From positions 1,550,001 to 1,614,000 of the forward strand of contig NZ_CP093310.2 of the NCBI RefSeq assembly GCF_022631235.3: 64,000 nucleotides of DNA, read 5' to 3'. The notes below the pieces were generated by a model that worked only from the letters and a program-made list of their open reading frames with translations, ran no database searches and was not told the origin of the DNA. Shown here piece by piece: positions 1 to 64,000 of the stretch. Within the stretch, counting starts at the first letter, position 1. Every line of letters starts with the position of its first letter. Source of the DNA: Psychrobacter raelei (GTDB taxonomy: Bacteria; Pseudomonadota; Gammaproteobacteria; Pseudomonadales; Moraxellaceae). The translations under genes were made by a program, and so were the position numbers.

Positions 1-832
1 TATCGTAACGATGCGCTGCTGTTAAAACCACCAGGCTATCTTGGCCATAACCGTCATCAACGGTTACCACACTGCCAGCGTTTAACCTATCATCAAGCTG
101 TCTTACCATCTTGGCTTTAGTCACTAAGATACGACGCAAGTTTTGTAACTCCCTGGCATCTGCTCTTGGATAATAGCCTACTTGCTTGTTGTTAAGTGGT
201 GAGCCTAAGATATCCGATCCGTTATCATCAACTGATAAAAAGTTAGTGTTACCATGCGATAAAACATGGGGGTTATCTATCCACTGTAAAGCACTGCGAT
301 CGTATATAAGCGACTCACCTTTGAATAAATCATTAATGCGAGTAACAGATATTTCACCGTCGCTATACATAGTTACAGCTGCTTCTTTTTGCAGCGATAT
401 TGCTATTCTTTTTGTCGGTAATTGGCCCTTTAAGCATATAAACTGATTTAACTTGATATCGCTTTTTAGTCGTATCTTTGCACCCAGGACCCGATAAACC
501 TCGTTAAAGCTTGTATCGTTTAGTGACGTGGCCCTACTAGCTACGCTTAGCAGCGGCTCGCAACCCGATAACACAGCAATAATAATTAATCCGCCTACAC
601 GCTTTCCAGCCTTAACCGCCTGCATATTTATATGCTGTGATTTGACGATCGTTAAGCTGATGCCGTCGCCAACTATCAGCTTATCGCCAATACCCAATAG
701 TCCTTTTAGCTCGTCGGTAGCTTTAACTACCATTTCAAGAGATACTGGCACCGGCACCAAGTCAGTACGATATATCGCACTAATAAGGTCGCCGCCGCCA
801 ATAGTTGAGCCGTCAGATAGAACTATCCTCAT
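1..832 (-). CDS. Tail hub/baseplate-like protein, cut by window edge
   Basis: A leftward frame opens with ATG at 832 and stays open to base 1 (277 codons) without a stop, so the C-terminus lies outside the window. The start overlaps the end of the 173-aa gene upstream by 4 bp, as expected within an operon. The product begins MRIVLSDGSTIGG and is rich in beta-type segments and short glycine turns. It has no motif I recognise. Its place downstream of gp25/W-like, J-like and tail-tube genes suggests a baseplate hub or other late tail component. That function is inferred from gene order only. Confidence 0.6.
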   Translation of the reverse strand, partial: MRIVLSDGSTIGGGDLISAIYRTDLVPVPVSLEMVVKATDELKGLLGIGDKLIVGDGISLTIVKSQHINMQAVKAGKRVGGLIIIAVLSGCEPLLSVASRATSLNDTSFNEVYRVLGAKIRLKSDIKLNQFICLKGQLPTKRIAISLQKEAAVTMYSDGEISVTRINDLFKGESLIYDRSALQWIDNPHVLSHGNTNFLSVDDNGSDILGSPLNNKQVGYYPRADARELQNLRRILVTKAKMVRQLDDRLNAGSVVTVDDGYGQDSLVVLTAAHRYD

Positions 833-1350
833 TTCCACCAGCCGTTGTAATTAATCTGAATGCTTTGAAAAAGATCAATCGTATTGTTAGTTTGGTTTTT
901 ACCCTCAAGATCGGCCGTACTATCAACGCTAAAGGGGTGTGTATTAAACGCCTCCCTCTTCATTTCTAGCATAGCTTCTCTGTGGTTTTGGTAGGCCTCA
1001 CTTGAGCCCATGCCAACCGGCTGAACCCCTAAGTTTTGAGCGCCTTCCATGCGTTTCGCTTGCATAAGGTCGCATCTAGCCACAACAACAGGCCTAATAA
1101 TGCTCCATTCGTCGTTGTAGATATTAATTGCGCTATCAATAAGTAACGTATAGGTATCATCTTTATCATCAAGATCATACGCACGTAACGCACCACCCCA
1201 TGCCAGGTAATCGCGGCAAACATCAGTAATAATACGCTCTACATCACTTTCAAGAAGTGAGTAGCCGGTCGTATATAGATCTTCATAAAATCGAGTGGCG
1301 ATACTCTTAATATCGCCCTCGATGTAGCTATCTTGTCTGCTAGTAAACAT
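829..1350 (-). CDS. Unknown tail-module protein (173 aa)
   Basis: This complete frame lies 11 bp after the tail-tube gene and overlaps the next gene by 4 bp, so it belongs to the late tail operon. The protein is mixed alpha/beta, with an acidic helical first half (Tyr/Asp/Glu-rich) and a polar C-terminal tail ending NYNGWWK. No transmembrane or signal segment is visible. A tail-assembly chaperone or baseplate part would fit the position, but I do not recognise the family. Confidence 0.7.
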   Translation of the reverse strand: MFTSRQDSYIEGDIKSIATRFYEDLYTTGYSLLESDVERIITDVCRDYLAWGGALRAYDLDDKDDTYTLLIDSAINIYNDEWSIIRPVVVARCDLMQAKRMEGAQNLGVQPVGMGSSEAYQNHREAMLEMKREAFNTHPFSVDSTADLEGKNQTNNTIDLFQSIQINYNGWWK

Positions 1351-1361
1351 ACAGGATTACC

Positions 1362-1982
1362 TTAACCAAAGATAGTTGTACCACCAATGGTAGAAACTGG
1401 TTTGTAGCCACCAAAAGCATTTAGCGCGTTGGTTAACAAGCCAGCCAGTTTGTTAGCAGTACCGGCGCCAATATCACCAGTTTGGCCAAAGTAGTTATAA
1501 CGGCAAGTTACTTGCACCTGTAAAATCTGACTGCGGCTTGCTGAATCAATCTCACCACCACCATCAGGGAAGGTAATAGCACAGTCTTTAAGCAAGTATT
1601 CAGTCTTACCTTTAATCTCGTTACCATCGGTAGCGAACCCATCATAAACACGCACCAGTGGGATCTCACCATTGTGTTTAATAACGATATCTTCTGCAAA
1701 CTTAGCAATGGTGCCTGATTCGGTTTCAATCATGGTCCACTGGCCTTCAAAGTTTGTTTTAGGCGGCGCTGTAACGTGGGCCTGGAAGCCGTAAGCATAA
1801 TCTGCGTCGGCTGGCTCGTGGTTAGTGATCATTGGGCGCTGGAAGTTTTGAATAAGGATATAAAGGTTTTCGTAACCTTCTGGTTTACAAATTGCGTTAC
1901 AAGCAAGCATAGCTGAACCCAAAGATTTGGCCAGCTCGTGCATTTGTGAATAGGCTTGCAAGGTAGGTGATGAACTTTTCAT
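1362..1982 (-). CDS. Probable tail tube protein
   Basis: The 206-aa product has the size expected of a contractile-phage tube subunit. It contains a beta-rich central region (about 60-150) with the segments KGKTEYLLKDCAITFPDG and SQILQVQVTCRYNYFG, like the tube barrel of myoviruses. It has its own late promoter and a hairpin leader directly in front of the ATG. The only Shine-Dalgarno-like bases (AGGG) sit inside the 3' arm of that hairpin. High expression is expected for a tube gene, which agrees with a dedicated promoter. The assignment rests on size, composition and position. Confidence 0.55.
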   Translation of the reverse strand: MKSSSPTLQAYSQMHELAKSLGSAMLACNAICKPEGYENLYILIQNFQRPMITNHEPADADYAYGFQAHVTAPPKTNFEGQWTMIETESGTIAKFAEDIVIKHNGEIPLVRVYDGFATDGNEIKGKTEYLLKDCAITFPDGGGEIDSASRSQILQVQVTCRYNYFGQTGDIGAGTANKLAGLLTNALNAFGGYKPVSTIGGTTIFG

Positions 1983-1987
1983 AAAAA

Positions 1988-2016
1988 AACCCTAGTCAAT
2001 AATAAATGATAGGGTT
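1988..2016 (-). terminator. Hairpin with T-run immediately before tube gene
   Basis: On the minus strand AACCCTA pairs with TAGGGTT around a 15-base loop, followed by a run of T and then ATG. It has intrinsic-terminator form for transcripts arriving from the baseplate genes. It also encloses the AGGG that would serve as ribosome site for the tube gene. Confidence 0.6.
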
Positions 2017-2056
2017 ATTTTGGCATTGGAGAGGTAGTATGGTTTAGGGGTGTTCC
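2010..2056 (-). promoter_or_regulatory. Late promoter, GGAACAC family (tail tube)
   Basis: On the minus strand GGAACACCCC (2047-2056) is followed 24 bp later by the -10-like CAAAAT (2017-2022). No TTGACA-like -35 is present at 17 bp, which suggests that the box binds an activator. It is one of eight similar sites, all in front of late genes. The predicted start of transcription lies in the 5' arm of the hairpin at 1988-2016. Confidence 0.6.
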
Positions 2057-2058
2057 AC

Positions 2059-2694
2059 CTAAAAAGGCGATAGATAAGCCACATGATAGCGATAGCCACC
2101 AACCGCGACAGCAGCATCAACCTGGCTGAAATCAACAGAGACAGCAATTTCAGGTACGATATTCCAGGGAACCAGCTTTTCTAAGACGGGGGCAATGTCA
2201 GAAATATCGCTATTGTTGTCATCAAGGGTTAATGCAATACGCACACGGCTAGTCAAAAAAGAACCTGGCATTTGTTTTTCACTTACCGCCATTGGATAAG
2301 AGCTTGCCAGCTCTTTTGAATGCCAAAGCCTGAGCACCCTGTTATTACCTGGGAACAACATGTCTAAGACAAACTGCAAAAAAGCCAAGCCACGGCCACT
2401 GGCCATAGCCTGCCAGCTAGATAGAATTGTAGACATGATATCAGTTGATAACCCATCTGCGTCTTGTCTCAAGATCACTAGGCCGTTAAGCTTACTGAAT
2501 CGCTCAATAACAACTGGGCTGCTTTCTAGCCATGGGGTGCCATAGCTATTCATATCAACCAAGCTTTCAAGCTCGTATTCTTCAATCAGCTTAGTAAAGA
2601 CACCTGCAATGGCCTCATCAAGCTCGTTTGCCTTGTGGCTTTCTTGCACCGTTCTAGTAAAGTCGGTAGCTTGTAAGTTGCTTATTTTACCCAT
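2059..2694 (-). CDS. Baseplate protein, gpI-like position
   Basis: The 211-aa frame begins 1 bp after the J-like gene, the same order as J-I in P2-type phages. A central helical segment (SSWQAMASGRGLAFLQFVL, about 91-109) is followed by beta strands, compatible with a baseplate wedge component. No diagnostic motif was seen, so the gpI call is positional. The gene ends just before a late promoter, so it probably closes the W-J-I transcription unit. Confidence 0.5.
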   Translation of the reverse strand: MGKISNLQATDFTRTVQESHKANELDEAIAGVFTKLIEEYELESLVDMNSYGTPWLESSPVVIERFSKLNGLVILRQDADGLSTDIMSTILSSWQAMASGRGLAFLQFVLDMLFPGNNRVLRLWHSKELASSYPMAVSEKQMPGSFLTSRVRIALTLDDNNSDISDIAPVLEKLVPWNIVPEIAVSVDFSQVDAAVAVGGYRYHVAYLSPF

Positions 2695-2695
2695 T

Positions 2696-4168
2696 CTACA
2701 AAGTCCAAATAGCTGTACCAGTATCGGCCGTTCTTGTCATATTGATAGTAATACTATCTTCTGTGATATAAGCCCATTCATGCGGTTTAATAGGGTTTTC
2801 AGCGGTATCTTCTGTTAAGACTGAAAAGTCGCTAATACGGTCTTGGAAGGCTGTAATATCACTTCTGATCTTAATGGCAATTTCTTGCTTATTAAAACCG
2901 TCTGGATTGTGGTAGCTTGATGATAGCGAGCCTTTACCAAAGTTTTCTAGCAGCAACTCTTTGATTTGAGTCTTTACTGAATCCATATCATGCACCGTTG
3001 CTAAGCGGCCAGCAATGGTGATTTGATAGGGTCTTTCTACAACCTCTTTGATATTAACCTTTCCATCCAATAGCGAGTCAGCATTAGCTACCAGCTTTTT
3101 AATATCCTCTACCAGCGCCTTTTGCTCAATCTTGTTTTTAGCTACCACGGTTAAAAATAGATGGTTGATTGCGTCCAATGAGGCCCCGTAGTGCTTCTCA
3201 TTGATCGTCTCGTTCCAAATGGCCATGTAATCAAACCGCTGCATAAAGTGCTTGCGTACTAAAAAATCAAAGTTACCCATGAAAACGGCGTTATGGTCAT
3301 ACATTGACGGGTAGCTGGCAAGTAGTCGCATTTGAGCCACGCTTAACGGATCTGCGCCGGCTCGAACAAGATCACCGGCTTTGAAATATAGGTTTAACTT
3401 GCTTTCCTCTGACTCGTAAATCTCACTCAAGGCCGCGCTGCTTAGGCTTGATTGGTCAACATACCCATAGCTTTGAGTGATTGCGATCTCGTAGGTATCA
3501 CCGGCTTGTACTGTCACGCCGGCACGTTCGGAGTCGCCAAAAACAATGGTTATATCCTCAAGGTTATGGCTTTGTAGTGTATAAGCCGCCTGGCCCAAAC
3601 CGGCGTTCATAAACTTGGGCGTGTACTGAAAACTCATACCCAAAGTTGCGTTATAAACTGACAAACTCGATAGATAGGCGCCGTCGGTTGTTGATACGTC
3701 TAGGCGATAAAAAGACTCACTAACAGGTATATTAACCTCAATATGATTAACAGTGCTTTGCTCTGCTAGAACCTTTTTGGTTTCATGGCCGTTTAAAGTT
3801 GCGGACGACATAAGCCGCCATTGTCTGCCCGTACCGTCCTCAACTAAACGGCCCTGGCTCAAACTAACCTTGCTATTCCCATTGTTCTCAATAGTTAGCA
3901 TGTGCTGGCAAGGTGTAGCAACTGGCAATATGCCCTTGTTAATGGCATCTGCAATGATTGTGCTTTGCTTGGATTTAATAAACGGCTCTGTAATATTTAC
4001 CGCGTTATCACGTGATAGCCATAATACAGTCTCCACGATAGAGGTCATCATGGCCCTTACCGTGGGATCGCCAGCTCGCCAGCGCTCTGCAACTTCTGGG
4101 TAGTCGTTTAAATGACTATCTATACTTGATAGTATCTTTTTCCTTAATTGGTTACTGGGCACTGACAT
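2696..4168 (-). CDS. Baseplate wedge protein, J/gp6-like
   Basis: The 490-aa protein lies directly downstream of the gp25/W-like gene, overlapping it by 17 bp. It has the build of J-like wedge proteins: an N-terminal helical part with repeated Asp/Arg-rich turns, a long middle beta domain, and a C-terminal alpha/beta domain (residues about 370-490) with the pattern VNIKEVVERPYQITIAGRLA. It would join the tail tube hub to the fibre-bearing periphery. Length is somewhat above P2 J (about 300 aa) and nearer to T4 gp6-type proteins. Confidence 0.6.
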   Translation of the reverse strand: MSVPSNQLRKKILSSIDSHLNDYPEVAERWRAGDPTVRAMMTSIVETVLWLSRDNAVNITEPFIKSKQSTIIADAINKGILPVATPCQHMLTIENNGNSKVSLSQGRLVEDGTGRQWRLMSSATLNGHETKKVLAEQSTVNHIEVNIPVSESFYRLDVSTTDGAYLSSLSVYNATLGMSFQYTPKFMNAGLGQAAYTLQSHNLEDITIVFGDSERAGVTVQAGDTYEIAITQSYGYVDQSSLSSAALSEIYESEESKLNLYFKAGDLVRAGADPLSVAQMRLLASYPSMYDHNAVFMGNFDFLVRKHFMQRFDYMAIWNETINEKHYGASLDAINHLFLTVVAKNKIEQKALVEDIKKLVANADSLLDGKVNIKEVVERPYQITIAGRLATVHDMDSVKTQIKELLLENFGKGSLSSSYHNPDGFNKQEIAIKIRSDITAFQDRISDFSVLTEDTAENPIKPHEWAYITEDSITINMTRTADTGTAIWTL

Positions 4169-4481
4169 TGTAGTAATCCTGGTCGATATCGGTTATTGGG
4201 TTATCGTTTAATTGAATATCAATATTGCCAATAGATAAGACAACATTAATCCTATCAAAGCCTACTGTCTCAACAGATATGCTCAATTGTTCTTCATCCA
4301 ACGTATCTATTATCGGTATATCGCGCCTTAGTTTTCTCAAAAAGTCATCTGCCGTATCAGCTGACAACTCTTTTAATAACATGGCCTTAGCATCGGCGCC
4401 GTAACCTTGAGCAAAGTAACCGTTAGGCGGCGTGTCCAACCAATGAATAATCATCTGCCTAATGTGTTCGGCGGTAATCAT
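4152..4481 (-). CDS. Baseplate protein gp25/W-like
   Basis: The 109-aa product is the usual size for the gp25/W family of sheath-initiating baseplate proteins. The line GYGADAKAMLLKELS, followed by RRDIPIIDTL and a beta C-terminus ending in short polar strands, resembles that family. It starts 4 bp inside the membrane-protein gene upstream and overlaps the J-like gene downstream. This tight packing supports a single wedge operon. Confidence 0.6.
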   Translation of the reverse strand: MITAEHIRQMIIHWLDTPPNGYFAQGYGADAKAMLLKELSADTADDFLRKLRRDIPIIDTLDEEQLSISVETVGFDRINVVLSIGNIDIQLNDNPITDIDQDYYNVSAQ

Positions 4482-4918
4482 TTAATTCGCACCTCGGATA
4501 ATGGGGTATTGGGGTCTGGCAGTCTTATCTTGGATCTTGTCTTTTTGGCCTGGGTTATAAGCTTAGACGCATCAACAAATCTTGAGTTCTTGATGCAAAC
4601 TAACAGCATGTCAAGCCATACAAAAAACGATCCTAGAATGGCCATAATAACAAGCAAGCCAGCACCACCAATCCCCCATGACTGCGATATAACCATGACA
4701 GCATAAAAACGCCATAATAAGAACATAAGCAATATTAAAAGCGGCACGCTCAACAATAGGGATTGACGCAAGGTTTGACCGATAGCCACGGCCAATGTAT
4801 TGCTGTCAATAACCTTGTTGAGTAGCTTTAACCTGCTAAGGATATCTACATACAAGTAAAACATCATAATCATTAACATACCGCTTAAAAAAAAGTCCAC
4901 TATATAGGCGTTCTGCAT
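4478..4918 (-). CDS. Small phage membrane protein, three helices
   Basis: The 146-aa protein shows three hydrophobic segments at about residues 10-28, 53-75 and 80-105, separated by basic turns, so it should sit in the inner membrane. It lies between a coiled-coil late gene and the gp25-like gene. A role in lysis (holin-like) is possible because no other holin was found. However, the size, three helices and place among tail genes are also compatible with another late membrane function. Confidence 0.6.
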   Translation of the reverse strand: MQNAYIVDFFLSGMLMIMMFYLYVDILSRLKLLNKVIDSNTLAVAIGQTLRQSLLLSVPLLILLMFLLWRFYAVMVISQSWGIGGAGLLVIMAILGSFFVWLDMLLVCIKNSRFVDASKLITQAKKTRSKIRLPDPNTPLSEVRIK

Positions 4919-4927
4919 ACCATTACC

Positions 4928-5467
4928 TTATGCTGCGTTTTGCTGTTTTACTTTCTCTAATTGAGCCTCAAGATCTTGTTTTTCTTTGGTTTTAACGGCA
5001 ATTACTTTATCTAGTTCCACCGACTCTTCTAGCAGTGATTTTAACGTTTGCGCTTTGTTGGCTGGCGCTCTATTACGCTTAGTTCTTGTTACCTGGGCGC
5101 GAGCTCGTCGGGCACTAAATGCCTTTTGGCCCTGGTTAATAAGTTTTGCGATCTCGTCAACCGATGCGTTGAATGACGGCTTATAAGAGTTATCAAAGTC
5201 GCCGGTAGTCGGCTGTGTTTTGCTGTTAATATCAATACGGAAAATATCCAGCCCATCCGGCTGATCTGATTCAGGGGCTTCACGAATATAAAGCTTTACA
5301 ACCTGGCCGCCGTCTAAAGCGATGTGAATAGGCCTGGCACTAGCACCAGATACCCTCGATACTCTTAAAACATCAACAACAACAACTTGCTGCCTAGCTG
5401 TTTTAGCTAAGCGCTTAACAAAGTCACTGACAAGCGATGTTTTTTCTGTGATTTCTGACAGTTTCAT
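4928..5467 (-). CDS. Unknown late protein with coiled-coil C-terminus (179 aa)
   Basis: I start this gene at the ATG at 5467 (MKLSEITEKT). A longer frame from 5485 would begin inside the leader hairpin. The first two thirds are alpha/beta with Arg/Lys-rich patches. The last 40 residues (LLEESVELDKVIAVKTKEK onward) form a clear charged coiled coil. It is the first gene after a GGAACAC promoter and leads the run into the membrane protein and baseplate genes. The function is not recognised. Confidence 0.65.
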   Translation of the reverse strand: MKLSEITEKTSLVSDFVKRLAKTARQQVVVVDVLRVSRVSGASARPIHIALDGGQVVKLYIREAPESDQPDGLDIFRIDINSKTQPTTGDFDNSYKPSFNASVDEIAKLINQGQKAFSARRARAQVTRTKRNRAPANKAQTLKSLLEESVELDKVIAVKTKEKQDLEAQLEKVKQQNAA

Positions 5468-5470
5468 AAA

Positions 5471-5505
5471 AATAACCCCAAACAAATTAATTGATTGGGG
5501 TTATT
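5471..5505 (-). terminator. Leader hairpin with T-run
   Basis: AATAACCCCAA pairs with TTGGGGTTATT on the minus strand, followed by T residues and then the ATG at 5467. Its upstream arm overlaps the -10 of the late promoter. The GGGG ribosome-site candidate is within the stem. Confidence 0.6.
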
Positions 5506-5542
5506 ATCGCTTGCTGTTAGCTCTGATTAGCTGGGGTGTTCC
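5503..5542 (-). promoter_or_regulatory. Late promoter, GGAACAC family
   Basis: GGAACACCCC at 5533-5542 (minus strand) is followed after 24 bp by GATAAT at 5503-5508, five of six bases of the -10 consensus. No -35 hexamer stands at normal spacing. It precedes the gene starting at 5467. Confidence 0.65.
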
Positions 5543-5548
5543 AACAAA

Positions 5549-6445
5549 TTACATGCCAACACTGCGGCGGTAGTGGCTTGCTTTTAGCCCGCGACGCATA
5601 TTGCGTGCTTTTTGTGGATCAATGTTATAGATATTGCGCTGTAAGCCTTTAGCAAATGACATCATACGCTTACGAACCGCTGAACCCGTGGTTGATTTTC
5701 TGCGAGCTTTTTTAAGGGCTGCTTTTTGAGCTGCACTTAAACGAACCTTGCCTCTAATACGCTTGTTAACAACCTTGATTTTACCATCACGTACCGCTTT
5801 GACAGCTCGGTATGAAATAGTCTTTCCATTAACTTTGCGAGTGGTCTTCTTACCAGGGCGTAAAGGTTTTCGGGCTGCGTCATACATGCCTTCATCTTCT
5901 TCTTTCATCATTGCGTCATAAGTGGCTTCGTCACCGTATGCAAAGATTGAGATAAAGTCGTCTAGCTCGTCATCGGCTGGCATGTTCTCTAAGATAACTT
6001 CTGAGGCTGTTTCGATTGCCGCATCTGCAATATCAATATCGCTATCAAAAACATCGTTAATCAGGTCCTCATCAACGCCCAAAGTGCTCATGGCGTCTGC
6101 AATATGAGCTGACAAGACGGTTTTGACAGTTGGGTCAATCTCGTCGTCGTCATCTTCTGGGTCCTCAACAAACACTTCAAGGATTAGGCTGTCAAGAAGT
6201 TCGCTTGGTAGTAATTCCTGATCCTCAAAGTCAACCTCTGACATGATGCCTGCCAGCATAAACGCTACTTGCAGTGCTGCTAAACGCATTTGAGTGGTTG
6301 AGTGTGCGGCAATACGTTCATCAATTGGGTCAAAATCAATAGATTCTGCCGCTTGTTTGGCGCTGTTAGTTGCGTCAAATTGCGCCTCTTGACGTTCTAA
6401 CATGCGATCCTGGTTACGCTCGATAATATGGCTTGATACTAACAT
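5549..6445 (-). CDS. Unknown late protein with acidic and basic halves (298 aa)
   Basis: The gene follows the sheath gene by 34 bp, so it probably shares its transcript. The first 200 residues are helical and strongly acidic, including a run of Asp/Glu near residue 98. The last 100 are strongly basic and Lys/Arg-rich (KKARRKSTTG, RNMRRGLKASHYRR). Such a split charge can suit a chaperone or nucleic-acid-contacting virion protein. I do not recognise the family. Confidence 0.7.
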   Translation of the reverse strand: MLVSSHIIERNQDRMLERQEAQFDATNSAKQAAESIDFDPIDERIAAHSTTQMRLAALQVAFMLAGIMSEVDFEDQELLPSELLDSLILEVFVEDPEDDDDEIDPTVKTVLSAHIADAMSTLGVDEDLINDVFDSDIDIADAAIETASEVILENMPADDELDDFISIFAYGDEATYDAMMKEEDEGMYDAARKPLRPGKKTTRKVNGKTISYRAVKAVRDGKIKVVNKRIRGKVRLSAAQKAALKKARRKSTTGSAVRKRMMSFAKGLQRNIYNIDPQKARNMRRGLKASHYRRSVGM

Positions 6446-6479
6446 TATTTATCTTCCTTTTACTGATCAATAAACTGCA

Positions 6480-7853
6480 TTACTTAGTGATTGTGGTTTC
6501 AAAGTAAACTTGTCGAGCACAACCCTCTGGGCGTTTAACAAGTCTAATATCAACTTTTTCAAACGGGTTATCTGCTCGTGGTGCTACCTCTAGGCCGTAT
6601 AGCTTGCCTGATAGCTCTGCTACCGGCTGTAACAAGCCAGCTGAGCTACAAGCGTTCAAGAAGCGACGGATTTCTGCGTCTGCGTCGTTTACGTAACTAG
6701 CCATGCCTTTAAGTAAGTGCTTTTTAGCAATGCTAACTACTGCGTTATCAACGTAAGTGGTAATTTCAGATGCGTTGATTAAGCGTAAAGCGCTTGTTTT
6801 ACTATCGTATTGAGTAATAGCGTCACCATAAATCCAGCGATCGCCTGCATCAAAGCGTTCATTCAATACCACGTTCACGCCAGCTGATGCCAGGGCGTTT
6901 TGGGCCTCTTCATCAAGGCTAACGCTTGGCATGGTTTCCATATCACGGAAGCTAACAGGGAAGTCATAACCGGCAACAGGGCGGTTAACAGGTGGAATAC
7001 CAGACGCATTAGTAAGGGCGTTACGAACAAGTAATTGGCCTAGGTAATCGCCTACACATGGTCGCCATTTTTTGCGTGATAGTACGCTTGCGCTGTTTGA
7101 AGGGCGTGATACGTTCGGGTTCCAAAAAACCCAAAAACGGTGGTCTTTAATGTTGATAGATTCAGCAAGTGCCGCGGCTGCTACCCAGTCATTGATCTTA
7201 CCCAGGTCCAGTAATACGTGACAGTTAAGCTTATCCATTACCTTTGTTGTGGCCTCAATGACAGGCATGTCATCGGTTGAACAAACAACAATGTAACGTG
7301 GGCGTTCACGCATATCAATTAAAGTACGTGTGATCTGCTCGGGTGTTGGCTCTACAACCTTGCTGGCTGGCACGTCAATGACAATTTCAGCCTTGCGGTA
7401 GGTACCGTGGTCTTTTAGGGCCTTAACAGCTTTCAGTGCATCTACAACCTGAGCTGCGTTATCTTTAGAATAGGTCGTTTCGACTTGTTCAAAGAAGTCA
7501 TTGCTGCTATCTAATGCACCATGAAAATCAAGCTTTTGCGTGATGTATGAAAAGTCATTTGGATAGTTGTTTTCAAGCTCGTCTGCGCCGCCGCCAGTGT
7601 ATAAACGGCCTTGCAGTGAGGTGATCATACTATCATCAACTTTATCAGCAAATGTAATGTCAAATAACAGATTATTTAACGGGTCATTTGCTTTAGCTGG
7701 TGTCTTATCATCAACTACTTGAATCTTGGCCACGACGTTGTGGTCAAAGCCGTATTCAGTAACAAGCTCGATAGTTGCTAATGCCTTACTTTCCTTGCTA
7801 TTGGTGATAGTAACGGAAGTAGGCAGGATATTAATAAACAGTTGAGTTGCCAT
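6480..7853 (-). CDS. Tail sheath protein
   Basis: The 457-aa product has the layout of contractile sheath subunits. An N-terminal beta region comes first, then a middle domain ending ALAESINIKDHRFWVFWNPN, then the conserved segment RPVAGYDFPVSF. A C-terminal domain follows (RRFLNACSSAGLLQPV ... VYFETTITK), matching the sheath C-terminal fold in which the last strand links neighbours. It has its own late promoter and hairpin leader, as expected for a highly made protein. The call rests on domain style and on the presence of baseplate and tube genes. Confidence 0.65.
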   Translation of the reverse strand: MATQLFINILPTSVTITNSKESKALATIELVTEYGFDHNVVAKIQVVDDKTPAKANDPLNNLLFDITFADKVDDSMITSLQGRLYTGGGADELENNYPNDFSYITQKLDFHGALDSSNDFFEQVETTYSKDNAAQVVDALKAVKALKDHGTYRKAEIVIDVPASKVVEPTPEQITRTLIDMRERPRYIVVCSTDDMPVIEATTKVMDKLNCHVLLDLGKINDWVAAAALAESINIKDHRFWVFWNPNVSRPSNSASVLSRKKWRPCVGDYLGQLLVRNALTNASGIPPVNRPVAGYDFPVSFRDMETMPSVSLDEEAQNALASAGVNVVLNERFDAGDRWIYGDAITQYDSKTSALRLINASEITTYVDNAVVSIAKKHLLKGMASYVNDADAEIRRFLNACSSAGLLQPVAELSGKLYGLEVAPRADNPFEKVDIRLVKRPEGCARQVYFETTITK

Positions 7854-7858
7854 AAAAA

Positions 7859-7884
7859 ATGCCTATATTGGTGAATATAGGCAT
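7859..7884 (-). terminator. Terminator-like hairpin before sheath gene
   Basis: ATGCCTATATT and AATATAGGCAT form an 11-bp perfect stem with a 4-base loop, followed by six T and then the ATG of the sheath gene. It begins directly after the -10 of the late promoter, so promoter and terminator share the same bases. Confidence 0.75.
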
Positions 7885-7924
7885 AGTATAGAGTTGGGCT
7901 AACAGTATTGTTTAGGGGTGTTCC
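7885..7924 (-). promoter_or_regulatory. Late promoter, GGAACAC family (sheath)
   Basis: GGAACACCCC at 7915-7924 is followed after 24 bp by TATACT at 7885-7890 (minus strand), the best -10 match of the family. The box touches the stop codon of the DUF285 fibre gene. Confidence 0.7.
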
Positions 7925-9180
7925 TATGCTTGATCCTCACCGCGCGGGCAGGTACCCCATACGGGTCTTGGTAGGGTCCAGCTGGTTGCATTGATATCAA
8001 ACCATCCGGGTGCTGTTGTTATAAGAGGTACGCACCATTCAGATAGGTCCTGATTAAATGAAGTAGCACTACCAAACATATTATTCATATTAGTGACTTT
8101 ACTAGTGTCCCATGAAGATAGGTCTTGGTCGAATGAACTAGCTCCACTAAACATATTACTCATATTAGTAACATTACTAGTATCCCAGTGAGATATATCC
8201 TGATTAAATGAACTAGCTCCACTAAACATATTACTCATACCAGTAACATTACTAGTGTCCCAGTGAGATATATCCTGATTAAATGAACTAGCTCCACTAA
8301 ACATAGTACCCATATTAGTAACATTACTAGTGTCCCATGTGGATATATCACCATTAAATAAAGTAGCGGCACTAAACATATTATTCATACTAGCAACATT
8401 ACTAGTATCCCAGTGAGATATATCCTGATTAAATGAACTAGCTCCACTAAACATATTACTCATATTAGTAACATTACTAGTGTCCCATGTGGATATATCA
8501 CCATTAAATAAAGTAGCGGCACTAAACATATTACTCATACCAGTAACATTACTAGTGTCCCATGTAGTTAAGTCTTGGTTAAATGAGGTAGCCTTATAAA
8601 ACATAGTACCCATATTAGTAACATTACTAGTGTCCCATGAAGATAGGTCTTGGTCGAATGAACTAGCTCCACTAAACATATTACTCATATTAGTAACATT
8701 ACTAGTATCCCAGTGAGATATATCCTGATTAAATGAACTAGCTCCACTAAACATATTACTCATACCAGTAATGTGGGAAGTAGCTGCACGTTCTGCATAC
8801 AATCTAGCATCTTTTCTAGTGTAAACCGAAACATACTCTTTAGGATCGCCTTCAAACTTATAGGTTTCACCCTCCGGTACGCCTTTATTATAAACAATGC
8901 CTGTGTCAGTGGCTTTATACCAGCCAGTGCCAGGATAGTCTTTGGCTAGGCCAGACTCTCTATGTATCTTTTCAAGTCTAGCTACTCGTGATTCTGCTTC
9001 TGCAATATTTGAAATACCCTCTGTTTTTTCAGACAGCTTGGTTAAGTCGCTACCAATCACTAATGAGCGATCCAGCAATTCCTCTAATGACCCCCCAAGG
9101 CCTTTGATTTTTGAAACTAACGACACGCTAACTTCGTCTATAAACTTAATAAATTCATCATGTGATGCTAACTTCTTCAT
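7924..9180 (-). CDS. BspA/DUF285-type repeat tail fibre protein
   Basis: After a coiled-coil N-terminus (about 75 residues) and a short linker domain come ten near-identical 25-residue repeats of the [23 protein letters not shown] type (DUF285, BspA-like). A cap with one Cys on each side follows. DUF285 repeats occur in surface and adhesion proteins, so a receptor-binding role on the virion is likely. I start at the ATG at 9180, with AGGTGAG 4 nt upstream; a GTG at 9189 is also possible. The N-terminal segment is related to that of the 85-87-aa protein upstream (MKKLxxHxxxxxFID). Confidence 0.75.
8017..8766 (-). repeat. Ten tandem 75-bp repeats encoding DUF285 units
   Basis: Units of 75 bp encode 25 residues each and are so alike at DNA level that several differ by only a few bases (two classes, ...[14 protein letters not shown] and ...[13 protein letters not shown], alternate). 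The array is likely to change length by recombination. Confidence 0.85.
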
Positions 9181-9215
9181 ACTACTCACCTATGTTGATT
9201 GATGTGGCTAAAAAA

Positions 9216-9241
9216 ATGCCCATATTCTTAGATATGGGCAT
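9216..9241 (-). terminator. Intrinsic terminator after small coiled-coil gene
   Basis: ATGCCCATAT and ATATGGGCAT pair around a short loop, followed by seven T on the minus strand. Unlike the sheath and tube leaders, a separate ribosome site (GGTGAG) follows before the fibre start. Confidence 0.75.
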
Positions 9242-9280
9242 AGTATAAAGTCAGACAATGGTTTTGGTTGCACGTGTTCC
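9242..9280 (-). promoter_or_regulatory. Late promoter, GGAACAC family (DUF285 fibre)
   Basis: GGAACACGTG at 9271-9280 with TATACT at 9242-9247, 23 bp apart on the minus strand. The box overlaps the end of the small coiled-coil gene. Confidence 0.65.
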
Positions 9281-9534
9281 TATACCCCTTGAGTATCTTC
9301 GCCCAAGTCTTGCTCATCTACTTGATGATACGACTCTAGCTTAGCAATTCGTGCTTCTAAGTCATGTAGCGGATCAATTTTTTGAGATAAAGTGGTGATA
9401 GTTGCTTCGCTCTCGCCAATGCGACCATCTAGCTTTTCAATCCCTTGCTTAATATCAGCAATCATCGATCCTACCGACGCACCAAGCGCGTCGATAAATT
9501 CATTTAATTTTTCATGTGGTACTAATTTTTTCAT
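9280..9534 (-). CDS. Stand-alone fibre N-domain, coiled coil
   Basis: This short gene directly follows the 920-aa fibre gene. The ATG at 9534 has AGGTGGA upstream; a GTG at 9543 is an alternative. The protein is almost entirely helical, with heptad spacing (IADIKQGIEKLDGRIGES). Its first 20 residues match the N-terminus of the DUF285 fibre (MKKL..H...FID). It looks like the anchoring coiled coil of that fibre without a receptor-binding part: either a structural adaptor or a truncated paralogue. Confidence 0.65.
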   Translation of the reverse strand: MKKLVPHEKLNEFIDALGASVGSMIADIKQGIEKLDGRIGESEATITTLSQKIDPLHDLEARIAKLESYHQVDEQDLGEDTQGV

Positions 9535-9543
9535 ATTATCCAC

Positions 9544-12306
9544 CTATGCTTGGCCTTCTGTAATTCCATCGCTAATTGCTTGCTCTAAAGCCTCTGCAAA
9601 TCGCTCTGCATAGCCATCACCTAGAACAATATCTTCTTCTGCTAAAGCGGCAATATTGGTGCGTGCCTGCTTCTGCTGCTCCACTGTGAAAGACTGGGCT
9701 TGTGTGGCATTAACAAGGCCGTTATCGGCTTGTGCCAGTGCCGTGATTTTATCGGCCAATTCTTTCAAGGTGTCAGAATCCGCATCAGCGCCGTTGATCA
9801 AATCAGTAATAGCCTGCGTTAACTCATCTTTGGTGGCGTATGGTGCTACTAGGCCAGGCAATGATGAAACAAGGGCATATTCCTCGCCTTCTGGGGCTTT
9901 ATCAGCTTTAATAGCAATCTGCTCATTGATAGCGGTTTCAGCGGCTTCACGGGCCGTTTTTTCAGCTTCAATCGCTTCTTGCAACTGCTCGCCAGCCTTC
10001 GCTAGTTCGCCTCGGATAGCCTCGTCTGCTGCATCTGCCGCTTGCTTTAAGGTTTGGTCAGCTTTGATAAACTCACTGCGAATAACAGCACTTTCAACCT
10101 TTCTAGCTTCTTCCTCTGTGCTAATAGCTTCTTGAAGTTGCTGGCTAGACTGGGTAAGCTCGCTGCGAATAGCTGCGTCTTTCGCCTCAATGTCGTCTTT
10201 TAAGCTTTGGTCTGCTAAAGCAAGTTCGCTGCGAATAGCTGTGTTTTCAGACTTACGCTCGGCCTGCTCTTTGTCAATAGCTGCTTGTAGATCAACGCCT
10301 TTATTCTGAATAGAATCAGCTAGTTCCGTTTTGGCTTGTGCAAGCTCTGTACGATCAGCTTTAGTGCTATTGATTGTTGTTACTGACTGCTCAAAAACCG
10401 CTTGAGCTACTGCGTCGATATTTTTACGCGCAATTTGCTTGTTGGTTTCTTTAAACTCTTGAGCACTGGTAGCACTAACTAGGCCTTTATCAGCTTGTGC
10501 CAGGGCTGTGATCTTATCGGCCAGCTCTTTTAACGTATCAGAATCAGCATCGGCACCGTTGATTAAGTCGGTGATCGCTTTGGTTAGCTCGTTCTTAGTG
10601 GCAAACTCACTGCGAATGGCCGCATCTTCCGACTTACGGGCTGCACTTTCTGCATCAATAGTGCTTTGTATTAACTGATTAATGCCTGCCAGCTCGCCAC
10701 GAATAGCCGTATCTTCTGCTTTACGTGCGTTCTCTTCTGAAGCAACCTTTGCCTTTAGGCTTTGGTCGATAAGTGACAATTCACCACGGATCGCTTCATC
10801 TTCTGCTTTACGAGCACCTTCTTCTGCTAAAACAGCTGCTTGCACCTGGCTATCAGCTTTGTTGAAGTCATTGCGAATAGAAGAATCTCTTGCGTTGATC
10901 GTATCAATCAGACTATCTTTTAGCTTTTGGTCTGCTTGGGCAAACTCGCTACGAATAGCAGTATCTTCAACCTTACGAACCACCGATTCTGCATCAATAC
11001 CGCTTTGTAGTACCTCAATATAATTGGTAACTTCACTGCGTAAAGAGATTTCTTTGGTGTTGATCATAGCTGTCAAAGCTTCTTTGTTCATGTCGTCTGC
11101 ATGAGCAAATGCTGTGCGAATTGCTGCACTGTCTGCTTTGCGATTAGCTACCTCATCATCAATAGATGATCTAAGCTGGGTACTCTTAGTATTAATAGAG
11201 TCTCTTAGCTCTGTTTTGGCTAAGCTAAGCTCTTCACGGGTTGCTTTAACCTTATCAATTTCAGCTACCTCTTTTTCAAACGTGGCTTTAGCTACTGCAT
11301 CAATGTTATTGCGTGCAATCTCTTTGTTAGCCGCTTTGAATGATTGGGTTTCGGTAGCACTCACCAATCCCTTATCAGCTTGAGCCAGGGCAGTAATTTT
11401 GTCCGCAAGTTCTTTTAAAGAGTCTGAATCGGCGTCTGCACCGTTAATTAAATCGGTGATCGCCTGGGTTAATTCAGCCTTAGTTGCGTACTTGTTACGG
11501 ATATCGGTATCTTGTGCTTTACGGGTTGCCGCTTCTGAATCAATCGCTTTTTGTAGCTCTTGATCAGCTAAGGCAAACTCATTACGGATCGCCGTATCTT
11601 CTGCTAAGCGTTCAGCTGCTTCATCTTCAATGGCTTTTTGGGCCTGCTGGCTAGATTCAGCAAGTTCACCGCGAATGGCTATATCTTCAGCCTTACGCGC
11701 TTCTGATTCTTCTTTAGCTTCTTGTTTTAGGGTTTGAGTAGCTTGGGATAATTCACCACGAATAGCCGTATCTGCTGCTTCAAATGCACTTTTAAGCGTT
11801 TTATCGGCAGCTGCAAACTCACCGCGAATGGCTTTATCTTCGGCCTTACGAGAAGTCTCTTCTGCACTGATAGCCGTTTGTAGTTGAGTCTTGGTTGCCT
11901 GGATTGAGCCTGATAACTCTGTTTCAACCTGGTTAAGTTCAGTACGTGATGCCTTATCGCTATTAATAGCACTAACTTGTTGAGCAAAGTTTTCATCAGC
12001 TTCAAATAAGTCTGCTATCTTATCTGCAAGCTCTTTTAAAGTATCATCATCTTCATCAGCACCATTGATAAGATCAGTGATAGCTTGTTGTAGCTCTACC
12101 TTGCTGGCAAGCTTAGCAGCCTCTTCTTTGGTGGCATAAATCTCGCCAGCCTCAACAGTTGCTTTTTTAACCTCGTTAATGGCAGCAACAACGCTCTTTT
12201 TGTCGCCAGTTTCAAGCTTGCTAACACTACCAATATCTTTACCGATACGGGCTGCAAGCTCTCTTACGTCTGTGTCCTTGGTAAGAACAACACCTTTAAT
12301 ACTCAT
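9544..12306 (-). CDS. Long coiled-coil tail fibre protein (920 aa)
   Basis: The protein is built from repeats of about 28 residues of the type ARKAEDTAIRGELAxAxQxLxxAI, giving an elongated helical rod. Four copies of the module AITDLINGADADSDTLKELA (near 12.0, 11.4, 10.5 and 9.8 kb) interrupt the rod. This motif is typical of phage tail-fibre shafts, as is the SATxxQxFxxxxxxxARxNI segment after three of them. It probably forms a trimeric fibre. No intramolecular chaperone or lectin-like tip is visible at the C-terminus, so the tip may be carried by other proteins of the locus. Confidence 0.75.
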   Translation of the reverse strand: MSIKGVVLTKDTDVRELAARIGKDIGSVSKLETGDKKSVVAAINEVKKATVEAGEIYATKEEAAKLASKVELQQAITDLINGADEDDDTLKELADKIADLFEADENFAQQVSAINSDKASRTELNQVETELSGSIQATKTQLQTAISAEETSRKAEDKAIRGEFAAADKTLKSAFEAADTAIRGELSQATQTLKQEAKEESEARKAEDIAIRGELAESSQQAQKAIEDEAAERLAEDTAIRNEFALADQELQKAIDSEAATRKAQDTDIRNKYATKAELTQAITDLINGADADSDSLKELADKITALAQADKGLVSATETQSFKAANKEIARNNIDAVAKATFEKEVAEIDKVKATREELSLAKTELRDSINTKSTQLRSSIDDEVANRKADSAAIRTAFAHADDMNKEALTAMINTKEISLRSEVTNYIEVLQSGIDAESVVRKVEDTAIRSEFAQADQKLKDSLIDTINARDSSIRNDFNKADSQVQAAVLAEEGARKAEDEAIRGELSLIDQSLKAKVASEENARKAEDTAIRGELAGINQLIQSTIDAESAARKSEDAAIRSEFATKNELTKAITDLINGADADSDTLKELADKITALAQADKGLVSATSAQEFKETNKQIARKNIDAVAQAVFEQSVTTINSTKADRTELAQAKTELADSIQNKGVDLQAAIDKEQAERKSENTAIRSELALADQSLKDDIEAKDAAIRSELTQSSQQLQEAISTEEEARKVESAVIRSEFIKADQTLKQAADAADEAIRGELAKAGEQLQEAIEAEKTAREAAETAINEQIAIKADKAPEGEEYALVSSLPGLVAPYATKDELTQAITDLINGADADSDTLKELADKITALAQADNGLVNATQAQSFTVEQQKQARTNIAALAEEDIVLGDGYAERFAEALEQAISDGITEGQA

Positions 12307-12308
12307 AG

Positions 12309-12452
12309 TTAATCTTCCTCTTTGCCTTCGCCTGATTGCTCATAAACTGCAATGTAGCCGCTACTTAATTTAATATCATCAACCTTCACAGACCGCTGGC
12401 AGGCCTCTTCAAGCTCTTCGATTTTCCCCTCTTCCACCAGAACATACGCCAT
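12309..12452 (-). CDS. Small unknown protein (47 aa) in fibre operon
   Basis: A short frame starts at the ATG at 12452, with GGAG 6 nt upstream, and ends 2 bp before the 920-aa fibre gene. The peptide starts MAYVLVEEGKIEELEEACQR and is acidic. Its position between two fibre genes and its good ribosome site support translation. The function is unknown. Confidence 0.55.
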   Translation of the reverse strand: MAYVLVEEGKIEELEEACQRSVKVDDIKLSSGYIAVYEQSGEGKEED

Positions 12453-12462
12453 AAATTAACTC

Positions 12463-12855
12463 CTATTGCTCATTTTGGCCTTGTTGATAATCAGGGGTAT
12501 AATTGTCGTCACCGACTACCATATCGCCCTCTTTAATAGTTTTGTTAAAGCAATCAGTTAAGCCACTCAAGTCAGCACGCTTGTAGCTGCTGCCCACTCG
12601 CATAACCCAAACTTCACTCAATCCACTGTTTAAAGCGTCCTCAATAGCTAGGAAACTAGGGTTTGCCACATCACGGCCCAGAATGGCTGAAAAATTGCCT
12701 TCATTGACCTTAAATGGGGTACCCATAACGCCACGTTTGAACCGACCAACGATGATACCGTTCGTGACGTTTTGAAGCTTCGTGGATTCTGTCTTATCAA
12801 TAACATCACCACGCTGTACGCCAACAGCGGTTTTTAAAATCTTAGTTGTGATCAT
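12463..12855 (-). CDS. Short protein with sheath-N-like anchor domain (130 aa)
   Basis: Residues 32-90 (IIVGRFKRGVMGTPFKVNEG and on to SEVWVMRVG) align without gaps to residues 33-90 of the 417-aa protein encoded at 14422-15675. The pattern G-RFKRG-P-xV-x-FxxxLG resembles the N-terminal sheath segment of myovirus sheath proteins. The rest is a short acidic tail ending in Gln/Asn. It may dock at the tail through this domain, or it may be a trimmed duplicate. No enzyme motif is seen. Confidence 0.6.
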   Translation of the reverse strand: MITTKILKTAVGVQRGDVIDKTESTKLQNVTNGIIVGRFKRGVMGTPFKVNEGNFSAILGRDVANPSFLAIEDALNSGLSEVWVMRVGSSYKRADLSGLTDCFNKTIKEGDMVVGDDNYTPDYQQGQNEQ

Positions 12856-12864
12856 ATTTCCGCC

Positions 12865-13458
12865 TTAGTTTTTCACTTCTTTTTGTAGTAGGAATAAAAA
12901 GCGATTATCCCTACCCATGCCTATGCGATACAAAGTTGTATCACCTTCTAATAACTGCAACTTATGCTCTGTTCTATACTTTTCGCGCTGATATCGACAA
13001 CAAAGCATTGAGTCCTTGACGTAAGCAAAGATCACATCAGACGTACTATCAGTTGCATATCTATTGTCATCTAAGGCCACCATAGGGCTCTGACTGCCTT
13101 TTATTGAGGCTGTAACAGTTCCGGAAAGCGAACCATTGTGGCCCACCCATAGCTTCGACTCCAAGCCAGCCTGGTAAGCTATTACCAGATTCATATTGCG
13201 ATCAAAAGCCACTGAAACCGATGTTATGCTCTTATCGGTTAGCACCCTATCAGGCCTAGTAGAATCAGTACGCTGCAAATAAATGGCCGCCCCATCCGTC
13301 CAAGCCTGCCAGACATAATTGGTTATACCTTGAGTGGTGTCGCCTATATCAATACCACCTAAACAAAACGAGCGTGTATTGGGGTGCTTTCTATCCCTTG
13401 GCTCATGCAGATCACCAAGCCATTTTCTTGCACGCTTAATTTTGTTATTCGGTAACAT
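12865..13458 (-). CDS. Unknown beta-rich virion protein (197 aa)
   Basis: The frame overlaps the 325-aa gene upstream by 14 bp. The product is beta-rich, with alternating hydrophobic strands and many Asp turns (ISTSVAFDRNMNLVIAYQ-like segments), in the style of a propeller or fibre-tip domain. There is no signal peptide. It most likely belongs to the tail-fibre complex because of its neighbours. Not recognised. Confidence 0.65.
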   Translation of the reverse strand: MLPNNKIKRARKWLGDLHEPRDRKHPNTRSFCLGGIDIGDTTQGITNYVWQAWTDGAAIYLQRTDSTRPDRVLTDKSITSVSVAFDRNMNLVIAYQAGLESKLWVGHNGSLSGTVTASIKGSQSPMVALDDNRYATDSTSDVIFAYVKDSMLCCRYQREKYRTEHKLQLLEGDTTLYRIGMGRDNRFLFLLQKEVKN

Positions 13459-14422
13459 TTAAATCGCCTTCGTAACGTGACCAAGTAAAGCGAATTGGCA
13501 CCGTCAAGGTATCGTTTTTCGACTTAGGTATTGGGTCGTCACTCTGCTGTGATCCGTACTGAATCTGATAGTTACCCATAGTTGTTGGTACCAACACACT
13601 TCTAACCGGAAAACGTGCATCATCAAGACCGAAGAAAATACTCATATCGCGTGTGTATGAGCCTTCCTCGTAGTCACTAAGCGTTACACTGGCGGCCTCA
13701 CCCATATTGATGCTTGGCACACCTGTAACCTCGCCAATATCGCCAGCATACGAATAGAAACCGTTATAGGTTTCTGATGAGTATTCGGTATCTTCTGCAA
13801 ACGCCATGCCTGCCTTGTATTCATAGTAAGCACCTTCATCACCAATACCAGACAAGCGGCATCTAGCGTTATATAGCTTTTCGCCCCCAATATCATCGGT
13901 AATCTTGATGGAAAAATCTTTATCCGATAGGTCAAAAACCTGCCAGATGCGGTAGGTGATCTCCAGCACTTCATCTTCTTTAAGCGTGATTGTGATTGGT
14001 TCACCTTCTGCGCTTTTGATTAATGCCCTGGTGCAAAGATGGTATTCATCTTCACTGACAAACTCACTAGCCAAACCAACCTCTGAAATAGACTCGCCGC
14101 TAATATCCTCAAAGCGATATGTGCTAGAACGCCACACCTTGAACTCTTGATCACCACTTAAATACGGCTCTGAACCTCTATCATCAGCTTCAATAGAGTT
14201 GTTTTTAGCCACAAAGCTGACCAACTTGTCTTGTGTGGCTTCTGGTGCATCCTCGCCGGCGCCAATCACACAGTGAGCAAAAATATCATCACCGTGGCCA
14301 CCGCCAAAAAAGTCCAAGCCCGTATTAAGAAACATGTTCTTTTGGTAGCCAGTATCTTGAACGGTTGTGCCGTCTTTCTTTTTGACAATGCAACGCAACT
14401 CGCCTGCAAAACCTGTTTTCAT
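13445..14422 (-). CDS. Tail-fibre-associated structural protein (325 aa)
   Basis: The N-terminal 70 residues (MKTGFAGELRCIVKKKDGTT, then a QKNMFLNTGLDFFGGG motif) recall a structural-protein domain widespread in tailed phages, for which I know no precise function. The rest is beta-rich with many acidic turns. It is packed between the 417-aa and 197-aa genes with overlaps at both ends, so it is co-translated with the fibre complex. Virion location is inferred from context. Confidence 0.6.
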   Translation of the reverse strand: MKTGFAGELRCIVKKKDGTTVQDTGYQKNMFLNTGLDFFGGGHGDDIFAHCVIGAGEDAPEATQDKLVSFVAKNNSIEADDRGSEPYLSGDQEFKVWRSSTYRFEDISGESISEVGLASEFVSEDEYHLCTRALIKSAEGEPITITLKEDEVLEITYRIWQVFDLSDKDFSIKITDDIGGEKLYNARCRLSGIGDEGAYYEYKAGMAFAEDTEYSSETYNGFYSYAGDIGEVTGVPSINMGEAASVTLSDYEEGSYTRDMSIFFGLDDARFPVRSVLVPTTMGNYQIQYGSQQSDDPIPKSKNDTLTVPIRFTWSRYEGDLNVTE

Positions 14423-15675
14423 TATTTGACCCTCTGTGTTGTAAAGATATTTAGTGGTTTAATAATTGGGGTGTAGCCGTCCTGGGAAACCTCTATATCC
14501 ACTTGTTCAAAATCAACCTTGGTTGCATCCAAGGCTTCAACTCCAACTAAATAGCCGCTATTTGCATCATAATTGCCAGCAAGGTAATTAATATGCTCGA
14601 TATCCATAAGCTCTAAGTCGGCTGAATAACCATCGCTTATCGTCGTGTAATAACCCTTGTCTGTTATGTGGACGCTCAACGGTTTAACTGCTGGCAAGTA
14701 ACCGCTATCAATCTTGATATCGACAACACTTAAAGCTTGGTGTAATACCAGTGATAACTGCTCAACTTGCGGCTGGTAACTCTCGTCATTAGCAGTCGTC
14801 TCAACCAGCCCATTCGACATAATTAAGTCTAGCAAGGTATAACTTTGTGTATAAAAGCCTGTTCCTGCATTTGCGCTCTGAGTCTGCAATGCCTGTGACA
14901 GCTGAACGTCTAGAATTTCAGCTTTAGGTGTGTATTTTGAGTGAATGTCTTTTTCTTTAGTTTTCGATATACGCTCAATATTTAGCTGATCGGCTGACAC
15001 GCTATAACCGTATTCATAATCAAATGACTTAAAGCCATAACGCAACGATAGCGGTAAAATCTCAACGCCAGGCTTATAACTATCTACGATTGGTACTGGC
15101 TGCTTAACCACCGATCCCAGGTGAGACTGCAATAGTTCAATTTTTGACTTATAGCCTTCTGCAATATCAAACGCCTTGCCAAATGTTATTTTCTTGATAT
15201 CAAAGTGAGTAACGCCAGGTAAGTATGAATCAACGATCTCGCCAGCCTTTTTGATTAGCGACCTTAATTGAGCGTCAAGCGGCTCAAGCAATGGCACGTA
15301 AATATCATCCCTAACCATTGGCACTGGGTATAAATTACTTTCAAATGCTATCTGCTCAAACGTCTTTCCATCTGTAACTTCGGTTCCATTGCTAAGCTTT
15401 AGAATTGGATCGCCTATACGCAAGATCCACAACTCAGTGGCTCCAGCAATGAAGGCATCTTGGACAATTAAATAACTTGGGTTGGCCCGATCCTCACCCA
15501 GTAAGGCCTTGTAGTTTTGGGGATTGACCTTGAATGGCTTGTCTGAACGGCCACGCTTGAAGCGGCCAACAATAACGCCATTTTGGTTGATTGACGGCAC
15601 GTTTGGGCTTGCATTTCCAGAAACCTCGTCCTGGCTTATACCTACTGCACGTCCTAAAGTATTGCTATTTAACAT
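14422..15675 (-). CDS. Fibre-locus protein: sheath-N-like anchor plus YxP repeats (417 aa)
   Basis: Residues 33-90 form the same GRFKRG...PFKV domain as the 130-aa protein at 12463-12855. From residue 130 to the end there are about ten degenerate repeats of the form [GS]Y-x-P-x-V-x-x-L-x-I/L (for example SYLPGVTHFDI, SYKPGVEILPL, GYLPAVKPLSV, GYTPIIKPLNI). They are spaced about 20-40 residues apart and point to a repeating beta structure. It is the first of the densely packed fibre operon genes. An adaptor linking fibres to the tail is a reasonable guess, unproven. Confidence 0.6.
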   Translation of the reverse strand: MLNSNTLGRAVGISQDEVSGNASPNVPSINQNGVIVGRFKRGRSDKPFKVNPQNYKALLGEDRANPSYLIVQDAFIAGATELWILRIGDPILKLSNGTEVTDGKTFEQIAFESNLYPVPMVRDDIYVPLLEPLDAQLRSLIKKAGEIVDSYLPGVTHFDIKKITFGKAFDIAEGYKSKIELLQSHLGSVVKQPVPIVDSYKPGVEILPLSLRYGFKSFDYEYGYSVSADQLNIERISKTKEKDIHSKYTPKAEILDVQLSQALQTQSANAGTGFYTQSYTLLDLIMSNGLVETTANDESYQPQVEQLSLVLHQALSVVDIKIDSGYLPAVKPLSVHITDKGYYTTISDGYSADLELMDIEHINYLAGNYDANSGYLVGVEALDATKVDFEQVDIEVSQDGYTPIIKPLNIFTTQRVK

Positions 15676-15732
15676 TTAAGCCGCCCTTAGCCAAAAGATG
15701 GCTGCGATGCAAAGCACCACAGCCTATAGGGT

Positions 15733-16296
15733 TTAAAGAATTACTAAAACTTTGCCGCGCGTTGCGTTGATCTGTTCGATATTGCGCAACACACGCTCTT
15801 TGGTAATGCTTGGCTTGAGTTCGATAACCGCTTCTTTACGAGCGTAAAACAAGGTGCGGCTATGCGGGTCATATAGATTGTATGCACCACTGTTGTAAAC
15901 AGTGATTTGTTCAAACTCTTTTGCCTCAACTTCTGCCTCAACTTCTGCCTCAACTTCTGCCTCAACTTCTGCCTCAACTTCTGCCTCAACTTCTGCCTCA
16001 ACTTCTGCTTCAACTTCTGCTTCAACTTCTGCTTCAACTTCTGCTTCAACTTCTGCTTCAACTTCTGCTTCAACTTCTGCTTCAACTTCTGCTTCAACTG
16101 GCTCAAGATCGGCCTGTTTAGCGTCAAGAAATCGCCAGATTAAAGCGTCTTTACTATCGTTAGAACGATAAGCAACGGCCAAGCCTCTAAGCTCTGCTTG
16201 CAGTTCTTTAACCGTATAGGTTTCATCAACTTCTGCATATTCAGGGTTGATAGCAAGTTCTGCTAAATCACCTGGTACTTGTTTTGGTTCTGTCAT
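15733..16296 (-). CDS. HeH/LEM-like protein with EVEA tandem repeat (187 aa)
   Basis: I start at the ATG at 16296, with GAGG 6 nt upstream; an ATG at 16308 lacks a ribosome site. Residues about 15-55 (YTVKELQAELRGLAVAYRSN) form a helix-extended-helix-like unit, as found in small head/DNA-packaging proteins of phages. A run of about 14 EVEA tetrapeptides follows. The last 60 residues form a compact alpha/beta domain ending GKVLVIL. It follows the capsid gene, so a head-to-tail or decoration role is likely but unproven. Confidence 0.6.
   Translation of the reverse strand: MTEPKQVPGDLAELAINPEYAEVDETYTVKELQAELRGLAVAYRSNDSKDALIWRFLDAKQADLEPVEAEVEAEVEAEVEAEVEAEVEAEVEAEVEAEVEAEVEAEVEAEVEAEVEAEVEAEVEAKEFEQITVYNSGAYNLYDPHSRTLFYARKEAVIELKPSITKERVLRNIEQINATRGKVLVIL
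15931..16098. repeat. Fourteen 12-bp tandem repeats
   Basis: On the plus strand six units of TTCTGCCTCAAC are followed by eight of TTCTGCTTCAAC. The single C/T difference splits the array in two blocks, which suggests expansion from two founder units. Each unit adds four residues (EVEA) to the protein, so length changes stay in frame. Confidence 0.9.
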
Positions 16297-16315
16297 AATC
16301 AGCCTCATGTTTTTG

Positions 16316-16352
16316 TCAAAAGAAAGGCCCTGTTGCCACAGACAACAAGGCC
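16316..16352 (-). terminator. Hairpin between capsid and EVEA genes
   Basis: GGCCTTGTTG and CAACAGGGCC pair (one mismatch) on the minus strand, followed by TTTCTTTTG. It would reduce read-through from the capsid gene into the gene starting at 16296. No GGAACAC box is found here. Confidence 0.6.
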
Positions 16353-16397
16353 AGTTTTAACCATGCAACGTGGCGGTTACATGGCTAAGCTATTGGC

Positions 16398-18206
16398 TTA
16401 AAGTGATGGTAAGTTACGTAACTCAATCAACATGCACTGGTTGCGATAACGTGGGATTGGGTTAGCTTCTGCCGCCATACGGTTATAAACCGCTACGTCT
16501 TTTTCAAACGCATTAGCTGATGAAGCCAGAACCATAGTAGGAACTGCAACAGTACCTACAAACGGTGCTTTTGCTGGTGTTGTTGCACGTGGCACTAACA
16601 ACGCATAACCACCCTGGGTTAATTCATCTTCGTTAAACACACCCATTGAGGCTGGCACGTAGTAAATGTTTACGCCAGTGTTTAACTGGCCAATGCGGTA
16701 GATTGAGTATTGATCACCGTATTGTTCGCCAGTTGGGGTGTATTCGTCACGGCTCATAGCTTCAAAGAACGCTGCACCACGATCAGATACGTATAAGTCA
16801 TACTGACCAATAGCTGTATTGGTGATTGTTGATAGCGCGGTACGAGCCTTGCCTAAAACGACACGGATGTTTGAGTAAAGATCAGTTAATGTGGTGTGAG
16901 TCACGCCAGCGATATCAGCGTCGAATACTTTGACGTGCTGCTCTTGGTTGGCTAGACACTGGTTAACTGCACCACGTAATAAGCGGCCGTTTTGCTCAAA
17001 GTTGTATTTGTTGATAAATAACATTTGAGCTGCTGCATACCAGTTAATACCTAGCTCATTTTGTAGCTGGGTAATTGCGTCGATGGTAGCGGTAGAGCGA
17101 GCGCGGCTTGGGTAAGCGTAAACGCCATAGTAGTTAAACGCCATATCGTGACTTGGTGCGCGTAAGATATAGTCGCCTTTCTCGTCTTTACGCTCATAGT
17201 CAAAGATTAATTCAACTTCTACTTCGTCTGCACCTGGAGCAGCGCCGTCGGTAGTATCAAAAGCAACTTCAACTGTGTGACTATCAAGATCTGCAACTGC
17301 CGACTTAACGATAAAGGTATCTGCACCTAAAGTAATAGGATCAAGTGGCTGTAACGTGCTCTTGCCGCCAAAAGTTGGGTGACTGCGATGATTGTCGTTA
17401 GCAACTTCAACGCCGCGAACTTTAATGCTTACACGCCCGCCTACAAATGGGGCTTTGATAGAGTCTTTATCTACAACAAACTTAGTTGTTTTGTTGTCGC
17501 GGATCTCTTTAGTGTAGGCTACGTGTGATTCAAGGGTGAATTTACCCTCGCCTGCATCTTCCATAACCAATAGGTGACGATTATCGAAGTATGGTAAGCC
17601 TGCTTTTTCACCGTCGATTAATTCACCACGGCGCATAACGCCCATATCCATGCCAGCGGTACCTTCACCGGCAACGATTGGTACTTCGTTTGAGCCAGTT
17701 GGGTTAGGTAGCATTGAGATTAATGGTAGGCTGTTTGCGATACCCATAGTAATAACAACTTGTACGGCAGCTGGTACTACTGATAAGGCTTCATGGTGGC
17801 TAAATGATAGGCTGTCAAATGATGGGTCGTTATCATCGCCGCGATGGGCATTTTCGGTAAATGCGGTAGCAGCTGATAAAGCCGACTGTACTACTTCTAC
17901 TGGTGGCATATCGCCGCCATTGCGACGCTGATATTCTGCAATACCATCACGTAAGCCGTCGAATACCGCTTGCTTGCCAGCTGGGGCAGCTGCAATGTTT
18001 TGAGCCTCTAACAGTTTTTGCAATGACTCAGGAATGGCCTGTAATCCCATTTCACGATCATGCGAGTTAGCAGCGATCATTGAGTCAAATTGTGCAACGT
18101 CAGATTGTTTGGCATCAAACTTAGCAAATTCGCGCATAAACTGGCGTGTTTTTGTAAGCTCATTAGAAACAACGGATAAATGTTGTTTGGCTTGGTCTTT
18201 ATTCAT
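16398..18206 (-). CDS. Probable major capsid protein (602 aa)
   Basis: The 602-aa product has a helical N-terminal arm of about 130 residues, then beta-rich domains and a long alpha/beta region. A C-terminal part has the segment GVNIYYVPASMGVFNEDELTQG, typical in style of capsid subunits that present a surface loop region. It has its own late promoter, is preceded by a strong terminator and is followed by another, as expected for the most abundant virion protein. The N-terminal arm may be removed by the prohead protease. No residue-level signature is decisive. Confidence 0.6.
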   Translation of the reverse strand: MNKDQAKQHLSVVSNELTKTRQFMREFAKFDAKQSDVAQFDSMIAANSHDREMGLQAIPESLQKLLEAQNIAAAPAGKQAVFDGLRDGIAEYQRRNGGDMPPVEVVQSALSAATAFTENAHRGDDNDPSFDSLSFSHHEALSVVPAAVQVVITMGIANSLPLISMLPNPTGSNEVPIVAGEGTAGMDMGVMRRGELIDGEKAGLPYFDNRHLLVMEDAGEGKFTLESHVAYTKEIRDNKTTKFVVDKDSIKAPFVGGRVSIKVRGVEVANDNHRSHPTFGGKSTLQPLDPITLGADTFIVKSAVADLDSHTVEVAFDTTDGAAPGADEVEVELIFDYERKDEKGDYILRAPSHDMAFNYYGVYAYPSRARSTATIDAITQLQNELGINWYAAAQMLFINKYNFEQNGRLLRGAVNQCLANQEQHVKVFDADIAGVTHTTLTDLYSNIRVVLGKARTALSTITNTAIGQYDLYVSDRGAAFFEAMSRDEYTPTGEQYGDQYSIYRIGQLNTGVNIYYVPASMGVFNEDELTQGGYALLVPRATTPAKAPFVGTVAVPTMVLASSANAFEKDVAVYNRMAAEANPIPRYRNQCMLIELRNLPSL

Positions 18207-18215
18207 AAGAATATT

Positions 18216-18253
18216 CCTATCGTCATTGAAAAAAATTGAACATATCCGATAGG
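18216..18253 (-). promoter_or_regulatory. Leader stem-loop of capsid mRNA
   Basis: CCTATCG and CGATAGG (7 bp) flank a loop of 24 bases containing a run of T. The 3' arm ends 9 nt before the ATG and contains the AGG that could act as ribosome site. It could stabilise the mRNA end or control translation. Confidence 0.5.
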
Positions 18254-18256
18254 GTT

Positions 18257-18296
18257 ATATTAAGACTCGCCTAGACACCCTTTTTAGGGGTGTTCC
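18257..18296 (-). promoter_or_regulatory. Late promoter, GGAACAC family (capsid)
   Basis: GGAACACCCC at 18287-18296 is followed 24 bp later by TAATAT at 18257-18262 (minus strand). Within the leader a CCTATCG...CGATAGG hairpin (18216-18253) lies just ahead of the ribosome site and ATG at 18206. Confidence 0.7.
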
Positions 18297-18302
18297 AATA
18301 GC

Positions 18303-18327
18303 AAAAAAACCGCCATTTAAGGCGGTT
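18303..18327 (-). terminator. Intrinsic terminator upstream of capsid promoter
   Basis: AACCGCC and GGCGGTT pair around TTAAAT, followed by seven T on the minus strand. It ends the transcript of the 188-aa gene before the capsid promoter starts a new one. Confidence 0.8.
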
Positions 18328-18402
18328 AATGGGTGTTGCTGGCAGGCTTACATCAAGAAGGTTAAAAAAAACACCAGTACAAGGTTGAATGTGTCTAAAA
18401 CC

Positions 18403-18969
18403 TTACTTGTACGGTACTTCCACATCCTCAATTTCGCTTTCATCAAACGCATCCAAATATTCCAGGTCAAATCTTTGGTTTAGTAGGTACCTATGGCCAT
18501 GACTCACCAACAATGAATTACCAACCACGCCTACGCACTCATGGTATTCCTTATGGTTGTTTAATAAAAAGCAAAACAGGTCGCCTTTTTTGGGGTTCCA
18601 GTCTGGTCTCATTCTTATACGATCGTCGCCTTCCAAATCAATATCGTAAGGCTCAATCAATACCATTGAGCTAAACTGCTCTGGGGTGATAAACATGCCG
18701 CTATCGTGCATAGGCCCGCCTAAGCTATCTAGTAGCACCACCATAGCGTGTCCTAATGGCTCATAGTCTATTGAATGTTCATCACTGTCACTTACTGTAC
18801 CAAGGCCAGCCCATGACAAGTCTGAACGCTCATAATCATCATCATTCACTGTTAGCACTTTACGTCTAAACACAAACGTCGGGATCGTTGATTGATTGCG
18901 CAGCGTGATAATACGTGTACTTAGTGCCTGACCGTCTGTGACTAGCTTATTTTCAATTTTAAGCGTCAT
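18403..18969 (-). CDS. Unknown head-module protein (188 aa)
   Basis: The frame starts 4 bp inside the 400-aa gene upstream and ends about 75 bp before the terminator. It is beta-rich, with a conserved-looking segment FITPEQFSSMVLIEPYDIDLEGD and a short central motif RPDWNPKKGDLFCFLL. Placed between the SWIM-like protein and the capsid gene, a head-completion or connector role is possible. No family recognised. Confidence 0.65.
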   Translation of the reverse strand: MTLKIENKLVTDGQALSTRIITLRNQSTIPTFVFRRKVLTVNDDDYERSDLSWAGLGTVSDSDEHSIDYEPLGHAMVVLLDSLGGPMHDSGMFITPEQFSSMVLIEPYDIDLEGDDRIRMRPDWNPKKGDLFCFLLNNHKEYHECVGVVGNSLLVSHGHRYLLNQRFDLEYLDAFDESEIEDVEVPYK

Positions 18970-20168
18970 CGTTTACCCCATTTCTTTTCAAAATCTTGAA
19001 TATCTGCCTGGTATAGCTGCTTGTACCTGTCTGGTATGCCCTTTTGCTGCAACTGGCTTTGCGCGTACTTATAACTACTTAACTCAGCCTTTGTTGGCTC
19101 ATACGGGCGTGCTTTAGCTTGCCGTTTTTGTTCAGTGCGTACTTTTTGCTCGGCCTGTTTAACAGCTTGCTTGATCACCTTCGACCAATGTAAACGGCCA
19201 TTCCAGTTGTTGAGTGCTTGAGTCTGTTTAGCTGCTTCTCGTTTGACTTGCTGGCTTGTGCGTCTATGCGATTTAACCTGGTTTTCAGCCATGGCAATAT
19301 CAGCCTTGGCATAGTCTCTTACCTGGCTTAGCATCATACCGCTTGTTAAGTGCTTCATCACTCGCAATACATGCTTACAAGCCACCCCAGTTAAATTAGG
19401 GTTACGTGTTGACGGGTACCTGTTTTCATCAATGCCATAGTTATACTTGCCAACGGTGGCAATATAGCGATACCAAAATTGATGACGGCCACAGTCACAG
19501 TCAAATCTTATCTTGCCGTGTAATATGCTATTTCTTACCTCTGTCATGCTAGGTGGCTTGGTTCTTAGCAGCAATCCAGGGTAATCTAGCAGCTGTACTG
19601 TCACCTTGTGGTTAGCAACCTTACTTTCTGGCCCTGAATTGGTTAAGAAAAACAAGGTATTGCCTTGTCTCTTATAAACCATAGCCATGTAAATTTGCTT
19701 GTTGGCTCGCTGGATATCGACGGGCCTTGAGTTGTTGATCACGTCTTGAGGGGTGATACCTCCAGCGAACTTCTTAGCCGCCTTCTTAACGTTTGCCAGG
19801 TATGCGTCTAATACGCTTGCGTCCAATACCTGCATTAAGCTTTCGTTACGCTTGGTATTGCCTAGCGTAAATTCCAATAGCTCGCTTGCTGATATGCCAG
19901 CTAAGCTTTTAGCACTGGCCACCAGGGATTGTAACTGCTGGCTAGTTAGCCTTTCACCGCCCTTGATATCCCTGATCGTATCTTTTAGATACCTGTTATG
20001 CTGGCTGGCAAATTTGCCCTGCTCGCTGGCCTGCCTGGCTGTATCAATACGCCAACGCCTAAGCTCTTCAAGGCTCATATTGTTTACAAGCCTATCCTGC
20101 CGGCTTACTGGGTTATCCTGATTTTGTGGGCTGTTATTGTTAAACCAGTCAGTATCTAGGTTATCCAT
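18966..20168 (-). CDS. Late protein with SWIM-like zinc-binding motif (400 aa)
   Basis: The central region (about 225-275) holds FDCDCGRHQFWYRY and, some 40 residues later, GVACKHVLRVM. This CxC...CxH spacing is that of SWIM-type zinc fingers. The flanks are long and helical, with a Lys/Arg/Gln-rich C-terminus that should be coiled coil. It lies between small unknown genes, the terminase-fibre group and the capsid gene, so it may act in head morphogenesis or DNA handling during packaging. I know similar proteins are found in tailed phages but not their exact role. Confidence 0.6.
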   Translation of the reverse strand: MDNLDTDWFNNNSPQNQDNPVSRQDRLVNNMSLEELRRWRIDTARQASEQGKFASQHNRYLKDTIRDIKGGERLTSQQLQSLVASAKSLAGISASELLEFTLGNTKRNESLMQVLDASVLDAYLANVKKAAKKFAGGITPQDVINNSRPVDIQRANKQIYMAMVYKRQGNTLFFLTNSGPESKVANHKVTVQLLDYPGLLLRTKPPSMTEVRNSILHGKIRFDCDCGRHQFWYRYIATVGKYNYGIDENRYPSTRNPNLTGVACKHVLRVMKHLTSGMMLSQVRDYAKADIAMAENQVKSHRRTSQQVKREAAKQTQALNNWNGRLHWSKVIKQAVKQAEQKVRTEQKRQAKARPYEPTKAELSSYKYAQSQLQQKGIPDRYKQLYQADIQDFEKKWGKR

Positions 20169-20459
20169 TTATACCCCTTTTAAATACCTGCGTTTGATTG
20201 CTATTAAATCCCTAGCGACTGGCAAAAAGATAATGTCTTTGGGCAATGGCTGGCCAATCCTATTCGTGCCAGCGCATACCATAACAACGTCTGCATAACT
20301 GCGATCCCTGTATGCTCTAAACGCAATTAACGTGGGGTCGTGAATTTCATCATTACCCACTTTCCAGGTTATTAGCCTATCGGTGCGGCCACGTCGATAA
20401 AGCAAGTCAACGTGATCACGTATCGCATTGTGATAAATGTTTAATATGTTCTCAATCAT
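20169..20459 (-). CDS. Unknown small late protein (96 aa)
   Basis: The gene adjoins the fibre gene upstream (2-bp gap) and the SWIM-like gene downstream (no gap). The product is basic and alpha/beta with many Arg (IRDHVDLLYRRGRTDRLITW), about the size of head-tail connector or stopper proteins. Only position supports this. Confidence 0.6.
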   Translation of the reverse strand: MIENILNIYHNAIRDHVDLLYRRGRTDRLITWKVGNDEIHDPTLIAFRAYRDRSYADVVMVCAGTNRIGQPLPKDIIFLPVARDLIAIKRRYLKGV

Positions 20460-20461
20460 GG

Positions 20462-21829
20462 TTAAGCTGTCCGTAACCAGTAAGCCACAACGATTGAAGG
20501 CTGCACGTTATTGTGCGGCTTATCTTTCCACCCTGTTTCCGATGTGGGTAAAGGGATCATCTTGCCTTGGCTACCACTCGCGTAACCTGTACCACCCCCG
20601 CCGTGCCTACGTGCCCCGTGATAACCTGCTTCCCTAACTTTAAGCGCTGTTGAGGGCATCTCTTCTGCTACAAGCTTATGCTCATAAGCACCAAATGATG
20701 ATTTAAGCGTCTTGGTCCATGCCGGATCAGCTGCTTTGGTTGACATACCAACAAGCGTCTTACCTTCTGCGAACCTAGCCCATGTGCCATAACCCAAAGC
20801 TGTATTAACTTCTGCGCTGCTCTTGTAATCATTGGTCGTCACATACACAGAACCAATTGGCATTTCAGTAACCTTGCCTTGAGCTGCTGTTAGCTGCTTC
20901 TGCAATTCCTCAATCTGTTTCTTCATGCCAGCCAGGTCTTTATCTTGCAAATACTGAGGATGCGGGTCGGTTGAGTCGGCATGGGTAGATAAGTCTGTTT
21001 TCTTAGCGTATTGAGGGTGCGGATCAGCTGCACTTGTATGAGCTGATAAGTCTGTTTTCTTGGCATACTGCGCATGCGGATCAGCTGCTTTCACATGGCT
21101 ATCAAGATCAGTAGATACTTTGTTGATATCCTTGCCATGCTGAGCGATTGTGCCAGCATTTGTGTCCACTAGCTTTTTAAGCGCATCGTATTGCTTAACG
21201 TGTGCATCATGCTCTGTTTTAAGTGTGTACTGCGGGTGTGGGTTTGGCGCCTTTAGGTGTTCCGCCAGGTTGTTAGATGCACTATTGATATTCTCGCCAA
21301 GCTTATCCACCTTTTTATCAAGCTGGGCCAGCTTATCAGCCTTAACGTATTGAGGGTGGGGGTCTGGTGCTGCTAAGTGATCTTCAATCATCTTAATAAC
21401 AATAGCGCTATCAGGATCGGTAGTGACTGTGATATTACTAACATCCAGGTCACTTAAAGACATGCCAAAACTACCAACAAATGTAACGTTTGCATAAACG
21501 GTAAATAATGGCTCGGTACTGGCGGCAATTGCAAAAAGCTTATTATCGCTGGTTAGCAATCCAACTTCGTAGATATCCCTTGACATGACGCTATTCAAAG
21601 TAACACTGAATCGTAAAGATTTGCTCTCCTTCTCAATACCGCTTGTTACGATATCGGATCGCATAGCTTCTGCCTTGATACGCGTCTCTCTGCCGTTTGG
21701 TACGTATTTTGACGTGCCAGCAACAAACGTCTTTAAAGACAAGCTTATACCTTGCTTTTGAGCGTCTAACACCGCTAAACGCCCTTCATCGGTTATCTTA
21801 AATATAATTGGGTTTGGTTTATTCGCCAT
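20462..21829 (-). CDS. Collar-type tail fibre protein (455 aa)
   Basis: The N-terminal 130 residues resemble the tail-collar-fibre attachment domain (ITDEGRLAVLDAQKQG ... DIYEVGLL). The shaft carries five copies of an H-x(4-6)-DPHPQY motif that is frequent in phage fibre shafts. The C-terminus (MPIGSVYVTTNDY ... NVQPSIVVAYWLRTA) matches receptor-binding tips of collar/gp12-like short fibres. The gene follows the terminase gene and has its own GGAACAC promoter. A His/Gly-rich stretch before the tip may bind metal. Confidence 0.75.
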   Translation of the reverse strand: MANKPNPIIFKITDEGRLAVLDAQKQGISLSLKTFVAGTSKYVPNGRETRIKAEAMRSDIVTSGIEKESKSLRFSVTLNSVMSRDIYEVGLLTSDNKLFAIAASTEPLFTVYANVTFVGSFGMSLSDLDVSNITVTTDPDSAIVIKMIEDHLAAPDPHPQYVKADKLAQLDKKVDKLGENINSASNNLAEHLKAPNPHPQYTLKTEHDAHVKQYDALKKLVDTNAGTIAQHGKDINKVSTDLDSHVKAADPHAQYAKKTDLSAHTSAADPHPQYAKKTDLSTHADSTDPHPQYLQDKDLAGMKKQIEELQKQLTAAQGKVTEMPIGSVYVTTNDYKSSAEVNTALGYGTWARFAEGKTLVGMSTKAADPAWTKTLKSSFGAYEHKLVAEEMPSTALKVREAGYHGARRHGGGGTGYASGSQGKMIPLPTSETGWKDKPHNNVQPSIVVAYWLRTA

Positions 21830-21864
21830 GGTTTACGCAATCCTTAAAGTTTTGGTATTGCATA

Positions 21865-21903
21865 AGTTTAACTACCTGGGCTGGCAGGTGTGCCATGTGT
21901 TCC
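21865..21903 (-). promoter_or_regulatory. Late promoter, GGAACAC family (collar fibre)
   Basis: GGAACACATG at 21894-21903 is followed after 23 bp by TAAACT at 21865-21870 on the minus strand. The leader to the ATG at 21829 contains AAGGA as ribosome site. No terminator hairpin overlaps this copy. Confidence 0.55.
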
Positions 21904-21913
21904 ATTTGCAAGC

Positions 21914-23935
21914 TTAAATATCAAGCAAAGAGTCAGCCGCCTCATTGAGCAAATCCCACTCATTATCCTCATCGCTACCAGCACTTATATCCTCGTAGCT
22001 TTCAACCGGCGCATAGCTTATGTTTTCCATAAAACCAAAGGCTATGGTATCTGCGATATCGGGCGACTTAATACCCTTTTTGAGCATGTCCTTTTTACTC
22101 ATCATGCACCAACGGGCCTTCTCATCAAAATAGTATGGTAGGCGTGTTATTTGCTCTTCTAAGTTGGTCATTACCTGGTACATTTTTTTGACTTTATCGC
22201 TTACACTAAAGCGGCCACTTTCTACTGCTTTGGCCATAGCCACATAGGCATGACTACGCTTATTCATGTAATAGCGTTTGAGCGTATTGTTAAAGCAAGG
22301 TGAGCCCCAATGCACTTCATCAAAATAAACCCCGTCAGCTTTTACCGACTGCGTTAAGCCCATCCCAGCGCCTAGCGGGTCAATAACCAATGTCGCGCCC
22401 GGGTAATCGCTCATTACATCATTAATTTTGGCTTTAAGCGTATTGATATTAGCTCTATTACTAAACAGCGGTATATCAAGTAAATGTGCGTGCCTCTCAA
22501 TACGGCCTTTAACCATTTTGTCCACTACTTGCATAACCGAGATTACACTGCTATCACGGCCAACATCGCCACCCACGTCCACAGTTACGATAATGCCCCA
22601 TTTATCGCCTTCTTCAATCACACAAGGCTGCTGCTTCATGTTTTCGTAGTCAGTGCGCGTTAATAGGTACTCGCCTTTAAGCTCTGGAAACTTACCGCGA
22701 ATACGAATCAGATAACCTGGACTGTTTCGGCTGCCATATTGATATAGGGCTTCTACTAGCTTGTTCTTACTAACGATCGGTGACATTTCACCGTTGAACT
22801 CAAGAGCAATCCATTTACCGCCATTATGGTGGCTCAACTTATGGTGCGTATCGTAGAAGAAGCCGGTATTCTTAGCAGGCTGGCTAGTCAATACAGCGCG
22901 GTTGTTTTCATGGGTTAATGCACCAATAGCAACTTCCATAACCGCATCATCGATACCACAAGCTTCATCGGCCCACACCATGTAGTGATCGCCGTGTTGA
23001 CCTGCTATGTTAGTTGGTTGATGTTTTGGGGCTGTCTTAGCAAACACAAACCAGGTGTCTTTAAAGCCCTTGATATAGATTTTTTCTGCTAGTACGACAA
23101 CATAGTCGGCCAGCCAGCCTAGCGCCTTGTTATTGCGTAGGCGCTGCAAACAAATATTGATTTCCTTCCATACAACGGTTCTAAGTTGCCCGATTTGAGG
23201 TGCGGTGAACAGCATAACCGATTCAGGGTAAAATAAAAGGTGCCATAAGGCGATAATGCCGGCTGAGCGCGATTTGCCTGTATTATGAAGTACCGTAAAG
23301 TCCCCACCTAGGAACTGGCTATTACCATCTAGCACAAAGCCGTAGTAATTCCCTTCGCCCAAAAAAGCTACTTCCTCAATATAAGAAATATGATAATCAG
23401 TATCACTTATTTGAAAATTGAGAAGGCTGTTTTCCGACTTGCCTAATACATACTCATGTAAAAAATACTTATCAGGTGATTGGATATAATCATAGACCGT
23501 TAAATTTAAAGTTTGCTTGGTCCGAATATCGAATAAACACAAAATATGGCTGGCGTTATAAGTAATTTTAGTGCCATTGGACCGTCTAAATTCAAATAGT
23601 TCTTGCACACCTGAGACAACATCTAAGGCCTCCCTTACAGACCTCCCATCATCGCCCATGAGCTTATCGCCAACCTGTATATCTTGTACCTTCTTCACCT
23701 CACCTGTGGATAGCATTATCGGTGTATCAATCCCAAAGCAACCATGACCAGAGGCAACACTTGTGCGGCTGCCAGGCACGACTATAGACTTGAACAATAA
23801 TTCTTGTTGCCATGTTACCGCTTGCCCGGCTTGTACAGTCATGTCTAACGCTTCGACGGCAAAGCGCGTGATATCATAGCGATACCTGTCACATACCTCA
23901 CGCCACTCAGGCAGTAGCATTAAATCATCTAACAT
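21914..23935 (-). CDS. Large terminase subunit with intein
   Basis: The ATPase/nuclease that packages DNA into the prohead. Without the insertion the protein is 520 residues. Residues 61-65 (ASGHG) and 219-226 (TGKSRSAG) together form the Walker A loop, separated by a 153-residue intein. The Walker B line HYMVWADEACGIDD gives the DE pair. The nuclease half shows IIVTVDVGGDVGRDSS and later ATLVIDPLGAGMG and KSPDIADTIAFGF, acidic residues of the RNase H-like site. Packaging should depend on intein splicing, since the ATP site is split. Confidence 0.9.
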   Translation of the reverse strand: MLDDLMLLPEWREVCDRYRYDITRFAVEALDMTVQAGQAVTWQQELLFKSIVVPGSRTSVASGHGCFGIDTPIMLSTGEVKKVQDIQVGDKLMGDDGRSVREALDVVSGVQELFEFRRSNGTKITYNASHILCLFDIRTKQTLNLTVYDYIQSPDKYFLHEYVLGKSENSLLNFQISDTDYHISYIEEVAFLGEGNYYGFVLDGNSQFLGGDFTVLHNTGKSRSAGIIALWHLLFYPESVMLFTAPQIGQLRTVVWKEINICLQRLRNNKALGWLADYVVVLAEKIYIKGFKDTWFVFAKTAPKHQPTNIAGQHGDHYMVWADEACGIDDAVMEVAIGALTHENNRAVLTSQPAKNTGFFYDTHHKLSHHNGGKWIALEFNGEMSPIVSKNKLVEALYQYGSRNSPGYLIRIRGKFPELKGEYLLTRTDYENMKQQPCVIEEGDKWGIIVTVDVGGDVGRDSSVISVMQVVDKMVKGRIERHAHLLDIPLFSNRANINTLKAKINDVMSDYPGATLVIDPLGAGMGLTQSVKADGVYFDEVHWGSPCFNNTLKRYYMNKRSHAYVAMAKAVESGRFSVSDKVKKMYQVMTNLEEQITRLPYYFDEKARWCMMSKKDMLKKGIKSPDIADTIAFGFMENISYAPVESYEDISAGSDEDNEWDLLNEAADSLLDI
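23282..23740 (-). other. Mini-intein (153 aa) in terminase Walker A loop
   Basis: Starts with Cys (CFGIDTPIMLSTGEVKKVQD, splicing block A) and ends LHN before an extein Thr. It contains a block B with NASH (Asn in place of the usual Thr of TxxH), and VLDGNSQFLGG as block F. At 153 residues there is no room for a homing endonuclease, so it is a mini-intein. Removing it restores ASGHG-TGKS in frame. Confidence 0.9.
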
Positions 23936-23957
23936 TTTTAGCCCTTAATACTAAATA

Positions 23958-24482
23958 CTAAATACTAAACGGCATTAAACCATAGTCGCTTTCCTTGTCG
24001 TTTGAGCTGTCATCAAGCGTTATCGGTGCTGTTGCCATAATATAGCCGCCATGCACCTTTCTTGCAGCCCAGATAGCCAATAAAACAGCCATATGGCCAT
24101 TAGTAATACCCATAGAGTCAAAATCCAACACTTGCCCGCGCTCGTCCATTTTTCGCAACTGAATAACATCTTTTGGCTCGTATCGTCTTAATGCGTCCTC
24201 AATGCCAACTAGGCCTGATCGCTGAGCCTCGTTATAAACGGCCATAACCTCCTTCATCTGCTCTGACTCGTTAAAGCTCATATCCCAATAATCAAAGATC
24301 ATTGGGGTGTCAGTAACTACAACGGTACTATCGCTCGGTACTGGCTGCTCTTTCCAGCTGGCTTGTTTCTTAATAACTACCCTACCTGACGTGGGCAATA
24401 CTACGCCAAGCACTCGTACAGCCTCGCCAGCATAAGCAGCTGCCCTTGCGTCAATAACGACTGGTTTAACCTGATCATTCAT
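23958..24482 (-). CDS. Unknown protein before terminase (174 aa)
   Basis: The gene overlaps the 336-aa gene upstream by 8 bp and ends 22 bp before the terminase gene. It is alpha/beta with a central helix pair (ESEQMKEVMAVYNEAQRSG) and a hydrophobic helix near the C-terminus (MAVLLAIWAARKVHGGYIM). Its place would suit a small terminase or connector, yet no HTH is visible. Function not assigned. Confidence 0.65.
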   Translation of the reverse strand: MNDQVKPVVIDARAAAYAGEAVRVLGVVLPTSGRVVIKKQASWKEQPVPSDSTVVVTDTPMIFDYWDMSFNESEQMKEVMAVYNEAQRSGLVGIEDALRRYEPKDVIQLRKMDERGQVLDFDSMGITNGHMAVLLAIWAARKVHGGYIMATAPITLDDSSNDKESDYGLMPFSI

Positions 24483-25485
24483 CGTCGGTAGGTCCTTTTT
24501 TATCCACCTTAGTTTCAGTGATCACACCCGTATCAGGGTCAATAGCAACTCTGAATTCATGGTCTGTATCTTCATCATCAATACTGGCTTCAATAACCAG
24601 GCTGTTAAGCTTGTCGTAATCATCGCGACTGCCTTCAACTGGTTTAACGCCTGGAACCGGCACTCTTGGGCTGTTAATGGCCGGCCCGTCTGGGTTATTA
24701 GGGTCAAGCGGTATGGTTGGCTTCTCTGGGTCATATTCAGGGTTAGGCCGTGTTGGCAAGCTCTCGTATGGCTCACCCATATCGGTTACATCATCCCATT
24801 CGCCGCCCAAGCCAACAAACTCAGGGATAGCACCAACAATCGTACAATCAACAGTGGCAATAAACAGGTTTTTAAGGTCAGTTGTTGCACTATCAGGGTA
24901 AAGACTATTTTCTAATACCCTAAAATTCCAATCATCTTTAATTGGCTTACCCTCAAGAACCCCAACATCATAAGACACTGGGAATGTTCTTTTTTCCTCA
25001 TGCCTCCAAAAGTTTGCAAACTGCCTGGCAATATCTGACGCACTGTGGGGATCTGGGCTAAAAAAAGCTATCTGACAACGATAAGCTACGGGCACCGATC
25101 GCATTTGTACGACTCGCTTTAGTGGGTCTTGAGGTAGAACCACGTTTACCCAATACGGTAGGCCGCCAACCTGATCATACTCAGGTGGCGTTTCAATCGG
25201 GCTAATAGCCGTCATAAGCACTGGCAAATAAACGGACGAACCAGACTCTTTTTTATAACCTGCGTTCTTTGCGTTATCAGTCTCTTGTATTGCTTTTAGC
25301 ATGCCTTCCACATCATCAACCATAGAAGTCCTGGCCACAACAATAGCCGCTTCTAGCCTGCGTCGCTTCCAGTCGTAAACGCCTTGAGTTGTTGGCATGC
25401 ACCATTGCCTAAAATCCCTTAACTTCATGGCCCAAGCTATCTGCAAATACTCAAGCGGTGATAGCAGTCGTTTAGTTTTGCTCAT
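24475..25485 (-). CDS. Unknown neck/tail-completion-type protein (336 aa)
   Basis: Located between the protease/scaffold and the 174-aa gene. The first 240 residues are alpha/beta with a central motif NVVLPQDPLKRVVQMRSVPV. From about 245 a Pro/Asp/Asn-rich low-complexity linker (RPNPEYDPEKPTIPLDPNNP) leads to an acidic C-terminus. A structural role at the neck or tail end fits gene order. Not recognised. Confidence 0.6.
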   Translation of the reverse strand: MSKTKRLLSPLEYLQIAWAMKLRDFRQWCMPTTQGVYDWKRRRLEAAIVVARTSMVDDVEGMLKAIQETDNAKNAGYKKESGSSVYLPVLMTAISPIETPPEYDQVGGLPYWVNVVLPQDPLKRVVQMRSVPVAYRCQIAFFSPDPHSASDIARQFANFWRHEEKRTFPVSYDVGVLEGKPIKDDWNFRVLENSLYPDSATTDLKNLFIATVDCTIVGAIPEFVGLGGEWDDVTDMGEPYESLPTRPNPEYDPEKPTIPLDPNNPDGPAINSPRVPVPGVKPVEGSRDDYDKLNSLVIEASIDDEDTDHEFRVAIDPDTGVITETKVDKKGPTDDE

Positions 25486-25499
25486 TGTTTAATCCCTAT

Positions 25500-26432
25500 T
25501 TAAAGGCCACGAAATCTATCGACAATGCTAATGCGCTCTTGTGGTGCTTCTGACCTGCCAGCCACCTTTTCTAGCTCACTTATGCGTAAATCTGCGTCTG
25601 ACGTGCTACCAATATGAAAGCTATCCCATTGGGCCTTAATCTCGTTAAACGGCTTAGAAGGGCAAATTAGGCTATCAAAAAGCTCTAATTCTCGCTGCTT
25701 CTTGCGCTCTAATACTTTTTGACGACGTAATTCTGCATTGATCAAAGCGTCTTGGGCTGCCAGTGCTTCACGCTGATAATGGCTTACCAGTGACTCTGAA
25801 TGTAAAGCTGTTTGCATTGAGTCATATTGAGCAATGATGATGCGTTCTAAAGCCTCTTTTAAGACAATCTGGTCTTGTGGCAGCTCTACCAGGCTATCAA
25901 AGCACGCCTCACCTTCGGTATAAGCGCCATTCAAGATGCTATCAAACATGCCGTCGCCTTTATTTGTGGCATAGTTTGGTGTTCTCACATAGTCAAAGCC
26001 ATGAAAGCCGGTAACTTCATAATAACCGTCTGGCTTGCGTCTGCGATTAATAGCGCTGCTAAAGCCGCCGGCCTTGTTAGCGTATAAACGCGCGGCAAAT
26101 TGGCCGTCGTCCGTATCTAAGAACTCATGCTGGGTTACGACGTTGCCGTCATCGTCAGCTTCAAGCCTGATGGTGCGTAAGGCTGGCTGGATTTTAATAA
26201 TACGGCCCGTCTTTTCATCCACCCATTGGTCTGGTGGGTACATGCCAAAGCGTGCTCTTATCTCATGGCCGTTAAAGCCAAATAAATCACCACTGCTGAC
26301 AAGCTCTTGAACCTCTGGTGAATTAATCTTTTTAACCATTGAGCTGATATCTAAGTCTGATCTATCCTGGCCATTGTATTTACGGCCACGATCCGCCAGG
26401 TTGTATGTAATAACTTTCGTTTTCTTAGCCAT
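25500..26432 (-). CDS. Probable prohead protease fused to scaffold domain (310 aa)
   Basis: Residues 45-125 have the outline of an assemblin-type prohead protease. There is a His-containing strand (FNGHEIRARFG), then the paired line IQPALRTIRLEADDDGNVVT followed by HEFLDTDDGQFAARLYANKA, and a glycine-Ser turn GGFSSAI where the nucleophile would sit. Residues about 195-260 form a long charged coiled coil, as in scaffolding proteins. Protease-scaffold fusions are known in phages. The gene precedes the terminase and has its own late promoter. Identification is by pattern only. Confidence 0.5.
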   Translation of the reverse strand: MAKKTKVITYNLADRGRKYNGQDRSDLDISSMVKKINSPEVQELVSSGDLFGFNGHEIRARFGMYPPDQWVDEKTGRIIKIQPALRTIRLEADDDGNVVTQHEFLDTDDGQFAARLYANKAGGFSSAINRRRKPDGYYEVTGFHGFDYVRTPNYATNKGDGMFDSILNGAYTEGEACFDSLVELPQDQIVLKEALERIIIAQYDSMQTALHSESLVSHYQREALAAQDALINAELRRQKVLERKKQRELELFDSLICPSKPFNEIKAQWDSFHIGSTSDADLRISELEKVAGRSEAPQERISIVDRFRGL

Positions 26433-26436
26433 GAAA

Positions 26437-26490
26437 AACCCCTCAAAAAAGGCATAGAATATTTAATAATATGCCTTAGTTTAAGGGGTT
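26437..26490 (-). terminator. Nested hairpin before protease/scaffold gene
   Basis: An outer stem AACCCCT/AGGGGTT encloses an inner stem AAGGCATA/TATGCCTT, with T-runs after both and ATG 5 nt past the end. GAGGGG in the outer stem is the only ribosome-site candidate. Confidence 0.6.
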
Positions 26491-26516
26491 AAGCGCTTTT
26501 GCCTTTGGGGTGTTCC
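26478..26516 (-). promoter_or_regulatory. Late promoter, GGAACAC family (protease/scaffold)
   Basis: GGAACACCCC at 26507-26516 and TAAACT at 26478-26483, 23 bp apart (minus strand). The -10 lies within the nested hairpin leader. Confidence 0.6.
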
Positions 26517-26525
26517 TTTAGACTC

Positions 26526-29453
26526 TTAGTCCCAAGCCATACTCATACTCATACCCATGCCACCAGTAATTGCATGTGCTAAATCCCTGTCTGACACATT
26601 CTGACCGATGCTTTCATTGTTAGCTTGAACAATAATCGGCTTATCCTGGCTGCCACCTGCCAGCGGCAATCTAAATGAGGGCATATCAGGTATGTTAAGC
26701 ACGTTTTTAAGGATCGACGCACCCAAATCGAGGCCTAACGATTGGCTGGCTGGCAAGTAACTTGTATTGGCGGTTGGCATAAAGTTTGATGCACCAGCAC
26801 CGCTTGGAACCTTCCCACCACCCATGTAAGCAGGCACAGACTCTCTATATTGAGCCTCTATTCTACTTGCAATAGCAGCACGATCACGTTTTTCAGCTTC
26901 GGTATTTTGGGGTCGCTCATAGTATTGAGAAAAATCCTTAGCTGCCTGCTCAGAAGTCTTGGCCTCTTTAAGCTTTTTACCAGCCTTCTTCTCTAATGGC
27001 CCACCGTTTTTTAATTCCCACTGAACAAACTTCAATTGCTCTTCAAAGGTAGATTGACGGATATCCTTACCAAACACGCGTTTAAAATCTTGTTGGCGTG
27101 GTGGGTGCCACTGTGCAATACCGTAGGCTTGGCCGCTATCGCCTAGTCTTTTTCCTGATATCACGTTTGGATCAAACCCGCCACTTTCTTTATGTAGGTT
27201 AGCAACAATACCGATCGCCTGCTGTTTGGTCCAACCCTGCCCCATAAAATAACTAATCGCCTTGTCTTGGTAGTTACTTGCACCGCCAATCGCAACACTC
27301 GACGGCGCTGCTGGTGCTTTCAACTGTCCTCTAAGCTCTTTGTAAGGGTCAACAACTGTCACCCCAAATTGTCGGCCGTTAAGGTTTTTAACGTACTCGC
27401 TAAGCTCTGTTTTTCTAACCCCTGTCTTACCGTCTGAGCCTTTGGATGATGTAGATTCAGACACGTATTTAACGCCGTTTTCCTCAACAATCTGCACGAT
27501 ATGGCCGATGTTTTTGTATCTGCCTTCTTTTCTTGCATGCTCCCCTCGTGACTCACCAATAACCATGCCAGCCTGCAACTTGTTGATATCTAGTTGAGCC
27601 CAACTGTTCGCCGTGGTCATGAGGCGCCCTTTCTTTTCTTCTGACTGGATAATGCCAGCTGCTCCACCGCTTGCGTCAATACGAGCGCGTTTAGCCGCCT
27701 CTGGCCCTAGCTGCTCTTCAATCTGTCTTACGGTATCTTTGTTTAATTGATCAACCCAGCCTGAACAATCAATAACACCGCCGCTGAAGTTTTTAGCGCC
27801 CATTTTATAAGTGACACCATCTTTGGCTGATGTTAGGCCCGAACCAAAATCAACCTTCCAGTCACCCATGCCACTATCACCACCAAAACCCAGCATGCTG
27901 CCCAAGCCACTAGCCATGTTTGACACCCATGACTTCATGCCGCCGGCTGCTTCACTTAGTTTAGAAAGGACCGGTGCTAATCCGGTCTCCCACTTAGATT
28001 GCATTTTTTGAGGTAAGTTGTAAGCCTTAACGCTATCAGTCCATGACTTGATATGAGGTGACGCTGTACGACCTAAAACCTCGCCGCCCTCGCTACCTAT
28101 CCACCCACCCACGGCCGCTCCAATAGCTGTACCCACTACTGGCACTGGTATTAGCACTGAGCCTACAGCGCCGCCAGCCATAGCACCAACACCGCCGCCA
28201 GCTACACTACCAATGCCCGCTGTTCTCTCTTCATCATCGAGATCATCCCAACGACTCGCCAGACTCCCCACGCCAATAGCTGTTGCCAGTGGTGTCAGCA
28301 CTCTAGCCTTGCCAAGCGCTTTAGCTGCCTTGCCAATATGCTTGCTGCCATTCTTGCCAGCACCTAATAAAGCAGCTCCAGCTCCAGATAATATAGCCTT
28401 AACGCCTTTACCTTTGCCCTTGCCCTTTCCGCCGCCACCGCCGCCCAGAATGCCTAAGCCACGCCCTAATTTACCCAGTAACGAACCGTCACCACTTGGC
28501 ATCCTTTTCAGAATCTCGCCTAGCGTTTCCTCGTTCTGCTTGTTATGTCTTTCCTGCTCCTTCGGCAACGGCTCTTTGCGCTTCAAACTCTTGTACTTTG
28601 AGAACGAGAACCTGCCTGCCCTTAACGCTGCCTTGCCAGCCATTCCGCCAATCTTGCCAGCTTGCATGGCCATACCGACCATGGGTGTTGCTACATCCTT
28701 GATCTCATTCATTGATGCAATTAGCGGGTCAATATCTTGAGCGCCACCATAACCGCCATAGCTACTACGGCCGCTATTAGCCACCTTGGCCAGCGAATCA
28801 AATAGCGATTTCTCCTTGGCTGTAAAGCGGCCCTTCTCGTCTCTATTTTTATCGCTATCTTTTTTGCTTTTCTCACGCCCATTCTTACCGGTAGGGTTGT
28901 TGGCCTTGCGAGCTGCACCAGGTATGCCACCAGCTGCGTTGTTAGTGGCGTCTAGCCGCCCCTCGGCCTTACCCTTACCACCTGTTGAACTATTAACGCC
29001 GCTTGAGCCGCTATCGCGCTGGCTATCAGCTCTATTTGCTGCTGAGCCTGATTTTACGGTAGCATTTGCAGTGACATTACTAAGAGTGTCGCCGCCCTTC
29101 CCGCCGGCTGACATTACCTCGCTTTTTTCTGGCTGACTCGTACTACTTAACCTCTGTCTATGTTGCTGCTTTGATTGTGCCTGGCTCTGCGTGCTCGGCT
29201 GGCTTATACCAGTCAATCTTGAATCATTGGGATCGTAAGTTGGCACCACGCCCTGAATACGCATAGACTTCTTGTTAGCTATACGCTCATTGGATTTAGC
29301 TATACGGTTTAATACCGTTTGGTTAATTTGATTTTGTGATTTGAGTATCTGTATGATCTCTTGAGTATCTTCACCGATTGACTTAATACCGCTTTCTAGC
29401 CGCTTTGTGCCAATAATGAAGCCCTGATCATCATAGTTAAGATAAGTTGCCAT
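26526..29453 (-). CDS. Virion protein with NlpC/P60-like and tail-lysozyme domains (975 aa)
   Basis: A low-complexity Gln/Ser/Gly-rich N-terminal third is followed by a glycine-rich hydrophobic region (about 320-480) with glycine-zipper spacing that could enter a membrane. Next comes a probable NlpC/P60-type domain with DCSGWVD (Cys near 560) and IGHIVQIV (His near 648). Then a phage tail lysozyme domain (about 728-890) with KESGGFDPNVISG and AYGIAQWHPPRQ. It would cut host peptidoglycan on infection and may also serve as tape measure. It is the first late gene after promoter 29488-29526. Confidence 0.75.
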   Translation of the reverse strand: MATYLNYDDQGFIIGTKRLESGIKSIGEDTQEIIQILKSQNQINQTVLNRIAKSNERIANKKSMRIQGVVPTYDPNDSRLTGISQPSTQSQAQSKQQHRQRLSSTSQPEKSEVMSAGGKGGDTLSNVTANATVKSGSAANRADSQRDSGSSGVNSSTGGKGKAEGRLDATNNAAGGIPGAARKANNPTGKNGREKSKKDSDKNRDEKGRFTAKEKSLFDSLAKVANSGRSSYGGYGGAQDIDPLIASMNEIKDVATPMVGMAMQAGKIGGMAGKAALRAGRFSFSKYKSLKRKEPLPKEQERHNKQNEETLGEILKRMPSGDGSLLGKLGRGLGILGGGGGGKGKGKGKGVKAILSGAGAALLGAGKNGSKHIGKAAKALGKARVLTPLATAIGVGSLASRWDDLDDEERTAGIGSVAGGGVGAMAGGAVGSVLIPVPVVGTAIGAAVGGWIGSEGGEVLGRTASPHIKSWTDSVKAYNLPQKMQSKWETGLAPVLSKLSEAAGGMKSWVSNMASGLGSMLGFGGDSGMGDWKVDFGSGLTSAKDGVTYKMGAKNFSGGVIDCSGWVDQLNKDTVRQIEEQLGPEAAKRARIDASGGAAGIIQSEEKKGRLMTTANSWAQLDINKLQAGMVIGESRGEHARKEGRYKNIGHIVQIVEENGVKYVSESTSSKGSDGKTGVRKTELSEYVKNLNGRQFGVTVVDPYKELRGQLKAPAAPSSVAIGGASNYQDKAISYFMGQGWTKQQAIGIVANLHKESGGFDPNVISGKRLGDSGQAYGIAQWHPPRQQDFKRVFGKDIRQSTFEEQLKFVQWELKNGGPLEKKAGKKLKEAKTSEQAAKDFSQYYERPQNTEAEKRDRAAIASRIEAQYRESVPAYMGGGKVPSGAGASNFMPTANTSYLPASQSLGLDLGASILKNVLNIPDMPSFRLPLAGGSQDKPIIVQANNESIGQNVSDRDLAHAITGGMGMSMSMAWD

Positions 29454-29487
29454 GATAAAGCCTTATAATACTGTACGTGTGGCTTAA

Positions 29488-29526
29488 ATTATGGCACTGC
29501 TGGCGGGTTGTAGCTTTGAGTGTTCC
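29488..29526 (-). promoter_or_regulatory. Late promoter, GGAACAC family (975-aa virion protein)
   Basis: GGAACACTCA at 29517-29526 with CATAAT at 29488-29493 after 23 bp on the minus strand. It lies just downstream of a terminator and is the rightmost member of the family. Confidence 0.65.
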
Positions 29527-29536
29527 TAAGGGCATG

Positions 29537-29570
29537 AAAAAAGCGACTGATAATTAAATCAATCGCTTTT
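29537..29570 (-). terminator. Intrinsic terminator ending the accessory island
   Basis: AAAAGCGATTGATT pairs with AATTATCAGTCGCTTTT apart from small bulges, followed by T on the minus strand. It separates transcription of the restriction island from the late genes. Confidence 0.7.
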
Positions 29571-29583
29571 AATAGAGACTTTC

Positions 29584-29690
29584 CTACGGCCAGGCCCTAA
29601 ATAGCTTCAATAGTTCCCACCAGTGCCACTTTTGTCTATTTTGAATCACTGGTTTTATATCGTTTGCTTCCTGATCAGGATGGACTCCCT
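29584..29690 (-). pseudogene. 3' remnant of a phage gene
   Basis: Directly after the restriction gene stop an open frame without start encodes about 36 residues (YEGVHPDQEANDIKPVIQNR then QKWHWWELLKLFRAWP) and ends with TAG at 29584. The Trp-rich ending looks like a genuine protein C-terminus, so a gene was probably cut when the island arrived. The missing 5' part was not found in the window. Confidence 0.4.
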
Positions 29691-30577
29691 CATAAAATTA
29701 TTTTTTCTAAATATCCTTTTTGCAACATATCAATGTTCAATAAATAATTACCTTCATCAAAATAATCTCTAAGTGGCTTAGTGGTTGTTAGCCAGCCCTT
29801 ACCATCAGTAACCCATATAAACTCTATATCTTGAGCCTTCCATAACTCACTCATTTTTGTGTATTCTGAGGCAGTAGATTTTAGTTTTGAGCCCCCACCG
29901 TTATAAAAGTTACATTCTATAAAGAATAGCTTACCTGTGCTTTTTTTATAAATAACAAAATCAATGTTTTTACCTGCCTTACCTATTTTTACGTCCACAT
30001 CCCATGCTTCTTTAATACTTTTGACGTTGCCTTGAGGTAAATATTCCAGGTCGTTTTCATGACAGAAAAGTGCCACAAATGACTCTACTAGCTTCTCCAT
30101 TTGTGTACCACCACGGTTCTTCCGAGCATTTGAGTCAAGCCCTACCTCAACTCCTGTACAATAATCAGGCAGGTTTCTGATACTCCTGTCTTGCATCATC
30201 TTGCCAAGACCAGAATGCATAACAAAATCGACTAAATTATTTAAATCATCATCTGTAAACTCTCTATGCTTAAAGTCAAAGTTTCTATGGATATAGTTAG
30301 TTTTGTCTATGAGAATATCAATTGAGTTATCCCGTATAGCGAGTAAAGCAGGGATAGCTTTAACTGTTTTTGGATACTCTTTGAAAATATCAAACAAAGC
30401 ACCTTCAATATCCTCCTTACCTACAGCAGCATTTAGGATATTTAACTCTTTCTCTATAGGCGCAATCTTGGTTAAAACCTTTGCCCAATTAACAAAATAA
30501 TCATATTGGAGAATACCTCTTTGGCTTAAAGTATTTACCATTTGAGTAAAGTGTGCCGCTTCGTATAGCTCTTTCAT
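29690..30577 (-). CDS. DpnII/MboI-like type II restriction endonuclease
   Basis: The 295-aa protein follows a split DpnM-like adenine methylase by 3 bp. It carries the DpnII-family lines GVEVGLDSNARKNRGGTQME and NIDFVIYKKSTGKLFFIECN, which give the acidic D...ExC/N active-site patch. The family cuts GATC. Length is close to that of DpnII (288 aa), and the frame is intact. Because the companion methylase is disrupted, it should be either silent or tolerated through host methylation. Both insertions lie upstream and on the same strand, so they could reduce its transcription. Confidence 0.85.
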   Translation of the reverse strand: MKELYEAAHFTQMVNTLSQRGILQYDYFVNWAKVLTKIAPIEKELNILNAAVGKEDIEGALFDIFKEYPKTVKAIPALLAIRDNSIDILIDKTNYIHRNFDFKHREFTDDDLNNLVDFVMHSGLGKMMQDRSIRNLPDYCTGVEVGLDSNARKNRGGTQMEKLVESFVALFCHENDLEYLPQGNVKSIKEAWDVDVKIGKAGKNIDFVIYKKSTGKLFFIECNFYNGGGSKLKSTASEYTKMSELWKAQDIEFIWVTDGKGWLTTTKPLRDYFDEGNYLLNIDMLQKGYLEKIIL

Positions 30578-30580
30578 TAT

Positions 30581-31260
30581 TTAATAGTTCCTAATCAGTA
30601 GCTCATTAATTTGCCCACGCTTAGTACCTTTAGAGTTGATATTACGGCTAGCTTTAACACGTTCTATTTTATAGCCCTCATACAAATCATCAAAAAATGT
30701 ATTAGTAACATCAAAATTAGTTGTATCTGAATTACTTAGCAGCCACTGATGACCTTGCTCATCTAGTAGGTCACAAACTAGCTTTAGCTTCACCTGATCA
30801 TCATCATTAAAGCTATCTTTAGCATAAGAGGTAAAGCTGGATGAATCATTCAATGGTTTATATGGTGGGTCAAAATAAAAGAACGTAGGTAACCCCTCAG
30901 GGTTATCCTCATTAGCTAATTTTAGGGCCCCTTCAAAGCTGATATTACATATATCTACACCAGATAATAGCCGTGAAGCTTTCAGAATAACGTCTTCAAA
31001 CACAAAGTTAGGCTTCTTGTAGCTTCCTATAGGAACATTAAAACCATTATTTTTATTTACCCTATACAAACCGTTAAAGCCAGCCCTATTTAGAAAAATG
31101 AATAGCCCTGCATGTTCTACAGAACTGACATCTCTTTTATTAAAACTATCTCTTTTATCGTAATAAAACGGCTGCTTTGCCTCTTTGTCTTCAAGCTTAT
31201 CGTACTCACTTTGAATAAGCTTCAAATAATCCAATAACTCGGTAGGGTTTGATTTAATTA
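30581..31260 (-). pseudogene. DpnM-like GATC adenine methylase, C-terminal part
   Basis: Carries the catalytic motif FFYFDPPYKPL and the downstream FTSYA and RGQINELLIRNY lines of Dam/DpnM-type N6-adenine methyltransferases. It is separated from its N-terminal part (33221-33440) by the IS607-family element. Joining base 31260 to 33221 gives an uninterrupted frame of exactly 300 codons from GTG at 33440, running ...LINLYRVIKSNPTELL..., which aligns with DpnM without a gap at the junction. Confidence 0.85.
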
Positions 31261-31404
31261 CCGTTCCGAAAAACTTATCTAAATCTACTCACGTAGTTTT
31301 AGTATTTTCTTCCTGCTTCATAGATGTTTGCCTTTGTGGTTACACGCAGGTCTTATATCATCTCCACAGGCTAACACGGTGGAACTCACCGCTTTGTTAA
31401 CCCA
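31261..31404 (-). ncRNA. Candidate omega RNA of TnpB
   Basis: TnpB nucleases use an RNA made from the 3' end of tnpB and the adjoining element end. The 144 bases between the tnpB stop and the element boundary contain short inverted segments (GCGGTGAGTTCCACCG). If it follows the known rule, the guide would be the flanking methylase sequence starting TAATTAAATC. This is inferred from family knowledge. Confidence 0.5.
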
Positions 31405-32559
31405 TCACTGATGGGTTAAAACTTTATCAGCATGTTGCAATATATTGATACTGGCGTTGATATCTCTATCATTTGCTTGCTGACAAGACGAACACTGCCA
31501 TCGTCTAACTGATAGTGGTAATTCGTCTTTGGTTAGCAAGTGACCGCAATTAGAACAAGTTTTAGATGATGGAAACCATCTATCTAACTCTTTGACGGTT
31601 TTACCGTATTGATTGGCCTTATAAACAAGCTGACGCTTAAACTCATAAAAACCTAAATCACTAATCGCACGACTTAATTTGCGGTTCTGCATCATGCCTT
31701 TAGTGTTTAGGTTTTCAATCGCAACAACATCATACTCACTCACTAAACCAGTAGTAAGCTTATGTAGTGCATCCTTACGGATATTACTAATTTGCAGGTG
31801 CAATCGTGATAGCTTGGCTTTCGCTTTAGCACGATTATTACTGCCTTTTTGTTTACGACTTAATTGGCGACTAAGCCTTTTAAGTTTCTTGAGTTTCGCC
31901 TTAAGTGGGTTGGGTGCTTTAACTTTACTACCGTCTGATAGAGTGATTAAGTCAGTAATACCTAGGTCTACACCAGTTTGCTTACCTGTCTTTTTGGTAA
32001 GGTTTACAATATCAGCTATTTCAACTGCAACAGAGACAAACCATCTCCCACCTCTGCTAAAGACTTTAGCTGAGAGCATTTTACCGACAAAACGCAGCTC
32101 TTCACGCATACGAACCCAACCTAGATTTGGTATGCGAATCTGCTTGCCTTTTACAGCGAACTGGTCATTGGATAGACTAAACCTATCGTTAACACCTTTT
32201 TTACGAAACTGTGGATACTTAGCCTCGCCTTTAAAAAATCGTTTGTAGGCATCACCTAGTTGCATAATAGCGAGCTGTGGGGCGCACTTCGTTACCTCAA
32301 GCATAAACGGGTACTTATCACGCTTAATGGCGTTTAATTGCTTGCGTAACTTGCCTTGGCTAGGCTTTAGTAACTTACTTTCATCAATATCAATGCCAAT
32401 AATGCGACAAGCATCTTGATAGGCCTTATCTTGAGCATACTGTCGTTGCCACTCGGCTAACGCCCAGTTATAGGCAAGACGAGCAACACCACAAGCTTTA
32501 GCGAAATAAGTTGCTTGCTTATTGTTTGGATTAAGCTCAATAACATGGCCTCGTATCAT
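31405..32559 (-). CDS. tnpB: TnpB RNA-guided nuclease
   Basis: 384 aa, full length. The RuvC-like site is visible as Asp198 (TGVDLGITDL), Glu282 (VVAIENLNTKG) and the DRDINAS motif at 364-370. Between the last two lies a zinc ribbon with Cys335, Cys338, Cys356 and Cys359. The basic N-terminal part (LSRKQKGSNN region at about 235) is typical. The start overlaps the stop of tnpA by 4 bp. TnpB cuts DNA at the empty donor site and so favours element retention. No defects were seen. Confidence 0.9.
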   Translation of the reverse strand: MIRGHVIELNPNNKQATYFAKACGVARLAYNWALAEWQRQYAQDKAYQDACRIIGIDIDESKLLKPSQGKLRKQLNAIKRDKYPFMLEVTKCAPQLAIMQLGDAYKRFFKGEAKYPQFRKKGVNDRFSLSNDQFAVKGKQIRIPNLGWVRMREELRFVGKMLSAKVFSRGGRWFVSVAVEIADIVNLTKKTGKQTGVDLGITDLITLSDGSKVKAPNPLKAKLKKLKRLSRQLSRKQKGSNNRAKAKAKLSRLHLQISNIRKDALHKLTTGLVSEYDVVAIENLNTKGMMQNRKLSRAISDLGFYEFKRQLVYKANQYGKTVKELDRWFPSSKTCSNCGHLLTKDELPLSVRRWQCSSCQQANDRDINASINILQHADKVLTHQ

Positions 32560-33170
32560 TCTAAACTCGCCTTAACTGCTTCAATGAGTTTTTTGTTTTT
32601 CTTGCTACGTGACCCGTAAAGTCTTGCTGAAAACACGGTGATAATCTCAAGTACGTCTTGTGCTAACTCTTCCTCAAACGATAAGTTCTCGCCCTGATTG
32701 ATAATAACCACTTCGACTTGACGAGCTTCACACAAAGCAAAAACAAGTTCTGCCCCAAAACGCAGTAATCTATCTTTATGGGTTAGCACCAGCCTGTCTA
32801 TTTTGTTGTCTAAAATATCATCAAGCAGGCGTTTTAAGCCTTTTTTATGATAGTTCATACCACTGCCTAAATCGCTAATCACTTCAAATGACCAGCCTTG
32901 AGCAGAGCAGTACAGCTCAAGCATCTCAATTTGACGCTGCAAGTCTGGATTTTGGTCATGACTTGATACACGAGCATAAGCTATGGTTTTGCGTTGTTGT
33001 TCCACCTTATTACGAGTCAGGTTTGGGTTTATTTTAGATAAGTCGTATCTACGATGACCTTTTGGTGTTCTTTGAGCTACAAGCACTCCTGTCTCATCCC
33101 ATCTTCGCAGGGTTGAAACGGAAACGCCTAACTGGTTAGCTGCTTGTTTTATGCTTAATAATCTATTCAT
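32556..33170 (-). CDS. tnpA: IS607-type serine recombinase TnpA
   Basis: 204 aa, with the domain order particular to IS607: a MerR-like DNA-binding helix-turn-helix first (SIKQAANQLGVSVSTLRRWD, 6-25), then the small serine-recombinase catalytic domain. The latter contains the nucleophile in IAYARVSSHDQNPDLQRQ (Ser69) and the conserved RLVLTHKDRLLRFG. The protein appears complete and in frame. It would move the element with little target choice other than GG. Confidence 0.9.
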   Translation of the reverse strand: MNRLLSIKQAANQLGVSVSTLRRWDETGVLVAQRTPKGHRRYDLSKINPNLTRNKVEQQRKTIAYARVSSHDQNPDLQRQIEMLELYCSAQGWSFEVISDLGSGMNYHKKGLKRLLDDILDNKIDRLVLTHKDRLLRFGAELVFALCEARQVEVVIINQGENLSFEEELAQDVLEIITVFSARLYGSRSKKNKKLIEAVKASLE

Positions 33171-33220
33171 AGTAAGTAATTATAAATAGATTTAGATAGA
33201 ATTTATGTTACTGTTTGTAG

Positions 33221-33440
33221 CCCTGTAAAGATTTATCAAGTCGCTATTAATATCGTTTAATATCACTTTAGTGGGCGGATGTGGACTATCTAAAAGATGT
33301 AATGCCACTGCCCCACTACCCACAAAGGGTTCAACATACTGATAGGGCGACTTGTTATATACATATTCTGGTAACCTCTTAACAATTTCCGGAATTAGCT
33401 GACTTTTTCCACCAGCCCACTTTAAAAATGGTTTTGCCAC
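33221..33440 (-). pseudogene. DpnM-like adenine methylase, N-terminal part
   Basis: Begins most likely at the GTG at 33440 (AGGCGAG upstream) and shows the S-adenosylmethionine motif FLKWAGGKSQL, then PYQYVEPFVGSGAVALHLL and ILNDINSDLINLY. It then runs into the IS607 element at 33220. Without it the gene continues at 31260. The IS4-type element sits 42 bp upstream, so the original promoter is also separated from the gene. Confidence 0.85.
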
Positions 33441-33481
33441 TGCACTCGCCTTTTTGTTTTTAAAAAAAATACACAATTTAT

Positions 33482-34673
33482 CTCTGCACACGACAAAAAA
33501 ATTATCCCCACCCAATTTTCATAGGTTTAGGGGTTAAAAAGCTAACTAACTGTCGAAGTACAGTCTTATCATTGTTAAAAAACACCAAGCGCAGGCCCTC
33601 AATCAACACATCCAGGCCAAGCACAAACAAACTGGCTTGAGGTCGAGCGTTTGACTTCAACTTGCGTTTTAACGGCTTATCTTTGTCTTTATAAATACCG
33701 ACATGATAAGCCCAACAAAATGCTAAGGCGTTCACTGCGACTAATTTACTGACCCGATCAAGATGGGTTAAGTGGGTATCTTCAAGATTAAAGCCACGCC
33801 CCTTTAAACAAGCAAATAAAGTCTCAATCTCCCAACGCTTAGCATAGCTTGTCATCGCATCCACTGTTTCTAGTTGATTGGTTGCGACAATCACTAAACC
33901 ATAGTCTTTATCACGCTTGGCAAATACTCGAACCAAACAACCATCGACAGTCAGTATTCGCCCATGTCGATATGTTTCTTGATGGCTAACATGGCGCAAT
34001 AACTCTTTAATCTGTACCAACTTGCCATGATGATTCTTAACTTTACTGTTCTTCTTAATCCGTATGGCAAAGGGTATGTGATTATTGGTGAGCCAGTTAA
34101 ACCATTTTTCGCCAACAAACTCTCTGTCCGCTACTATCATCTCAAGGTTATCTTTGCCAAATTGTTTGATAAACCGCTCAATAAGTTCACAGCGTTCAAG
34201 ATGGTTTGTATTACCTCGCTTATCTAGCATTTGCCAGTATAAGGGGATGGCTATCCCTTTATATACCACCCCTAGCATAAAGATGTTGAGGTTACTTTTA
34301 CCCCATTTCCAGTTGGTGCGGTCAATGGTTAAGGTGACTTTGCCTAGCCCAAATAGTCGATATATCATTAAAGCTAATTGATCGTAGTCTATCCTCGCTT
34401 CGGCAAAAAATCGCTGTAGTCTGCGATAGTGGCTGTCGGTCTTGCCACCCTTAGGGAGGTGTCTTGCTATTTTTTTTAAGATTACTGCTTTGAGCAGTAA
34501 TCAGGGCTATTATCATTAGGCTCAAACATGTGATTCTTGCCTTGTTCATACTCAGGTTTTGGGTTAAAGTTTCACTAAGTCTGTTAAAGTTTGGCATGGT
34601 CTGATTCGTCTTAAAAATCACTATTATGCCTTTGCTTTAACAGACTTTTTTGTTTTTTTTGTCGTGTGCAGAG
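33482..34673 (-). mobile_element. IS4-type insertion sequence (1,192 bp)
   Basis: Terminal inverted repeats CTCTGCACACGACAAAAAA are present at both ends, and the 9-bp target ACAATTTAT is duplicated at 33473-33481 and 34674-34682. Size, repeat length and duplication length agree with the IS4 group. The element lies between the ImmA-type gene and the methylase start. Confidence 0.9.
33502..34597 (-). pseudogene. IS4-type DDE transposase, frameshifted at an A8 run
   Basis: The larger frame (33502-34368 and upstream) holds TIDRTNW (first Asp), IVADREFVG (second Asp) and YAKRWEIETLFACLK, the Y-2-R-3-E-6-K signature of IS4. The N-terminus starts at the ATG at 34597 (MPNFNRLSET) in another frame that stops at 34451. 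Dropping one A from the run of eight (34470-34477) joins them as ...SNLKKIARHLPKGGKTDSHY.... It may be a mutation or a slippage signal that lowers transposase output. Confidence 0.8.
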
Positions 34674-34699
34674 ACAATTTATATGAATATTGGATACTA

Positions 34700-35812
34700 C
34701 TAATTAATTAACCTTAACTTTGGTTTGGTTGGTTGTTCCCCTGATAACATACCTTTTGGTAAGCAGCATAGCTGTTCTAAATCATCGGCATTATAAAATG
34801 TTCGATCAATTATATCTTCTTTGCGAAACCCACCTTCTTCTAGCAAGATTTTGACAGTGTTATACATTAATTCAGGTGTTTCTGGCTTAACGCTATCATC
34901 ATAAGGCTCACCATATCTCCATTTACGATAACTGTAGTTTTTGAATAAGCGTGTCTTATGATTATCATCAATGAGCCCTAACTGGCTATAACGCATTATT
35001 AATGAAGCAACAGATGTTCCCCAGTGACGCTTTTCGATCACCAAATTATCTAAAGTAACACTTTTGTAGTTTAAAGAAAAAGCGTCACTTGGCATTAATA
35101 GACAACCGGCAAAATAATTGGCTTGCCTTTCAATTTCCTTATAGCCAATGTTTTTACAGTCGGAACTGGTTAAATTTTTATGTAAAATACCATGCGCAAA
35201 CTCATGAGCATTATCAAATCTATTTCTAAAATAATTATCTTTATCTTTTGCTAAAAGAATATACGGTCTACCTGCCATCCAAGCAGACACCCCATCCATA
35301 TCGCTAGAATTCAGCCAATCTGAAGTAATTAACACACCAGAATTTTCAATTAATCTCGTTAAATTTTGAATAGGCCTATTCCCAAGACCCCACAATGTAC
35401 GCTGTTCTTCTGCAAGCTTCTCTATTTTTTCGTCTGTTATATTAAGAGCCTCTATTCTATTTGGAGAATCGACTAGGTTTAATGCAGGGTAATCCACCCA
35501 TTGCTCTAAAATCTCTGAAATCTCTCGAAAATAAAGCAGCTTGGCTTTTGCTTGATCTCTCGCGCTAGCTTCTGTTCTTGTTAATGATCTAAACTGATAT
35601 ACACCTTGTTCATCTATGCTTCTTAAGGAAAACCATCTCTCTGGCATAGATAGTGCCTTAGAAATCTTAGAGATTGCAGAATACGTAGGTTTATTTGCTC
35701 CACTTTCCCATCGAGATATCATTGAATCAGAGTAATCAATTTCTTGGGCTAGCGCTTCTTGTGTCATTCGTCTAGCATTCCGAGCTAAAACTAAACGTTC
35801 TGGATTAAACAT
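34700..35812 (-). CDS. XRE-family regulator with ImmA/IrrE metallopeptidase domain (370 aa)
   Basis: Residues 5-60 are an XRE helix-turn-helix (MTQEALAQEIDYSDSMISRW). Residues 150-260 are an M78 peptidase with HEFAH at 203-207 and a following Glu in KEIERQANYFAG, forming the zinc site. In mobile elements ImmA-like proteins cleave repressors. Chromosomal and phage two-gene relatives also act as toxin/antitoxin-like or defence regulators. Here it follows a 219-aa unknown gene by 19 bp, most likely in one operon. Confidence 0.85.
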   Translation of the reverse strand: MFNPERLVLARNARRMTQEALAQEIDYSDSMISRWESGANKPTYSAISKISKALSMPERWFSLRSIDEQGVYQFRSLTRTEASARDQAKAKLLYFREISEILEQWVDYPALNLVDSPNRIEALNITDEKIEKLAEEQRTLWGLGNRPIQNLTRLIENSGVLITSDWLNSSDMDGVSAWMAGRPYILLAKDKDNYFRNRFDNAHEFAHGILHKNLTSSDCKNIGYKEIERQANYFAGCLLMPSDAFSLNYKSVTLDNLVIEKRHWGTSVASLIMRYSQLGLIDDNHKTRLFKNYSYRKWRYGEPYDDSVKPETPELMYNTVKILLEEGGFRKEDIIDRTFYNADDLEQLCCLPKGMLSGEQPTKPKLRLIN

Positions 35813-35831
35813 AACATTTCACCTTGCAATA

Positions 35832-36491
35832 TTACTGACTTACCTGCGCATCAAGTTCTTGCAATGTCTTCTTAAGCGTAGGAGCAGCAGGCTGTATTTG
35901 CGGATTATTATCCTCATGCTGGAATTGCATTTGTATAATCTCTTCAAAGGAAATAATTAAATGAATTGTTTTTAAATCAGTGCTAGGTAGTAAGAAATTT
36001 AGATGAGGTTGATTGTCTTCGTCAACAAATACATCCAGTATCATAAACACTCTATCTGATCTGGCAATATTAGGGTTCTCAATCACATCAAATAAATCAG
36101 GCATCGCCTGTTCAAACATAGCATTATTTACAGCTTTATTTTTGAGATAATTTGCTTTTCGATACGACTGCATTGTCCCAGATCTTCGTGGGATTATAGA
36201 AAAAGAAGGTAATTCAATGAGAGGATATATACCTCCTTTTGGTTCAGTATTTTTTAAACGATATGAGGCATCAATTAAATTAACCATTGACTCCTGAGCC
36301 GCTTGGATTATTGCAAAATACTGATACTGTGGTCGAGAAAATGGCTTAATGACATCATCATATACATCCGTAATGAATCTTTCATGAGTGACAAGCTGAG
36401 CGGCAATCGCCTCATGCAGTTTAATTAATTTATCAATCGTAAACTCTTTAGCTATATGTTTAGAGAATATATTTTTTGGACTAGATTTCAT
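35832..36491 (-). CDS. Unknown partner of the ImmA-type gene (219 aa)
   Basis: First gene of the pair, with AGGAG before the ATG at 36491. The N-terminal half is helical (ITDVYDDVIKPFSRPQYQYF), the C-terminal half beta-rich with a Pro/Gln-rich tail. No active-site motif or membrane segment is seen. Since ImmA proteins often act on a protein encoded next to them, it could be the substrate or effector. The gene is absent from the conserved phage plan on either side. Confidence 0.6.
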   Translation of the reverse strand: MKSSPKNIFSKHIAKEFTIDKLIKLHEAIAAQLVTHERFITDVYDDVIKPFSRPQYQYFAIIQAAQESMVNLIDASYRLKNTEPKGGIYPLIELPSFSIIPRRSGTMQSYRKANYLKNKAVNNAMFEQAMPDLFDVIENPNIARSDRVFMILDVFVDEDNQPHLNFLLPSTDLKTIHLIISFEEIIQMQFQHEDNNPQIQPAAPTLKKTLQELDAQVSQ

Positions 36492-36503
36492 TTGACACTC
36501 CTA

Positions 36504-36543
36504 TTTGCATAATTTGGAATTTTATACAAAAAAGTTGCATGAA
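36504..36543 (-). promoter_or_regulatory. Promoter with CI-like operator before the ImmA pair
   Basis: The minus strand shows TTGATT, 15 bp, TATAAA and then TTATGCAAA (36504-36512), the complement of TTTGCATAA, the sequence repeated three times between cro and cI. The operator lies at the start of transcription, just before AGGAG. The island gene may thus be under prophage repression. Confidence 0.45.
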
Positions 36544-36579
36544 TCAATCTAATCTTTACTTTCACCTCAATATTTTGAG

Positions 36580-36951
36580 TCAATAGCCAATCATCTGCCT
36601 AAATCCTGGTAAGCTATTTCGTAACGCCTTAGGCATAGTAAGAGTGTAGTCTTTAAGTGGCTTCGTCATAATGATGGTATGACTCATTGCATTACCAATC
36701 TTGGGCTTTGACTCTACCTTGTGCTCAGTCCAAAGCTCAACCATATTATCACCCAAACTATTATCAACTTTGACCAGCCGGCCTAAGACAACCAAAACCT
36801 TAAGTTGTTCGCTGTAAACAATATCTTCGCCGTCTGCGTGCTCGATAAGCTGGTTATAAACCTTTTGACTGCACTTCAAAAACGATAACGGCTCAGTCTC
36901 TAAGCTGTTAAGACCTGGTAATATTCCATCTGTAAAGACTGCGCACTTCAT
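36580..36951 (-). CDS. Unknown early/middle protein (123 aa)
   Basis: Start set at the ATG at 36951 (GGAGGAG upstream); an in-frame GTG at 36957 is less likely. The product is alpha/beta, with a segment LKVLVVLGRLVKVDNSLG, and ends with a Lys/Arg-rich stretch TMPKALRNSLPGFRQ. It is the last gene of the leftward early operon before the island. Not recognised. Confidence 0.6.
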   Translation of the reverse strand: MKCAVFTDGILPGLNSLETEPLSFLKCSQKVYNQLIEHADGEDIVYSEQLKVLVVLGRLVKVDNSLGDNMVELWTEHKVESKPKIGNAMSHTIIMTKPLKDYTLTMPKALRNSLPGFRQMIGY

Positions 36952-36953
36952 AT

Positions 36954-37820
36954 TCACTCCTCCAAATCATCAAATTCAACATCTTCAGCATCACCATTAC
37001 GAAAAAAATCAGGGTCATGCTCAAGCTGGGTAAGCGACTGCATCCGTTCTTGCAATTCCCTATGCAGTTTTTCACGAGCAGCACGCTCTTCTTCATCAAT
37101 ACCTGCCAGCGCTTCAAGCGCCCCTAAACGGCGTTCTTGTTCTGATTGCTTAAAGTCCTCGGCACTAATACCACACATGGGCATTTCTTGTTCAGCAATC
37201 ACCTTTTGTGCCTGAGTTAAATTACCCAGTACAAAACTTAGACTTTTTATCACTCCTAACTTCTTAGCAATAGGGTCCTCTTCATCATCATAGAACTTAT
37301 AATCATCGTCATCACCAGTGCTAACATGGTCCAACTCAATAGGTGTTGGATTTAGCACGTTTTCTGCGACGTCAAGTGATAGCATGGTGATAGCATCTTC
37401 TAATGCACCCAGATTATGCAGTCTATTTCTATGTTTGATAATAACGCTGGCACGCTGTTCAGTTGAGAGAACGATTTTCTGTTTTGTTCTGTCTGTGCTA
37501 TCGATTATTGTTCTGTAAATTTGGGTTTCATGCTCATTTTTGACTTTATTGTTTTCTTTGTTCTCTAATTTTTTTTCAACCCCGTTCTGTTCACTTTTGT
37601 TCTGTTTTTTTTTCGCATTTTCCGCTCGTTCTTTCAGTTCAAGCATGGATAGCTTTTGCCAGTCATACTTTTTGGCACGGTTATATACGGCGGATTTAGA
37701 AGCCGGCGCCTTATCCCCGTACACTTCTTGTAAGTGGTCCACAACTTCTTGATAAGTAATATTGGGTGTACTCTCCCATAGGGCCTTAGCTGCCGCCCAC
37801 ACTTCCTTTGGTACTGCCAT
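36954..37820 (-). CDS. HTH protein, possible small terminase subunit (288 aa)
   Basis: The first 55 residues (VPKEVWAAAKALWESTPNIT, then a YQEVVDHLQEVYG and SAVYNRAKKYDWQ helix pair) form a helix-turn-helix like that at the start of small terminase subunits. A very basic Lys/Gln/Asn coiled segment follows, then an acidic helical C-terminal half rich in Glu/Asp. It overlaps the neighbouring genes by 1-4 bp. A small terminase so far from the large one would be unusual, so a replication or regulatory DNA-binding role is the alternative. Confidence 0.5.
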   Translation of the reverse strand: MAVPKEVWAAAKALWESTPNITYQEVVDHLQEVYGDKAPASKSAVYNRAKKYDWQKLSMLELKERAENAKKKQNKSEQNGVEKKLENKENNKVKNEHETQIYRTIIDSTDRTKQKIVLSTEQRASVIIKHRNRLHNLGALEDAITMLSLDVAENVLNPTPIELDHVSTGDDDDYKFYDDEEDPIAKKLGVIKSLSFVLGNLTQAQKVIAEQEMPMCGISAEDFKQSEQERRLGALEALAGIDEEERAAREKLHRELQERMQSLTQLEHDPDFFRNGDAEDVEFDDLEE

Positions 37821-38509
37821 CAGTTAACCCCTTTAATCATTTCTTCATCGCTATATACAGGTTCCGGCAAAGGTAGACTGTACTGATAGTCGCAATCAAG
37901 ATCAGATAGCATGATGTGCTTATCTTCTTTGTCTAGTCGCTGCTTAATCTGCATCATTTGCGTCTCAACAGCCATAATTTGCCTCGCTTGCTTAGATTCA
38001 ATCTTACGTATTGTTGACATAAGACTTTTAGCGCTTTGAGCGATTTGAGAGTCTTTTTGAACCTCTTGCTCTTTTAGCAGTCTGCATAACTGTTTCGCCT
38101 CAGCCAGTAGTGCTTCTTGATCATTGACGCAAATCGACTTCATATGCTCAGTGATTGTTTCGGCAAACTGTTCTGTTAAATGCTCTACCATTGCACGCGA
38201 TTGAGTCACCACATGATTAACTGTGCTTGCCAGCATATCCAGCTCTGGCTCTACCGATAGGCCGCAAATATAATCAAGCGACTGGTTATAAAGATTTTGA
38301 AATATCAGCAAATCCGTCAGCGTTAAATCTTTATTACCGTTCTCAATTTCACTAATACGGTTTCTATTGTTATCCACATTCCACACAATACGCATGACCT
38401 CAGCTTGAGTCATGCCAGCATTCTTTCTGGCCGCCGCCAAATTTCGGCCTATTGTTACTCTAATTTGCCTTAACTGTTTATCCGTAAACCCAAGCCGTTT
38501 TTTTGCCAC
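37820..38509 (-). CDS. XRE-family regulator with coiled coil (229 aa)
   Basis: Residues 14-75 are an XRE helix-turn-helix (NLAAARKNAGMTQAEVMRIV ... NRISEIENGNKDLTLTDL). The rest is a long helical segment (about 90-205) with heptads, probably for oligomerisation, and an acidic end. It lies between the VRR-NUC gene and the HTH gene at 36954. It is one candidate for the activator of the late promoters, though nothing in the sequence proves it. Confidence 0.7.
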   Translation of the reverse strand: MAKKRLGFTDKQLRQIRVTIGRNLAAARKNAGMTQAEVMRIVWNVDNNRNRISEIENGNKDLTLTDLLIFQNLYNQSLDYICGLSVEPELDMLASTVNHVVTQSRAMVEHLTEQFAETITEHMKSICVNDQEALLAEAKQLCRLLKEQEVQKDSQIAQSAKSLMSTIRKIESKQARQIMAVETQMMQIKQRLDKEDKHIMLSDLDCDYQYSLPLPEPVYSDEEMIKGVN

Positions 38510-38592
38510 ACGCGCGCCCTCATTGCAGTTTTTTCTGTCATTGATATAATCATGCTGCCTAATGAAGTAAGGGCTGGAATTGTCATCCTTTG

Positions 38593-38624
38593 GCGCTCAT
38601 GTAACCGCATGAGCGCTTTTTTTT
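38593..38624 (+). terminator. Terminator for rightward (antisense) transcription
   Basis: GCGCTCATG and CATGAGCGC form a 9-bp stem followed by eight T on the plus strand, while all nearby genes run leftward. It would stop rightward transcripts entering the early operon; leftward it has no T-run. Confidence 0.6.
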
Positions 38625-38630
38625 GCCTGT

Positions 38631-39077
38631 TTATTTGTCAGCTGTTAACTGGCTTACGCCATCAAAGTCACCTAATTTAATGTACTGCTGAATAACCTCT
38701 ATTACGTTATCAATCCCTTTAGCGACAACCGCGCAATACCCCTCTTTGGCCAACATCTCGATTCGTTCTTTTTGGGCTGGCGTCGCATAGCTGTTACCAT
38801 CTTTTTTAATCTCAATGCGCAGGCCGTGGTAAGCGCCTCTAGCAATATCAATAATCAAATCTGGGTAGCCCGCTTTCACACCCATACGCTTGAATTTAGC
38901 CGCCTCTGGTGAATACCTCTTACCGCTAGACCCAACTTTAGCGGCTCTCTTACCGCCGTTTGGTGAATGATGAATATAATCAAACAATGGCCGGCCTTTA
39001 AACTTCTGGCGCTTAGACCAATTCATTACTACCGTCTGTACTTCATCTTCTGATAATCCTATTCGTTTACCCCTCAT
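38631..39077 (-). CDS. VRR-NUC domain nuclease (148 aa)
   Basis: A stand-alone VRR-NUC protein of common phage size. The active-site pattern is present as KAGYPDLIIDIARG (Asp), then LRIEIKKDGN (ExK), and AQKERIEMLAKEGYCAVV afterwards. Such nucleases resolve DNA structures during phage replication. It is preceded by a small membrane protein gene and followed by the XRE-type regulator gene in the leftward early operon. Confidence 0.85.
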   Translation of the reverse strand: MRGKRIGLSEDEVQTVVMNWSKRQKFKGRPLFDYIHHSPNGGKRAAKVGSSGKRYSPEAAKFKRMGVKAGYPDLIIDIARGAYHGLRIEIKKDGNSYATPAQKERIEMLAKEGYCAVVAKGIDNVIEVIQQYIKLGDFDGVSQLTADK

Positions 39078-39083
39078 ACCCTT

Positions 39084-39302
39084 TTAACCCTTACTTGCCC
39101 CATAACAAAGTGATAAACGCCACTGTAAAAAAATAACTGGAACGGCTATCAAATACCCTAAAACACACTTGTGGTACCACTGGACCTGAAACCTATACAC
39201 CCGCCTGCCATCACCAAAAACCACACGAGCAATTAAATACGTGCTAAACAGGGAAAGAAAAAGATAGCACCACAACATCATCAAAAATAATTCGTTTAAC
39301 AT
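39084..39302 (-). CDS. Small membrane protein (72 aa)
   Basis: Residues 1-28 form a hydrophobic helix and residues 48-68 a second one, with a basic Arg-rich turn between, so it probably spans the inner membrane twice. It lies between an 87-aa gene and the VRR-NUC gene. Function unknown. Confidence 0.5.
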   Translation of the reverse strand: MLNELFLMMLWCYLFLSLFSTYLIARVVFGDGRRVYRFQVQWYHKCVLGYLIAVPVIFLQWRLSLCYGASKG

Positions 39303-39314
39303 AAAAAGCCCTTA

Positions 39315-39578
39315 CTAAAATCTAAAAATATTCTCGCCTTGTCTTAGTTGATAATCCCCAGTACCATCTGCACCCCAAACAATATCGCCCAACTCATGAT
39401 TAATCGCATTGCCCTTTAAATCCCATCGAACGATTTGATCAAAAAAAGGATTACCCTCAACTGCTCTTACCCGGGCGCTATACTGATTCCAATGATTGCC
39501 GGCCGGGTCATATGCTCTGCTTAAGCGTGTGAGCGTATAGCCCTTACTTGTTTTAAGCTTACCTGCTCTTACACCCAC
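39315..39578 (-). CDS. Unknown small early protein (87 aa)
   Basis: The gene overlaps the 152-aa gene upstream by 10 bp. The product is basic and beta-rich, with several Tyr/Trp residues (GNHWNQYSARVRAVEGNPFF). No motif recognised; translation is supported by the compact operon. Confidence 0.5.
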   Translation of the reverse strand: MGVRAGKLKTSKGYTLTRLSRAYDPAGNHWNQYSARVRAVEGNPFFDQIVRWDLKGNAINHELGDIVWGADGTGDYQLRQGENIFRF

Positions 39579-40027
39579 CGATAGCCACCTGGTGCCTTAA
39601 TCTTTGTTTTAAGCGCCCGTATGACCACATGACATTCACTATAATCAAGCTCAACCTCTGGCGCGTGCTCCATAAGCTCATCGCAAAAGTCTCTAAATGC
39701 TTGACCAATAGCAGCAACTAGCCCGGCTTGATCATGCTCGCCTTCAATTTCAGCCTTAGCGTGTGCACGTTGACCATCTTTGCTAACTGCATTCATGGTG
39801 AAAGTGTAAGTCCGGTCGTGGCTGAAAATATCATGTGGCCGGGTTAAGAAGTCTTCGGTACGTACCACTCGCTTGATTAGGTCCTCCACCTTGTCACCGT
39901 CCAAAAACATTTTCATATAGCCTTGATATTGGCGTGGCTTAGACTTCGCTTGTTGTATCTTCGTGGCTTTTTTCGCTTTTAACGCCTTAGCACGGCGCTG
40001 GTTTCTACTCAATTTATTCTTAGCCAT
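39569..40027 (-). CDS. Unknown early protein with basic N-terminus (152 aa)
   Basis: The first 35 residues are rich in Lys/Arg/Gln (KNKLSRNQRRAKALKAKKAT), the rest is alpha/beta. The charge suggests nucleic-acid contact. It follows the P-like replication gene by 14 bp. Not recognised. Confidence 0.6.
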   Translation of the reverse strand: MAKNKLSRNQRRAKALKAKKATKIQQAKSKPRQYQGYMKMFLDGDKVEDLIKRVVRTEDFLTRPHDIFSHDRTYTFTMNAVSKDGQRAHAKAEIEGEHDQAGLVAAIGQAFRDFCDELMEHAPEVELDYSECHVVIRALKTKIKAPGGYRWV

Positions 40028-40041
40028 GGATTCCCTTTGTT

Positions 40042-40752
40042 TTAAACTTCAACTGTTTCTTGTTTGGGCCTGCCTACACCGAATCTAGCCTTCATTTTTT
40101 CCCATTCTTGAGCTACTGGACTATCATCATTTAGGCGGGCAGGTTTAGGCGCTTCAATACGATGGGTTTTGGGTATCTCAAAATCAGCCCCATTCTTGTG
40201 TTCGATAATCACCTGCTCATAGACCGTGGCAAAGTATTTAATAAATCTGTTACCAGCACTCGCTAATTTGCCCCACCCGATGCGATTTGCAGTTTCTAGT
40301 ACAGTTGGGTGCCTCCAGTCTCTTTCGACGTCTCCGCGCATTCCTGAGCATCTACAGGCTGTTTCAAATGCGGTTTGTGTGTCTAGGTATTCACTTTGCT
40401 TGCCAGCTCTTGCTAACTCTAAAAAATCAGCTGGGGCTGTTGGTGGCCATGAAAGACTTAACGATTTACGCTTAGCTTGATTAAACTCGTCTTGTGTCAT
40501 GCCTAGGTCGGTTAATGCGATATACCAAACGGTCAGTGTGTCGACACCCCAGTCCTCATCTTTGATTTTTGATCTAAATAACTTTTTCCACCCTGCAAAC
40601 AAACTGGCTATCTGCTGCTTAGAAAGGCACGTTTGCGAATTCGTCTGGGTACTGCTGTGCAAGGTCTCTGGCAAGGTTCTCTGCGTAGATGTCTGCGCTT
40701 GATTTCTTTGGCTGTTCGTTAGCTTGGTTGTTAGCTGGTTGATTGATTGCAT
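40042..40752 (-). CDS. Lambda P-like replication protein
   Basis: From about residue 45 the product (KQQIASLFAGWKKLFRSKIK, then WPPTAPADFLELARAG and RHPTVLETANRIGWGKL) matches the style of P/loader proteins that bring the host helicase to the origin. The ATG at 40752 makes an overlap of 134 bp with the O-like gene. The first 43 residues are Ser/Thr/Gln-rich and read like a shadow frame, so the true start may be a non-ATG codon close to 40620. The P-like core is well supported; the start is not. Confidence 0.65.
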   Translation of the reverse strand: MQSINQLTTKLTNSQRNQAQTSTQRTLPETLHSSTQTNSQTCLSKQQIASLFAGWKKLFRSKIKDEDWGVDTLTVWYIALTDLGMTQDEFNQAKRKSLSLSWPPTAPADFLELARAGKQSEYLDTQTAFETACRCSGMRGDVERDWRHPTVLETANRIGWGKLASAGNRFIKYFATVYEQVIIEHKNGADFEIPKTHRIEAPKPARLNDDSPVAQEWEKMKARFGVGRPKQETVEV

Positions 40753-41503
40753 GATTAAGTCCTGTGTTCTGATTTCCTGTGTTTTGCTTAGCTGCGGTCT
40801 GCTTGTTATTTCGATTCCAGTTGCGACAAGTTGCTTGCCAGTTTTTCATCGATGATCTACCAACCTTCCAGCCGTTCGATTCGTAGTAATCAAAAAACCT
40901 TTCAGCAATTGCTTGTGAATCACTACGACCTAGTTCAGAAAAATAACTTTTAATCTGATTAACACTAGGCTTAACAAACTGATTTGTTTTTTTGGATTTG
41001 TCAGGCTCGGCTGGCTTTTCTTTTTTATTATTTTTTTCTTTATACTTTTCTTTAATTACTTTTCTTTCTTTTTCTTTATTACTTCCCAAATTTTGGGAGC
41101 CAACTTGGTCAAATTTTGGGAATCTAATGGTCAAATTTTGGGATGCTAAATTTTGGGATGCTAAATTTTGACCTAGTTTTTTGGGGTCGAAATTGGCGAT
41201 ATTTTCATAATTTAGACTGTAAATTGTTGTCTTTCTTTGCTGTCTTTTGGCAGTTAAAAAGCCAAAATCAACCAGCTCATTTACTACTTTTGAAACCGTA
41301 TTTTTGCTGATATTGCAGGTTTCTTGTAAAAAGCTATTCGATAGAGATTTATCGGTGTTTCCATAACCGTCTATCATTCTCACCATGCGTAGAAGAACCC
41401 CAAATGCAGCGGGCGACAAGAATGGCTGTGCGTCAAAAATCTTGTTATCAATCTGCGTATAGCCTGCTTCTCTCATTGGTGATTGCCTATAAACCGTATT
41501 CAT
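40619..41503 (-). CDS. Lambda O-like replication initiator
   Basis: Residues 1-115 form a winged-helix domain (PFLSPAAFGVLLRMVRMIDG, then FLQETCNISKNTVSKVVNEL) as in O-type initiators. A Lys/Glu low-complexity hinge follows, then a domain with SYFSELGRSDSQAIAERFFD and WKVGRSSMKNWQATCRNW found in phage replication proteins. A short NQN-rich repeat (QNLASQNLASQNL) lies in the middle; in lambda-type phages the origin sits inside this gene. The product should bind the origin and recruit the P-like protein. Confidence 0.75.
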   Translation of the reverse strand: MNTVYRQSPMREAGYTQIDNKIFDAQPFLSPAAFGVLLRMVRMIDGYGNTDKSLSNSFLQETCNISKNTVSKVVNELVDFGFLTAKRQQRKTTIYSLNYENIANFDPKKLGQNLASQNLASQNLTIRFPKFDQVGSQNLGSNKEKERKVIKEKYKEKNNKKEKPAEPDKSKKTNQFVKPSVNQIKSYFSELGRSDSQAIAERFFDYYESNGWKVGRSSMKNWQATCRNWNRNNKQTAAKQNTGNQNTGLNHAINQPANNQANEQPKKSSADIYAENLARDLAQQYPDEFANVPF

Positions 41504-41540
41504 GATTAAATATCCTTGTTAGTTACTTTTTGATGGTTAA

Positions 41541-42005
41541 TTAACACGCCTCTGATAATTCGCAGTTATCAGAGGTTTTTAGTTTGTAAGTCGTTACAGA
41601 TGTTCCGACCACCTTTGACCAGTCTCTTTTGGACTCAATCACATATCCAGTCCGTCTAAGATAAGTAATAGTCCTGGATAGTTTGTTTCTTTCAGACAGC
41701 TTTAATCCTTCGTTCGAGATAATCCCAGCCTCATGTTTAAATCTATTAAGCACATCTTCTTTGCTGTACTTGCGGCAACTTGGCGGGCGTTCATCGATCA
41801 CTATCTGATACGAGTATCTGATAGTTGAACCTTTTATCTGTTTAAACCCCTTCTGCTCTAGTCGTCTGCGCACGTATTCTTTGTTTCGAATATGCTCAAA
41901 ACTTGCCAGCGATATCTGCACGCCTGCCACCAACTCTGTGCCTAGCTCATCTTCGATAATCTGATCAACCGTCTTTTGCAAAGGATGAGTGATCTTCATA
42001 GCCAT
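41541..42005 (-). CDS. Winged-helix-like early protein (154 aa)
   Basis: The sequence KYSKEDVLNRFKHEAGIISN, then SERNKLSRTITYLRRTGYVI, has the outline of a winged helix-turn-helix with a recognition helix rich in Arg. It sits between the CII-like and O-like genes, where lambdoid phages have regulators or replication helpers. It starts 1 bp into the end of the CII-like gene. Role unproven. Confidence 0.55.
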   Translation of the reverse strand: MAMKITHPLQKTVDQIIEDELGTELVAGVQISLASFEHIRNKEYVRRRLEQKGFKQIKGSTIRYSYQIVIDERPPSCRKYSKEDVLNRFKHEAGIISNEGLKLSERNKLSRTITYLRRTGYVIESKRDWSKVVGTSVTTYKLKTSDNCELSEAC

Positions 42006-42349
42006 TACTTCTTGTCTCCCCCACTAAAAATAATGTCGATAAAATCAGGGCTATTTACACTCGTGCGTAGCATTGTTGCCATTGCCTGGGCCATGTCTCG
42101 GTCACAAAAAACAGCGTCTATATCAACAAGCTTGATGCCTAAAAAAGCACACATAATGGCAAACAGCTCCAAATCACCCTGCTTATCCTCACTGCCAACA
42201 AGGCGGCTAATCTTAGCTGTACTTACGCCTGTAGCCGCAGCTGTAGCACATTGCGTCTTGTCTGTAAGGCGCTGTAATAAAAAAGCGTAGTTGTTGCGTG
42301 CTATTCCACGCGTGGGGTCTGATAATAAATGTATCGGGGTGTGGCACAT
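42005..42349 (-). CDS. CII-like phage regulator (114 aa)
   Basis: The segment LLQRLTDKTQCATAAATGVS, with TAKISRLVG after it, is a helix-turn-helix of the CII type, and length and position (after cro, before replication genes) agree. In lambda-type phages CII activates the lysogeny promoters. The C-terminus is alpha-helical (CAFLGIKLVDIDAVFCDRDM) and acidic at the end. Confidence 0.75.
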   Translation of the reverse strand: MCHTPIHLLSDPTRGIARNNYAFLLQRLTDKTQCATAAATGVSTAKISRLVGSEDKQGDLELFAIMCAFLGIKLVDIDAVFCDRDMAQAMATMLRTSVNSPDFIDIIFSGGDKK

Positions 42350-42351
42350 AG

Positions 42352-42582
42352 TTAAGTCTCCTCGGTTTGTTGTTTAAAGTCATTCCAGTGTTGACCTTGA
42401 GTAATGACATGGTCGTAAAGACTATTGATTTTCTCAACATCAGACCATCTTGGATTTTTAGTTGCTCCACTTCCTAGTCGCGAGACTCGATACTGTGGAA
42501 TATCAGTTTGCTCTTCAATCATTGCCTGAGTCATTCCGACACCAATGAGTGTATTGATTTTCTCAATTAGCTTTGGAGTCAT
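42352..42582 (-). CDS. Cro-like repressor (76 aa)
   Basis: Start placed at the ATG at 42582 (MTPKLIEKINTLIG; AAGGAT upstream), 32 bp past the promoter -10. An HTH is visible in GMTQAMIEEQTDIPQYRVSR. It is divergent from the CI-type gene and is the first leftward gene, the position of cro. Confidence 0.75.
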   Translation of the reverse strand: MTPKLIEKINTLIGVGMTQAMIEEQTDIPQYRVSRLGSGATKNPRWSDVEKINSLYDHVITQGQHWNDFKQQTEET

Positions 42583-42613
42583 TTTTAGAATCCTTAAATT
42601 TATTAACATCGTT

Positions 42614-42707
42614 ATTATAATGCACATTTGCATAATGTAAACCCATATTTGCATAACTACTTACATATATATGCGTTTTTGCATAAAATAAGCTTGCACT
42701 TTAATAT
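42614..42707. promoter_or_regulatory. cI-cro control region with three operators
   Basis: Three TTTGCATAA sites lie at 42627-42635, 42648-42656 and 42678-42686 (plus strand). Leftward promoter: TTTACA (42636-42641), 16 bp, TATAAT (42614-42619), with the first operator between. Rightward promoter: TTGCAT (42679-42684), 17 bp, TAATAT (42702-42707), its -35 overlapping the third operator. This is the layout of a lambda-type switch. Confidence 0.75.
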
Positions 42708-42722
42708 TAATAGGTTGGTTGT

Positions 42723-43373
42723 ATGTCTTACTTAGTTAGTAACTTAGAATTTTTATTAAAAAAACATGGAATTAACGCCTACCAATTACAGGACAAGTCT
42801 GGCATTCCACAGTCAACGACTTTCAGAATAATAAATGGTGATACCCAAAGCCCCAGCAGTAAGACTGTTAAGAAATACGCGGAATATTTTGACATTGAAG
42901 AGGCTGAGCTTAGGTTTAAAGACCTCACTAGAATCCAAGGTGATAACTTCAGAGTTTTACCAATGGATAATGTACGGCGCGTACCTGTCCTTAATTACGT
43001 ACAAGCTGGCGAGTTTTGCCATTACTTCGATGATGCTATTGCTGATACTTTTGAAATCATCATAGGTGATTATCCACCCCATGTTCACTGGGTAATCATT
43101 GAGGGCTTGAGCATGACGCCTGACTTCAATCCAGGCGATCTCATCTTGGTCGATCCAGACACCCAGCCTTCACCCGGTAATTATGTCGTTGCTAAAAAAG
43201 CAGGTGAAAACGCCGTAACTTTTAAAAAGTGGCGGCCACGTGGGTTTGATGATAACGGTGTGGAGTACTGTGAGCTAGTACCTCTAAACCCTGACTTCCC
43301 TACCATTGATAGCAGACATACTCCGTTCACAATTTGCGGTGTGGCTGTTGAGCATAAGAAGAAACTGAAATAA
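42723..43373 (+). CDS. CI-type repressor with S24 autoprotease domain (216 aa)
   Basis: N-terminal XRE helix-turn-helix (INAYQLQDKSGIPQSTTFRI, 17-36) and a C-terminal LexA/CI-like S24 domain. It has the cleavage site Ala95-Gly96 in NYVQAGEF, nucleophile Ser130 in IIEGLSMTPDF and Lys168 in AVTFKKW. It is thus RecA-responsive: DNA damage should trigger self-cleavage and prophage induction. It is divergent from the cro-like gene across the operator region. Confidence 0.9.
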   Translation: MSYLVSNLEFLLKKHGINAYQLQDKSGIPQSTTFRIINGDTQSPSSKTVKKYAEYFDIEEAELRFKDLTRIQGDNFRVLPMDNVRRVPVLNYVQAGEFCHYFDDAIADTFEIIIGDYPPHVHWVIIEGLSMTPDFNPGDLILVDPDTQPSPGNYVVAKKAGENAVTFKKWRPRGFDDNGVEYCELVPLNPDFPTIDSRHTPFTICGVAVEHKKKLK

Positions 43374-43433
43374 GAAAGACAGGCCATAGTGGGCTATGAA
43401 AGGTCTACGAAAATATATAACAGGATAAAAATT

Positions 43434-43637
43434 ATGGATAATAGCGAATTACCTATTAACAAGCTGATGGCTGAAATTAATACAGCAGCAGATAACAATG
43501 AGCCTATGAGCTTGACAATTGAGCAGGTTAAATTGTTGGCGAAGCATTACGGGGATCTAGTTGCTATCCCTGTTTATAGTATGGACAACTTCCCAATTAA
43601 AAAATCCAGTAAAAGTCAGAGTGCGGATGAAGAGTAG
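43434..43637 (+). CDS. Unknown small protein after cI (67 aa)
   Basis: Start set at the ATG at 43434 (MDNSELPINKLMAEI), with CAGGA upstream; the longer frame from 43389 has no ribosome site. The product is acidic and helical with a Ser/Lys end. It follows cI by 60 bp and may be expressed in the lysogen. Not recognised. Confidence 0.55.
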   Translation: MDNSELPINKLMAEINTAADNNEPMSLTIEQVKLLAKHYGDLVAIPVYSMDNFPIKKSSKSQSADEE

Positions 43638-43685
43638 AAGGTGGGCAAAGTACATTAAAAACTTGAGATAATAAGGATGTGCGAT

Positions 43686-44099
43686 ATGACAAGACTACTG
43701 GTATTTAGTTTGGTGCTTTGTAGTGCTCAAGCGTATGCTGCAAAATGGGTGCAGCTTGCAGACGACGATGATTCTAGCTTTTATATAGATATTGATAGTG
43801 TTAGAAGTATTAGCCCTTACCTGGTAGGCAGCAGTTCGACTGATCGGTATCTATCAGTGTTCAGCAGGATTGACTTCAATGACGGTGCTCGCTTATCAAG
43901 CGGTGAGGCCTATACTCACACTATTCAATACAATTATATCAACTGTGATATGGGCAGCTATTTTGTTAAAAGTTTTAGAATGTATAACAACAGAGAAGTT
44001 GTAGCATCTGATGACTATACGATTGAAGATGAAAGTGAGTTTAAAATTGCATACCCTACCACTCCACCAGATGACATAATTAAAACCATCTGCGTATAA
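43686..44099 (+). CDS. Secreted Adhesin_E-like protein (137 aa)
   Basis: Start at the ATG at 43686, with AAGGATG upstream. A signal peptide (TRLLVFSLVLCSAQAYA, cleaved after AYA) is followed by KWVQLADDDDSSFYIDIDSV. This W-x-x-x-...-D-DSSFYIDxxSV line is the hallmark of surface-adhesin protein E-like domains. It is expressed from the prophage side and may alter the host surface (lysogenic conversion). A pair of Cys (C82/C137 region) could form a disulfide in the periplasm. Confidence 0.7.
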   Translation: MTRLLVFSLVLCSAQAYAAKWVQLADDDDSSFYIDIDSVRSISPYLVGSSSTDRYLSVFSRIDFNDGARLSSGEAYTHTIQYNYINCDMGSYFVKSFRMYNNREVVASDDYTIEDESEFKIAYPTTPPDDIIKTICV

Positions 44100-44354
44100 C
44101 AAGAAAAAGGCAAGTAGAGTGGCTGGCAGGATGTCGGGTATTCGGAGGGGAAGTCGCTAAATTAGGGCTTCCCTGTCAATGCTTGGCGTAATGGCGTTCA
44201 TAGCACTGAAGATACGATGGATGCTATTGAGCGTAACTGTGGGGTGTATGGGGATTTGTGGGGTGACTAGATGATGACCATGGTAGAGGGCGTTCATATG
44301 GAGAATTAAAAATGAAAAAATTGCATCTTTTAAGAAAAATTAGAGGAAGTTGTT
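44100..44354. other. Gap with short gene remnant
   Basis: No complete gene. A frame without start at 44173-44271 reads GLPVNAWRNGVHSTEDTMDA then IERNCGVYGDLWGD and ends in a stop. It looks like the end of a lost gene. AGAGGAAG before 44355 is the ribosome site of the next gene. Confidence 0.4.
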
Positions 44355-45350
44355 ATGACTATAAGTAATACACAATCAGTAACCATAGTTTATGTTGGAG
44401 AAATTAATAGATATGGCTATGAAAGGATTTCTAAAGTTTGCGAAGGACTGCCTGAAGACCATCCGAAAACTGTAGACCTTGTATTATCTACTTATGGTGG
44501 AGATCCAGATGCTGGGTTTAGGATTGCTAGGTGTTTGCAGCACTATTTTGAAGATGGCATAACACTATATGTTCCTCACTACTGCAAATCTGCAGGGACT
44601 TTAATAGCAATTGGAGCAAGCGAACTTGTGCTATCAGATGGCGGGGAGTTGGGCCCATTGGATGTGCAAATAATGAAATCTGACGAAATGTTTGAGCGCT
44701 CCTCTGGTATGGACATTACTCAGGGGTTTAATGTATTATCTACACAAGCTTATGATATGTTTAATAGCATAGCTATAAAACTTAAAACACAGACTAGACT
44801 TTCTACTAAACTTGCAACTGATGCAGCTGCACAAATTACCGTAGGTACATTTAGTCCAATATTTTCTCAGATTGACCCCACTAGGCTAGGCGAAACTCAG
44901 CGAGCTACAGAAATTGCATTTAAATACGGCAACAGATTGCAAGAAAAATTTAACAATTTACATGAAAATGGGGTGCTAAACTTAGTAGCAGACTATCCTT
45001 CACATGGCTTCGTTATTGACAGAAAAGAGGCGCGTAGTATATTTAAAAAAGTACGAGCGCCTGATTCAACTGAAAAGACTCTTCTGAATCAAATTGATGT
45101 AATTATTCGCGAAGGCATAAGTCTACATGATGTATTTTGTAATGAGCTTGATTTACCAGCACTCTACGAAACATTAAATAGGAAGGAAGAGGATGATGAA
45201 GCTAACAGAGACAATAATAGTGAGCAACAAGCAAATGCAAGCACAGCACAAAGCAATGATATATCAAACTCCCCAGAGCTTAAAGAATGCAATGCAAGAA
45301 GCCAGTCGAAAAAGCAGCGAAATAGCGATGAAAGTAATGGAGACTCGTAA
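44355..45350 (+). CDS. ClpP-like SDH-family serine protease (331 aa)
   Basis: Belongs by sequence to the SDH (serine dehydrogenase proteinase)/ClpP-like crotonase-fold group. LVLSTYGGDPDAGFRIARCL gives the oxyanion GG, and YVPHYCKSAGTLIAIGASEL carries the nucleophile Ser79. ELGPLDVQI closes the site. There is no signal peptide or membrane helix, so it acts in the cytoplasm. The last 50 residues are a polar Asn/Ser/Glu tail. Located among lysogen-expressed genes; a cellular quality-control or anti-phage role is possible but not shown. Confidence 0.8.
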   Translation: MTISNTQSVTIVYVGEINRYGYERISKVCEGLPEDHPKTVDLVLSTYGGDPDAGFRIARCLQHYFEDGITLYVPHYCKSAGTLIAIGASELVLSDGGELGPLDVQIMKSDEMFERSSGMDITQGFNVLSTQAYDMFNSIAIKLKTQTRLSTKLATDAAAQITVGTFSPIFSQIDPTRLGETQRATEIAFKYGNRLQEKFNNLHENGVLNLVADYPSHGFVIDRKEARSIFKKVRAPDSTEKTLLNQIDVIIREGISLHDVFCNELDLPALYETLNRKEEDDEANRDNNSEQQANASTAQSNDISNSPELKECNARSQSKKQRNSDESNGDS

Positions 45351-45744
45351 AGCTAGTTCTTTCAATACAGCGTTCAAAAACAAACAAGCCTAAAACGCAA
45401 ACCCTTGTTTAAATACTCTTAATAAAAATAAAAAACCGCCCCAGTGGCGGTTTTTCAATGTCGTTCCTTTAATCATAATATTATCAAGGCTTTATAGGCC
45501 TTAATAAAAATACAGTTATAAGGGTTGACAAAATCAATAAGTTTTTTAGTAAACCTTGAACTAAGGCTAGCAAGCTGTTATGATTTTCTTACCTATATTA
45601 GTATTTAAATACTAGATATAGAAATTATATTTACAATTTAACTTCATCGTGTTGGCTGTCTTATTGAGTTGTATAAAGACGGTTTTTTTATCCCTAAAAT
45701 TTATGAAAGAAGCTCAATAGAATTCAATAAGATAAAGGTGAACT
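45351..45744 (+). promoter_or_regulatory. Gap with terminator and promoter of the TPR/HEPN pair
   Basis: No gene seen. After the terminator (45431-45455) comes TTGACA at 45524-45529 with AGTAAA 17 bp downstream as a weak -10, then about 190 bp of AT-rich leader before AAAGGTG and the ATG at 45745. The long leader could hold further control sites. Confidence 0.45.
45431..45455 (+). terminator. Intrinsic terminator after the SDH protease gene
   Basis: AAAAACCGCC and GGCGGTTTTT form a stem with loop CCAGT, flanked by A and T runs, so it can stop transcription from both sides. Confidence 0.8.
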
Positions 45745-46608
45745 ATGGCACCACGTCAACCTAAAACTAAAGAAGATGCCTTAATTGACATAGGTAATGA
45801 GTTAATTAATTTGTTGACGGAGTCGAAGGGCTTAGAAGAACCGGATTATTCTCAATTAGACAATCTTAAGGCAGAAGCATATAAGAATTTGGATGGCGGT
45901 CCTGCAAAATATTGGGCTATCCTATCTTTCATAGAATCGCTTAAACTAAACTATACCGCAGCATATTCTTGTTATCAAAAAGCCTGGAAATTGGGTAAAG
46001 ACAACCGCGAATTAATGGTGAATTATCCTGCACTATTATTTCGTATGAATCGTTTTGATGAATTATTTTCTGAAGCAAAACGATATCTAAGATCTTACCC
46101 ATCCATGTATCAACCTATAGTCCACCTTTTGGCTACATCATACCTTTTATTAGATACAGATGAGTTAGAAGCAGCTTTAGAGTTATTCCAAGAGAAAGAT
46201 GAAGCTGAATGCTCATTAGTAAGACAATCTAGAGTAGTTATTAATGCTGTTCCTAAAGTAATTGATAATCTCAATGAAATTGACTTAGATACCGAAGTAT
46301 ACGTTGATTCAATGAAATACTTGAATGGTTTCATAAGTAGCAAGACTCTTGAAACCTATCATCTTAGAATTAGCATAGAAGATAAATATGATCAATTTGT
46401 TCGGGTAGAGGTTTTTTTAGAAATTACACCCAAACAAGCCATTGAGCTGAACAAGCAATTTGACTCTTCGTTTATCGAGCACGTAATAATATCGGAGAAC
46501 TTATCAGCTTTAGAGAAATTTATAGTTTATTTTAAACCAATAGATGACAATCAAAATAAAATTGAGTCAGCATTCGTTTTGGATAATAAAGAATTGCTGG
46601 AATCGTAA
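45745..46608 (+). CDS. TPR-like protein, first gene of a two-gene unit (287 aa)
   Basis: Residues about 30-160 are helical pairs of TPR style (KYWAILSFIESLKLNYTAAY, then YQKAWKLGKDN and LLFRMNRFDELFSEAKRYL). The second half (180-287) is alpha/beta with the segment FVRVEVFLEITPKQAIELNK. The stop overlaps the start of the HEPN-like gene (TAATG), so the two are translationally coupled and probably interact. No signal peptide. Not part of the phage life-cycle genes; function unknown. Confidence 0.65.
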   Translation: MAPRQPKTKEDALIDIGNELINLLTESKGLEEPDYSQLDNLKAEAYKNLDGGPAKYWAILSFIESLKLNYTAAYSCYQKAWKLGKDNRELMVNYPALLFRMNRFDELFSEAKRYLRSYPSMYQPIVHLLATSYLLLDTDELEAALELFQEKDEAECSLVRQSRVVINAVPKVIDNLNEIDLDTEVYVDSMKYLNGFISSKTLETYHLRISIEDKYDQFVRVEVFLEITPKQAIELNKQFDSSFIEHVIISENLSALEKFIVYFKPIDDNQNKIESAFVLDNKELLES

Positions 46609-47165
46609 TGCCTTTAAACACTGAAGATTTATACAATCTTAAGAAGAGTCTGAAAAGTTTTAGCGCTACCCCAAGAGAGTTGATAGAAAGACTGGTTATA
46701 TCTCGGGGTTACTATGCAACGTATCATTATTCTAAGAAAGTTATTAGCGATACAGATATAGTCTTATATGAATATAAGCCTAATAAAAAAGGTAGTTCAC
46801 CACAGAAATATAGCTCACATCAAGCTGTCAGCCAAAGTCTCATACGTAGTAAAAAAGAAGGGTTGATGCAGTTAGGGAGAGATTTAAAAAGGTATCATGA
46901 TTTACGATGTAAAGCAGATTATGATATCCATCTCAATATTACTGAAACAGATAAAGAGCTGGCTGAAGATTTGCATAATAGTATAAAACAGCAATTAGAG
47001 AGATATGTAAATAATTATCAGCTTAATGCCAAGGTATCACATAAAACCGATGCTATGGAAGATATAGTTGTTGATTCAAATACTACAGTTCGACTTCCGA
47101 GAAAAACAGTTCAAGAAACTAAAGGCCTAGATGTTAAAAGGCCTATTCTGAAGATCTTAAAATAG
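46608..47165 (+). CDS. HEPN-like protein, second gene of the unit (185 aa)
   Basis: The line LVISRGYYATYHYSKKVI followed some 70 residues later by LKRYHDLRCKADYDIHL is the YYAxYH...L..LR..ADY pattern of HEPN-type four-helix proteins. A canonical RNase motif (R-x4-6-H) is not present; R-x7-H is seen in RCKADYDIH. The C-terminus is a basic tail. HEPN proteins coupled to a partner often belong to toxin or defence modules, which makes this pair a candidate. Confidence 0.65.
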   Translation: MPLNTEDLYNLKKSLKSFSATPRELIERLVISRGYYATYHYSKKVISDTDIVLYEYKPNKKGSSPQKYSSHQAVSQSLIRSKKEGLMQLGRDLKRYHDLRCKADYDIHLNITETDKELAEDLHNSIKQQLERYVNNYQLNAKVSHKTDAMEDIVVDSNTTVRLPRKTVQETKGLDVKRPILKILK

Positions 47166-47352
47166 TATCAACGCCCTGTTTTATACTTAGCTCTAGCATA
47201 ATAGCGACTTTCTGATAGGTCGCGCCCTACTCTAGTATGCGTCAGTACGCTCCCTGATGCCGCTCATCTTAATAGTTGGTTCAGCTTCGCTCCTGACCAA
47301 CCTGGTTATCCAACATCACTTACATTCCAATGATCGTTCAATACCTAAATCC

Positions 47353-47378
47353 AACCGCCATACCAGGGCGGTTTTTTT
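47353..47378 (+). terminator. Intrinsic terminator after TPR/HEPN unit
   Basis: Stem CCGCC/GGCGG around ATACCAG followed by seven T. Confidence 0.7.
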
Positions 47379-47440
47379 ATGCCCGCAATTCAAGAAGCAA
47401 AATCCTTTGTTTCTTAAAAAACACAAAATGATGTGAACAA

Positions 47441-47462
47441 AGCCGCCTTGAGGGCGGTTTTC
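47441..47462 (+). terminator. Second terminator
   Basis: Stem GCCGCC(T)/(A)GGGCGG with a short loop and four T. Together with the preceding one it isolates the rightward recombination operon from the lysogen genes. Confidence 0.6.
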
Positions 47463-47545
47463 ATTTAGCCTTAAGTATTTTCTCAGCCAGCAAGGCATAA
47501 GTACGAATATTTTAATGCATTAATGCATTTAATTTCATTTCATAC

Positions 47546-47574
47546 TTGCATTTAACTATGCATTATTGCATAAT
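47546..47574 (+). promoter_or_regulatory. Rightward early promoter with operator
   Basis: TTGCAT (47546-47551), 17 bp, CATAAT (47569-47574). TTGCATAAT overlaps the -10 and matches the operator core of the cI-cro region, so CI or Cro should repress it. It reads into the recombination operon. Confidence 0.6.
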
Positions 47575-47708
47575 CGTTATACCAACAAAGACAAGCAATC
47601 AGACGATGATGCTAGTGACTATGTAAAAACAGAATTTAAAGGCTAACAAATTACAGCCGATTCAAGTAGTCGGCTGTTGTGTGTTAATCAACCAAGGGAA
47701 AAAGAGCT

Positions 47709-47843
47709 ATGAACAAAACGTATCAGAAAGGCAATTACGTTGTTAATCATCGTGGCGAGGTTTGGTGTCTTGAGCAAAACGAAATGATTTACTCAGATAC
47801 TTTTGAAAACTGCGTTGATTTTGTTAACAACATCACTGATTAG
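47709..47843 (+). CDS. Small unknown protein (44 aa)
   Basis: ATG at 47709 with AGGGAAAAAG upstream and stop at 47843. The peptide MNKTYQKGNYVVNHRGEVWC ends NITD. Good ribosome site and position as first frame of the rightward operon. Function unknown. Confidence 0.5.
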   Translation: MNKTYQKGNYVVNHRGEVWCLEQNEMIYSDTFENCVDFVNNITD

Positions 47844-47885
47844 CTAGACATTCAAACGTCTAGTTAGACATTTTTTAGACATTAA

Positions 47886-47918
47886 AAAGCCCCTGAACTT
47901 TGGACGGCAAAGGGGCTT
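47886..47918 (-). terminator. Leftward terminator-like hairpin
   Basis: AAGCCCCT and AGGGGCTT pair; on the minus strand five T follow, on the plus strand none. It could stop antisense transcription, or act as a leader stem-loop for the gene at 47944. Confidence 0.45.
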
Positions 47919-47943
47919 CACTCAATTAAGAGAGGTAAACATT

Positions 47944-48279
47944 ATGACAGCACTATTAGAAAAACTCAAGTTAGATACCGGTTATGACTTTGAAGTTAAC
48001 GAAGGTTATAGCAAGAAGACTGGCTTCTTCTTCTTTGAGCAAGGTTATGACTTGATTCAAGTTGGCTTCAAATCAGACGAAAACGGCAACGTAAAAAGCC
48101 TGGAAGTTATCGAAGCGTTAAAAGACGGTGAAGAGCCAATGCAGTTCGAAATCACTGACGAGATCTTCAACATCATGCGTGACCAAATCGAGCCAATGCT
48201 ATGGGGTGAAGAGCCTTATGAAGAGCGTGACAGCATGGCCAGTCTTGGTTTCACAAATTCAGATTTTCTTTACGGTTAA
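47944..48279 (+). CDS. Unknown acidic early protein (111 aa)
   Basis: Start at 47944 with AGAGAGG upstream. The product is strongly acidic (about a quarter Asp/Glu), mostly alpha/beta, with FFFFEQGYDLIQVGFKSDEN near the middle. High negative charge may mean DNA mimicry, an idea based on composition only. Confidence 0.6.
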   Translation: MTALLEKLKLDTGYDFEVNEGYSKKTGFFFFEQGYDLIQVGFKSDENGNVKSLEVIEALKDGEEPMQFEITDEIFNIMRDQIEPMLWGEEPYEERDSMASLGFTNSDFLYG

Positions 48280-48289
48280 GGGGATGGTG

Positions 48290-48451
48290 ATGGAAAAGTT
48301 ATATCGAGTCAGCTACATCGACCAAGGGACGTACATTACTGAGTACGTCTATGGGGAAACAATCATGCAAGCACGCGGTCACATCATTCATAGCTTAAAG
48401 CGCTGGGTAGATTTTCAAGAAGTCGTTGAAGTTAGCGAGGTGGGCGCATGA
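48290..48451 (+). CDS. Small early protein (53 aa)
   Basis: ATG at 48290 with AAGGGG upstream (an ATG at 48284 is also in frame). The product starts MEKLYRVSYIDQGTYITEYV and is alpha/beta. Stop overlaps the next gene start by 4 bp. Not recognised. Confidence 0.55.
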   Translation: MEKLYRVSYIDQGTYITEYVYGETIMQARGHIIHSLKRWVDFQEVVEVSEVGA

Positions 48452-48609
48452 TGAAGGCATTAGCTACAGCCCTATTAGCAGCCATTGTAGGTGGCTGCTC
48501 AACCCATGTAGCGCTGCTTGCGCTAGACAAAGAACAAAGCAATCAGCAGCAGTACATCGATAACTACGACTACGAAATGAGTCAAATGGAGGCAAAAGAT
48601 TATGAGTAA
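48448..48609 (+). CDS. Small lipoprotein (53 aa)
   Basis: MMKALATALLAAIVGGCSTH shows a short hydrophobic signal and a lipobox (VGGC) with Cys17. The remainder is polar (QSNQQQYIDNYDYEM). It overlaps both neighbours. It could be a spanin-like or exclusion lipoprotein, but its early position favours neither. Confidence 0.55.
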   Translation: MMKALATALLAAIVGGCSTHVALLALDKEQSNQQQYIDNYDYEMSQMEAKDYE

Positions 48610-49618
48610 TTTAGCAATCGCCAAGAATTTTAAGAAGTATGAAACTTGCCTGGCTTTAAGCACTAAAAACATGTGCCGCGAAGATTGGTTAACGGCTCGC
48701 CAAACTGGTATCGGTGGCTCTGATATCAGCGCAATCATGGGTGTTAACCCCTACGCTACCGCCTACGATGTTTATGTCAGCAAGACTGAGCCAGTGGATG
48801 AAGAAGCTAGCGAGTTCGCTTACTGGGGTACCACCTTGGAACCAGTGGTCGCTGCTGAATTTGCCAAGCGTAATGACTTTAAAATCCAAAACGTTAATTT
48901 CATGATGCGTCATCCCGTTCATACATTTGCAGTGGCCAACATTGACCGCGCTGTGATCAATCCAGAGATTAGCGGCAACGTCAGATTTAAAGACGGCAAG
49001 CTTACTTCCGATACTATCTTAGAGATTAAGACGGCATCTGAGTATGTCGCTAAAGACTGGGGCGATGAAGAGTCAGACCAAGTCCCTGACCAGTATATGT
49101 GTCAAGCACAGTGGTATATGGGCGTTACTGATACCAAGACTTGCTACATGGCTGTGCTAATCGGTGGCAACAAGTACCGCCAGTACAAGATTGAACGAAG
49201 CCAAGAGCTTATCGATGTGCTTTTTGAAGCAGCCGAAGACTTTTGGGTTAACAATGTTTTAGCAGGTGTGGCACCAGAGCCAACGACTCTTGAAAACGCT
49301 AAGAATAAGTACCCCGCTCACAACCCTGACACGGTGCTGGACATCTCCATTGATAGCGACGAAGTCAAAGTGTTTAACGAGTATGTAGAGCTAAAAGAAG
49401 CTGAAAAGCTGCTTAAGAAGCAGATTGAAGCTGCTCAAACCAAGCTTATTTGCACGATTGGTGACAATGAAGCACTGGCAATCGATGGCGATATTGCAGT
49501 GACTTACAAGGCGCAAGTTAGCAACCGCTTTGATAGCAATAGCTTTAAAAAAGATATGCCAGAACTTGCTGCTAAGTATGTCAAACAGTCAGCAAGCCGT
49601 GTGATGCGAATCAAATAA
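48602..49618 (+). CDS. YqaJ-family phage exonuclease (338 aa)
   Basis: Lambda-exo/YqaJ viral recombinase that chews one strand of double-stranded ends for RecT. Motifs are in order: WLTARQTGIGGSDISAIMG (GGSD), FAYWGTTLEPVVAAEFA (Glu), ANIDRAV (Asp), ILEIKTAS (ExK) and DQYMCQAQWYM (Gln). All catalytic residues are present. Followed 22 bp later by the RecT gene, forming the usual annealing-recombination pair. A coiled-coil end (LKEAEKLLKKQIEAAQTK) is common in this family. Confidence 0.9.
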   Translation: MSNLAIAKNFKKYETCLALSTKNMCREDWLTARQTGIGGSDISAIMGVNPYATAYDVYVSKTEPVDEEASEFAYWGTTLEPVVAAEFAKRNDFKIQNVNFMMRHPVHTFAVANIDRAVINPEISGNVRFKDGKLTSDTILEIKTASEYVAKDWGDEESDQVPDQYMCQAQWYMGVTDTKTCYMAVLIGGNKYRQYKIERSQELIDVLFEAAEDFWVNNVLAGVAPEPTTLENAKNKYPAHNPDTVLDISIDSDEVKVFNEYVELKEAEKLLKKQIEAAQTKLICTIGDNEALAIDGDIAVTYKAQVSNRFDSNSFKKDMPELAAKYVKQSASRVMRIK

Positions 49619-49640
49619 CCATTCAATAAGGAACAAAACA

Positions 49641-50609
49641 ATGAATAACTTACCCCAACAAACTCAATCATCTGGCTTTATCAACCCTCAAAACTATCAA
49701 GAAGCCTGGCAGTTTAGTGAAATGTTAGCAGCATCTGAAATGGTACCCAAGAACTTCAAAGGTAAACCGGCCGATATTTTAATCGCCATGCAAATGGGTA
49801 GCGAGATTGGCTTAAAACCCCTGCAATCATTGCAAAATATCGCTGTAGTTAATGGCCGTCCTACCATCTGGGGTGATGCTGTTGTGGCCATCTGCCAAAG
49901 CTCAGGGATGCTTGAAGATATTACTGAAGAAGTTACAGATGAATATGCAACGGTCACTGTTAAGCGTATTGGTCAAGAGCCACACAGCGTAACCTTTAGT
50001 ATGCAAGACGCTAAAAAAGCAGGGTTGGCTGGTAAACAAGGTCCCTGGACTCAGTACCCCAAGCGCATGATGAAAAACCGCGCACGTGCTTACGCTCTAC
50101 GTGACAAGTTCGCTGACGTGCTAAGTGGCTTTGGGATCACTGAAGAAGAGAAAGACCGTGCGATTGACGTTACTCCAGCCAAGCCGGTTAAAACCAAGAA
50201 CGCCGGTGCCTCTGCCCTACTTGAGCGTGTCAAAGCAAAGGCGGCAACAGTTGAAGCGCCGGCTATTGAATACTTTGATACATCAGATTTGCTAAGCACG
50301 ATTGGTAAAGCTCAAGACTTAAAGCAAATTAATAGTATCGGCAAAGAAATTAAAGCCATGTCTGAAGATGCAGATATCAACATCAAAAATGATGACTTGG
50401 AAGCTCTACGTAAAACTTGGAAAGATAAAAAGCTGGAGCTTGAGTACGCCAATCTTATGAATAACATCAAATCATGCCAGTCATTAGATGATGTTGAGCG
50501 TATGCGCGGTGTGATTGAAGACAAGTCTGGTGACTTTGCACAGCCTGATTTACAGCTACTTAGCGACACGCTAGACATGATCGCTGAAGAAATTGGTGCT
50601 GAGGGTTAA
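49641..50609 (+). CDS. recT: RecT-family single-strand annealing protein (322 aa)
   Basis: The core (residues 20-170) shows the RecT family lines ADILIAMQMGSEIGLKPLQS, then LQNIAVVNGRPTIWGD and YPKRMMKNRARAYALRDKF. It would anneal the strands produced by the YqaJ exonuclease. The C-terminal 120 residues are helical and probably a linker or ssDNA-binding-protein contact. Start at 49641 with AAGGAAC upstream. Confidence 0.85.
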   Translation: MNNLPQQTQSSGFINPQNYQEAWQFSEMLAASEMVPKNFKGKPADILIAMQMGSEIGLKPLQSLQNIAVVNGRPTIWGDAVVAICQSSGMLEDITEEVTDEYATVTVKRIGQEPHSVTFSMQDAKKAGLAGKQGPWTQYPKRMMKNRARAYALRDKFADVLSGFGITEEEKDRAIDVTPAKPVKTKNAGASALLERVKAKAATVEAPAIEYFDTSDLLSTIGKAQDLKQINSIGKEIKAMSEDADINIKNDDLEALRKTWKDKKLELEYANLMNNIKSCQSLDDVERMRGVIEDKSGDFAQPDLQLLSDTLDMIAEEIGAEG

Positions 50610-50669
50610 AAGACTAACGATAGCATTGGCTTTGCTGATGCTATCTATCATCTAGGGTTGGAGGGAATA

Positions 50670-51494
50670 ATGCTAATACAAACAAATTTATCAGCTGTTA
50701 AAGCCAACCAAGGTACACCAGTTGAAGTTATCGAAGAATGGCTAAGAGAAAATGCAAAGAACGAACAGCTTCCTGAAAACCTGGCGAAGGGTGATACGTA
50801 TTTTAATAATACAAACACCAAATATATTAAAGAACGACAGGCCAAGAATAAAAAGCGAGAACAAGATCTACAAGCTGCGCTTATTACTGCTGCTGGTAAC
50901 GTACCAAAGCCTACCAACAAAATGATTGATGTCTCGGATGAATCATTTGAAGGGTTAAGAGGCCAGATTAAATCGCGGCTTTTTAGTGGCGAACTCGTCA
51001 AAGTATCTGACTATAAAAGTATGTATGCACCTTCTACAATGCGTGTCATTTTATCGAAAATTACTTCTGACTTAAAAGCGCGTGGCTTTGAGGTTATCAC
51101 AATCCAGACTGAGACTAGAAAGAATCTAGGCTGGATGTTAGAAAGCGCTTTTAGCGATATGTTCTTAACAAAGGCCAATACAGATGTTGTTCGTCAAATG
51201 CGTGAGCCACTGCCTAAGGGCGTTTCCTCACGAGTAGCTTATCATCAAACCATCGGAGAAATAGCCCAAAGGCTATTATCAGGTCAATTTGTAAGGGTGG
51301 ATGAATACCTGCCTCGGCATTCAAGAGTTGTGATTTTAAGAATGGTTGCTTTGGCTATCAAACAGGCGAAAGAATTAAAAGACGTGGTATCTATCAACTA
51401 TAAGCTTGGCAGAAAAGCTGGTTGGGTGCTCGAATCTGAGGTACATAAAAAGCTCACTAAGGTAAATGACTACCCTCAAACTGAGGAGGCATAA
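50670..51494 (+). CDS. Unknown protein with duplicated domain (274 aa)
   Basis: Start set at the ATG at 50670, with GGAGGG upstream. Two copies of a 65-residue unit are seen: residues about 105-170 (GQIKSRLFSGELVKVSDYKS ... NLGWMLESA) and about 192-257 (GEIAQRLLSGQFVRVDEYLP ... KAGWVLESE). They share the R-L-SG-V-V/Y...GWxLES pattern, so the gene arose by internal duplication. It lies in the recombination operon, which suggests DNA metabolism. Not recognised. Confidence 0.6.
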   Translation: MLIQTNLSAVKANQGTPVEVIEEWLRENAKNEQLPENLAKGDTYFNNTNTKYIKERQAKNKKREQDLQAALITAAGNVPKPTNKMIDVSDESFEGLRGQIKSRLFSGELVKVSDYKSMYAPSTMRVILSKITSDLKARGFEVITIQTETRKNLGWMLESAFSDMFLTKANTDVVRQMREPLPKGVSSRVAYHQTIGEIAQRLLSGQFVRVDEYLPRHSRVVILRMVALAIKQAKELKDVVSINYKLGRKAGWVLESEVHKKLTKVNDYPQTEEA

Positions 51495-51821
51495 ATGAAC
51501 CTAATTGCTAATCGTAGATTCGCTAATGCATCTGAATTCGAGTTAATAGCACTCGCATTAGATGAGGGTTATGACTCGCTAGCATATGCTCTTGCCTGCC
51601 GCTTAGAGCGCAACTTAAACCCTGAAGAGTCTGGACAACTCAGAAAATTGCAAGATGAAAATCATAACCTATCTTATGAGGTAGATGAACTAGAGTTTAG
51701 GGTTTGTGCGCTCGAACAAGAGCTTGCGAGTATGGCCAGCAACGAACAGCGCTTAAGAGAGCTAGTCAGTCGAGCCAGCCGAGCTGTTAACAGCAGCTTG
51801 GCTTTGTTTAAGGAGGACTGA
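51495..51821 (+). CDS. Coiled-coil protein (108 aa)
   Basis: Directly follows the duplicated-domain gene. Residues 45-100 form a strong coiled coil (LQDENHNLSYEVDELEFRVC) with Arg/Glu heptads. No motif. Confidence 0.6.
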   Translation: MNLIANRRFANASEFELIALALDEGYDSLAYALACRLERNLNPEESGQLRKLQDENHNLSYEVDELEFRVCALEQELASMASNEQRLRELVSRASRAVNSSLALFKED

Positions 51822-51841
51822 GGTGACAAACGAGGTGCCAG

Positions 51842-51991
51842 ATGACGTATAGACACAAATCAAAGCCTGGCGTCACTTGCACGGTCCTAGATGCAAGCGA
51901 TGGTTGCGTGATTTATCAATATATGCATGATGGCTTGGTAGTGACAAACAAAGCATGGGTCGATGACTTTTTAGATGAATGGGAGGTATAA
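51842..51991 (+). CDS. Small unknown protein (49 aa)
   Basis: ATG at 51842, acidic peptide MTYRHKSKPGVTCTVLDASD ending DEWEV. It ends 2 bp before the next gene. Only compactness supports it. Confidence 0.5.
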   Translation: MTYRHKSKPGVTCTVLDASDGCVIYQYMHDGLVVTNKAWVDDFLDEWEV

Positions 51992-51993
51992 GA

Positions 51994-52209
51994 ATGAGCG
52001 TAGCTGAAAGGCGAACCGAGGCATTAGTTAACACCCCTAAACAGGTTAATTGCATTTTTGCCATACACTTTGACGATGAAAACGACCCTCGTTATCAGGA
52101 AATTGTAAAACTTGTTCTTAATAAAGAGTCTTGGGATAACGGCAACTTGGTGACTGCACTGCATTGTGACAGCTTGGATAAGATGATTAACGTAATTGAA
52201 GGTAAATAA
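51994..52209 (+). CDS. Small unknown protein (71 aa)
   Basis: Start at the ATG at 51994 (GGGAGG upstream), not 51979. The product is acidic, helical, with Asn/Asp-rich turns. Ends 1 bp before the MazG-like gene. Confidence 0.55.
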   Translation: MSVAERRTEALVNTPKQVNCIFAIHFDDENDPRYQEIVKLVLNKESWDNGNLVTALHCDSLDKMINVIEGK

Positions 52210-52210
52210 T

Positions 52211-52846
52211 ATGACAAATAAGGCAATTGATTTATTTTGGCATAACGACAGTAAGTCTCACAGCCCTTTTACTGAATATGAAATCAGGAAGAACGTGGAA
52301 ACCGGTAAGTACCTAGTTAAATACTGGAACTATAACGAGGTTACTCCGACTCATGAAAAAGTAGTTGAGCCACCGCAAACGGCAACTGGATTTACCAGCC
52401 TTAATGCTGCTAAAAATTGGGCACAAGGTCATTTTGAGGAGAAACTACAAAATTGGTGCAAAGCCCCAACTGAGCGTGAATTATTAACTAATAGCATACA
52501 AAGTCTTGTTAATGCATGCCACTCACGAGCGGCAGCAAATGGCTGGTGGACTGATCTATCAACTGGTGAACCTCTAACTCGCAACAAAGGTGAGATGATG
52601 ATGCTAATAGTGAGTGAGATTGCTGAAGCAATGGAAGGTCACCGCAAGGGCTTAAAAGATGATCACTTGCCAGCCTACGGTATGGAAGATGTCGAATTTG
52701 CCGATGCCCTTATTCGTATATTTGATTATGCCGGTGGGCACAACCTGGAATTGGCCAGTGCTTTTGTTGATAAGCTTGATTATAACAACAATCGTGCTGA
52801 TCATAAGATTGAGAACCGCAAGAAAGACGGCGGCAAGAAATATTAA
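52211..52846 (+). CDS. MazG-like nucleotide pyrophosphohydrolase protein (211 aa)
   Basis: The N-terminal 80 residues form an unrecognised domain. The C-terminal part, residues about 120-200, has the all-alpha NTP-PPase outline: GEMMMLIVSEIAEAMEGHRK with the SExxExxE metal site and MEDVEFADALIRIFDYAGGH with the second acidic pair. Phage versions adjust nucleotide pools. Start at the ATG at 52211. Confidence 0.75.
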   Translation: MTNKAIDLFWHNDSKSHSPFTEYEIRKNVETGKYLVKYWNYNEVTPTHEKVVEPPQTATGFTSLNAAKNWAQGHFEEKLQNWCKAPTERELLTNSIQSLVNACHSRAAANGWWTDLSTGEPLTRNKGEMMMLIVSEIAEAMEGHRKGLKDDHLPAYGMEDVEFADALIRIFDYAGGHNLELASAFVDKLDYNNNRADHKIENRKKDGGKKY

Positions 52847-52870
52847 GGCATATGCAAAGGAGTTGGTACT

Positions 52871-53074
52871 ATGAGTGGAATTTACTATACTACGGCACAA
52901 ATTAAAGAAATATTTTGCTGGGAATCTAATACAACAATTTATCGAAAAATGGAAAGCGGCTTTTTACCTGAGCCTGACTTGAAGGGCCGCCCTAATAAAT
53001 GGCTAAAATCAAAGATTGATGATATTATTAGTAAGCAGTCAGTCTCAGCTGACAGCGAAGAAAATGAGGCTTAA
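52871..53074 (+). CDS. AlpA/Xis-like excisionase (67 aa)
   Basis: Small winged-HTH protein of the AlpA class: YYTTAQIKEIFCWESNTTIY, then RKMESGFLPEPDLKGRPNKW. It is the last gene before the tRNA fragment. Such proteins help excision or activate the integrase. The integrase itself is not in the window. Confidence 0.75.
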   Translation: MSGIYYTTAQIKEIFCWESNTTIYRKMESGFLPEPDLKGRPNKWLKSKIDDIISKQSVSADSEENEA

Positions 53075-53188
53075 TGCCTCGTTTTCACCTTTAAATTAAG
53101 GTGACTTTTTGTAATTACGGTATTAAACGCGGTATTTTCTTTTATCAAATCGCTACATCCCTTTTATATCAATGGTTAAAAGCTTTAA

Positions 53189-53211
53189 TTCGAGTCCTCG
53201 TGGGCACACCA
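53189..53211 (+). other. tRNA 3'-end fragment, probable attachment site
   Basis: 23 bases match a tRNA end: T-loop TTCGAGT, CCTCG, acceptor strand TGGGCAC, A, CCA. The bases before it (AAGCTTTAA) do not pair as a T-stem, so only the 3' part is present. This is the mark left at the far end of a prophage integrated in a tRNA gene. Host genes follow. Confidence 0.65.
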
Positions 53212-53274
53212 AGCATTGTATTATGCTCTCTTAACCATGCTATCTTAACCATGTTCTCTGAATCACGATAAGCA

Positions 53275-55686
53275 TTAAAACGTATAGCTCAGCTTTCCAG
53301 AAAGTGTCAACGGCTTACCATAATTGATTTGACCAAAACCGAACCCCGTATTACTCAGGTATTCTTCATCAAATAGGTTTTCTACATTGAGTTGCGCCTC
53401 CAAACTGTCTGTAATGTTGTAACGCGCCATAATGTCTACTAAAGTCACGTTATTCTGCTCATATTTCTCCAGCGTCTGCGTTGCTGGATTGGTCAGTAAG
53501 GTGTGGCGTTCATCTGACCAATTAATACCACCGCCTACCGTTAAGCCGGGTATCCATGAAGACATGTCATAAGTGTTGAACAGTTTGAATACTCTGTCTG
53601 GAAACTGCGGATTAACTCTATCGTCATTATCATCTTTTGCGATAAACTGGGTAAAACCAATACTGGTTTGCCAATCAGGATTAATACGCCCCGTCACCTC
53701 GATGTCTACCCCCTTGCTGGTTGCGCCATCTGCTTGTATATAAGCTTGCTGCGGCGGATCTGTATTAATAATGGTTGTGCCCGCCACTGGCTGTGCTAAA
53801 TTATCTTGCTTAATACGAAACACACTAAATTGACCTTGTAGCGTGCCCGCAACGTTACTGCTTTTAATACCCAATTCATAGTTGTCGCCATCAACGGGGT
53901 CAAGCAAGTTATTATTAACATCCCGCTCTATTTGTGGATCAAAAATGCTGGTATAACTGGCAAATACGGTGTGGTTATCATTGATGTCATAGGTGGCGCC
54001 TATATAGGGCACCCATTTATCATCGTGTGATACATCAATATCGACACCTGAATCAAAGCCTTCACTGTCATAATCGGTTACGCGTGTACCGAGTACTAAC
54101 GCTAACGGGTCTGTGAGTTGGAAGCGACCCGAAGCAAATAGACTTTTCTCTTTAGTATCAACATTAGCAGTCTCTCTTTTATCACTCCAGACGGGTTCTG
54201 GATAATCACCATTCCAAGTATAAAAGTTTATCGGCTCATAATTAGGCGTAGCCGTATGCGCGTAACTCTTTAGCTCATTTTTGTTATAGCTGCCGCCAAA
54301 TTGCACTGTATGGGTTTGACCAAAGGCATCAAAAACACCATTTACAGTGGCTTTCCAGTTGTCTTGATTACGGTCGCCACCAGAGTAACTATTGTAAGTA
54401 GCTGCACCCATGCCTGTTTCTCTGTCGATCGTATTGCTTAGTAAATAAAGCAGTTTGTCATCTGCTTCATTTTTACTACGACTGCCTTGCAACATAAACT
54501 GCCAATCATGGGTAATATCGTAATTTAATGTACCAAAATACGTGCGATTTTTATTGTCCCATTCTACCCAGTCCACACTGCTATTTCGGTCTACATCCCA
54601 AGACGTTTTTCCGCCATCTGAGTAGTATGCAGGCAATCCGCCCCACATGCCCGAATCTATCTTGGTATCTTGTTGCGATGCCCCTATACTAAGTGTGGCT
54701 TTTTCGCCTATATCAGCATCGACCACACCATACAATAGACCTATCTGTTTTTCTTCACGATCAATAAAGGTGTCGCCATCTTTATATTGCGCGATAAAAC
54801 GCCCTCTTATATCGCCCCCTTTTATTAATGGCGTACTGGCATCGAGCGTTGCGCCATATTGACCATGATGATCACCTTCAACACGAATCATGGCTTCAGG
54901 GTTACGGCTATTGGCACGTTTACGAATCAGATTAATAGACGCTGAAGGCTCACCTGAGCCACTGGTTAATCCTGTTGCGCCGCGCACCACTTCGACACGG
55001 TCAAAAATAGCAGTACTGGTAAAGTCTTCGCCCTTTGTCCAAATACCATTAAAATCAACATCTTGACCGTCAATTTGATATTGAGTGATATCAAAACCAC
55101 GTGCAGACGACATGGTACGCCCACCGTCAAAGGTCAGCAGGCTAACCCCTGGCGTGTGCCGTAATACATCGGCAACATCTTCTAGGTCTTGATCTTCAAT
55201 CTGCTGATGGGTAATGGTCGTGACCGATTGCGGAGTATATTGGGGAGACAAAGCCAAACCCGTTGCAGTTGATGCATTCTCAAAAACGTAACTATCACTG
55301 TCTTCACTAATATCGTTGTTAGAGGCTACCACTTGTATCGTATCTAGCATGACAGTGGGTGCGGCCGCCCGATGTATTCGTTCATTCGCCTGCGTTTTAG
55401 GTGTTGGTGTTGTCGTAGCATTTTCTACTGTATTGTCTGCTTCTGCATTATGTATTTCTACTGCACTGGCTATTGATGGCAGTGTAGCTAGCATCGCTGC
55501 CCCCACACAAACGGATAAGAAACGGGGTGATGTCAATGTTATGGGACGTGCAATTTGACTCATTACGTGTATAACGTTACTCAACCTGTTGTACTCCATG
55601 ACATTGATTACACTGCTGGCCTGCTTAAATAACTTGATAAATTTCTCCATAAAATAAGACTGATAATTGTCTAAAATGCTATTCAT
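53275..55686 (-). CDS. TonB-dependent siderophore receptor
   Basis: FhuE/FpvA-type outer-membrane receptor (803 aa as read from 55686). Signal sequence VCVGAAMLATLPSIASA is near residue 75, so the true start may be the ATG at 55563 (MSQIARPITL). The plug has YTPQSVTTITHQQIEDQDLE and VEVVRGATGLTSGSGEPSAS. The barrel ends LTLSGKLSYTF with the terminal Phe needed for insertion. It imports ferric siderophores with TonB energy. A Fur-like site lies upstream. Confidence 0.9.
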   Translation of the reverse strand: MNSILDNYQSYFMEKFIKLFKQASSVINVMEYNRLSNVIHVMSQIARPITLTSPRFLSVCVGAAMLATLPSIASAVEIHNAEADNTVENATTTPTPKTQANERIHRAAAPTVMLDTIQVVASNNDISEDSDSYVFENASTATGLALSPQYTPQSVTTITHQQIEDQDLEDVADVLRHTPGVSLLTFDGGRTMSSARGFDITQYQIDGQDVDFNGIWTKGEDFTSTAIFDRVEVVRGATGLTSGSGEPSASINLIRKRANSRNPEAMIRVEGDHHGQYGATLDASTPLIKGGDIRGRFIAQYKDGDTFIDREEKQIGLLYGVVDADIGEKATLSIGASQQDTKIDSGMWGGLPAYYSDGGKTSWDVDRNSSVDWVEWDNKNRTYFGTLNYDITHDWQFMLQGSRSKNEADDKLLYLLSNTIDRETGMGAATYNSYSGGDRNQDNWKATVNGVFDAFGQTHTVQFGGSYNKNELKSYAHTATPNYEPINFYTWNGDYPEPVWSDKRETANVDTKEKSLFASGRFQLTDPLALVLGTRVTDYDSEGFDSGVDIDVSHDDKWVPYIGATYDINDNHTVFASYTSIFDPQIERDVNNNLLDPVDGDNYELGIKSSNVAGTLQGQFSVFRIKQDNLAQPVAGTTIINTDPPQQAYIQADGATSKGVDIEVTGRINPDWQTSIGFTQFIAKDDNDDRVNPQFPDRVFKLFNTYDMSSWIPGLTVGGGINWSDERHTLLTNPATQTLEKYEQNNVTLVDIMARYNITDSLEAQLNVENLFDEEYLSNTGFGFGQINYGKPLTLSGKLSYTF

Positions 55687-55745
55687 TATTATTTAGTTAC
55701 TATAATGTATTGATTATGATACTAAATATTAACTAACAATAACAC

Positions 55746-55766
55746 AAATGATAATTGTTTTCATTT
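55746..55766 (-). promoter_or_regulatory. Fur-box-like operator
   Basis: AAATGATAATTGTTTTCATT is a near-palindrome with GATAAT and its mirrored half TTTTCATT, similar to the GATAATGATAATCATTATC consensus. Location about 60 bp upstream of the receptor start fits iron repression. Confidence 0.65.
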
Positions 55767-56008
55767 AAAGCATGATTTATTTGTTAGAAATATTTATATT
55801 AAAGAAAAATCGTTATTTGAGCCCATCCTAGACTCTGTGTCATACAATAGAATCGCTTATACTATAACGAATTCACTCTCTTGATAGACTCCTCCTGGGT
55901 ACACCATCTTAAGTGCTGTTACCCTCTGTCAATACTTGATAATTTCTAATAAATACCTATATAACCATAAACCTATGTGATAAAAACACAACAAGAGAGA
56001 ATTAAATT

Positions 56009-56845
56009 ATGCCAAACAAAACAAGAACAATTACCGAGGTTTTATCAGCACACAAAGCCATCGATGACGGGGACATGCTGTTATGGCGTGCCCTGCCTCA
56101 GCGTGACCGATTTTCTATTGGGCCCTATGTGTTCGTTGATCATTACAAACACCAAAGCATGCGTGGTATTGGGGATAAACCGCACCCACACGCTGGGATT
56201 GAAGTGATTAGTTACCTATTTGAAGGCGGCGTTGCCCACCGTGACAGCAAAGGCCTAAAAGGCGAGTTGAACGCACTTGATGCCCAATATATTAATGCAG
56301 GACGCGGTATGATCCATGCCGAACAGCCAACCAGTGGTCGTCACGGACTACAATTATGGACAAGCCTACCCGCTGACAAAAAACTGATGGAACCCAGCTA
56401 TCAAGAATATCATAGCGACAAAATCCCTGAGTTTAATAAAGATCAAGCCACCGTCCGCGTTATTGCAGGCCATCTTGAAGGTCATAACGGCCCCATTCAG
56501 ACCCAAACCACCAATCTATTAGCGCATGTTCGCCTGCCTGCCAATCAAAGTGTTACTTTGGATGTGGATGAAAAAAGTGCTGAAGAGCTTGGGATTTATG
56601 TGGTGATTGGTCAATTAGCTTTAGCTGATGGACGCAAACTTGGTTCAGAATCTATTGCCGTTTTATCTACGGGCAATAGTGTTACGTTGACAGCCAGTGA
56701 TGCCGATGTCGAGTTGGTGCTACTAGGTGGCGATACCATCAAAGACAATATTATTTTTGATGGTCCATTTGTGATGGATACCGAAGAGCGTATCGTACAA
56801 GCTTATGAGGATTATCACAGCGGTAAAATGGGTCAGCTCGTATAA
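56009..56845 (+). CDS. Pirin family protein (278 aa)
   Basis: Cupin-type pirin with the N-terminal metal site in DKPHPHAGIEVISYLFEGGV (two His, Glu) and YINAGRGMIHAEQPTSGRHG (His, Glu). The C-terminal cupin half lacks some of these, as usual. Cytosolic; some pirins oxidise quercetin, so an oxygenase role is possible. A single gene with AGAGAG upstream. Confidence 0.9.
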   Translation: MPNKTRTITEVLSAHKAIDDGDMLLWRALPQRDRFSIGPYVFVDHYKHQSMRGIGDKPHPHAGIEVISYLFEGGVAHRDSKGLKGELNALDAQYINAGRGMIHAEQPTSGRHGLQLWTSLPADKKLMEPSYQEYHSDKIPEFNKDQATVRVIAGHLEGHNGPIQTQTTNLLAHVRLPANQSVTLDVDEKSAEELGIYVVIGQLALADGRKLGSESIAVLSTGNSVTLTASDADVELVLLGGDTIKDNIIFDGPFVMDTEERIVQAYEDYHSGKMGQLV

Positions 56846-57045
56846 CCGGTTTATGATCGTCTGTCGTTATGGCATGCCTGCTGTATCGACAGACTTAGAC
56901 TAAAAGATAGACTATTATAAGTGGCTGATTATAATGGTCTATTTTAGATTTTATAGACTGATTTTAGGTGGTTTCTCTAAGGTATGCTACATGCCTTTTT
57001 TCGAATATTACCGAAATATTCATAAGTGTTTGAGGTAGTATAACT

Positions 57046-57567
57046 ATGAAAAAAGTCAACGTGTTAGGGACATCGGGTTCAGGGAAATCTACGTTTGCCA
57101 AAGCTCTAGCAGATAAGCTTAAATGTGCATACGTTGAAATGGACGGATTATTTTGGCTCGATAATTGGCAGCATGTTGATGATGAAACCTTTATCAAAAA
57201 TATTGAAAAAGCGCTAGATAAGCCAACATTTATATTAGATGGTAATTATAGTCGGACAATACCTATCAAATGGAAAGATATCGACACCGTCATTTGGCTG
57301 AACTATTCGTTCCCATTAGTGTTATCTCGTGCTTTTAGGCGTGCCATATTTAGGACTATTAGTAGAAAGAAGCTGTGGGATACCAATAATGTAGAGAGCT
57401 TAACAAGACTGTTTTCCAAAAAATCTATTATTTGGTGGACGATCACAACGCATCATAAAAATCGTAAAAAGGTTCGTCAATTAATAAACAAACCTGAACA
57501 CCAGCATATTAAATTTATTGAACTGACCAAACCCATTGAGGCCAAAACGCTTTTAAAAAGTTTATAA
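57046..57567 (+). CDS. P-loop kinase of the adenylate-kinase-like group (173 aa)
   Basis: Walker A VLGTSGSGKSTFAKALADKL (6-15 core) followed by DGLFWLDNW and the line FILDGNYSRTIPIKWKDIDT (Asp of the second site). A LID-like basic region follows (RAFRRAIFRTISRKKLWDT), as in the small nucleoside/shikimate-like kinases annotated as P-loop topology modulation proteins. Substrate unknown. Confidence 0.75.
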   Translation: MKKVNVLGTSGSGKSTFAKALADKLKCAYVEMDGLFWLDNWQHVDDETFIKNIEKALDKPTFILDGNYSRTIPIKWKDIDTVIWLNYSFPLVLSRAFRRAIFRTISRKKLWDTNNVESLTRLFSKKSIIWWTITTHHKNRKKVRQLINKPEHQHIKFIELTKPIEAKTLLKSL

Positions 57568-57698
57568 CATTGGGAGCGATATGACTTATGGTATCTTTCT
57601 AAATGGGCTATAGACGAGTAGCTGCTTTATTGGCTATTATGGTTTTTTAGAGTTAAGCACACCAAAGTTAAGTCACTCAGGCAACAGGGAAATATATC

Positions 57699-58490
57699 AT
57701 GACAGACCTTGCCAACATTACGCCTCAAAGCGCTCGAATTCTCATTAGAGAAGGCAAGCTCAATCAGCCCACATCTGGGTTGTGTAAAGGTCATGTTCAG
57801 GCCAATCTGGTTATCGTCCCTAAAGCCCTTGCCTATGACTTCTTATTATTTGCTCAGCGCAACCCAAAACCCTGCCCCATCTTAGATGTGACCGACATCG
57901 GTAGCCCAGAGCCCAAGTTTATGGCAAAAGGTGCCGACCTTCGCTATGACTTAGCAAGATATCGTATTTACAAACAGGGTGAGCTGGTCGATGAGGTATC
58001 AAATTTAGAGAGTTATTGGCAGGATGATTTGGTCGGCTTCTTGTTGGGCTGTAGCTTCTCATTTGAATCAGCGTTAATCAATGCGTCTATCCCCATCCGT
58101 CATATCGAAGACAATCACAATGTACCGATGTACATTACCAATATAGATACCGTACCAGCCGGCGCATTTAGCGGAAAAATGGTGGTCAGTATGCGCCCCA
58201 TTCCCTATCATCAAGTTACTCGGGCGGTGCAAGCAACGTCACGCTTTCCGCAAGTTCACGGTGCGCCGGTACATATTGGTGATCCAAGCCTAATCGGTAT
58301 TGATGATATTAACACCCCTGACTTTGGTGACGCCTCTCGCATTGGAAAAGGCGAAGTGCCTGTGTTCTGGGCGTGTGGTGTCACTCCGCAAAACATTGCA
58401 ATGACATCAAAGCCTGAGCTGATGATCACCCATGCACCAGGTTATATGTTTATTTGTGATCCAAAAGATGAAGATTTGGCGGTATTGTAA
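57699..58490 (+). CDS. DUF1445 putative hydro-lyase (263 aa)
   Basis: Whole-length match to the YcsI/DUF1445 family: SGLCKGHVQANLVIVPKALA, then CSFSFESALI, MRPIPYHQVTRAVQATSRFP and FWACGVTPQNIAMTSKPELM, ending ITHAPGYMFICDP. Some relatives are D-glutamate cyclases. A host gene, intact and followed by a bidirectional terminator. Confidence 0.85.
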   Translation: MTDLANITPQSARILIREGKLNQPTSGLCKGHVQANLVIVPKALAYDFLLFAQRNPKPCPILDVTDIGSPEPKFMAKGADLRYDLARYRIYKQGELVDEVSNLESYWQDDLVGFLLGCSFSFESALINASIPIRHIEDNHNVPMYITNIDTVPAGAFSGKMVVSMRPIPYHQVTRAVQATSRFPQVHGAPVHIGDPSLIGIDDINTPDFGDASRIGKGEVPVFWACGVTPQNIAMTSKPELMITHAPGYMFICDPKDEDLAVL

Positions 58491-58619
58491 AATTGAGTGC
58501 TGAAACTGATATCCTAATCGCCGCAAATTATGTCAATGTAACCACATATTTAGCTTAACCTTTTGAGCCACTTGAGTCACTACAGTATCGCGACTTAAAA
58601 CACCAAAACATCATAAAAA

Positions 58620-58647
58620 ATGCCAGTCAGTTGTAACTGACTGGCAT
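58620..58647. terminator. Bidirectional terminator
   Basis: ATGCCAGTCAG and CTGACTGGCAT form an 11-bp stem with loop TTGTAA. A-runs precede and the gene ends converge here, so it ends both the hydro-lyase and the adhesin transcripts. Confidence 0.75.
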
Positions 58648-58689
58648 AACTTAAAGTGAAAACGTTTTTTACAGTGAGGTTGTTTGGGG

Positions 58690-61600
58690 TTAGATTACGT
58701 TGATACCTTGTTCGATATAAACTGTGTAATCATTACCATTACTATTAGTCCAAACATCGTAAGTCACGCCATCTTGAGTCAAATCCCCAGTATCTGACCA
58801 AGTACCACCACCTTGAGTACCAGTCTCACTATAGTTTGTACCTAGTGCCTGACGTCCGATATTCACTGTGTTACCCCCATCACCTCTTATATAAATATCA
58901 TTCGTTAGGTCACCACGATTAACATCAGCCAAATGAATCGTTGTACCATGCAAATCAATGGCTTCAATATTGGTTACATCTGACAATGAAACCTTATTAT
59001 TACCAGTTTGAATATCTAAGGTATCAAACCCTGCGCCACCGTCAATCTTACCCCCTGTATAGCTCGCTACAGTAATAGTGTCGTCACCAGCACCTAAATT
59101 AATGTTACCACCACTCATGCTGGTAGTAATATTAACCGTATCATTACCGGACTCCATATTCACTGTGCCACCTGACACAACGTTTAGCGTAGTGGTATCA
59201 TCAGAAGCTGCGAAATTAACGGTACCATTAGACATCTCCCCTGTTATTTGGAAGTTATCATCATTACCTAAGTAAACCGTACTACCGCTCATATTATTGA
59301 TAGTAACCGTATCCACAGCATTATCTTCATTATCTGATGCTGACCCAGTATAAACAACCGCTCTACCACCATCTAACGTACTAAGTGTAAGCGTGTCACT
59401 ACCTAAGCCGCCGATGATACTAGCCACAGTCCCTGACGCTGAACCGCCATATACTCGGCCTTCAATAATAATCGTATCGTTACCATCACCCGCATCAATA
59501 GTAGCAGAGTTATTATTACCACTACCACCAGTAACTTGACCATCTATACGAATAGTATCATCACCTGTACCACTCAAGATGGTAACTCTACTATTAATAG
59601 GAGTCCCGCCACTGACATCACCGCCGATGGTAATGGTATCATCATCAGCACCACTATCTAATAATACAGTGCTTCTATCAAGTCCTGCTATAGCTGAACT
59701 GACATCTTGTGCAATATTGATACTATCTTCACCTGCTCCGCCAAGAACATTCATTGTATTTCGATTACCAGTACCAGCGCGCAAATATGTACCTATATTG
59801 AGAGTGTCATTACCAGCACCTAAGTCGACCGTATGAGTTCTACCATCGAGTTGACCGGCCGAAATATAAGAGGTGGTAGTCAATGTATCATCATTATCAC
59901 CAAGAGAGACATCAGCACGATTAATCAAGCCTACTTCTACCACATCGACTCCTGAGCCCGTTCTGATAACAGAACCACTATCTACAGGGCCTGATGCTGT
60001 AATTGAGTTATTACCATTACCTAAATCGATAGTAGAGCTATCAATCCCGCCTAAGGTAATCAAGGTATCATCACCATCTGTCGTTGTAATAACACTGCTA
60101 TTAATTGAGTCAGAGTTATTAGAATTAACACTGATTAGGTTGTTACCATTACCTTCAGCCGTAATAGTGATATTTGAAATTGCTAAACCATTGTTATCAA
60201 GCGTCAATACTTGGTTGTCACCTGTACCTAGATTAACAGAGGTCGTTGTATTATCAGTTCCTACTAGACCACTACCAATATAGGAATCGTTGCCTTCTCC
60301 CATATTCACTGTTGTATTAGCCAATAAGTTACCACCAACATTTAAGGTGTCATCACCTCCTAACAAATCCACAGTGAAGGTATTGCTTGTGCCGCTACCA
60401 AGAGTCGCAATATTATTTCTGACATAGATAATATCACGATCATCGGTAAACACAGTGTTGAACTGCGGATTACCATCAGATACTGTGTTAGTAGCATCAC
60501 GAGGACGATCCAGCGGGTTTAGGTTCCCAGAACCTTCTAAAGAATCTGAGTCAAAGTAATAGAGCTTTATCGGGGCAAGTGGATCTGTGGCATTACCAGC
60601 CTGATCAACAAATCCTAGTGGTAAGAACTCATCATAAATATCATTGCCATTATTATCTACCTTCGGATCTGCATTACGCGCATTACTCCCCTCATAGTTA
60701 TCTTCATCATTAATAGCGAGATAAGCTCGTGCATTGTCTCTGGATAACTCTAATGACCAATTACCGTCTGCATCTACTTGTGTGCTAGCAATAATACCAT
60801 TACCTTCTGGTCCGCCAGTAGGATTAAACACATACTCCCCTGTTTCGTTAGTATAACTATAAGCCACTACCGTACCTTGTTCAGCATTGACACCAGAGAT
60901 GATAAGTGGACCTGTTCCTGAAACCCCAGAAATCAGTAGAGACTCTTCAATAGTATCTAAAACAAACTTAGCTTGTTCACTACTGCTCCATTCAGAGTTT
61001 ATTTCGGTGGTTTCTACTGAAGCAGGGTCATCAATATTAACAACTCGTGCTTCATAACGATACTCTGTACCATATGTTGAGGGAAGCTCAGCTGGCTCAG
61101 TATAAGTATATTCAGTATCAGTATTACGAGTCAGTGAGGTTATCACCTCCTCTTCGGTAGCAACACCATCAACTACTGTATAGCGAACAACCTCTAAGGC
61201 TTGATAACCATCCACTAATGGGTTATCAATAGTCACCGTCACTGTCGGTGTCATATCATTGGTTAGATTCTGCTGATTTGGTGTTGCATTATCAGAATCT
61301 GCAACTACCCCGCCAGAATAAACATAATTGTCACCGTAATTTGCACTTGCTACCCCTGAAATACTCGTATTAGTATTTGATAGCGAGTTTGGCAGCTCAG
61401 TGGTCGCATTTATATTATCTGTAACAACAATATTTGTCACTTCTGCTAATGGCGTTATATTAATAGTAAACGTTTGCGGCGTTGGCGTACTACCGTCCTC
61501 ATTACCATCTTCTACAATGACACTAAAGCTAGCTTGATTATTTGCATCGGTCACATTACTACCATCATGTGCAAAGCTCACCTGACCATCAGCCAACTGT

Positions 61601-62010
61601 TGTCCAGTAAATGAGGTCGCTGCCGTACCATCTACCATCACAACCCCATTTGTTAAGTTAGTCACAGTAAAAGTAACCTCACTAGCAATATCTTCAGCGT
61701 CAGGATCTGTGAAGTTCAAATCTGTTGTTGTGATAATAGTTGAGTAATTTTCAACAACCTCTGCTTGGAAATCACCGGTTAGTACAGGCGCTTCATTGAG
61801 ATTAGGAGCTTCGCTTGTCCCTGGCTCACTGGTGCCATCTTCATCGGTTGCCGTGGCGCTTACGGTTTCGCCATTGATAAGCGGTGCAGCTGAGGTATCT
61901 ACGCTGTAGTTACCATTAGCGTCGGCAGTTGCTGTGTAATCTGGCGTGCCATCACCATTGGTGTCATGCAATATCCTGCGCTTTACCACTGATCGCGGTG
62001 CCATCAGCAT
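58690..62010 (-). CDS. C-terminal part of giant Ig-repeat/beta-roll adhesin
   Basis: The frame (1,106 codons as read) starts at 62010 only because the repeats upstream are broken. Genuine adhesin reading begins about 61975 (DTNGDGTPDYTATADANGNY). After a bacterial Ig-like unit come cadherin-like domains. Then there is a region of about 450 residues with short Gly-Asn-Asp repeats (GNGNNSITA, GAGDDTIT), probably Ca-binding beta-roll. A C-terminal tail (YDVWTNSNGNDYTVYIEQGI) is typical of type I secretion signals. The gene runs on past the right edge. Confidence 0.8.
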   Translation of the reverse strand: MLMAPRSVVKRRILHDTNGDGTPDYTATADANGNYSVDTSAAPLINGETVSATATDEDGTSEPGTSEAPNLNEAPVLTGDFQAEVVENYSTIITTTDLNFTDPDAEDIASEVTFTVTNLTNGVVMVDGTAATSFTGQQLADGQVSFAHDGSNVTDANNQASFSVIVEDGNEDGSTPTPQTFTINITPLAEVTNIVVTDNINATTELPNSLSNTNTSISGVASANYGDNYVYSGGVVADSDNATPNQQNLTNDMTPTVTVTIDNPLVDGYQALEVVRYTVVDGVATEEEVITSLTRNTDTEYTYTEPAELPSTYGTEYRYEARVVNIDDPASVETTEINSEWSSSEQAKFVLDTIEESLLISGVSGTGPLIISGVNAEQGTVVAYSYTNETGEYVFNPTGGPEGNGIIASTQVDADGNWSLELSRDNARAYLAINDEDNYEGSNARNADPKVDNNGNDIYDEFLPLGFVDQAGNATDPLAPIKLYYFDSDSLEGSGNLNPLDRPRDATNTVSDGNPQFNTVFTDDRDIIYVRNNIATLGSGTSNTFTVDLLGGDDTLNVGGNLLANTTVNMGEGNDSYIGSGLVGTDNTTTSVNLGTGDNQVLTLDNNGLAISNITITAEGNGNNLISVNSNNSDSINSSVITTTDGDDTLITLGGIDSSTIDLGNGNNSITASGPVDSGSVIRTGSGVDVVEVGLINRADVSLGDNDDTLTTTSYISAGQLDGRTHTVDLGAGNDTLNIGTYLRAGTGNRNTMNVLGGAGEDSINIAQDVSSAIAGLDRSTVLLDSGADDDTITIGGDVSGGTPINSRVTILSGTGDDTIRIDGQVTGGSGNNNSATIDAGDGNDTIIIEGRVYGGSASGTVASIIGGLGSDTLTLSTLDGGRAVVYTGSASDNEDNAVDTVTINNMSGSTVYLGNDDNFQITGEMSNGTVNFAASDDTTTLNVVSGGTVNMESGNDTVNITTSMSGGNINLGAGDDTITVASYTGGKIDGGAGFDTLDIQTGNNKVSLSDVTNIEAIDLHGTTIHLADVNRGDLTNDIYIRGDGGNTVNIGRQALGTNYSETGTQGGGTWSDTGDLTQDGVTYDVWTNSNGNDYTVYIEQGINVI

Positions 62011-64000
62011 TAAACCACAGTCGGTGGTTTGGCGCGGTTGTTGTGTCGCCTGGGTATCGTACCGGGCGTCGCCAATGTGCTGTGGCTACGGTTTCGCCAT
62101 TGATACGGTGCGGTTCCGTAGTTACCATTTGCGTCGGCAGTTGCGGTACGGCGTGCATCACCATTGGTGTCAATAGCAATATCTGAGCTGGCTGCGCTTT
62201 ACCACTGATCGCGGTGCCATCGCTATACCAGTCGTGCTTCAGGCGGCTCCCATTAACATCACCGGAGCATCCAGCTGGCGTCCCTCTTCGTTTTGCACTT
62301 ATCATGATTAATGATTGCTGAGTCCACTGTTACCATTGCGTCGGCGTTCCGTACTCTGGCGTGCCATCCCTTGGTTCATTACCAAGCTGCTGCGCTTCCG
62401 CTGATCGGTGCCATCGTAATTACCACAGTCGGTGCGTTTGGCGCGGTGTCGTTGTGTCCCAGGCGTATCTGTACCGGCTCTCATCTTCATCGCCGTGGCG
62501 CGTTTACTGTGCGGGCAGCTGAGTATCTACGCGTAGTTACCCGGTGCTGTGAATCGGCGTGCCACCATTGGTGTCTGTATATTGACTCTGCCTTTACCAC
62601 TGATCGTGCCATCAGCATAATACAGTTCTTCGTGCGGTGTCGTTAGTGTCGCCTGAGGCGGTATCTGTACCTGGCGCGCTCGCCATCTTGCTTGGCGCTA
62701 CGGTTTCGCCATTGATAATGCAGCTGTACATGGTTACCATTTGTCGGCGTTACCGTGTAATCTGGCGTGCCATCCTGGTGTCAATAGTATGAGCTGGCTG
62801 CACCACTGATCGTGCCATCAGCATTAATTACCACAGTCGGTGTTCGGTTGTCGTTGTGTCAGCGGTATCGACCATCTCCATCTTCATCTCTGTGGCGCTT
62901 ACGGTTTCGCCATTGATAAGCGGTGCAGCGAGGTATCCACACTGTAGTTACCATTTGCGTCGGCAGTTGCTCAGTAATCGCGCCATCCATTGGTGCGTCA
63001 CCAGGGTATCTGTACCGGCCGCGCATCTTCATCGTTGCTGCGCTTACGTTTCGCCATTATGCGTGCAGCTGATATCTACGCTGTAGTTACCTGCGTCGGC
63101 ATTCGTGTAATCTGGCGTGCCATCACCATTGGTCATAGTAATACTGCGGCTGCGCTACCCGTCGCGGTGCCATCAGTAATTAACACAGTCGGTTCGGCGC
63201 GGTGTCGTTGTGTCGCCTGAGGCGGTATCGTGGCGCTCGCCATCTTCATCGTTGCTGTGCGACGTTTCGCCATTGATAGCACTGTTCTGGTTACCATTAG
63301 CGTCGCGGTTCTGTAATCGGCGTGCATCATGGTGTCAATAGCAATATCTGAGCCTGGCTGCTTTCGCTGATCGCGTGCTCAGCATAACAGTCGTGCGTTT
63401 GCGGCGTTATGTCCAGGTATCTGTCCGGCGCTGTGCCAACTGTGCGCTTACGGTTCGCATAAGCGAGCGTCACGCGTGTTCATTAGCGTCGTTCTCTGGC
63501 CATCCCATTGTTCATAGCAATCTGAGCCTGGTGGCACCGCTGATCGCGGTGCCATCAGCATTAATTACCACAGTCGGTGCGTTTGGCGGGTCGTTAGGTA
63601 CAGAGCGGTACTGCCGGCGCGCTCGTGCATCTTCATCGGTTGCTGGCGCTTACGGTTTCATATAAGCGTGCAGCTGATATCCCGTAGTTACCATTGCGTC
63701 GGTTACCGTAATCTGGCGTGCCATCACCATTGGTGTCAATAGCAATATCGACTCGCTTCCGCTGATCGCGTCTGCATTAATCACCCATCGGTGCGTTTGG
63801 CGCGTGTTAGTGTCACCGAGGCGATGTACCTGGCGCTCGTGCCACTTCATCGTGCTATGGCGCTACGGTTTGCCATTGATAAGCGGTGCAGCTGTAACTG
63901 TAGTTACCATTTGCGTCGGTTGCTGTAATCGGCGTATCCTTGGTGTCAATAGTAATATCTGAGCTGGCGCGCTACCACTGATCGCGGCCATCGCATTATA
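62011..64000 (-). repeat. Adhesin Ig-like repeats with many deletions
   Basis: About ten copies of one repeat follow (marked by ACTGATCGCGGTGCCATCAG and the GTTACCATTTGCGTCGG line). In each, small deletions break the frame many times. Adjacent copies recur at about 200 bp, whereas the parent unit appears nearer 280. All three minus frames are interrupted, yet bases otherwise match between copies. Such deletion-only noise suggests a faulty assembly consensus rather than real decay. Confidence 0.7.

Follow-up and report, generated by a model that had tools for sequence, protein, structure and literature searches.

We read the box GGAACAC and a -10 hexamer at a fixed distance from it, a pair that recurs in front of the late genes of a prophage in the 64,000-nucleotide stretch of Psychrobacter raelei DNA analysed here (the window), as the activator-dependent late promoters of a Psychrobacter prophage family. 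New here are leader hairpins, present at part of the units, that according to predicted folding would spread a lock resembling that of T4 gene e over the late regulon. Judged from sequence, the explanation as a whole, i.e., late promoters, a phage activator (likely the protein P0001) and a transcription start inside a hairpin that would gate translation, appears rather probable. For its most specific form, a gate with two keys, we consider the case evenly poised: a new XRE-type activator would open the GGAAC promoters, +1 would often lie inside the anti-Shine-Dalgarno arm and only RNA begun within 2-3 bases of +1 would be freely translated, so that stray read-through from the early operon or the host would yield little virion protein.

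An exact-match count gave nine copies of GGAACAC in the window, all on the minus strand. This number alone is a weak signal, because nine copies were also reached in six of 100 shuffles of the window (mean 4.89 over both strands). Eight of the nine are intergenic and each of these has a -10-like hexamer at an offset of 33 or 34 bp, while the ninth (21257-21263), located inside the ORF 20462-21829, lacks a -10 at these offsets; a further box beyond the window edge also carries such a hexamer at 33 or 34 bp, which makes nine predicted promoters in total. In agreement with the preliminary description, all eight intergenic minus-strand boxes were located, the letters of the eight hexamers are those given there, and GGAACAC is extended to GGAACACCCC in five of the eight cases. 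The reported absence of a -35 hexamer essentially held, as the -35 slot (box positions 10-15) favours A at positions 11-13 only. With the flanks included, GGAACAC occurs 12 times forward and never in reverse, and a -10 at 33/34 is found for nine of the 12 against a background of 4.6% (P = 2e-10; the P values on box spacing are overstated because they count orthologous sites as if these were independent). The other three are the coding copy and two copies in the right flank. Versions of the 10-mer GGAACACCCC with up to two mismatches are not enriched in the window (23 seen, 25.3 expected), and therefore only exact boxes are informative.

All predicted late promoters of the window are on the minus strand. 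Promoter 1 (29481..29526; box 29526-29520, CATAAT 29493-29488, predicted +1 29481) precedes a 975-aa gene, promoter 2 (26471..26516; box 26516-26510, TAAACT 26483-26478, predicted +1 26471) a 310-aa gene, promoter 3 (21858..21903; box 21903-21897, TAAACT 21870-21865, predicted +1 21858) a 455-aa fibre-like gene and promoter 4 (18250..18296; box 18296-18290, TAATAT 18262-18257, predicted +1 18250) a 602-aa capsid-like gene. Promoter 5 (9235..9280; box 9280-9274, TATACT 9247-9242, predicted +1 9235) stands before the ORF 7924-9189, promoter 6 (7878..7924; box 7924-7918, TATACT 7890-7885, predicted +1 7878) before the sheath gene, promoter 7 (5496..5542; box 5542-5536, GATAAT 5508-5503, predicted +1 5496) before a 179-aa gene and promoter 8 (2010..2056; box 2056-2050, CAAAAT 2022-2017, predicted +1 2010) before the tail tube gene.

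The whole genome (3,165,292 bases) contains six copies of GGAACACCCC, all on one strand, five of them in the window and the sixth about 3.3 kb past its left edge before a 1119-aa ORF, such that in its own genome the sequence is confined to this prophage. A backwards control pattern also occurs six times, and GGAACACCCC is therefore unusual in its placement, not in its number. Among 105 Psychrobacter genomes, the nine with a sheath gene carry 53 copies and the other 96 carry 52 (0.54 each). A motif search over relatives, as proposed in the preliminary description, bore out the spacing: in ten held-out stretches from nine relatives with related prophages, GGAACAC was found 53 times forward and three times in reverse, and 51 of the 53 forward copies have a -10 at 33/34 (background 4.5%). 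Three of these 51 sites (G010 58755, G067 57653 and G004b 19057) share a near-identical context with no start codon downstream and are probably one homologous coding stretch. In the close relative G046, the -10 is at 33/34 in eight of eight cases. Seven prophages of the Acinetobacter/Alkanindiges type contain the shorter GGAAC 253 times forward and 89 times in reverse. At offset 34 there are 55 hexamers where about seven are expected; in phage vB_AbaM_ABMM1, a hexamer is present at this offset for 15 of 65 forward vs. one of 34 reverse copies. The negative control, Rb1, consisted of one phage, represented by 50,000 of its 91,478 bases. This box is absent from the literature listings searched, which covered the open PMC library.

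A profile of 61 sites (G046 was excluded for its closeness to the window, and G295 6345 was included with an offset of 32) exhibits A in 77% at the predicted +1, a feature that played no part in choosing the sites, T in 59% at -1 and in 69% at +2, and CCC after the box. A conserved box, a fixed distance to the -10 and a poor -35 are the features of an activator-dependent sigma-70 late promoter, and this reading is well supported by the fixed spacing, the strand bias, the conservation in distant relatives and the A at +1. Sigma-54 and ECF promoters were rejected, as inspection by eye revealed that the profile conserves no second element at the distance typical of either. Host sigma-70 RNA polymerase would read a -10 not accompanied by a good -35, and a phage-encoded activator bound at GGAACAC(CCC), at about -46 to -36, would compensate for the missing -35.

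Such an activator had been postulated in the preliminary description, together with a box position typical of class II activators. The phage-encoded activator itself stays plausible, since GGAACACCCC is restricted to the prophage within its own genome, the prophage contains no match to Ogr/Delta, Mor/C or sigma-70 region 4.2 and a gene can be nominated; the class II dimer site is not matched, as judged by the lack of a dyad in the 61-site profile (by eye). It appears improbable that the box is used by a host factor or by RNA polymerase alone: the hexamers are fair -10s, some with a TG just upstream (by eye), but the restriction of GGAACACCCC to the prophage and its low frequency in phage-negative Psychrobacter genomes argue against this. 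That a known late system is at work, be it Ogr of P2, C/Mor of Mu or a phage sigma factor, is highly improbable. P2 Ogr and P4 Delta follow the same logic, one small activator serving several late promoters, but the P2 activator site differs from the GGAACAC box and a profile search gave no Ogr_Delta match in this genome. The sole Mor domain match in the genome (C1:636418) and both matches to sigma-70 region 4.2 (searched with PF08281) are outside the prophage.

The most likely late activator, on the basis of conservation and position, is P0001 (37820..38509, minus strand), an XRE-type helix-turn-helix protein of 229 aa belonging to phrog_7396, whose HTH_3 domain match of 25.1 bits (cut-off 23) places it in the XRE group. 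It would be made from the early operon directly preceding the late region. P0001 and its neighbour P0002 (36954..37820, minus strand; 288 aa) are the only proteins among the early ORFs of the window of at least 40 aa that have relatives in all five Psychrobacter early regions compared. P0002 is accordingly the rival candidate: being adjacent to P0001 and as widely conserved, it or another phage protein could be the regulator instead, but this is rather unlikely, as Pfam recognises no DNA-binding domain in P0002, which resembles a terminase small subunit only weakly (E 0.004), whereas P0001 contains an NRISEIE stretch that is invariant in 21 relatives, as is GGAAC in the boxes.

P0001 led to 27 loci, of which 21 contain one or more boxes with a -10 downstream, 50 boxes lying downstream vs. 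five upstream; several of these loci are on the same contigs as other relative genomes used and are thus not independent, and the count, which demanded A or T before the box, misses three boxes of L090. Less than 4 kb of sequence is available downstream of the P0001 relative in L099, L104 and L109. In L107, no box is present within 10 kb of the P0001 relative and the record holds six copies of GGAACACCCC. A counterexample is L095, where the relative is 23% identical and the 9.7 kb downstream contain no box. A structure model of P0001 was too poor from the single sequence (pLDDT 55.9) and reached 74.6 with 21 sequences. It features a long helical C-terminal part and has no fold match at E ≤0.001, the CI-sigma region 4 complex (1rio) being among the weak matches (E 0.24). 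Lambda CI at PRM is an XRE helix-turn-helix protein that contacts sigma at about -42 (class II activation); P0001 differs from it by belonging to a separate family and by the modelled C-terminal part.

With regard to the stretch from the -10 to the start codon, hairpins that had not been mentioned in the preliminary description are present in many leaders, with the 5' arm at or upstream of +1 and the Shine-Dalgarno sequence in the 3' arm; they may be more interesting than the promoter boxes themselves. Around +1 and immediately upstream of it, the DNA would thus also encode a 5' arm that pairs to the ribosome-binding site. Read-through RNA would fold and thereby mask this site (some units also have a T run reminiscent of a terminator), while RNA from the late promoter would begin inside the 5' arm, lack the pairing bases and leave the site more open. 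We propose that a late gene would therefore be well translated only once its own promoter is on.

For 56 sites, the median unpaired probability of the Shine-Dalgarno sequence is 0.009 in read-through RNA, 0.31 when the upstream bases are shuffled and 0.46 in own-promoter RNA, in which it is still paired about half the time. Read-through values are lower in 46 of the 56 sites, the order being reversed in ten, including 29526 and 9280 of the window. In a matched control with identical Shine-Dalgarno motifs and frame for both groups, values below 0.02 in read-through RNA were found for 29 of 50 boxed vs. two of 173 unboxed genes (one of 71 unboxed genes with non-coding upstream sequence). With all Shine-Dalgarno motifs allowed, the site is hidden in 31 of 55 boxed vs. 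eight of 228 unboxed genes (six of 93 with non-coding upstream sequence).

The predicted lock is present in five of nine units here (window and adjoining box). The unpaired probability rises from 0.00 in read-through to 0.20, 0.64, 0.49 and 0.60 in own-promoter RNA for promoters 2, 6, 7 and 8, respectively, from 0.26 to 0.58 for promoter 3 and from 0.25 to 0.37 for promoter 4. Promoter 5 has no lock (0.42 and 0.38) and neither has promoter 1, whose weak hairpin (0.50 and 0.15) counts against the lock model. On the minus strand, the tube-leader hairpin (1983..2021) has AGGG in its 3' arm followed by ATG, the hairpin across the -10 and +1 of promoter 7 (5471..5505) has GGG there, again followed by ATG, and in the sheath leader (7859..7884) AGG in the 3' arm is succeeded by a T run and ATG.

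When the 5' end was shifted, the share of 30 locked sites that stayed locked fell from 1.0 at -16 to 0.57 at -4 and 0.03 at both -2 and +1. Of the 61 sites, three had no start codon and two had the motif before +1 in the analysis of unpaired probability, and 55 were used for the shifted 5' ends. Among Acinetobacter-type sites, 20 of 40 are locked, with shares of 0.65 at -4 and 0.10 at -2 (from 64 candidates, 20 were dropped in one analysis and 24 in the 5'-end shift). Paired changes on both stem sides were found in 10 cells vs. 3.8 in shuffled data, for 14 of 37 leaders hand-picked for alignability (8/8 tube, 2/4, 4/8, 0/12 sheath and 0/5 others) from which the structure itself had been named, and for two of the five measures the observed value was also attained in 31 and 45 of 500 shuffles. 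A 5'-leader stability hairpin is less likely because the 5' arm is mostly upstream of +1: the best stem begins there in 55 of 61 sites, in a scan that started at -18 and thereby favours such stems.

A possible, though less probable, alternative accepts the promoters as proposed and takes the hairpins as standard intrinsic terminators that end the upstream unit immediately before the next gene; the hiding of the site would then be a by-product. A hairpin and T run before a gene fit a plain terminator, at least five T in the eight bases after the 3' arm are present in 16 of 61 sites, and a terminator scan calls both the sheath-leader hairpin (7884-7859) and a hairpin with T run directly after the -10 of promoter 5 (9241-9216, minus strand). 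However, 45 of the 61 sites have no such T run (a few with T inside the 3' arm), several of them being fully locked, e.g., G067 44578 and G071 50759, and a terminator does not require pairing to be lost so sharply between -4 and -2, as it is in each of two distinct clades.

The translational lock as predicted here resembles that of T4 gene e (lysozyme), soc, 49 and I-TevI, where, according to a review, the ribosome site is concealed in the longer early RNA, while RNA from late promoters a short way upstream is without the 5' part of the leader structure and is translated (PMC3014915). The same pattern, pairing in the longer RNA and release in promoter-proximal RNA, is found in silico for about half of the boxed genes. 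T4 relies on gp55 and TATAAATA, and a few genes are named in the review (PMC3014915), whereas in the present, temperate phages the -10 is sigma-70-like with a box upstream of it, and the lock is predicted for roughly half the late genes that have a box, in two phage clades. As for Mu Mor and C, a phage activator would act beside several late promoters without a good -35; Mor binds an inverted repeat of 16 bp with its centre at -43.5 (PMC4390567), while the box here has no dyad and the prophage no Mor-family gene. Phage vB_AbaM_ABMM1 has a related capsid and sheath, a P0001 homologue and the same box distance; its box differs in that GGAAC is mostly succeeded by T or C, and the word promoter is absent from the main text of its paper. 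The literature cited comprises PMC3014915, PMC10345192 and PMC4390567.

P0001 emerges as a candidate late activator for which no described relative was found, and the promoter code is readable across prophages of Psychrobacter, Moraxella, Alkanindiges and Acinetobacter, an active A. baumannii phage among them, with start-site predictions that are sharp to 2-3 bases. If true, a lock known from a few T4 genes would here be regulon-wide, the choice of start site would couple the control of transcription and translation, and the late units of a poorly known phage group would become annotatable from sequence.

A pattern search of the window recovered all eight GGAACAC boxes and their -10-like hexamers as given in the preliminary description, and a ninth box with a -10, preceding an ORF of 1119 aa, is located beyond the window in the 3.17-Mb genome of which the window is a part (G000:C1:1546655). 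A further GGAACAC at 21257-21263 is intragenic and has no -10 at an offset of 33 or 34 bp, counted from the first G of the box to the start of the hexamer. The number of boxes in the window is by itself unconvincing as a departure from chance. Box-to-hexamer spacing, unlike box number, exceeds chance, and the fixed spacing proposed earlier is thus borne out: a hexamer stands at offset 33 or 34 in 9 of 12 boxes in the window and its flanks, against a background of 4.6% of positions, and in 51 of 53 in ten held-out stretches of nine relatives that played no part in stating the rule, three of these 51 boxes probably being coding sequence. In the near-identical genome G046 the same applies to all eight boxes. 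GGAACAC is strongly strand-biased in the held-out relatives (53 forward vs. 3 reverse), and GGAACACCCC was counted 53 times in the 9 of 105 Psychrobacter genomes with a sheath gene vs. 52 times in the 96 without. Because related sites have common ancestry, P values for such counts are upper claims. In addition to this main peak, the held-out relatives have a lesser surplus of -10-like hexamers at offsets 42-48, about 11 bases farther on and close to the hairpin arms.

Across 61 boxed sites with a -10 from the window and relatives, the base before the box is T in 51%, CCC directly follows it in 72-82%, and box positions 11-13 are A-rich, with no strong block thereafter before TANAAT. A is found at hexamer position +6 and, in 77%, at +12, the usual +1, which was not a criterion when the sites were chosen. 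Seven Acinetobacter/Alkanindiges-type prophages carry a shorter box, TTGGAAC (67 forward vs. 5 reverse), with a hexamer at offset 34 in 31 cases and at 33 in seven; for GGAAC overall, 55 hexamers lie at offset 34 vs. about 7 expected. In A. baumannii phage ABMM1, 15 of 65 are at offset 34, several of them intragenic. Xanthomonas phage Rb1, whose capsid and sheath are weakly similar to those of this family, exhibited neither an offset peak in the 50 kb examined nor a match to the candidate regulator P0001.

The preliminary description had postulated a phage-encoded late activator without naming its gene. No Ogr match exists in the genome, and its Mor and sigma r4.2 matches all lie outside the prophage; a Mor-family gene resides elsewhere in the host genome (G000:C1:636418-636735), possibly in a Mu-like prophage. 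A gene can now be nominated. The early regions of five relatives were fetched for comparison; of the early window ORFs of at least 40 aa, only P0001 (37820-38509, minus; XRE-type HTH protein of 229 aa, phrog_7396 of unknown function) and its neighbor P0002 (36954-37820, minus; 288 aa, weak terminase-small match) have counterparts in every one of them. A search with P0001 relatives yielded 27 loci, 21 of them with box and -10 downstream, and boxes at these loci lie downstream in 50 cases vs. upstream in 5. Residues N50 to E56 and G58 are invariant across 21 relatives with identities as low as 23%, a parallel to the constant GGAAC core that is suggestive only. P0001 relatives also occur on several Acinetobacter plasmid records of 62-83 kb, i.e., phage size, which suggests that phage-plasmids exist in this family.

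P0001 and P0002 immediately precede the first late box in three relatives (G010, G067, G071), while about 7.4 kb of other genes separate P0002 from it in the window. This cargo (29690-36957, minus) comprises PADLOC matches to RmrA (34700-35812), RmrT (35832-36491) and, at 29690-30577, a type II restriction enzyme. A serine-recombinase and TnpB-like element (31405-33170) stands between an N-terminal DNA methyltransferase piece (33192-33515) and an ORF with a DPPY motif read by eye (30581-31234), all on the minus strand. Among relatives, P0001 and the first box are separated by anything from about 0.8 to 10 kb, and the interval therefore resembles a hot spot for insertions.

Around the -10 and +1, stems score 19.7 on average vs. 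12.7 in shuffles, 34 of 61 exceeding the shuffles' 95th percentile, and the 3' arm often includes AGG or AGGG a few bases ahead of ATG. In folding of 56 sites, the median unpaired probability of the Shine-Dalgarno was 0.009 in RNA reading through from upstream, 0.46 in RNA from +1 and 0.31 with the upstream 30 bases shuffled; the site was the more hidden in read-through RNA in 46 of 56, and in the predicted fold even own-promoter leaders fall well short of being fully open. Under identical rules for both groups, values below 0.02 were obtained for 29 of 50 boxed genes, as opposed to 2 of 173 genes in these phages that have no box (1 of 71 among controls with non-coding upstream sequence). The Acinetobacter-type set gave the same picture, at 21 of 44 vs. 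11 of 119. When the RNA 5' end is shifted, pairing is lost in two steps, near -15, corresponding to the hairpin arm over the -10, and at -4 to -2; past -2, fractions of 0.03 of 30 locked sites and 0.10 of 20 in the Acinetobacter-type clade stay locked. By eye, sheath leaders keep the 3' arm, with two placements of the 5' arm, one over the -10 and the other about 11 bases further along, and a hand-picked leader set had pair changes on both sides in 10 cells vs. 3.8 in shuffles. Five of nine window promoters are fully locked and those at 21903 and 18296 partly; those at 29526 and 9280 run opposite to expectation. The minus-strand late ORFs 7924-9189 (421 aa) and 9544-12306 (920 aa) rank near the bottom of the late genes in conservation: tblastn against 18 relative stretches listed relatives in three and two, respectively, compared with 16 or 17 stretches for the sheath, capsid and tube genes.

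At 16 of 61 sites the stem is followed by a T run, and the hairpins there may serve partly or wholly for termination. Early operon and late genes lie on the same strand, and read-through would therefore otherwise reach the virion genes. Most likely, P0001 made by early transcription would bind the box and let sigma-70 polymerase start at +1, yielding RNA that lacks the hairpin arm masking the ribosome-binding site. T4 gene e is the direct precedent for the predicted lock (PMC3014915). We regard the late promoters as a real, conserved class with a nominated candidate activator and a translation lock predicted in silico, class and lock together being a variant of kinds already known.
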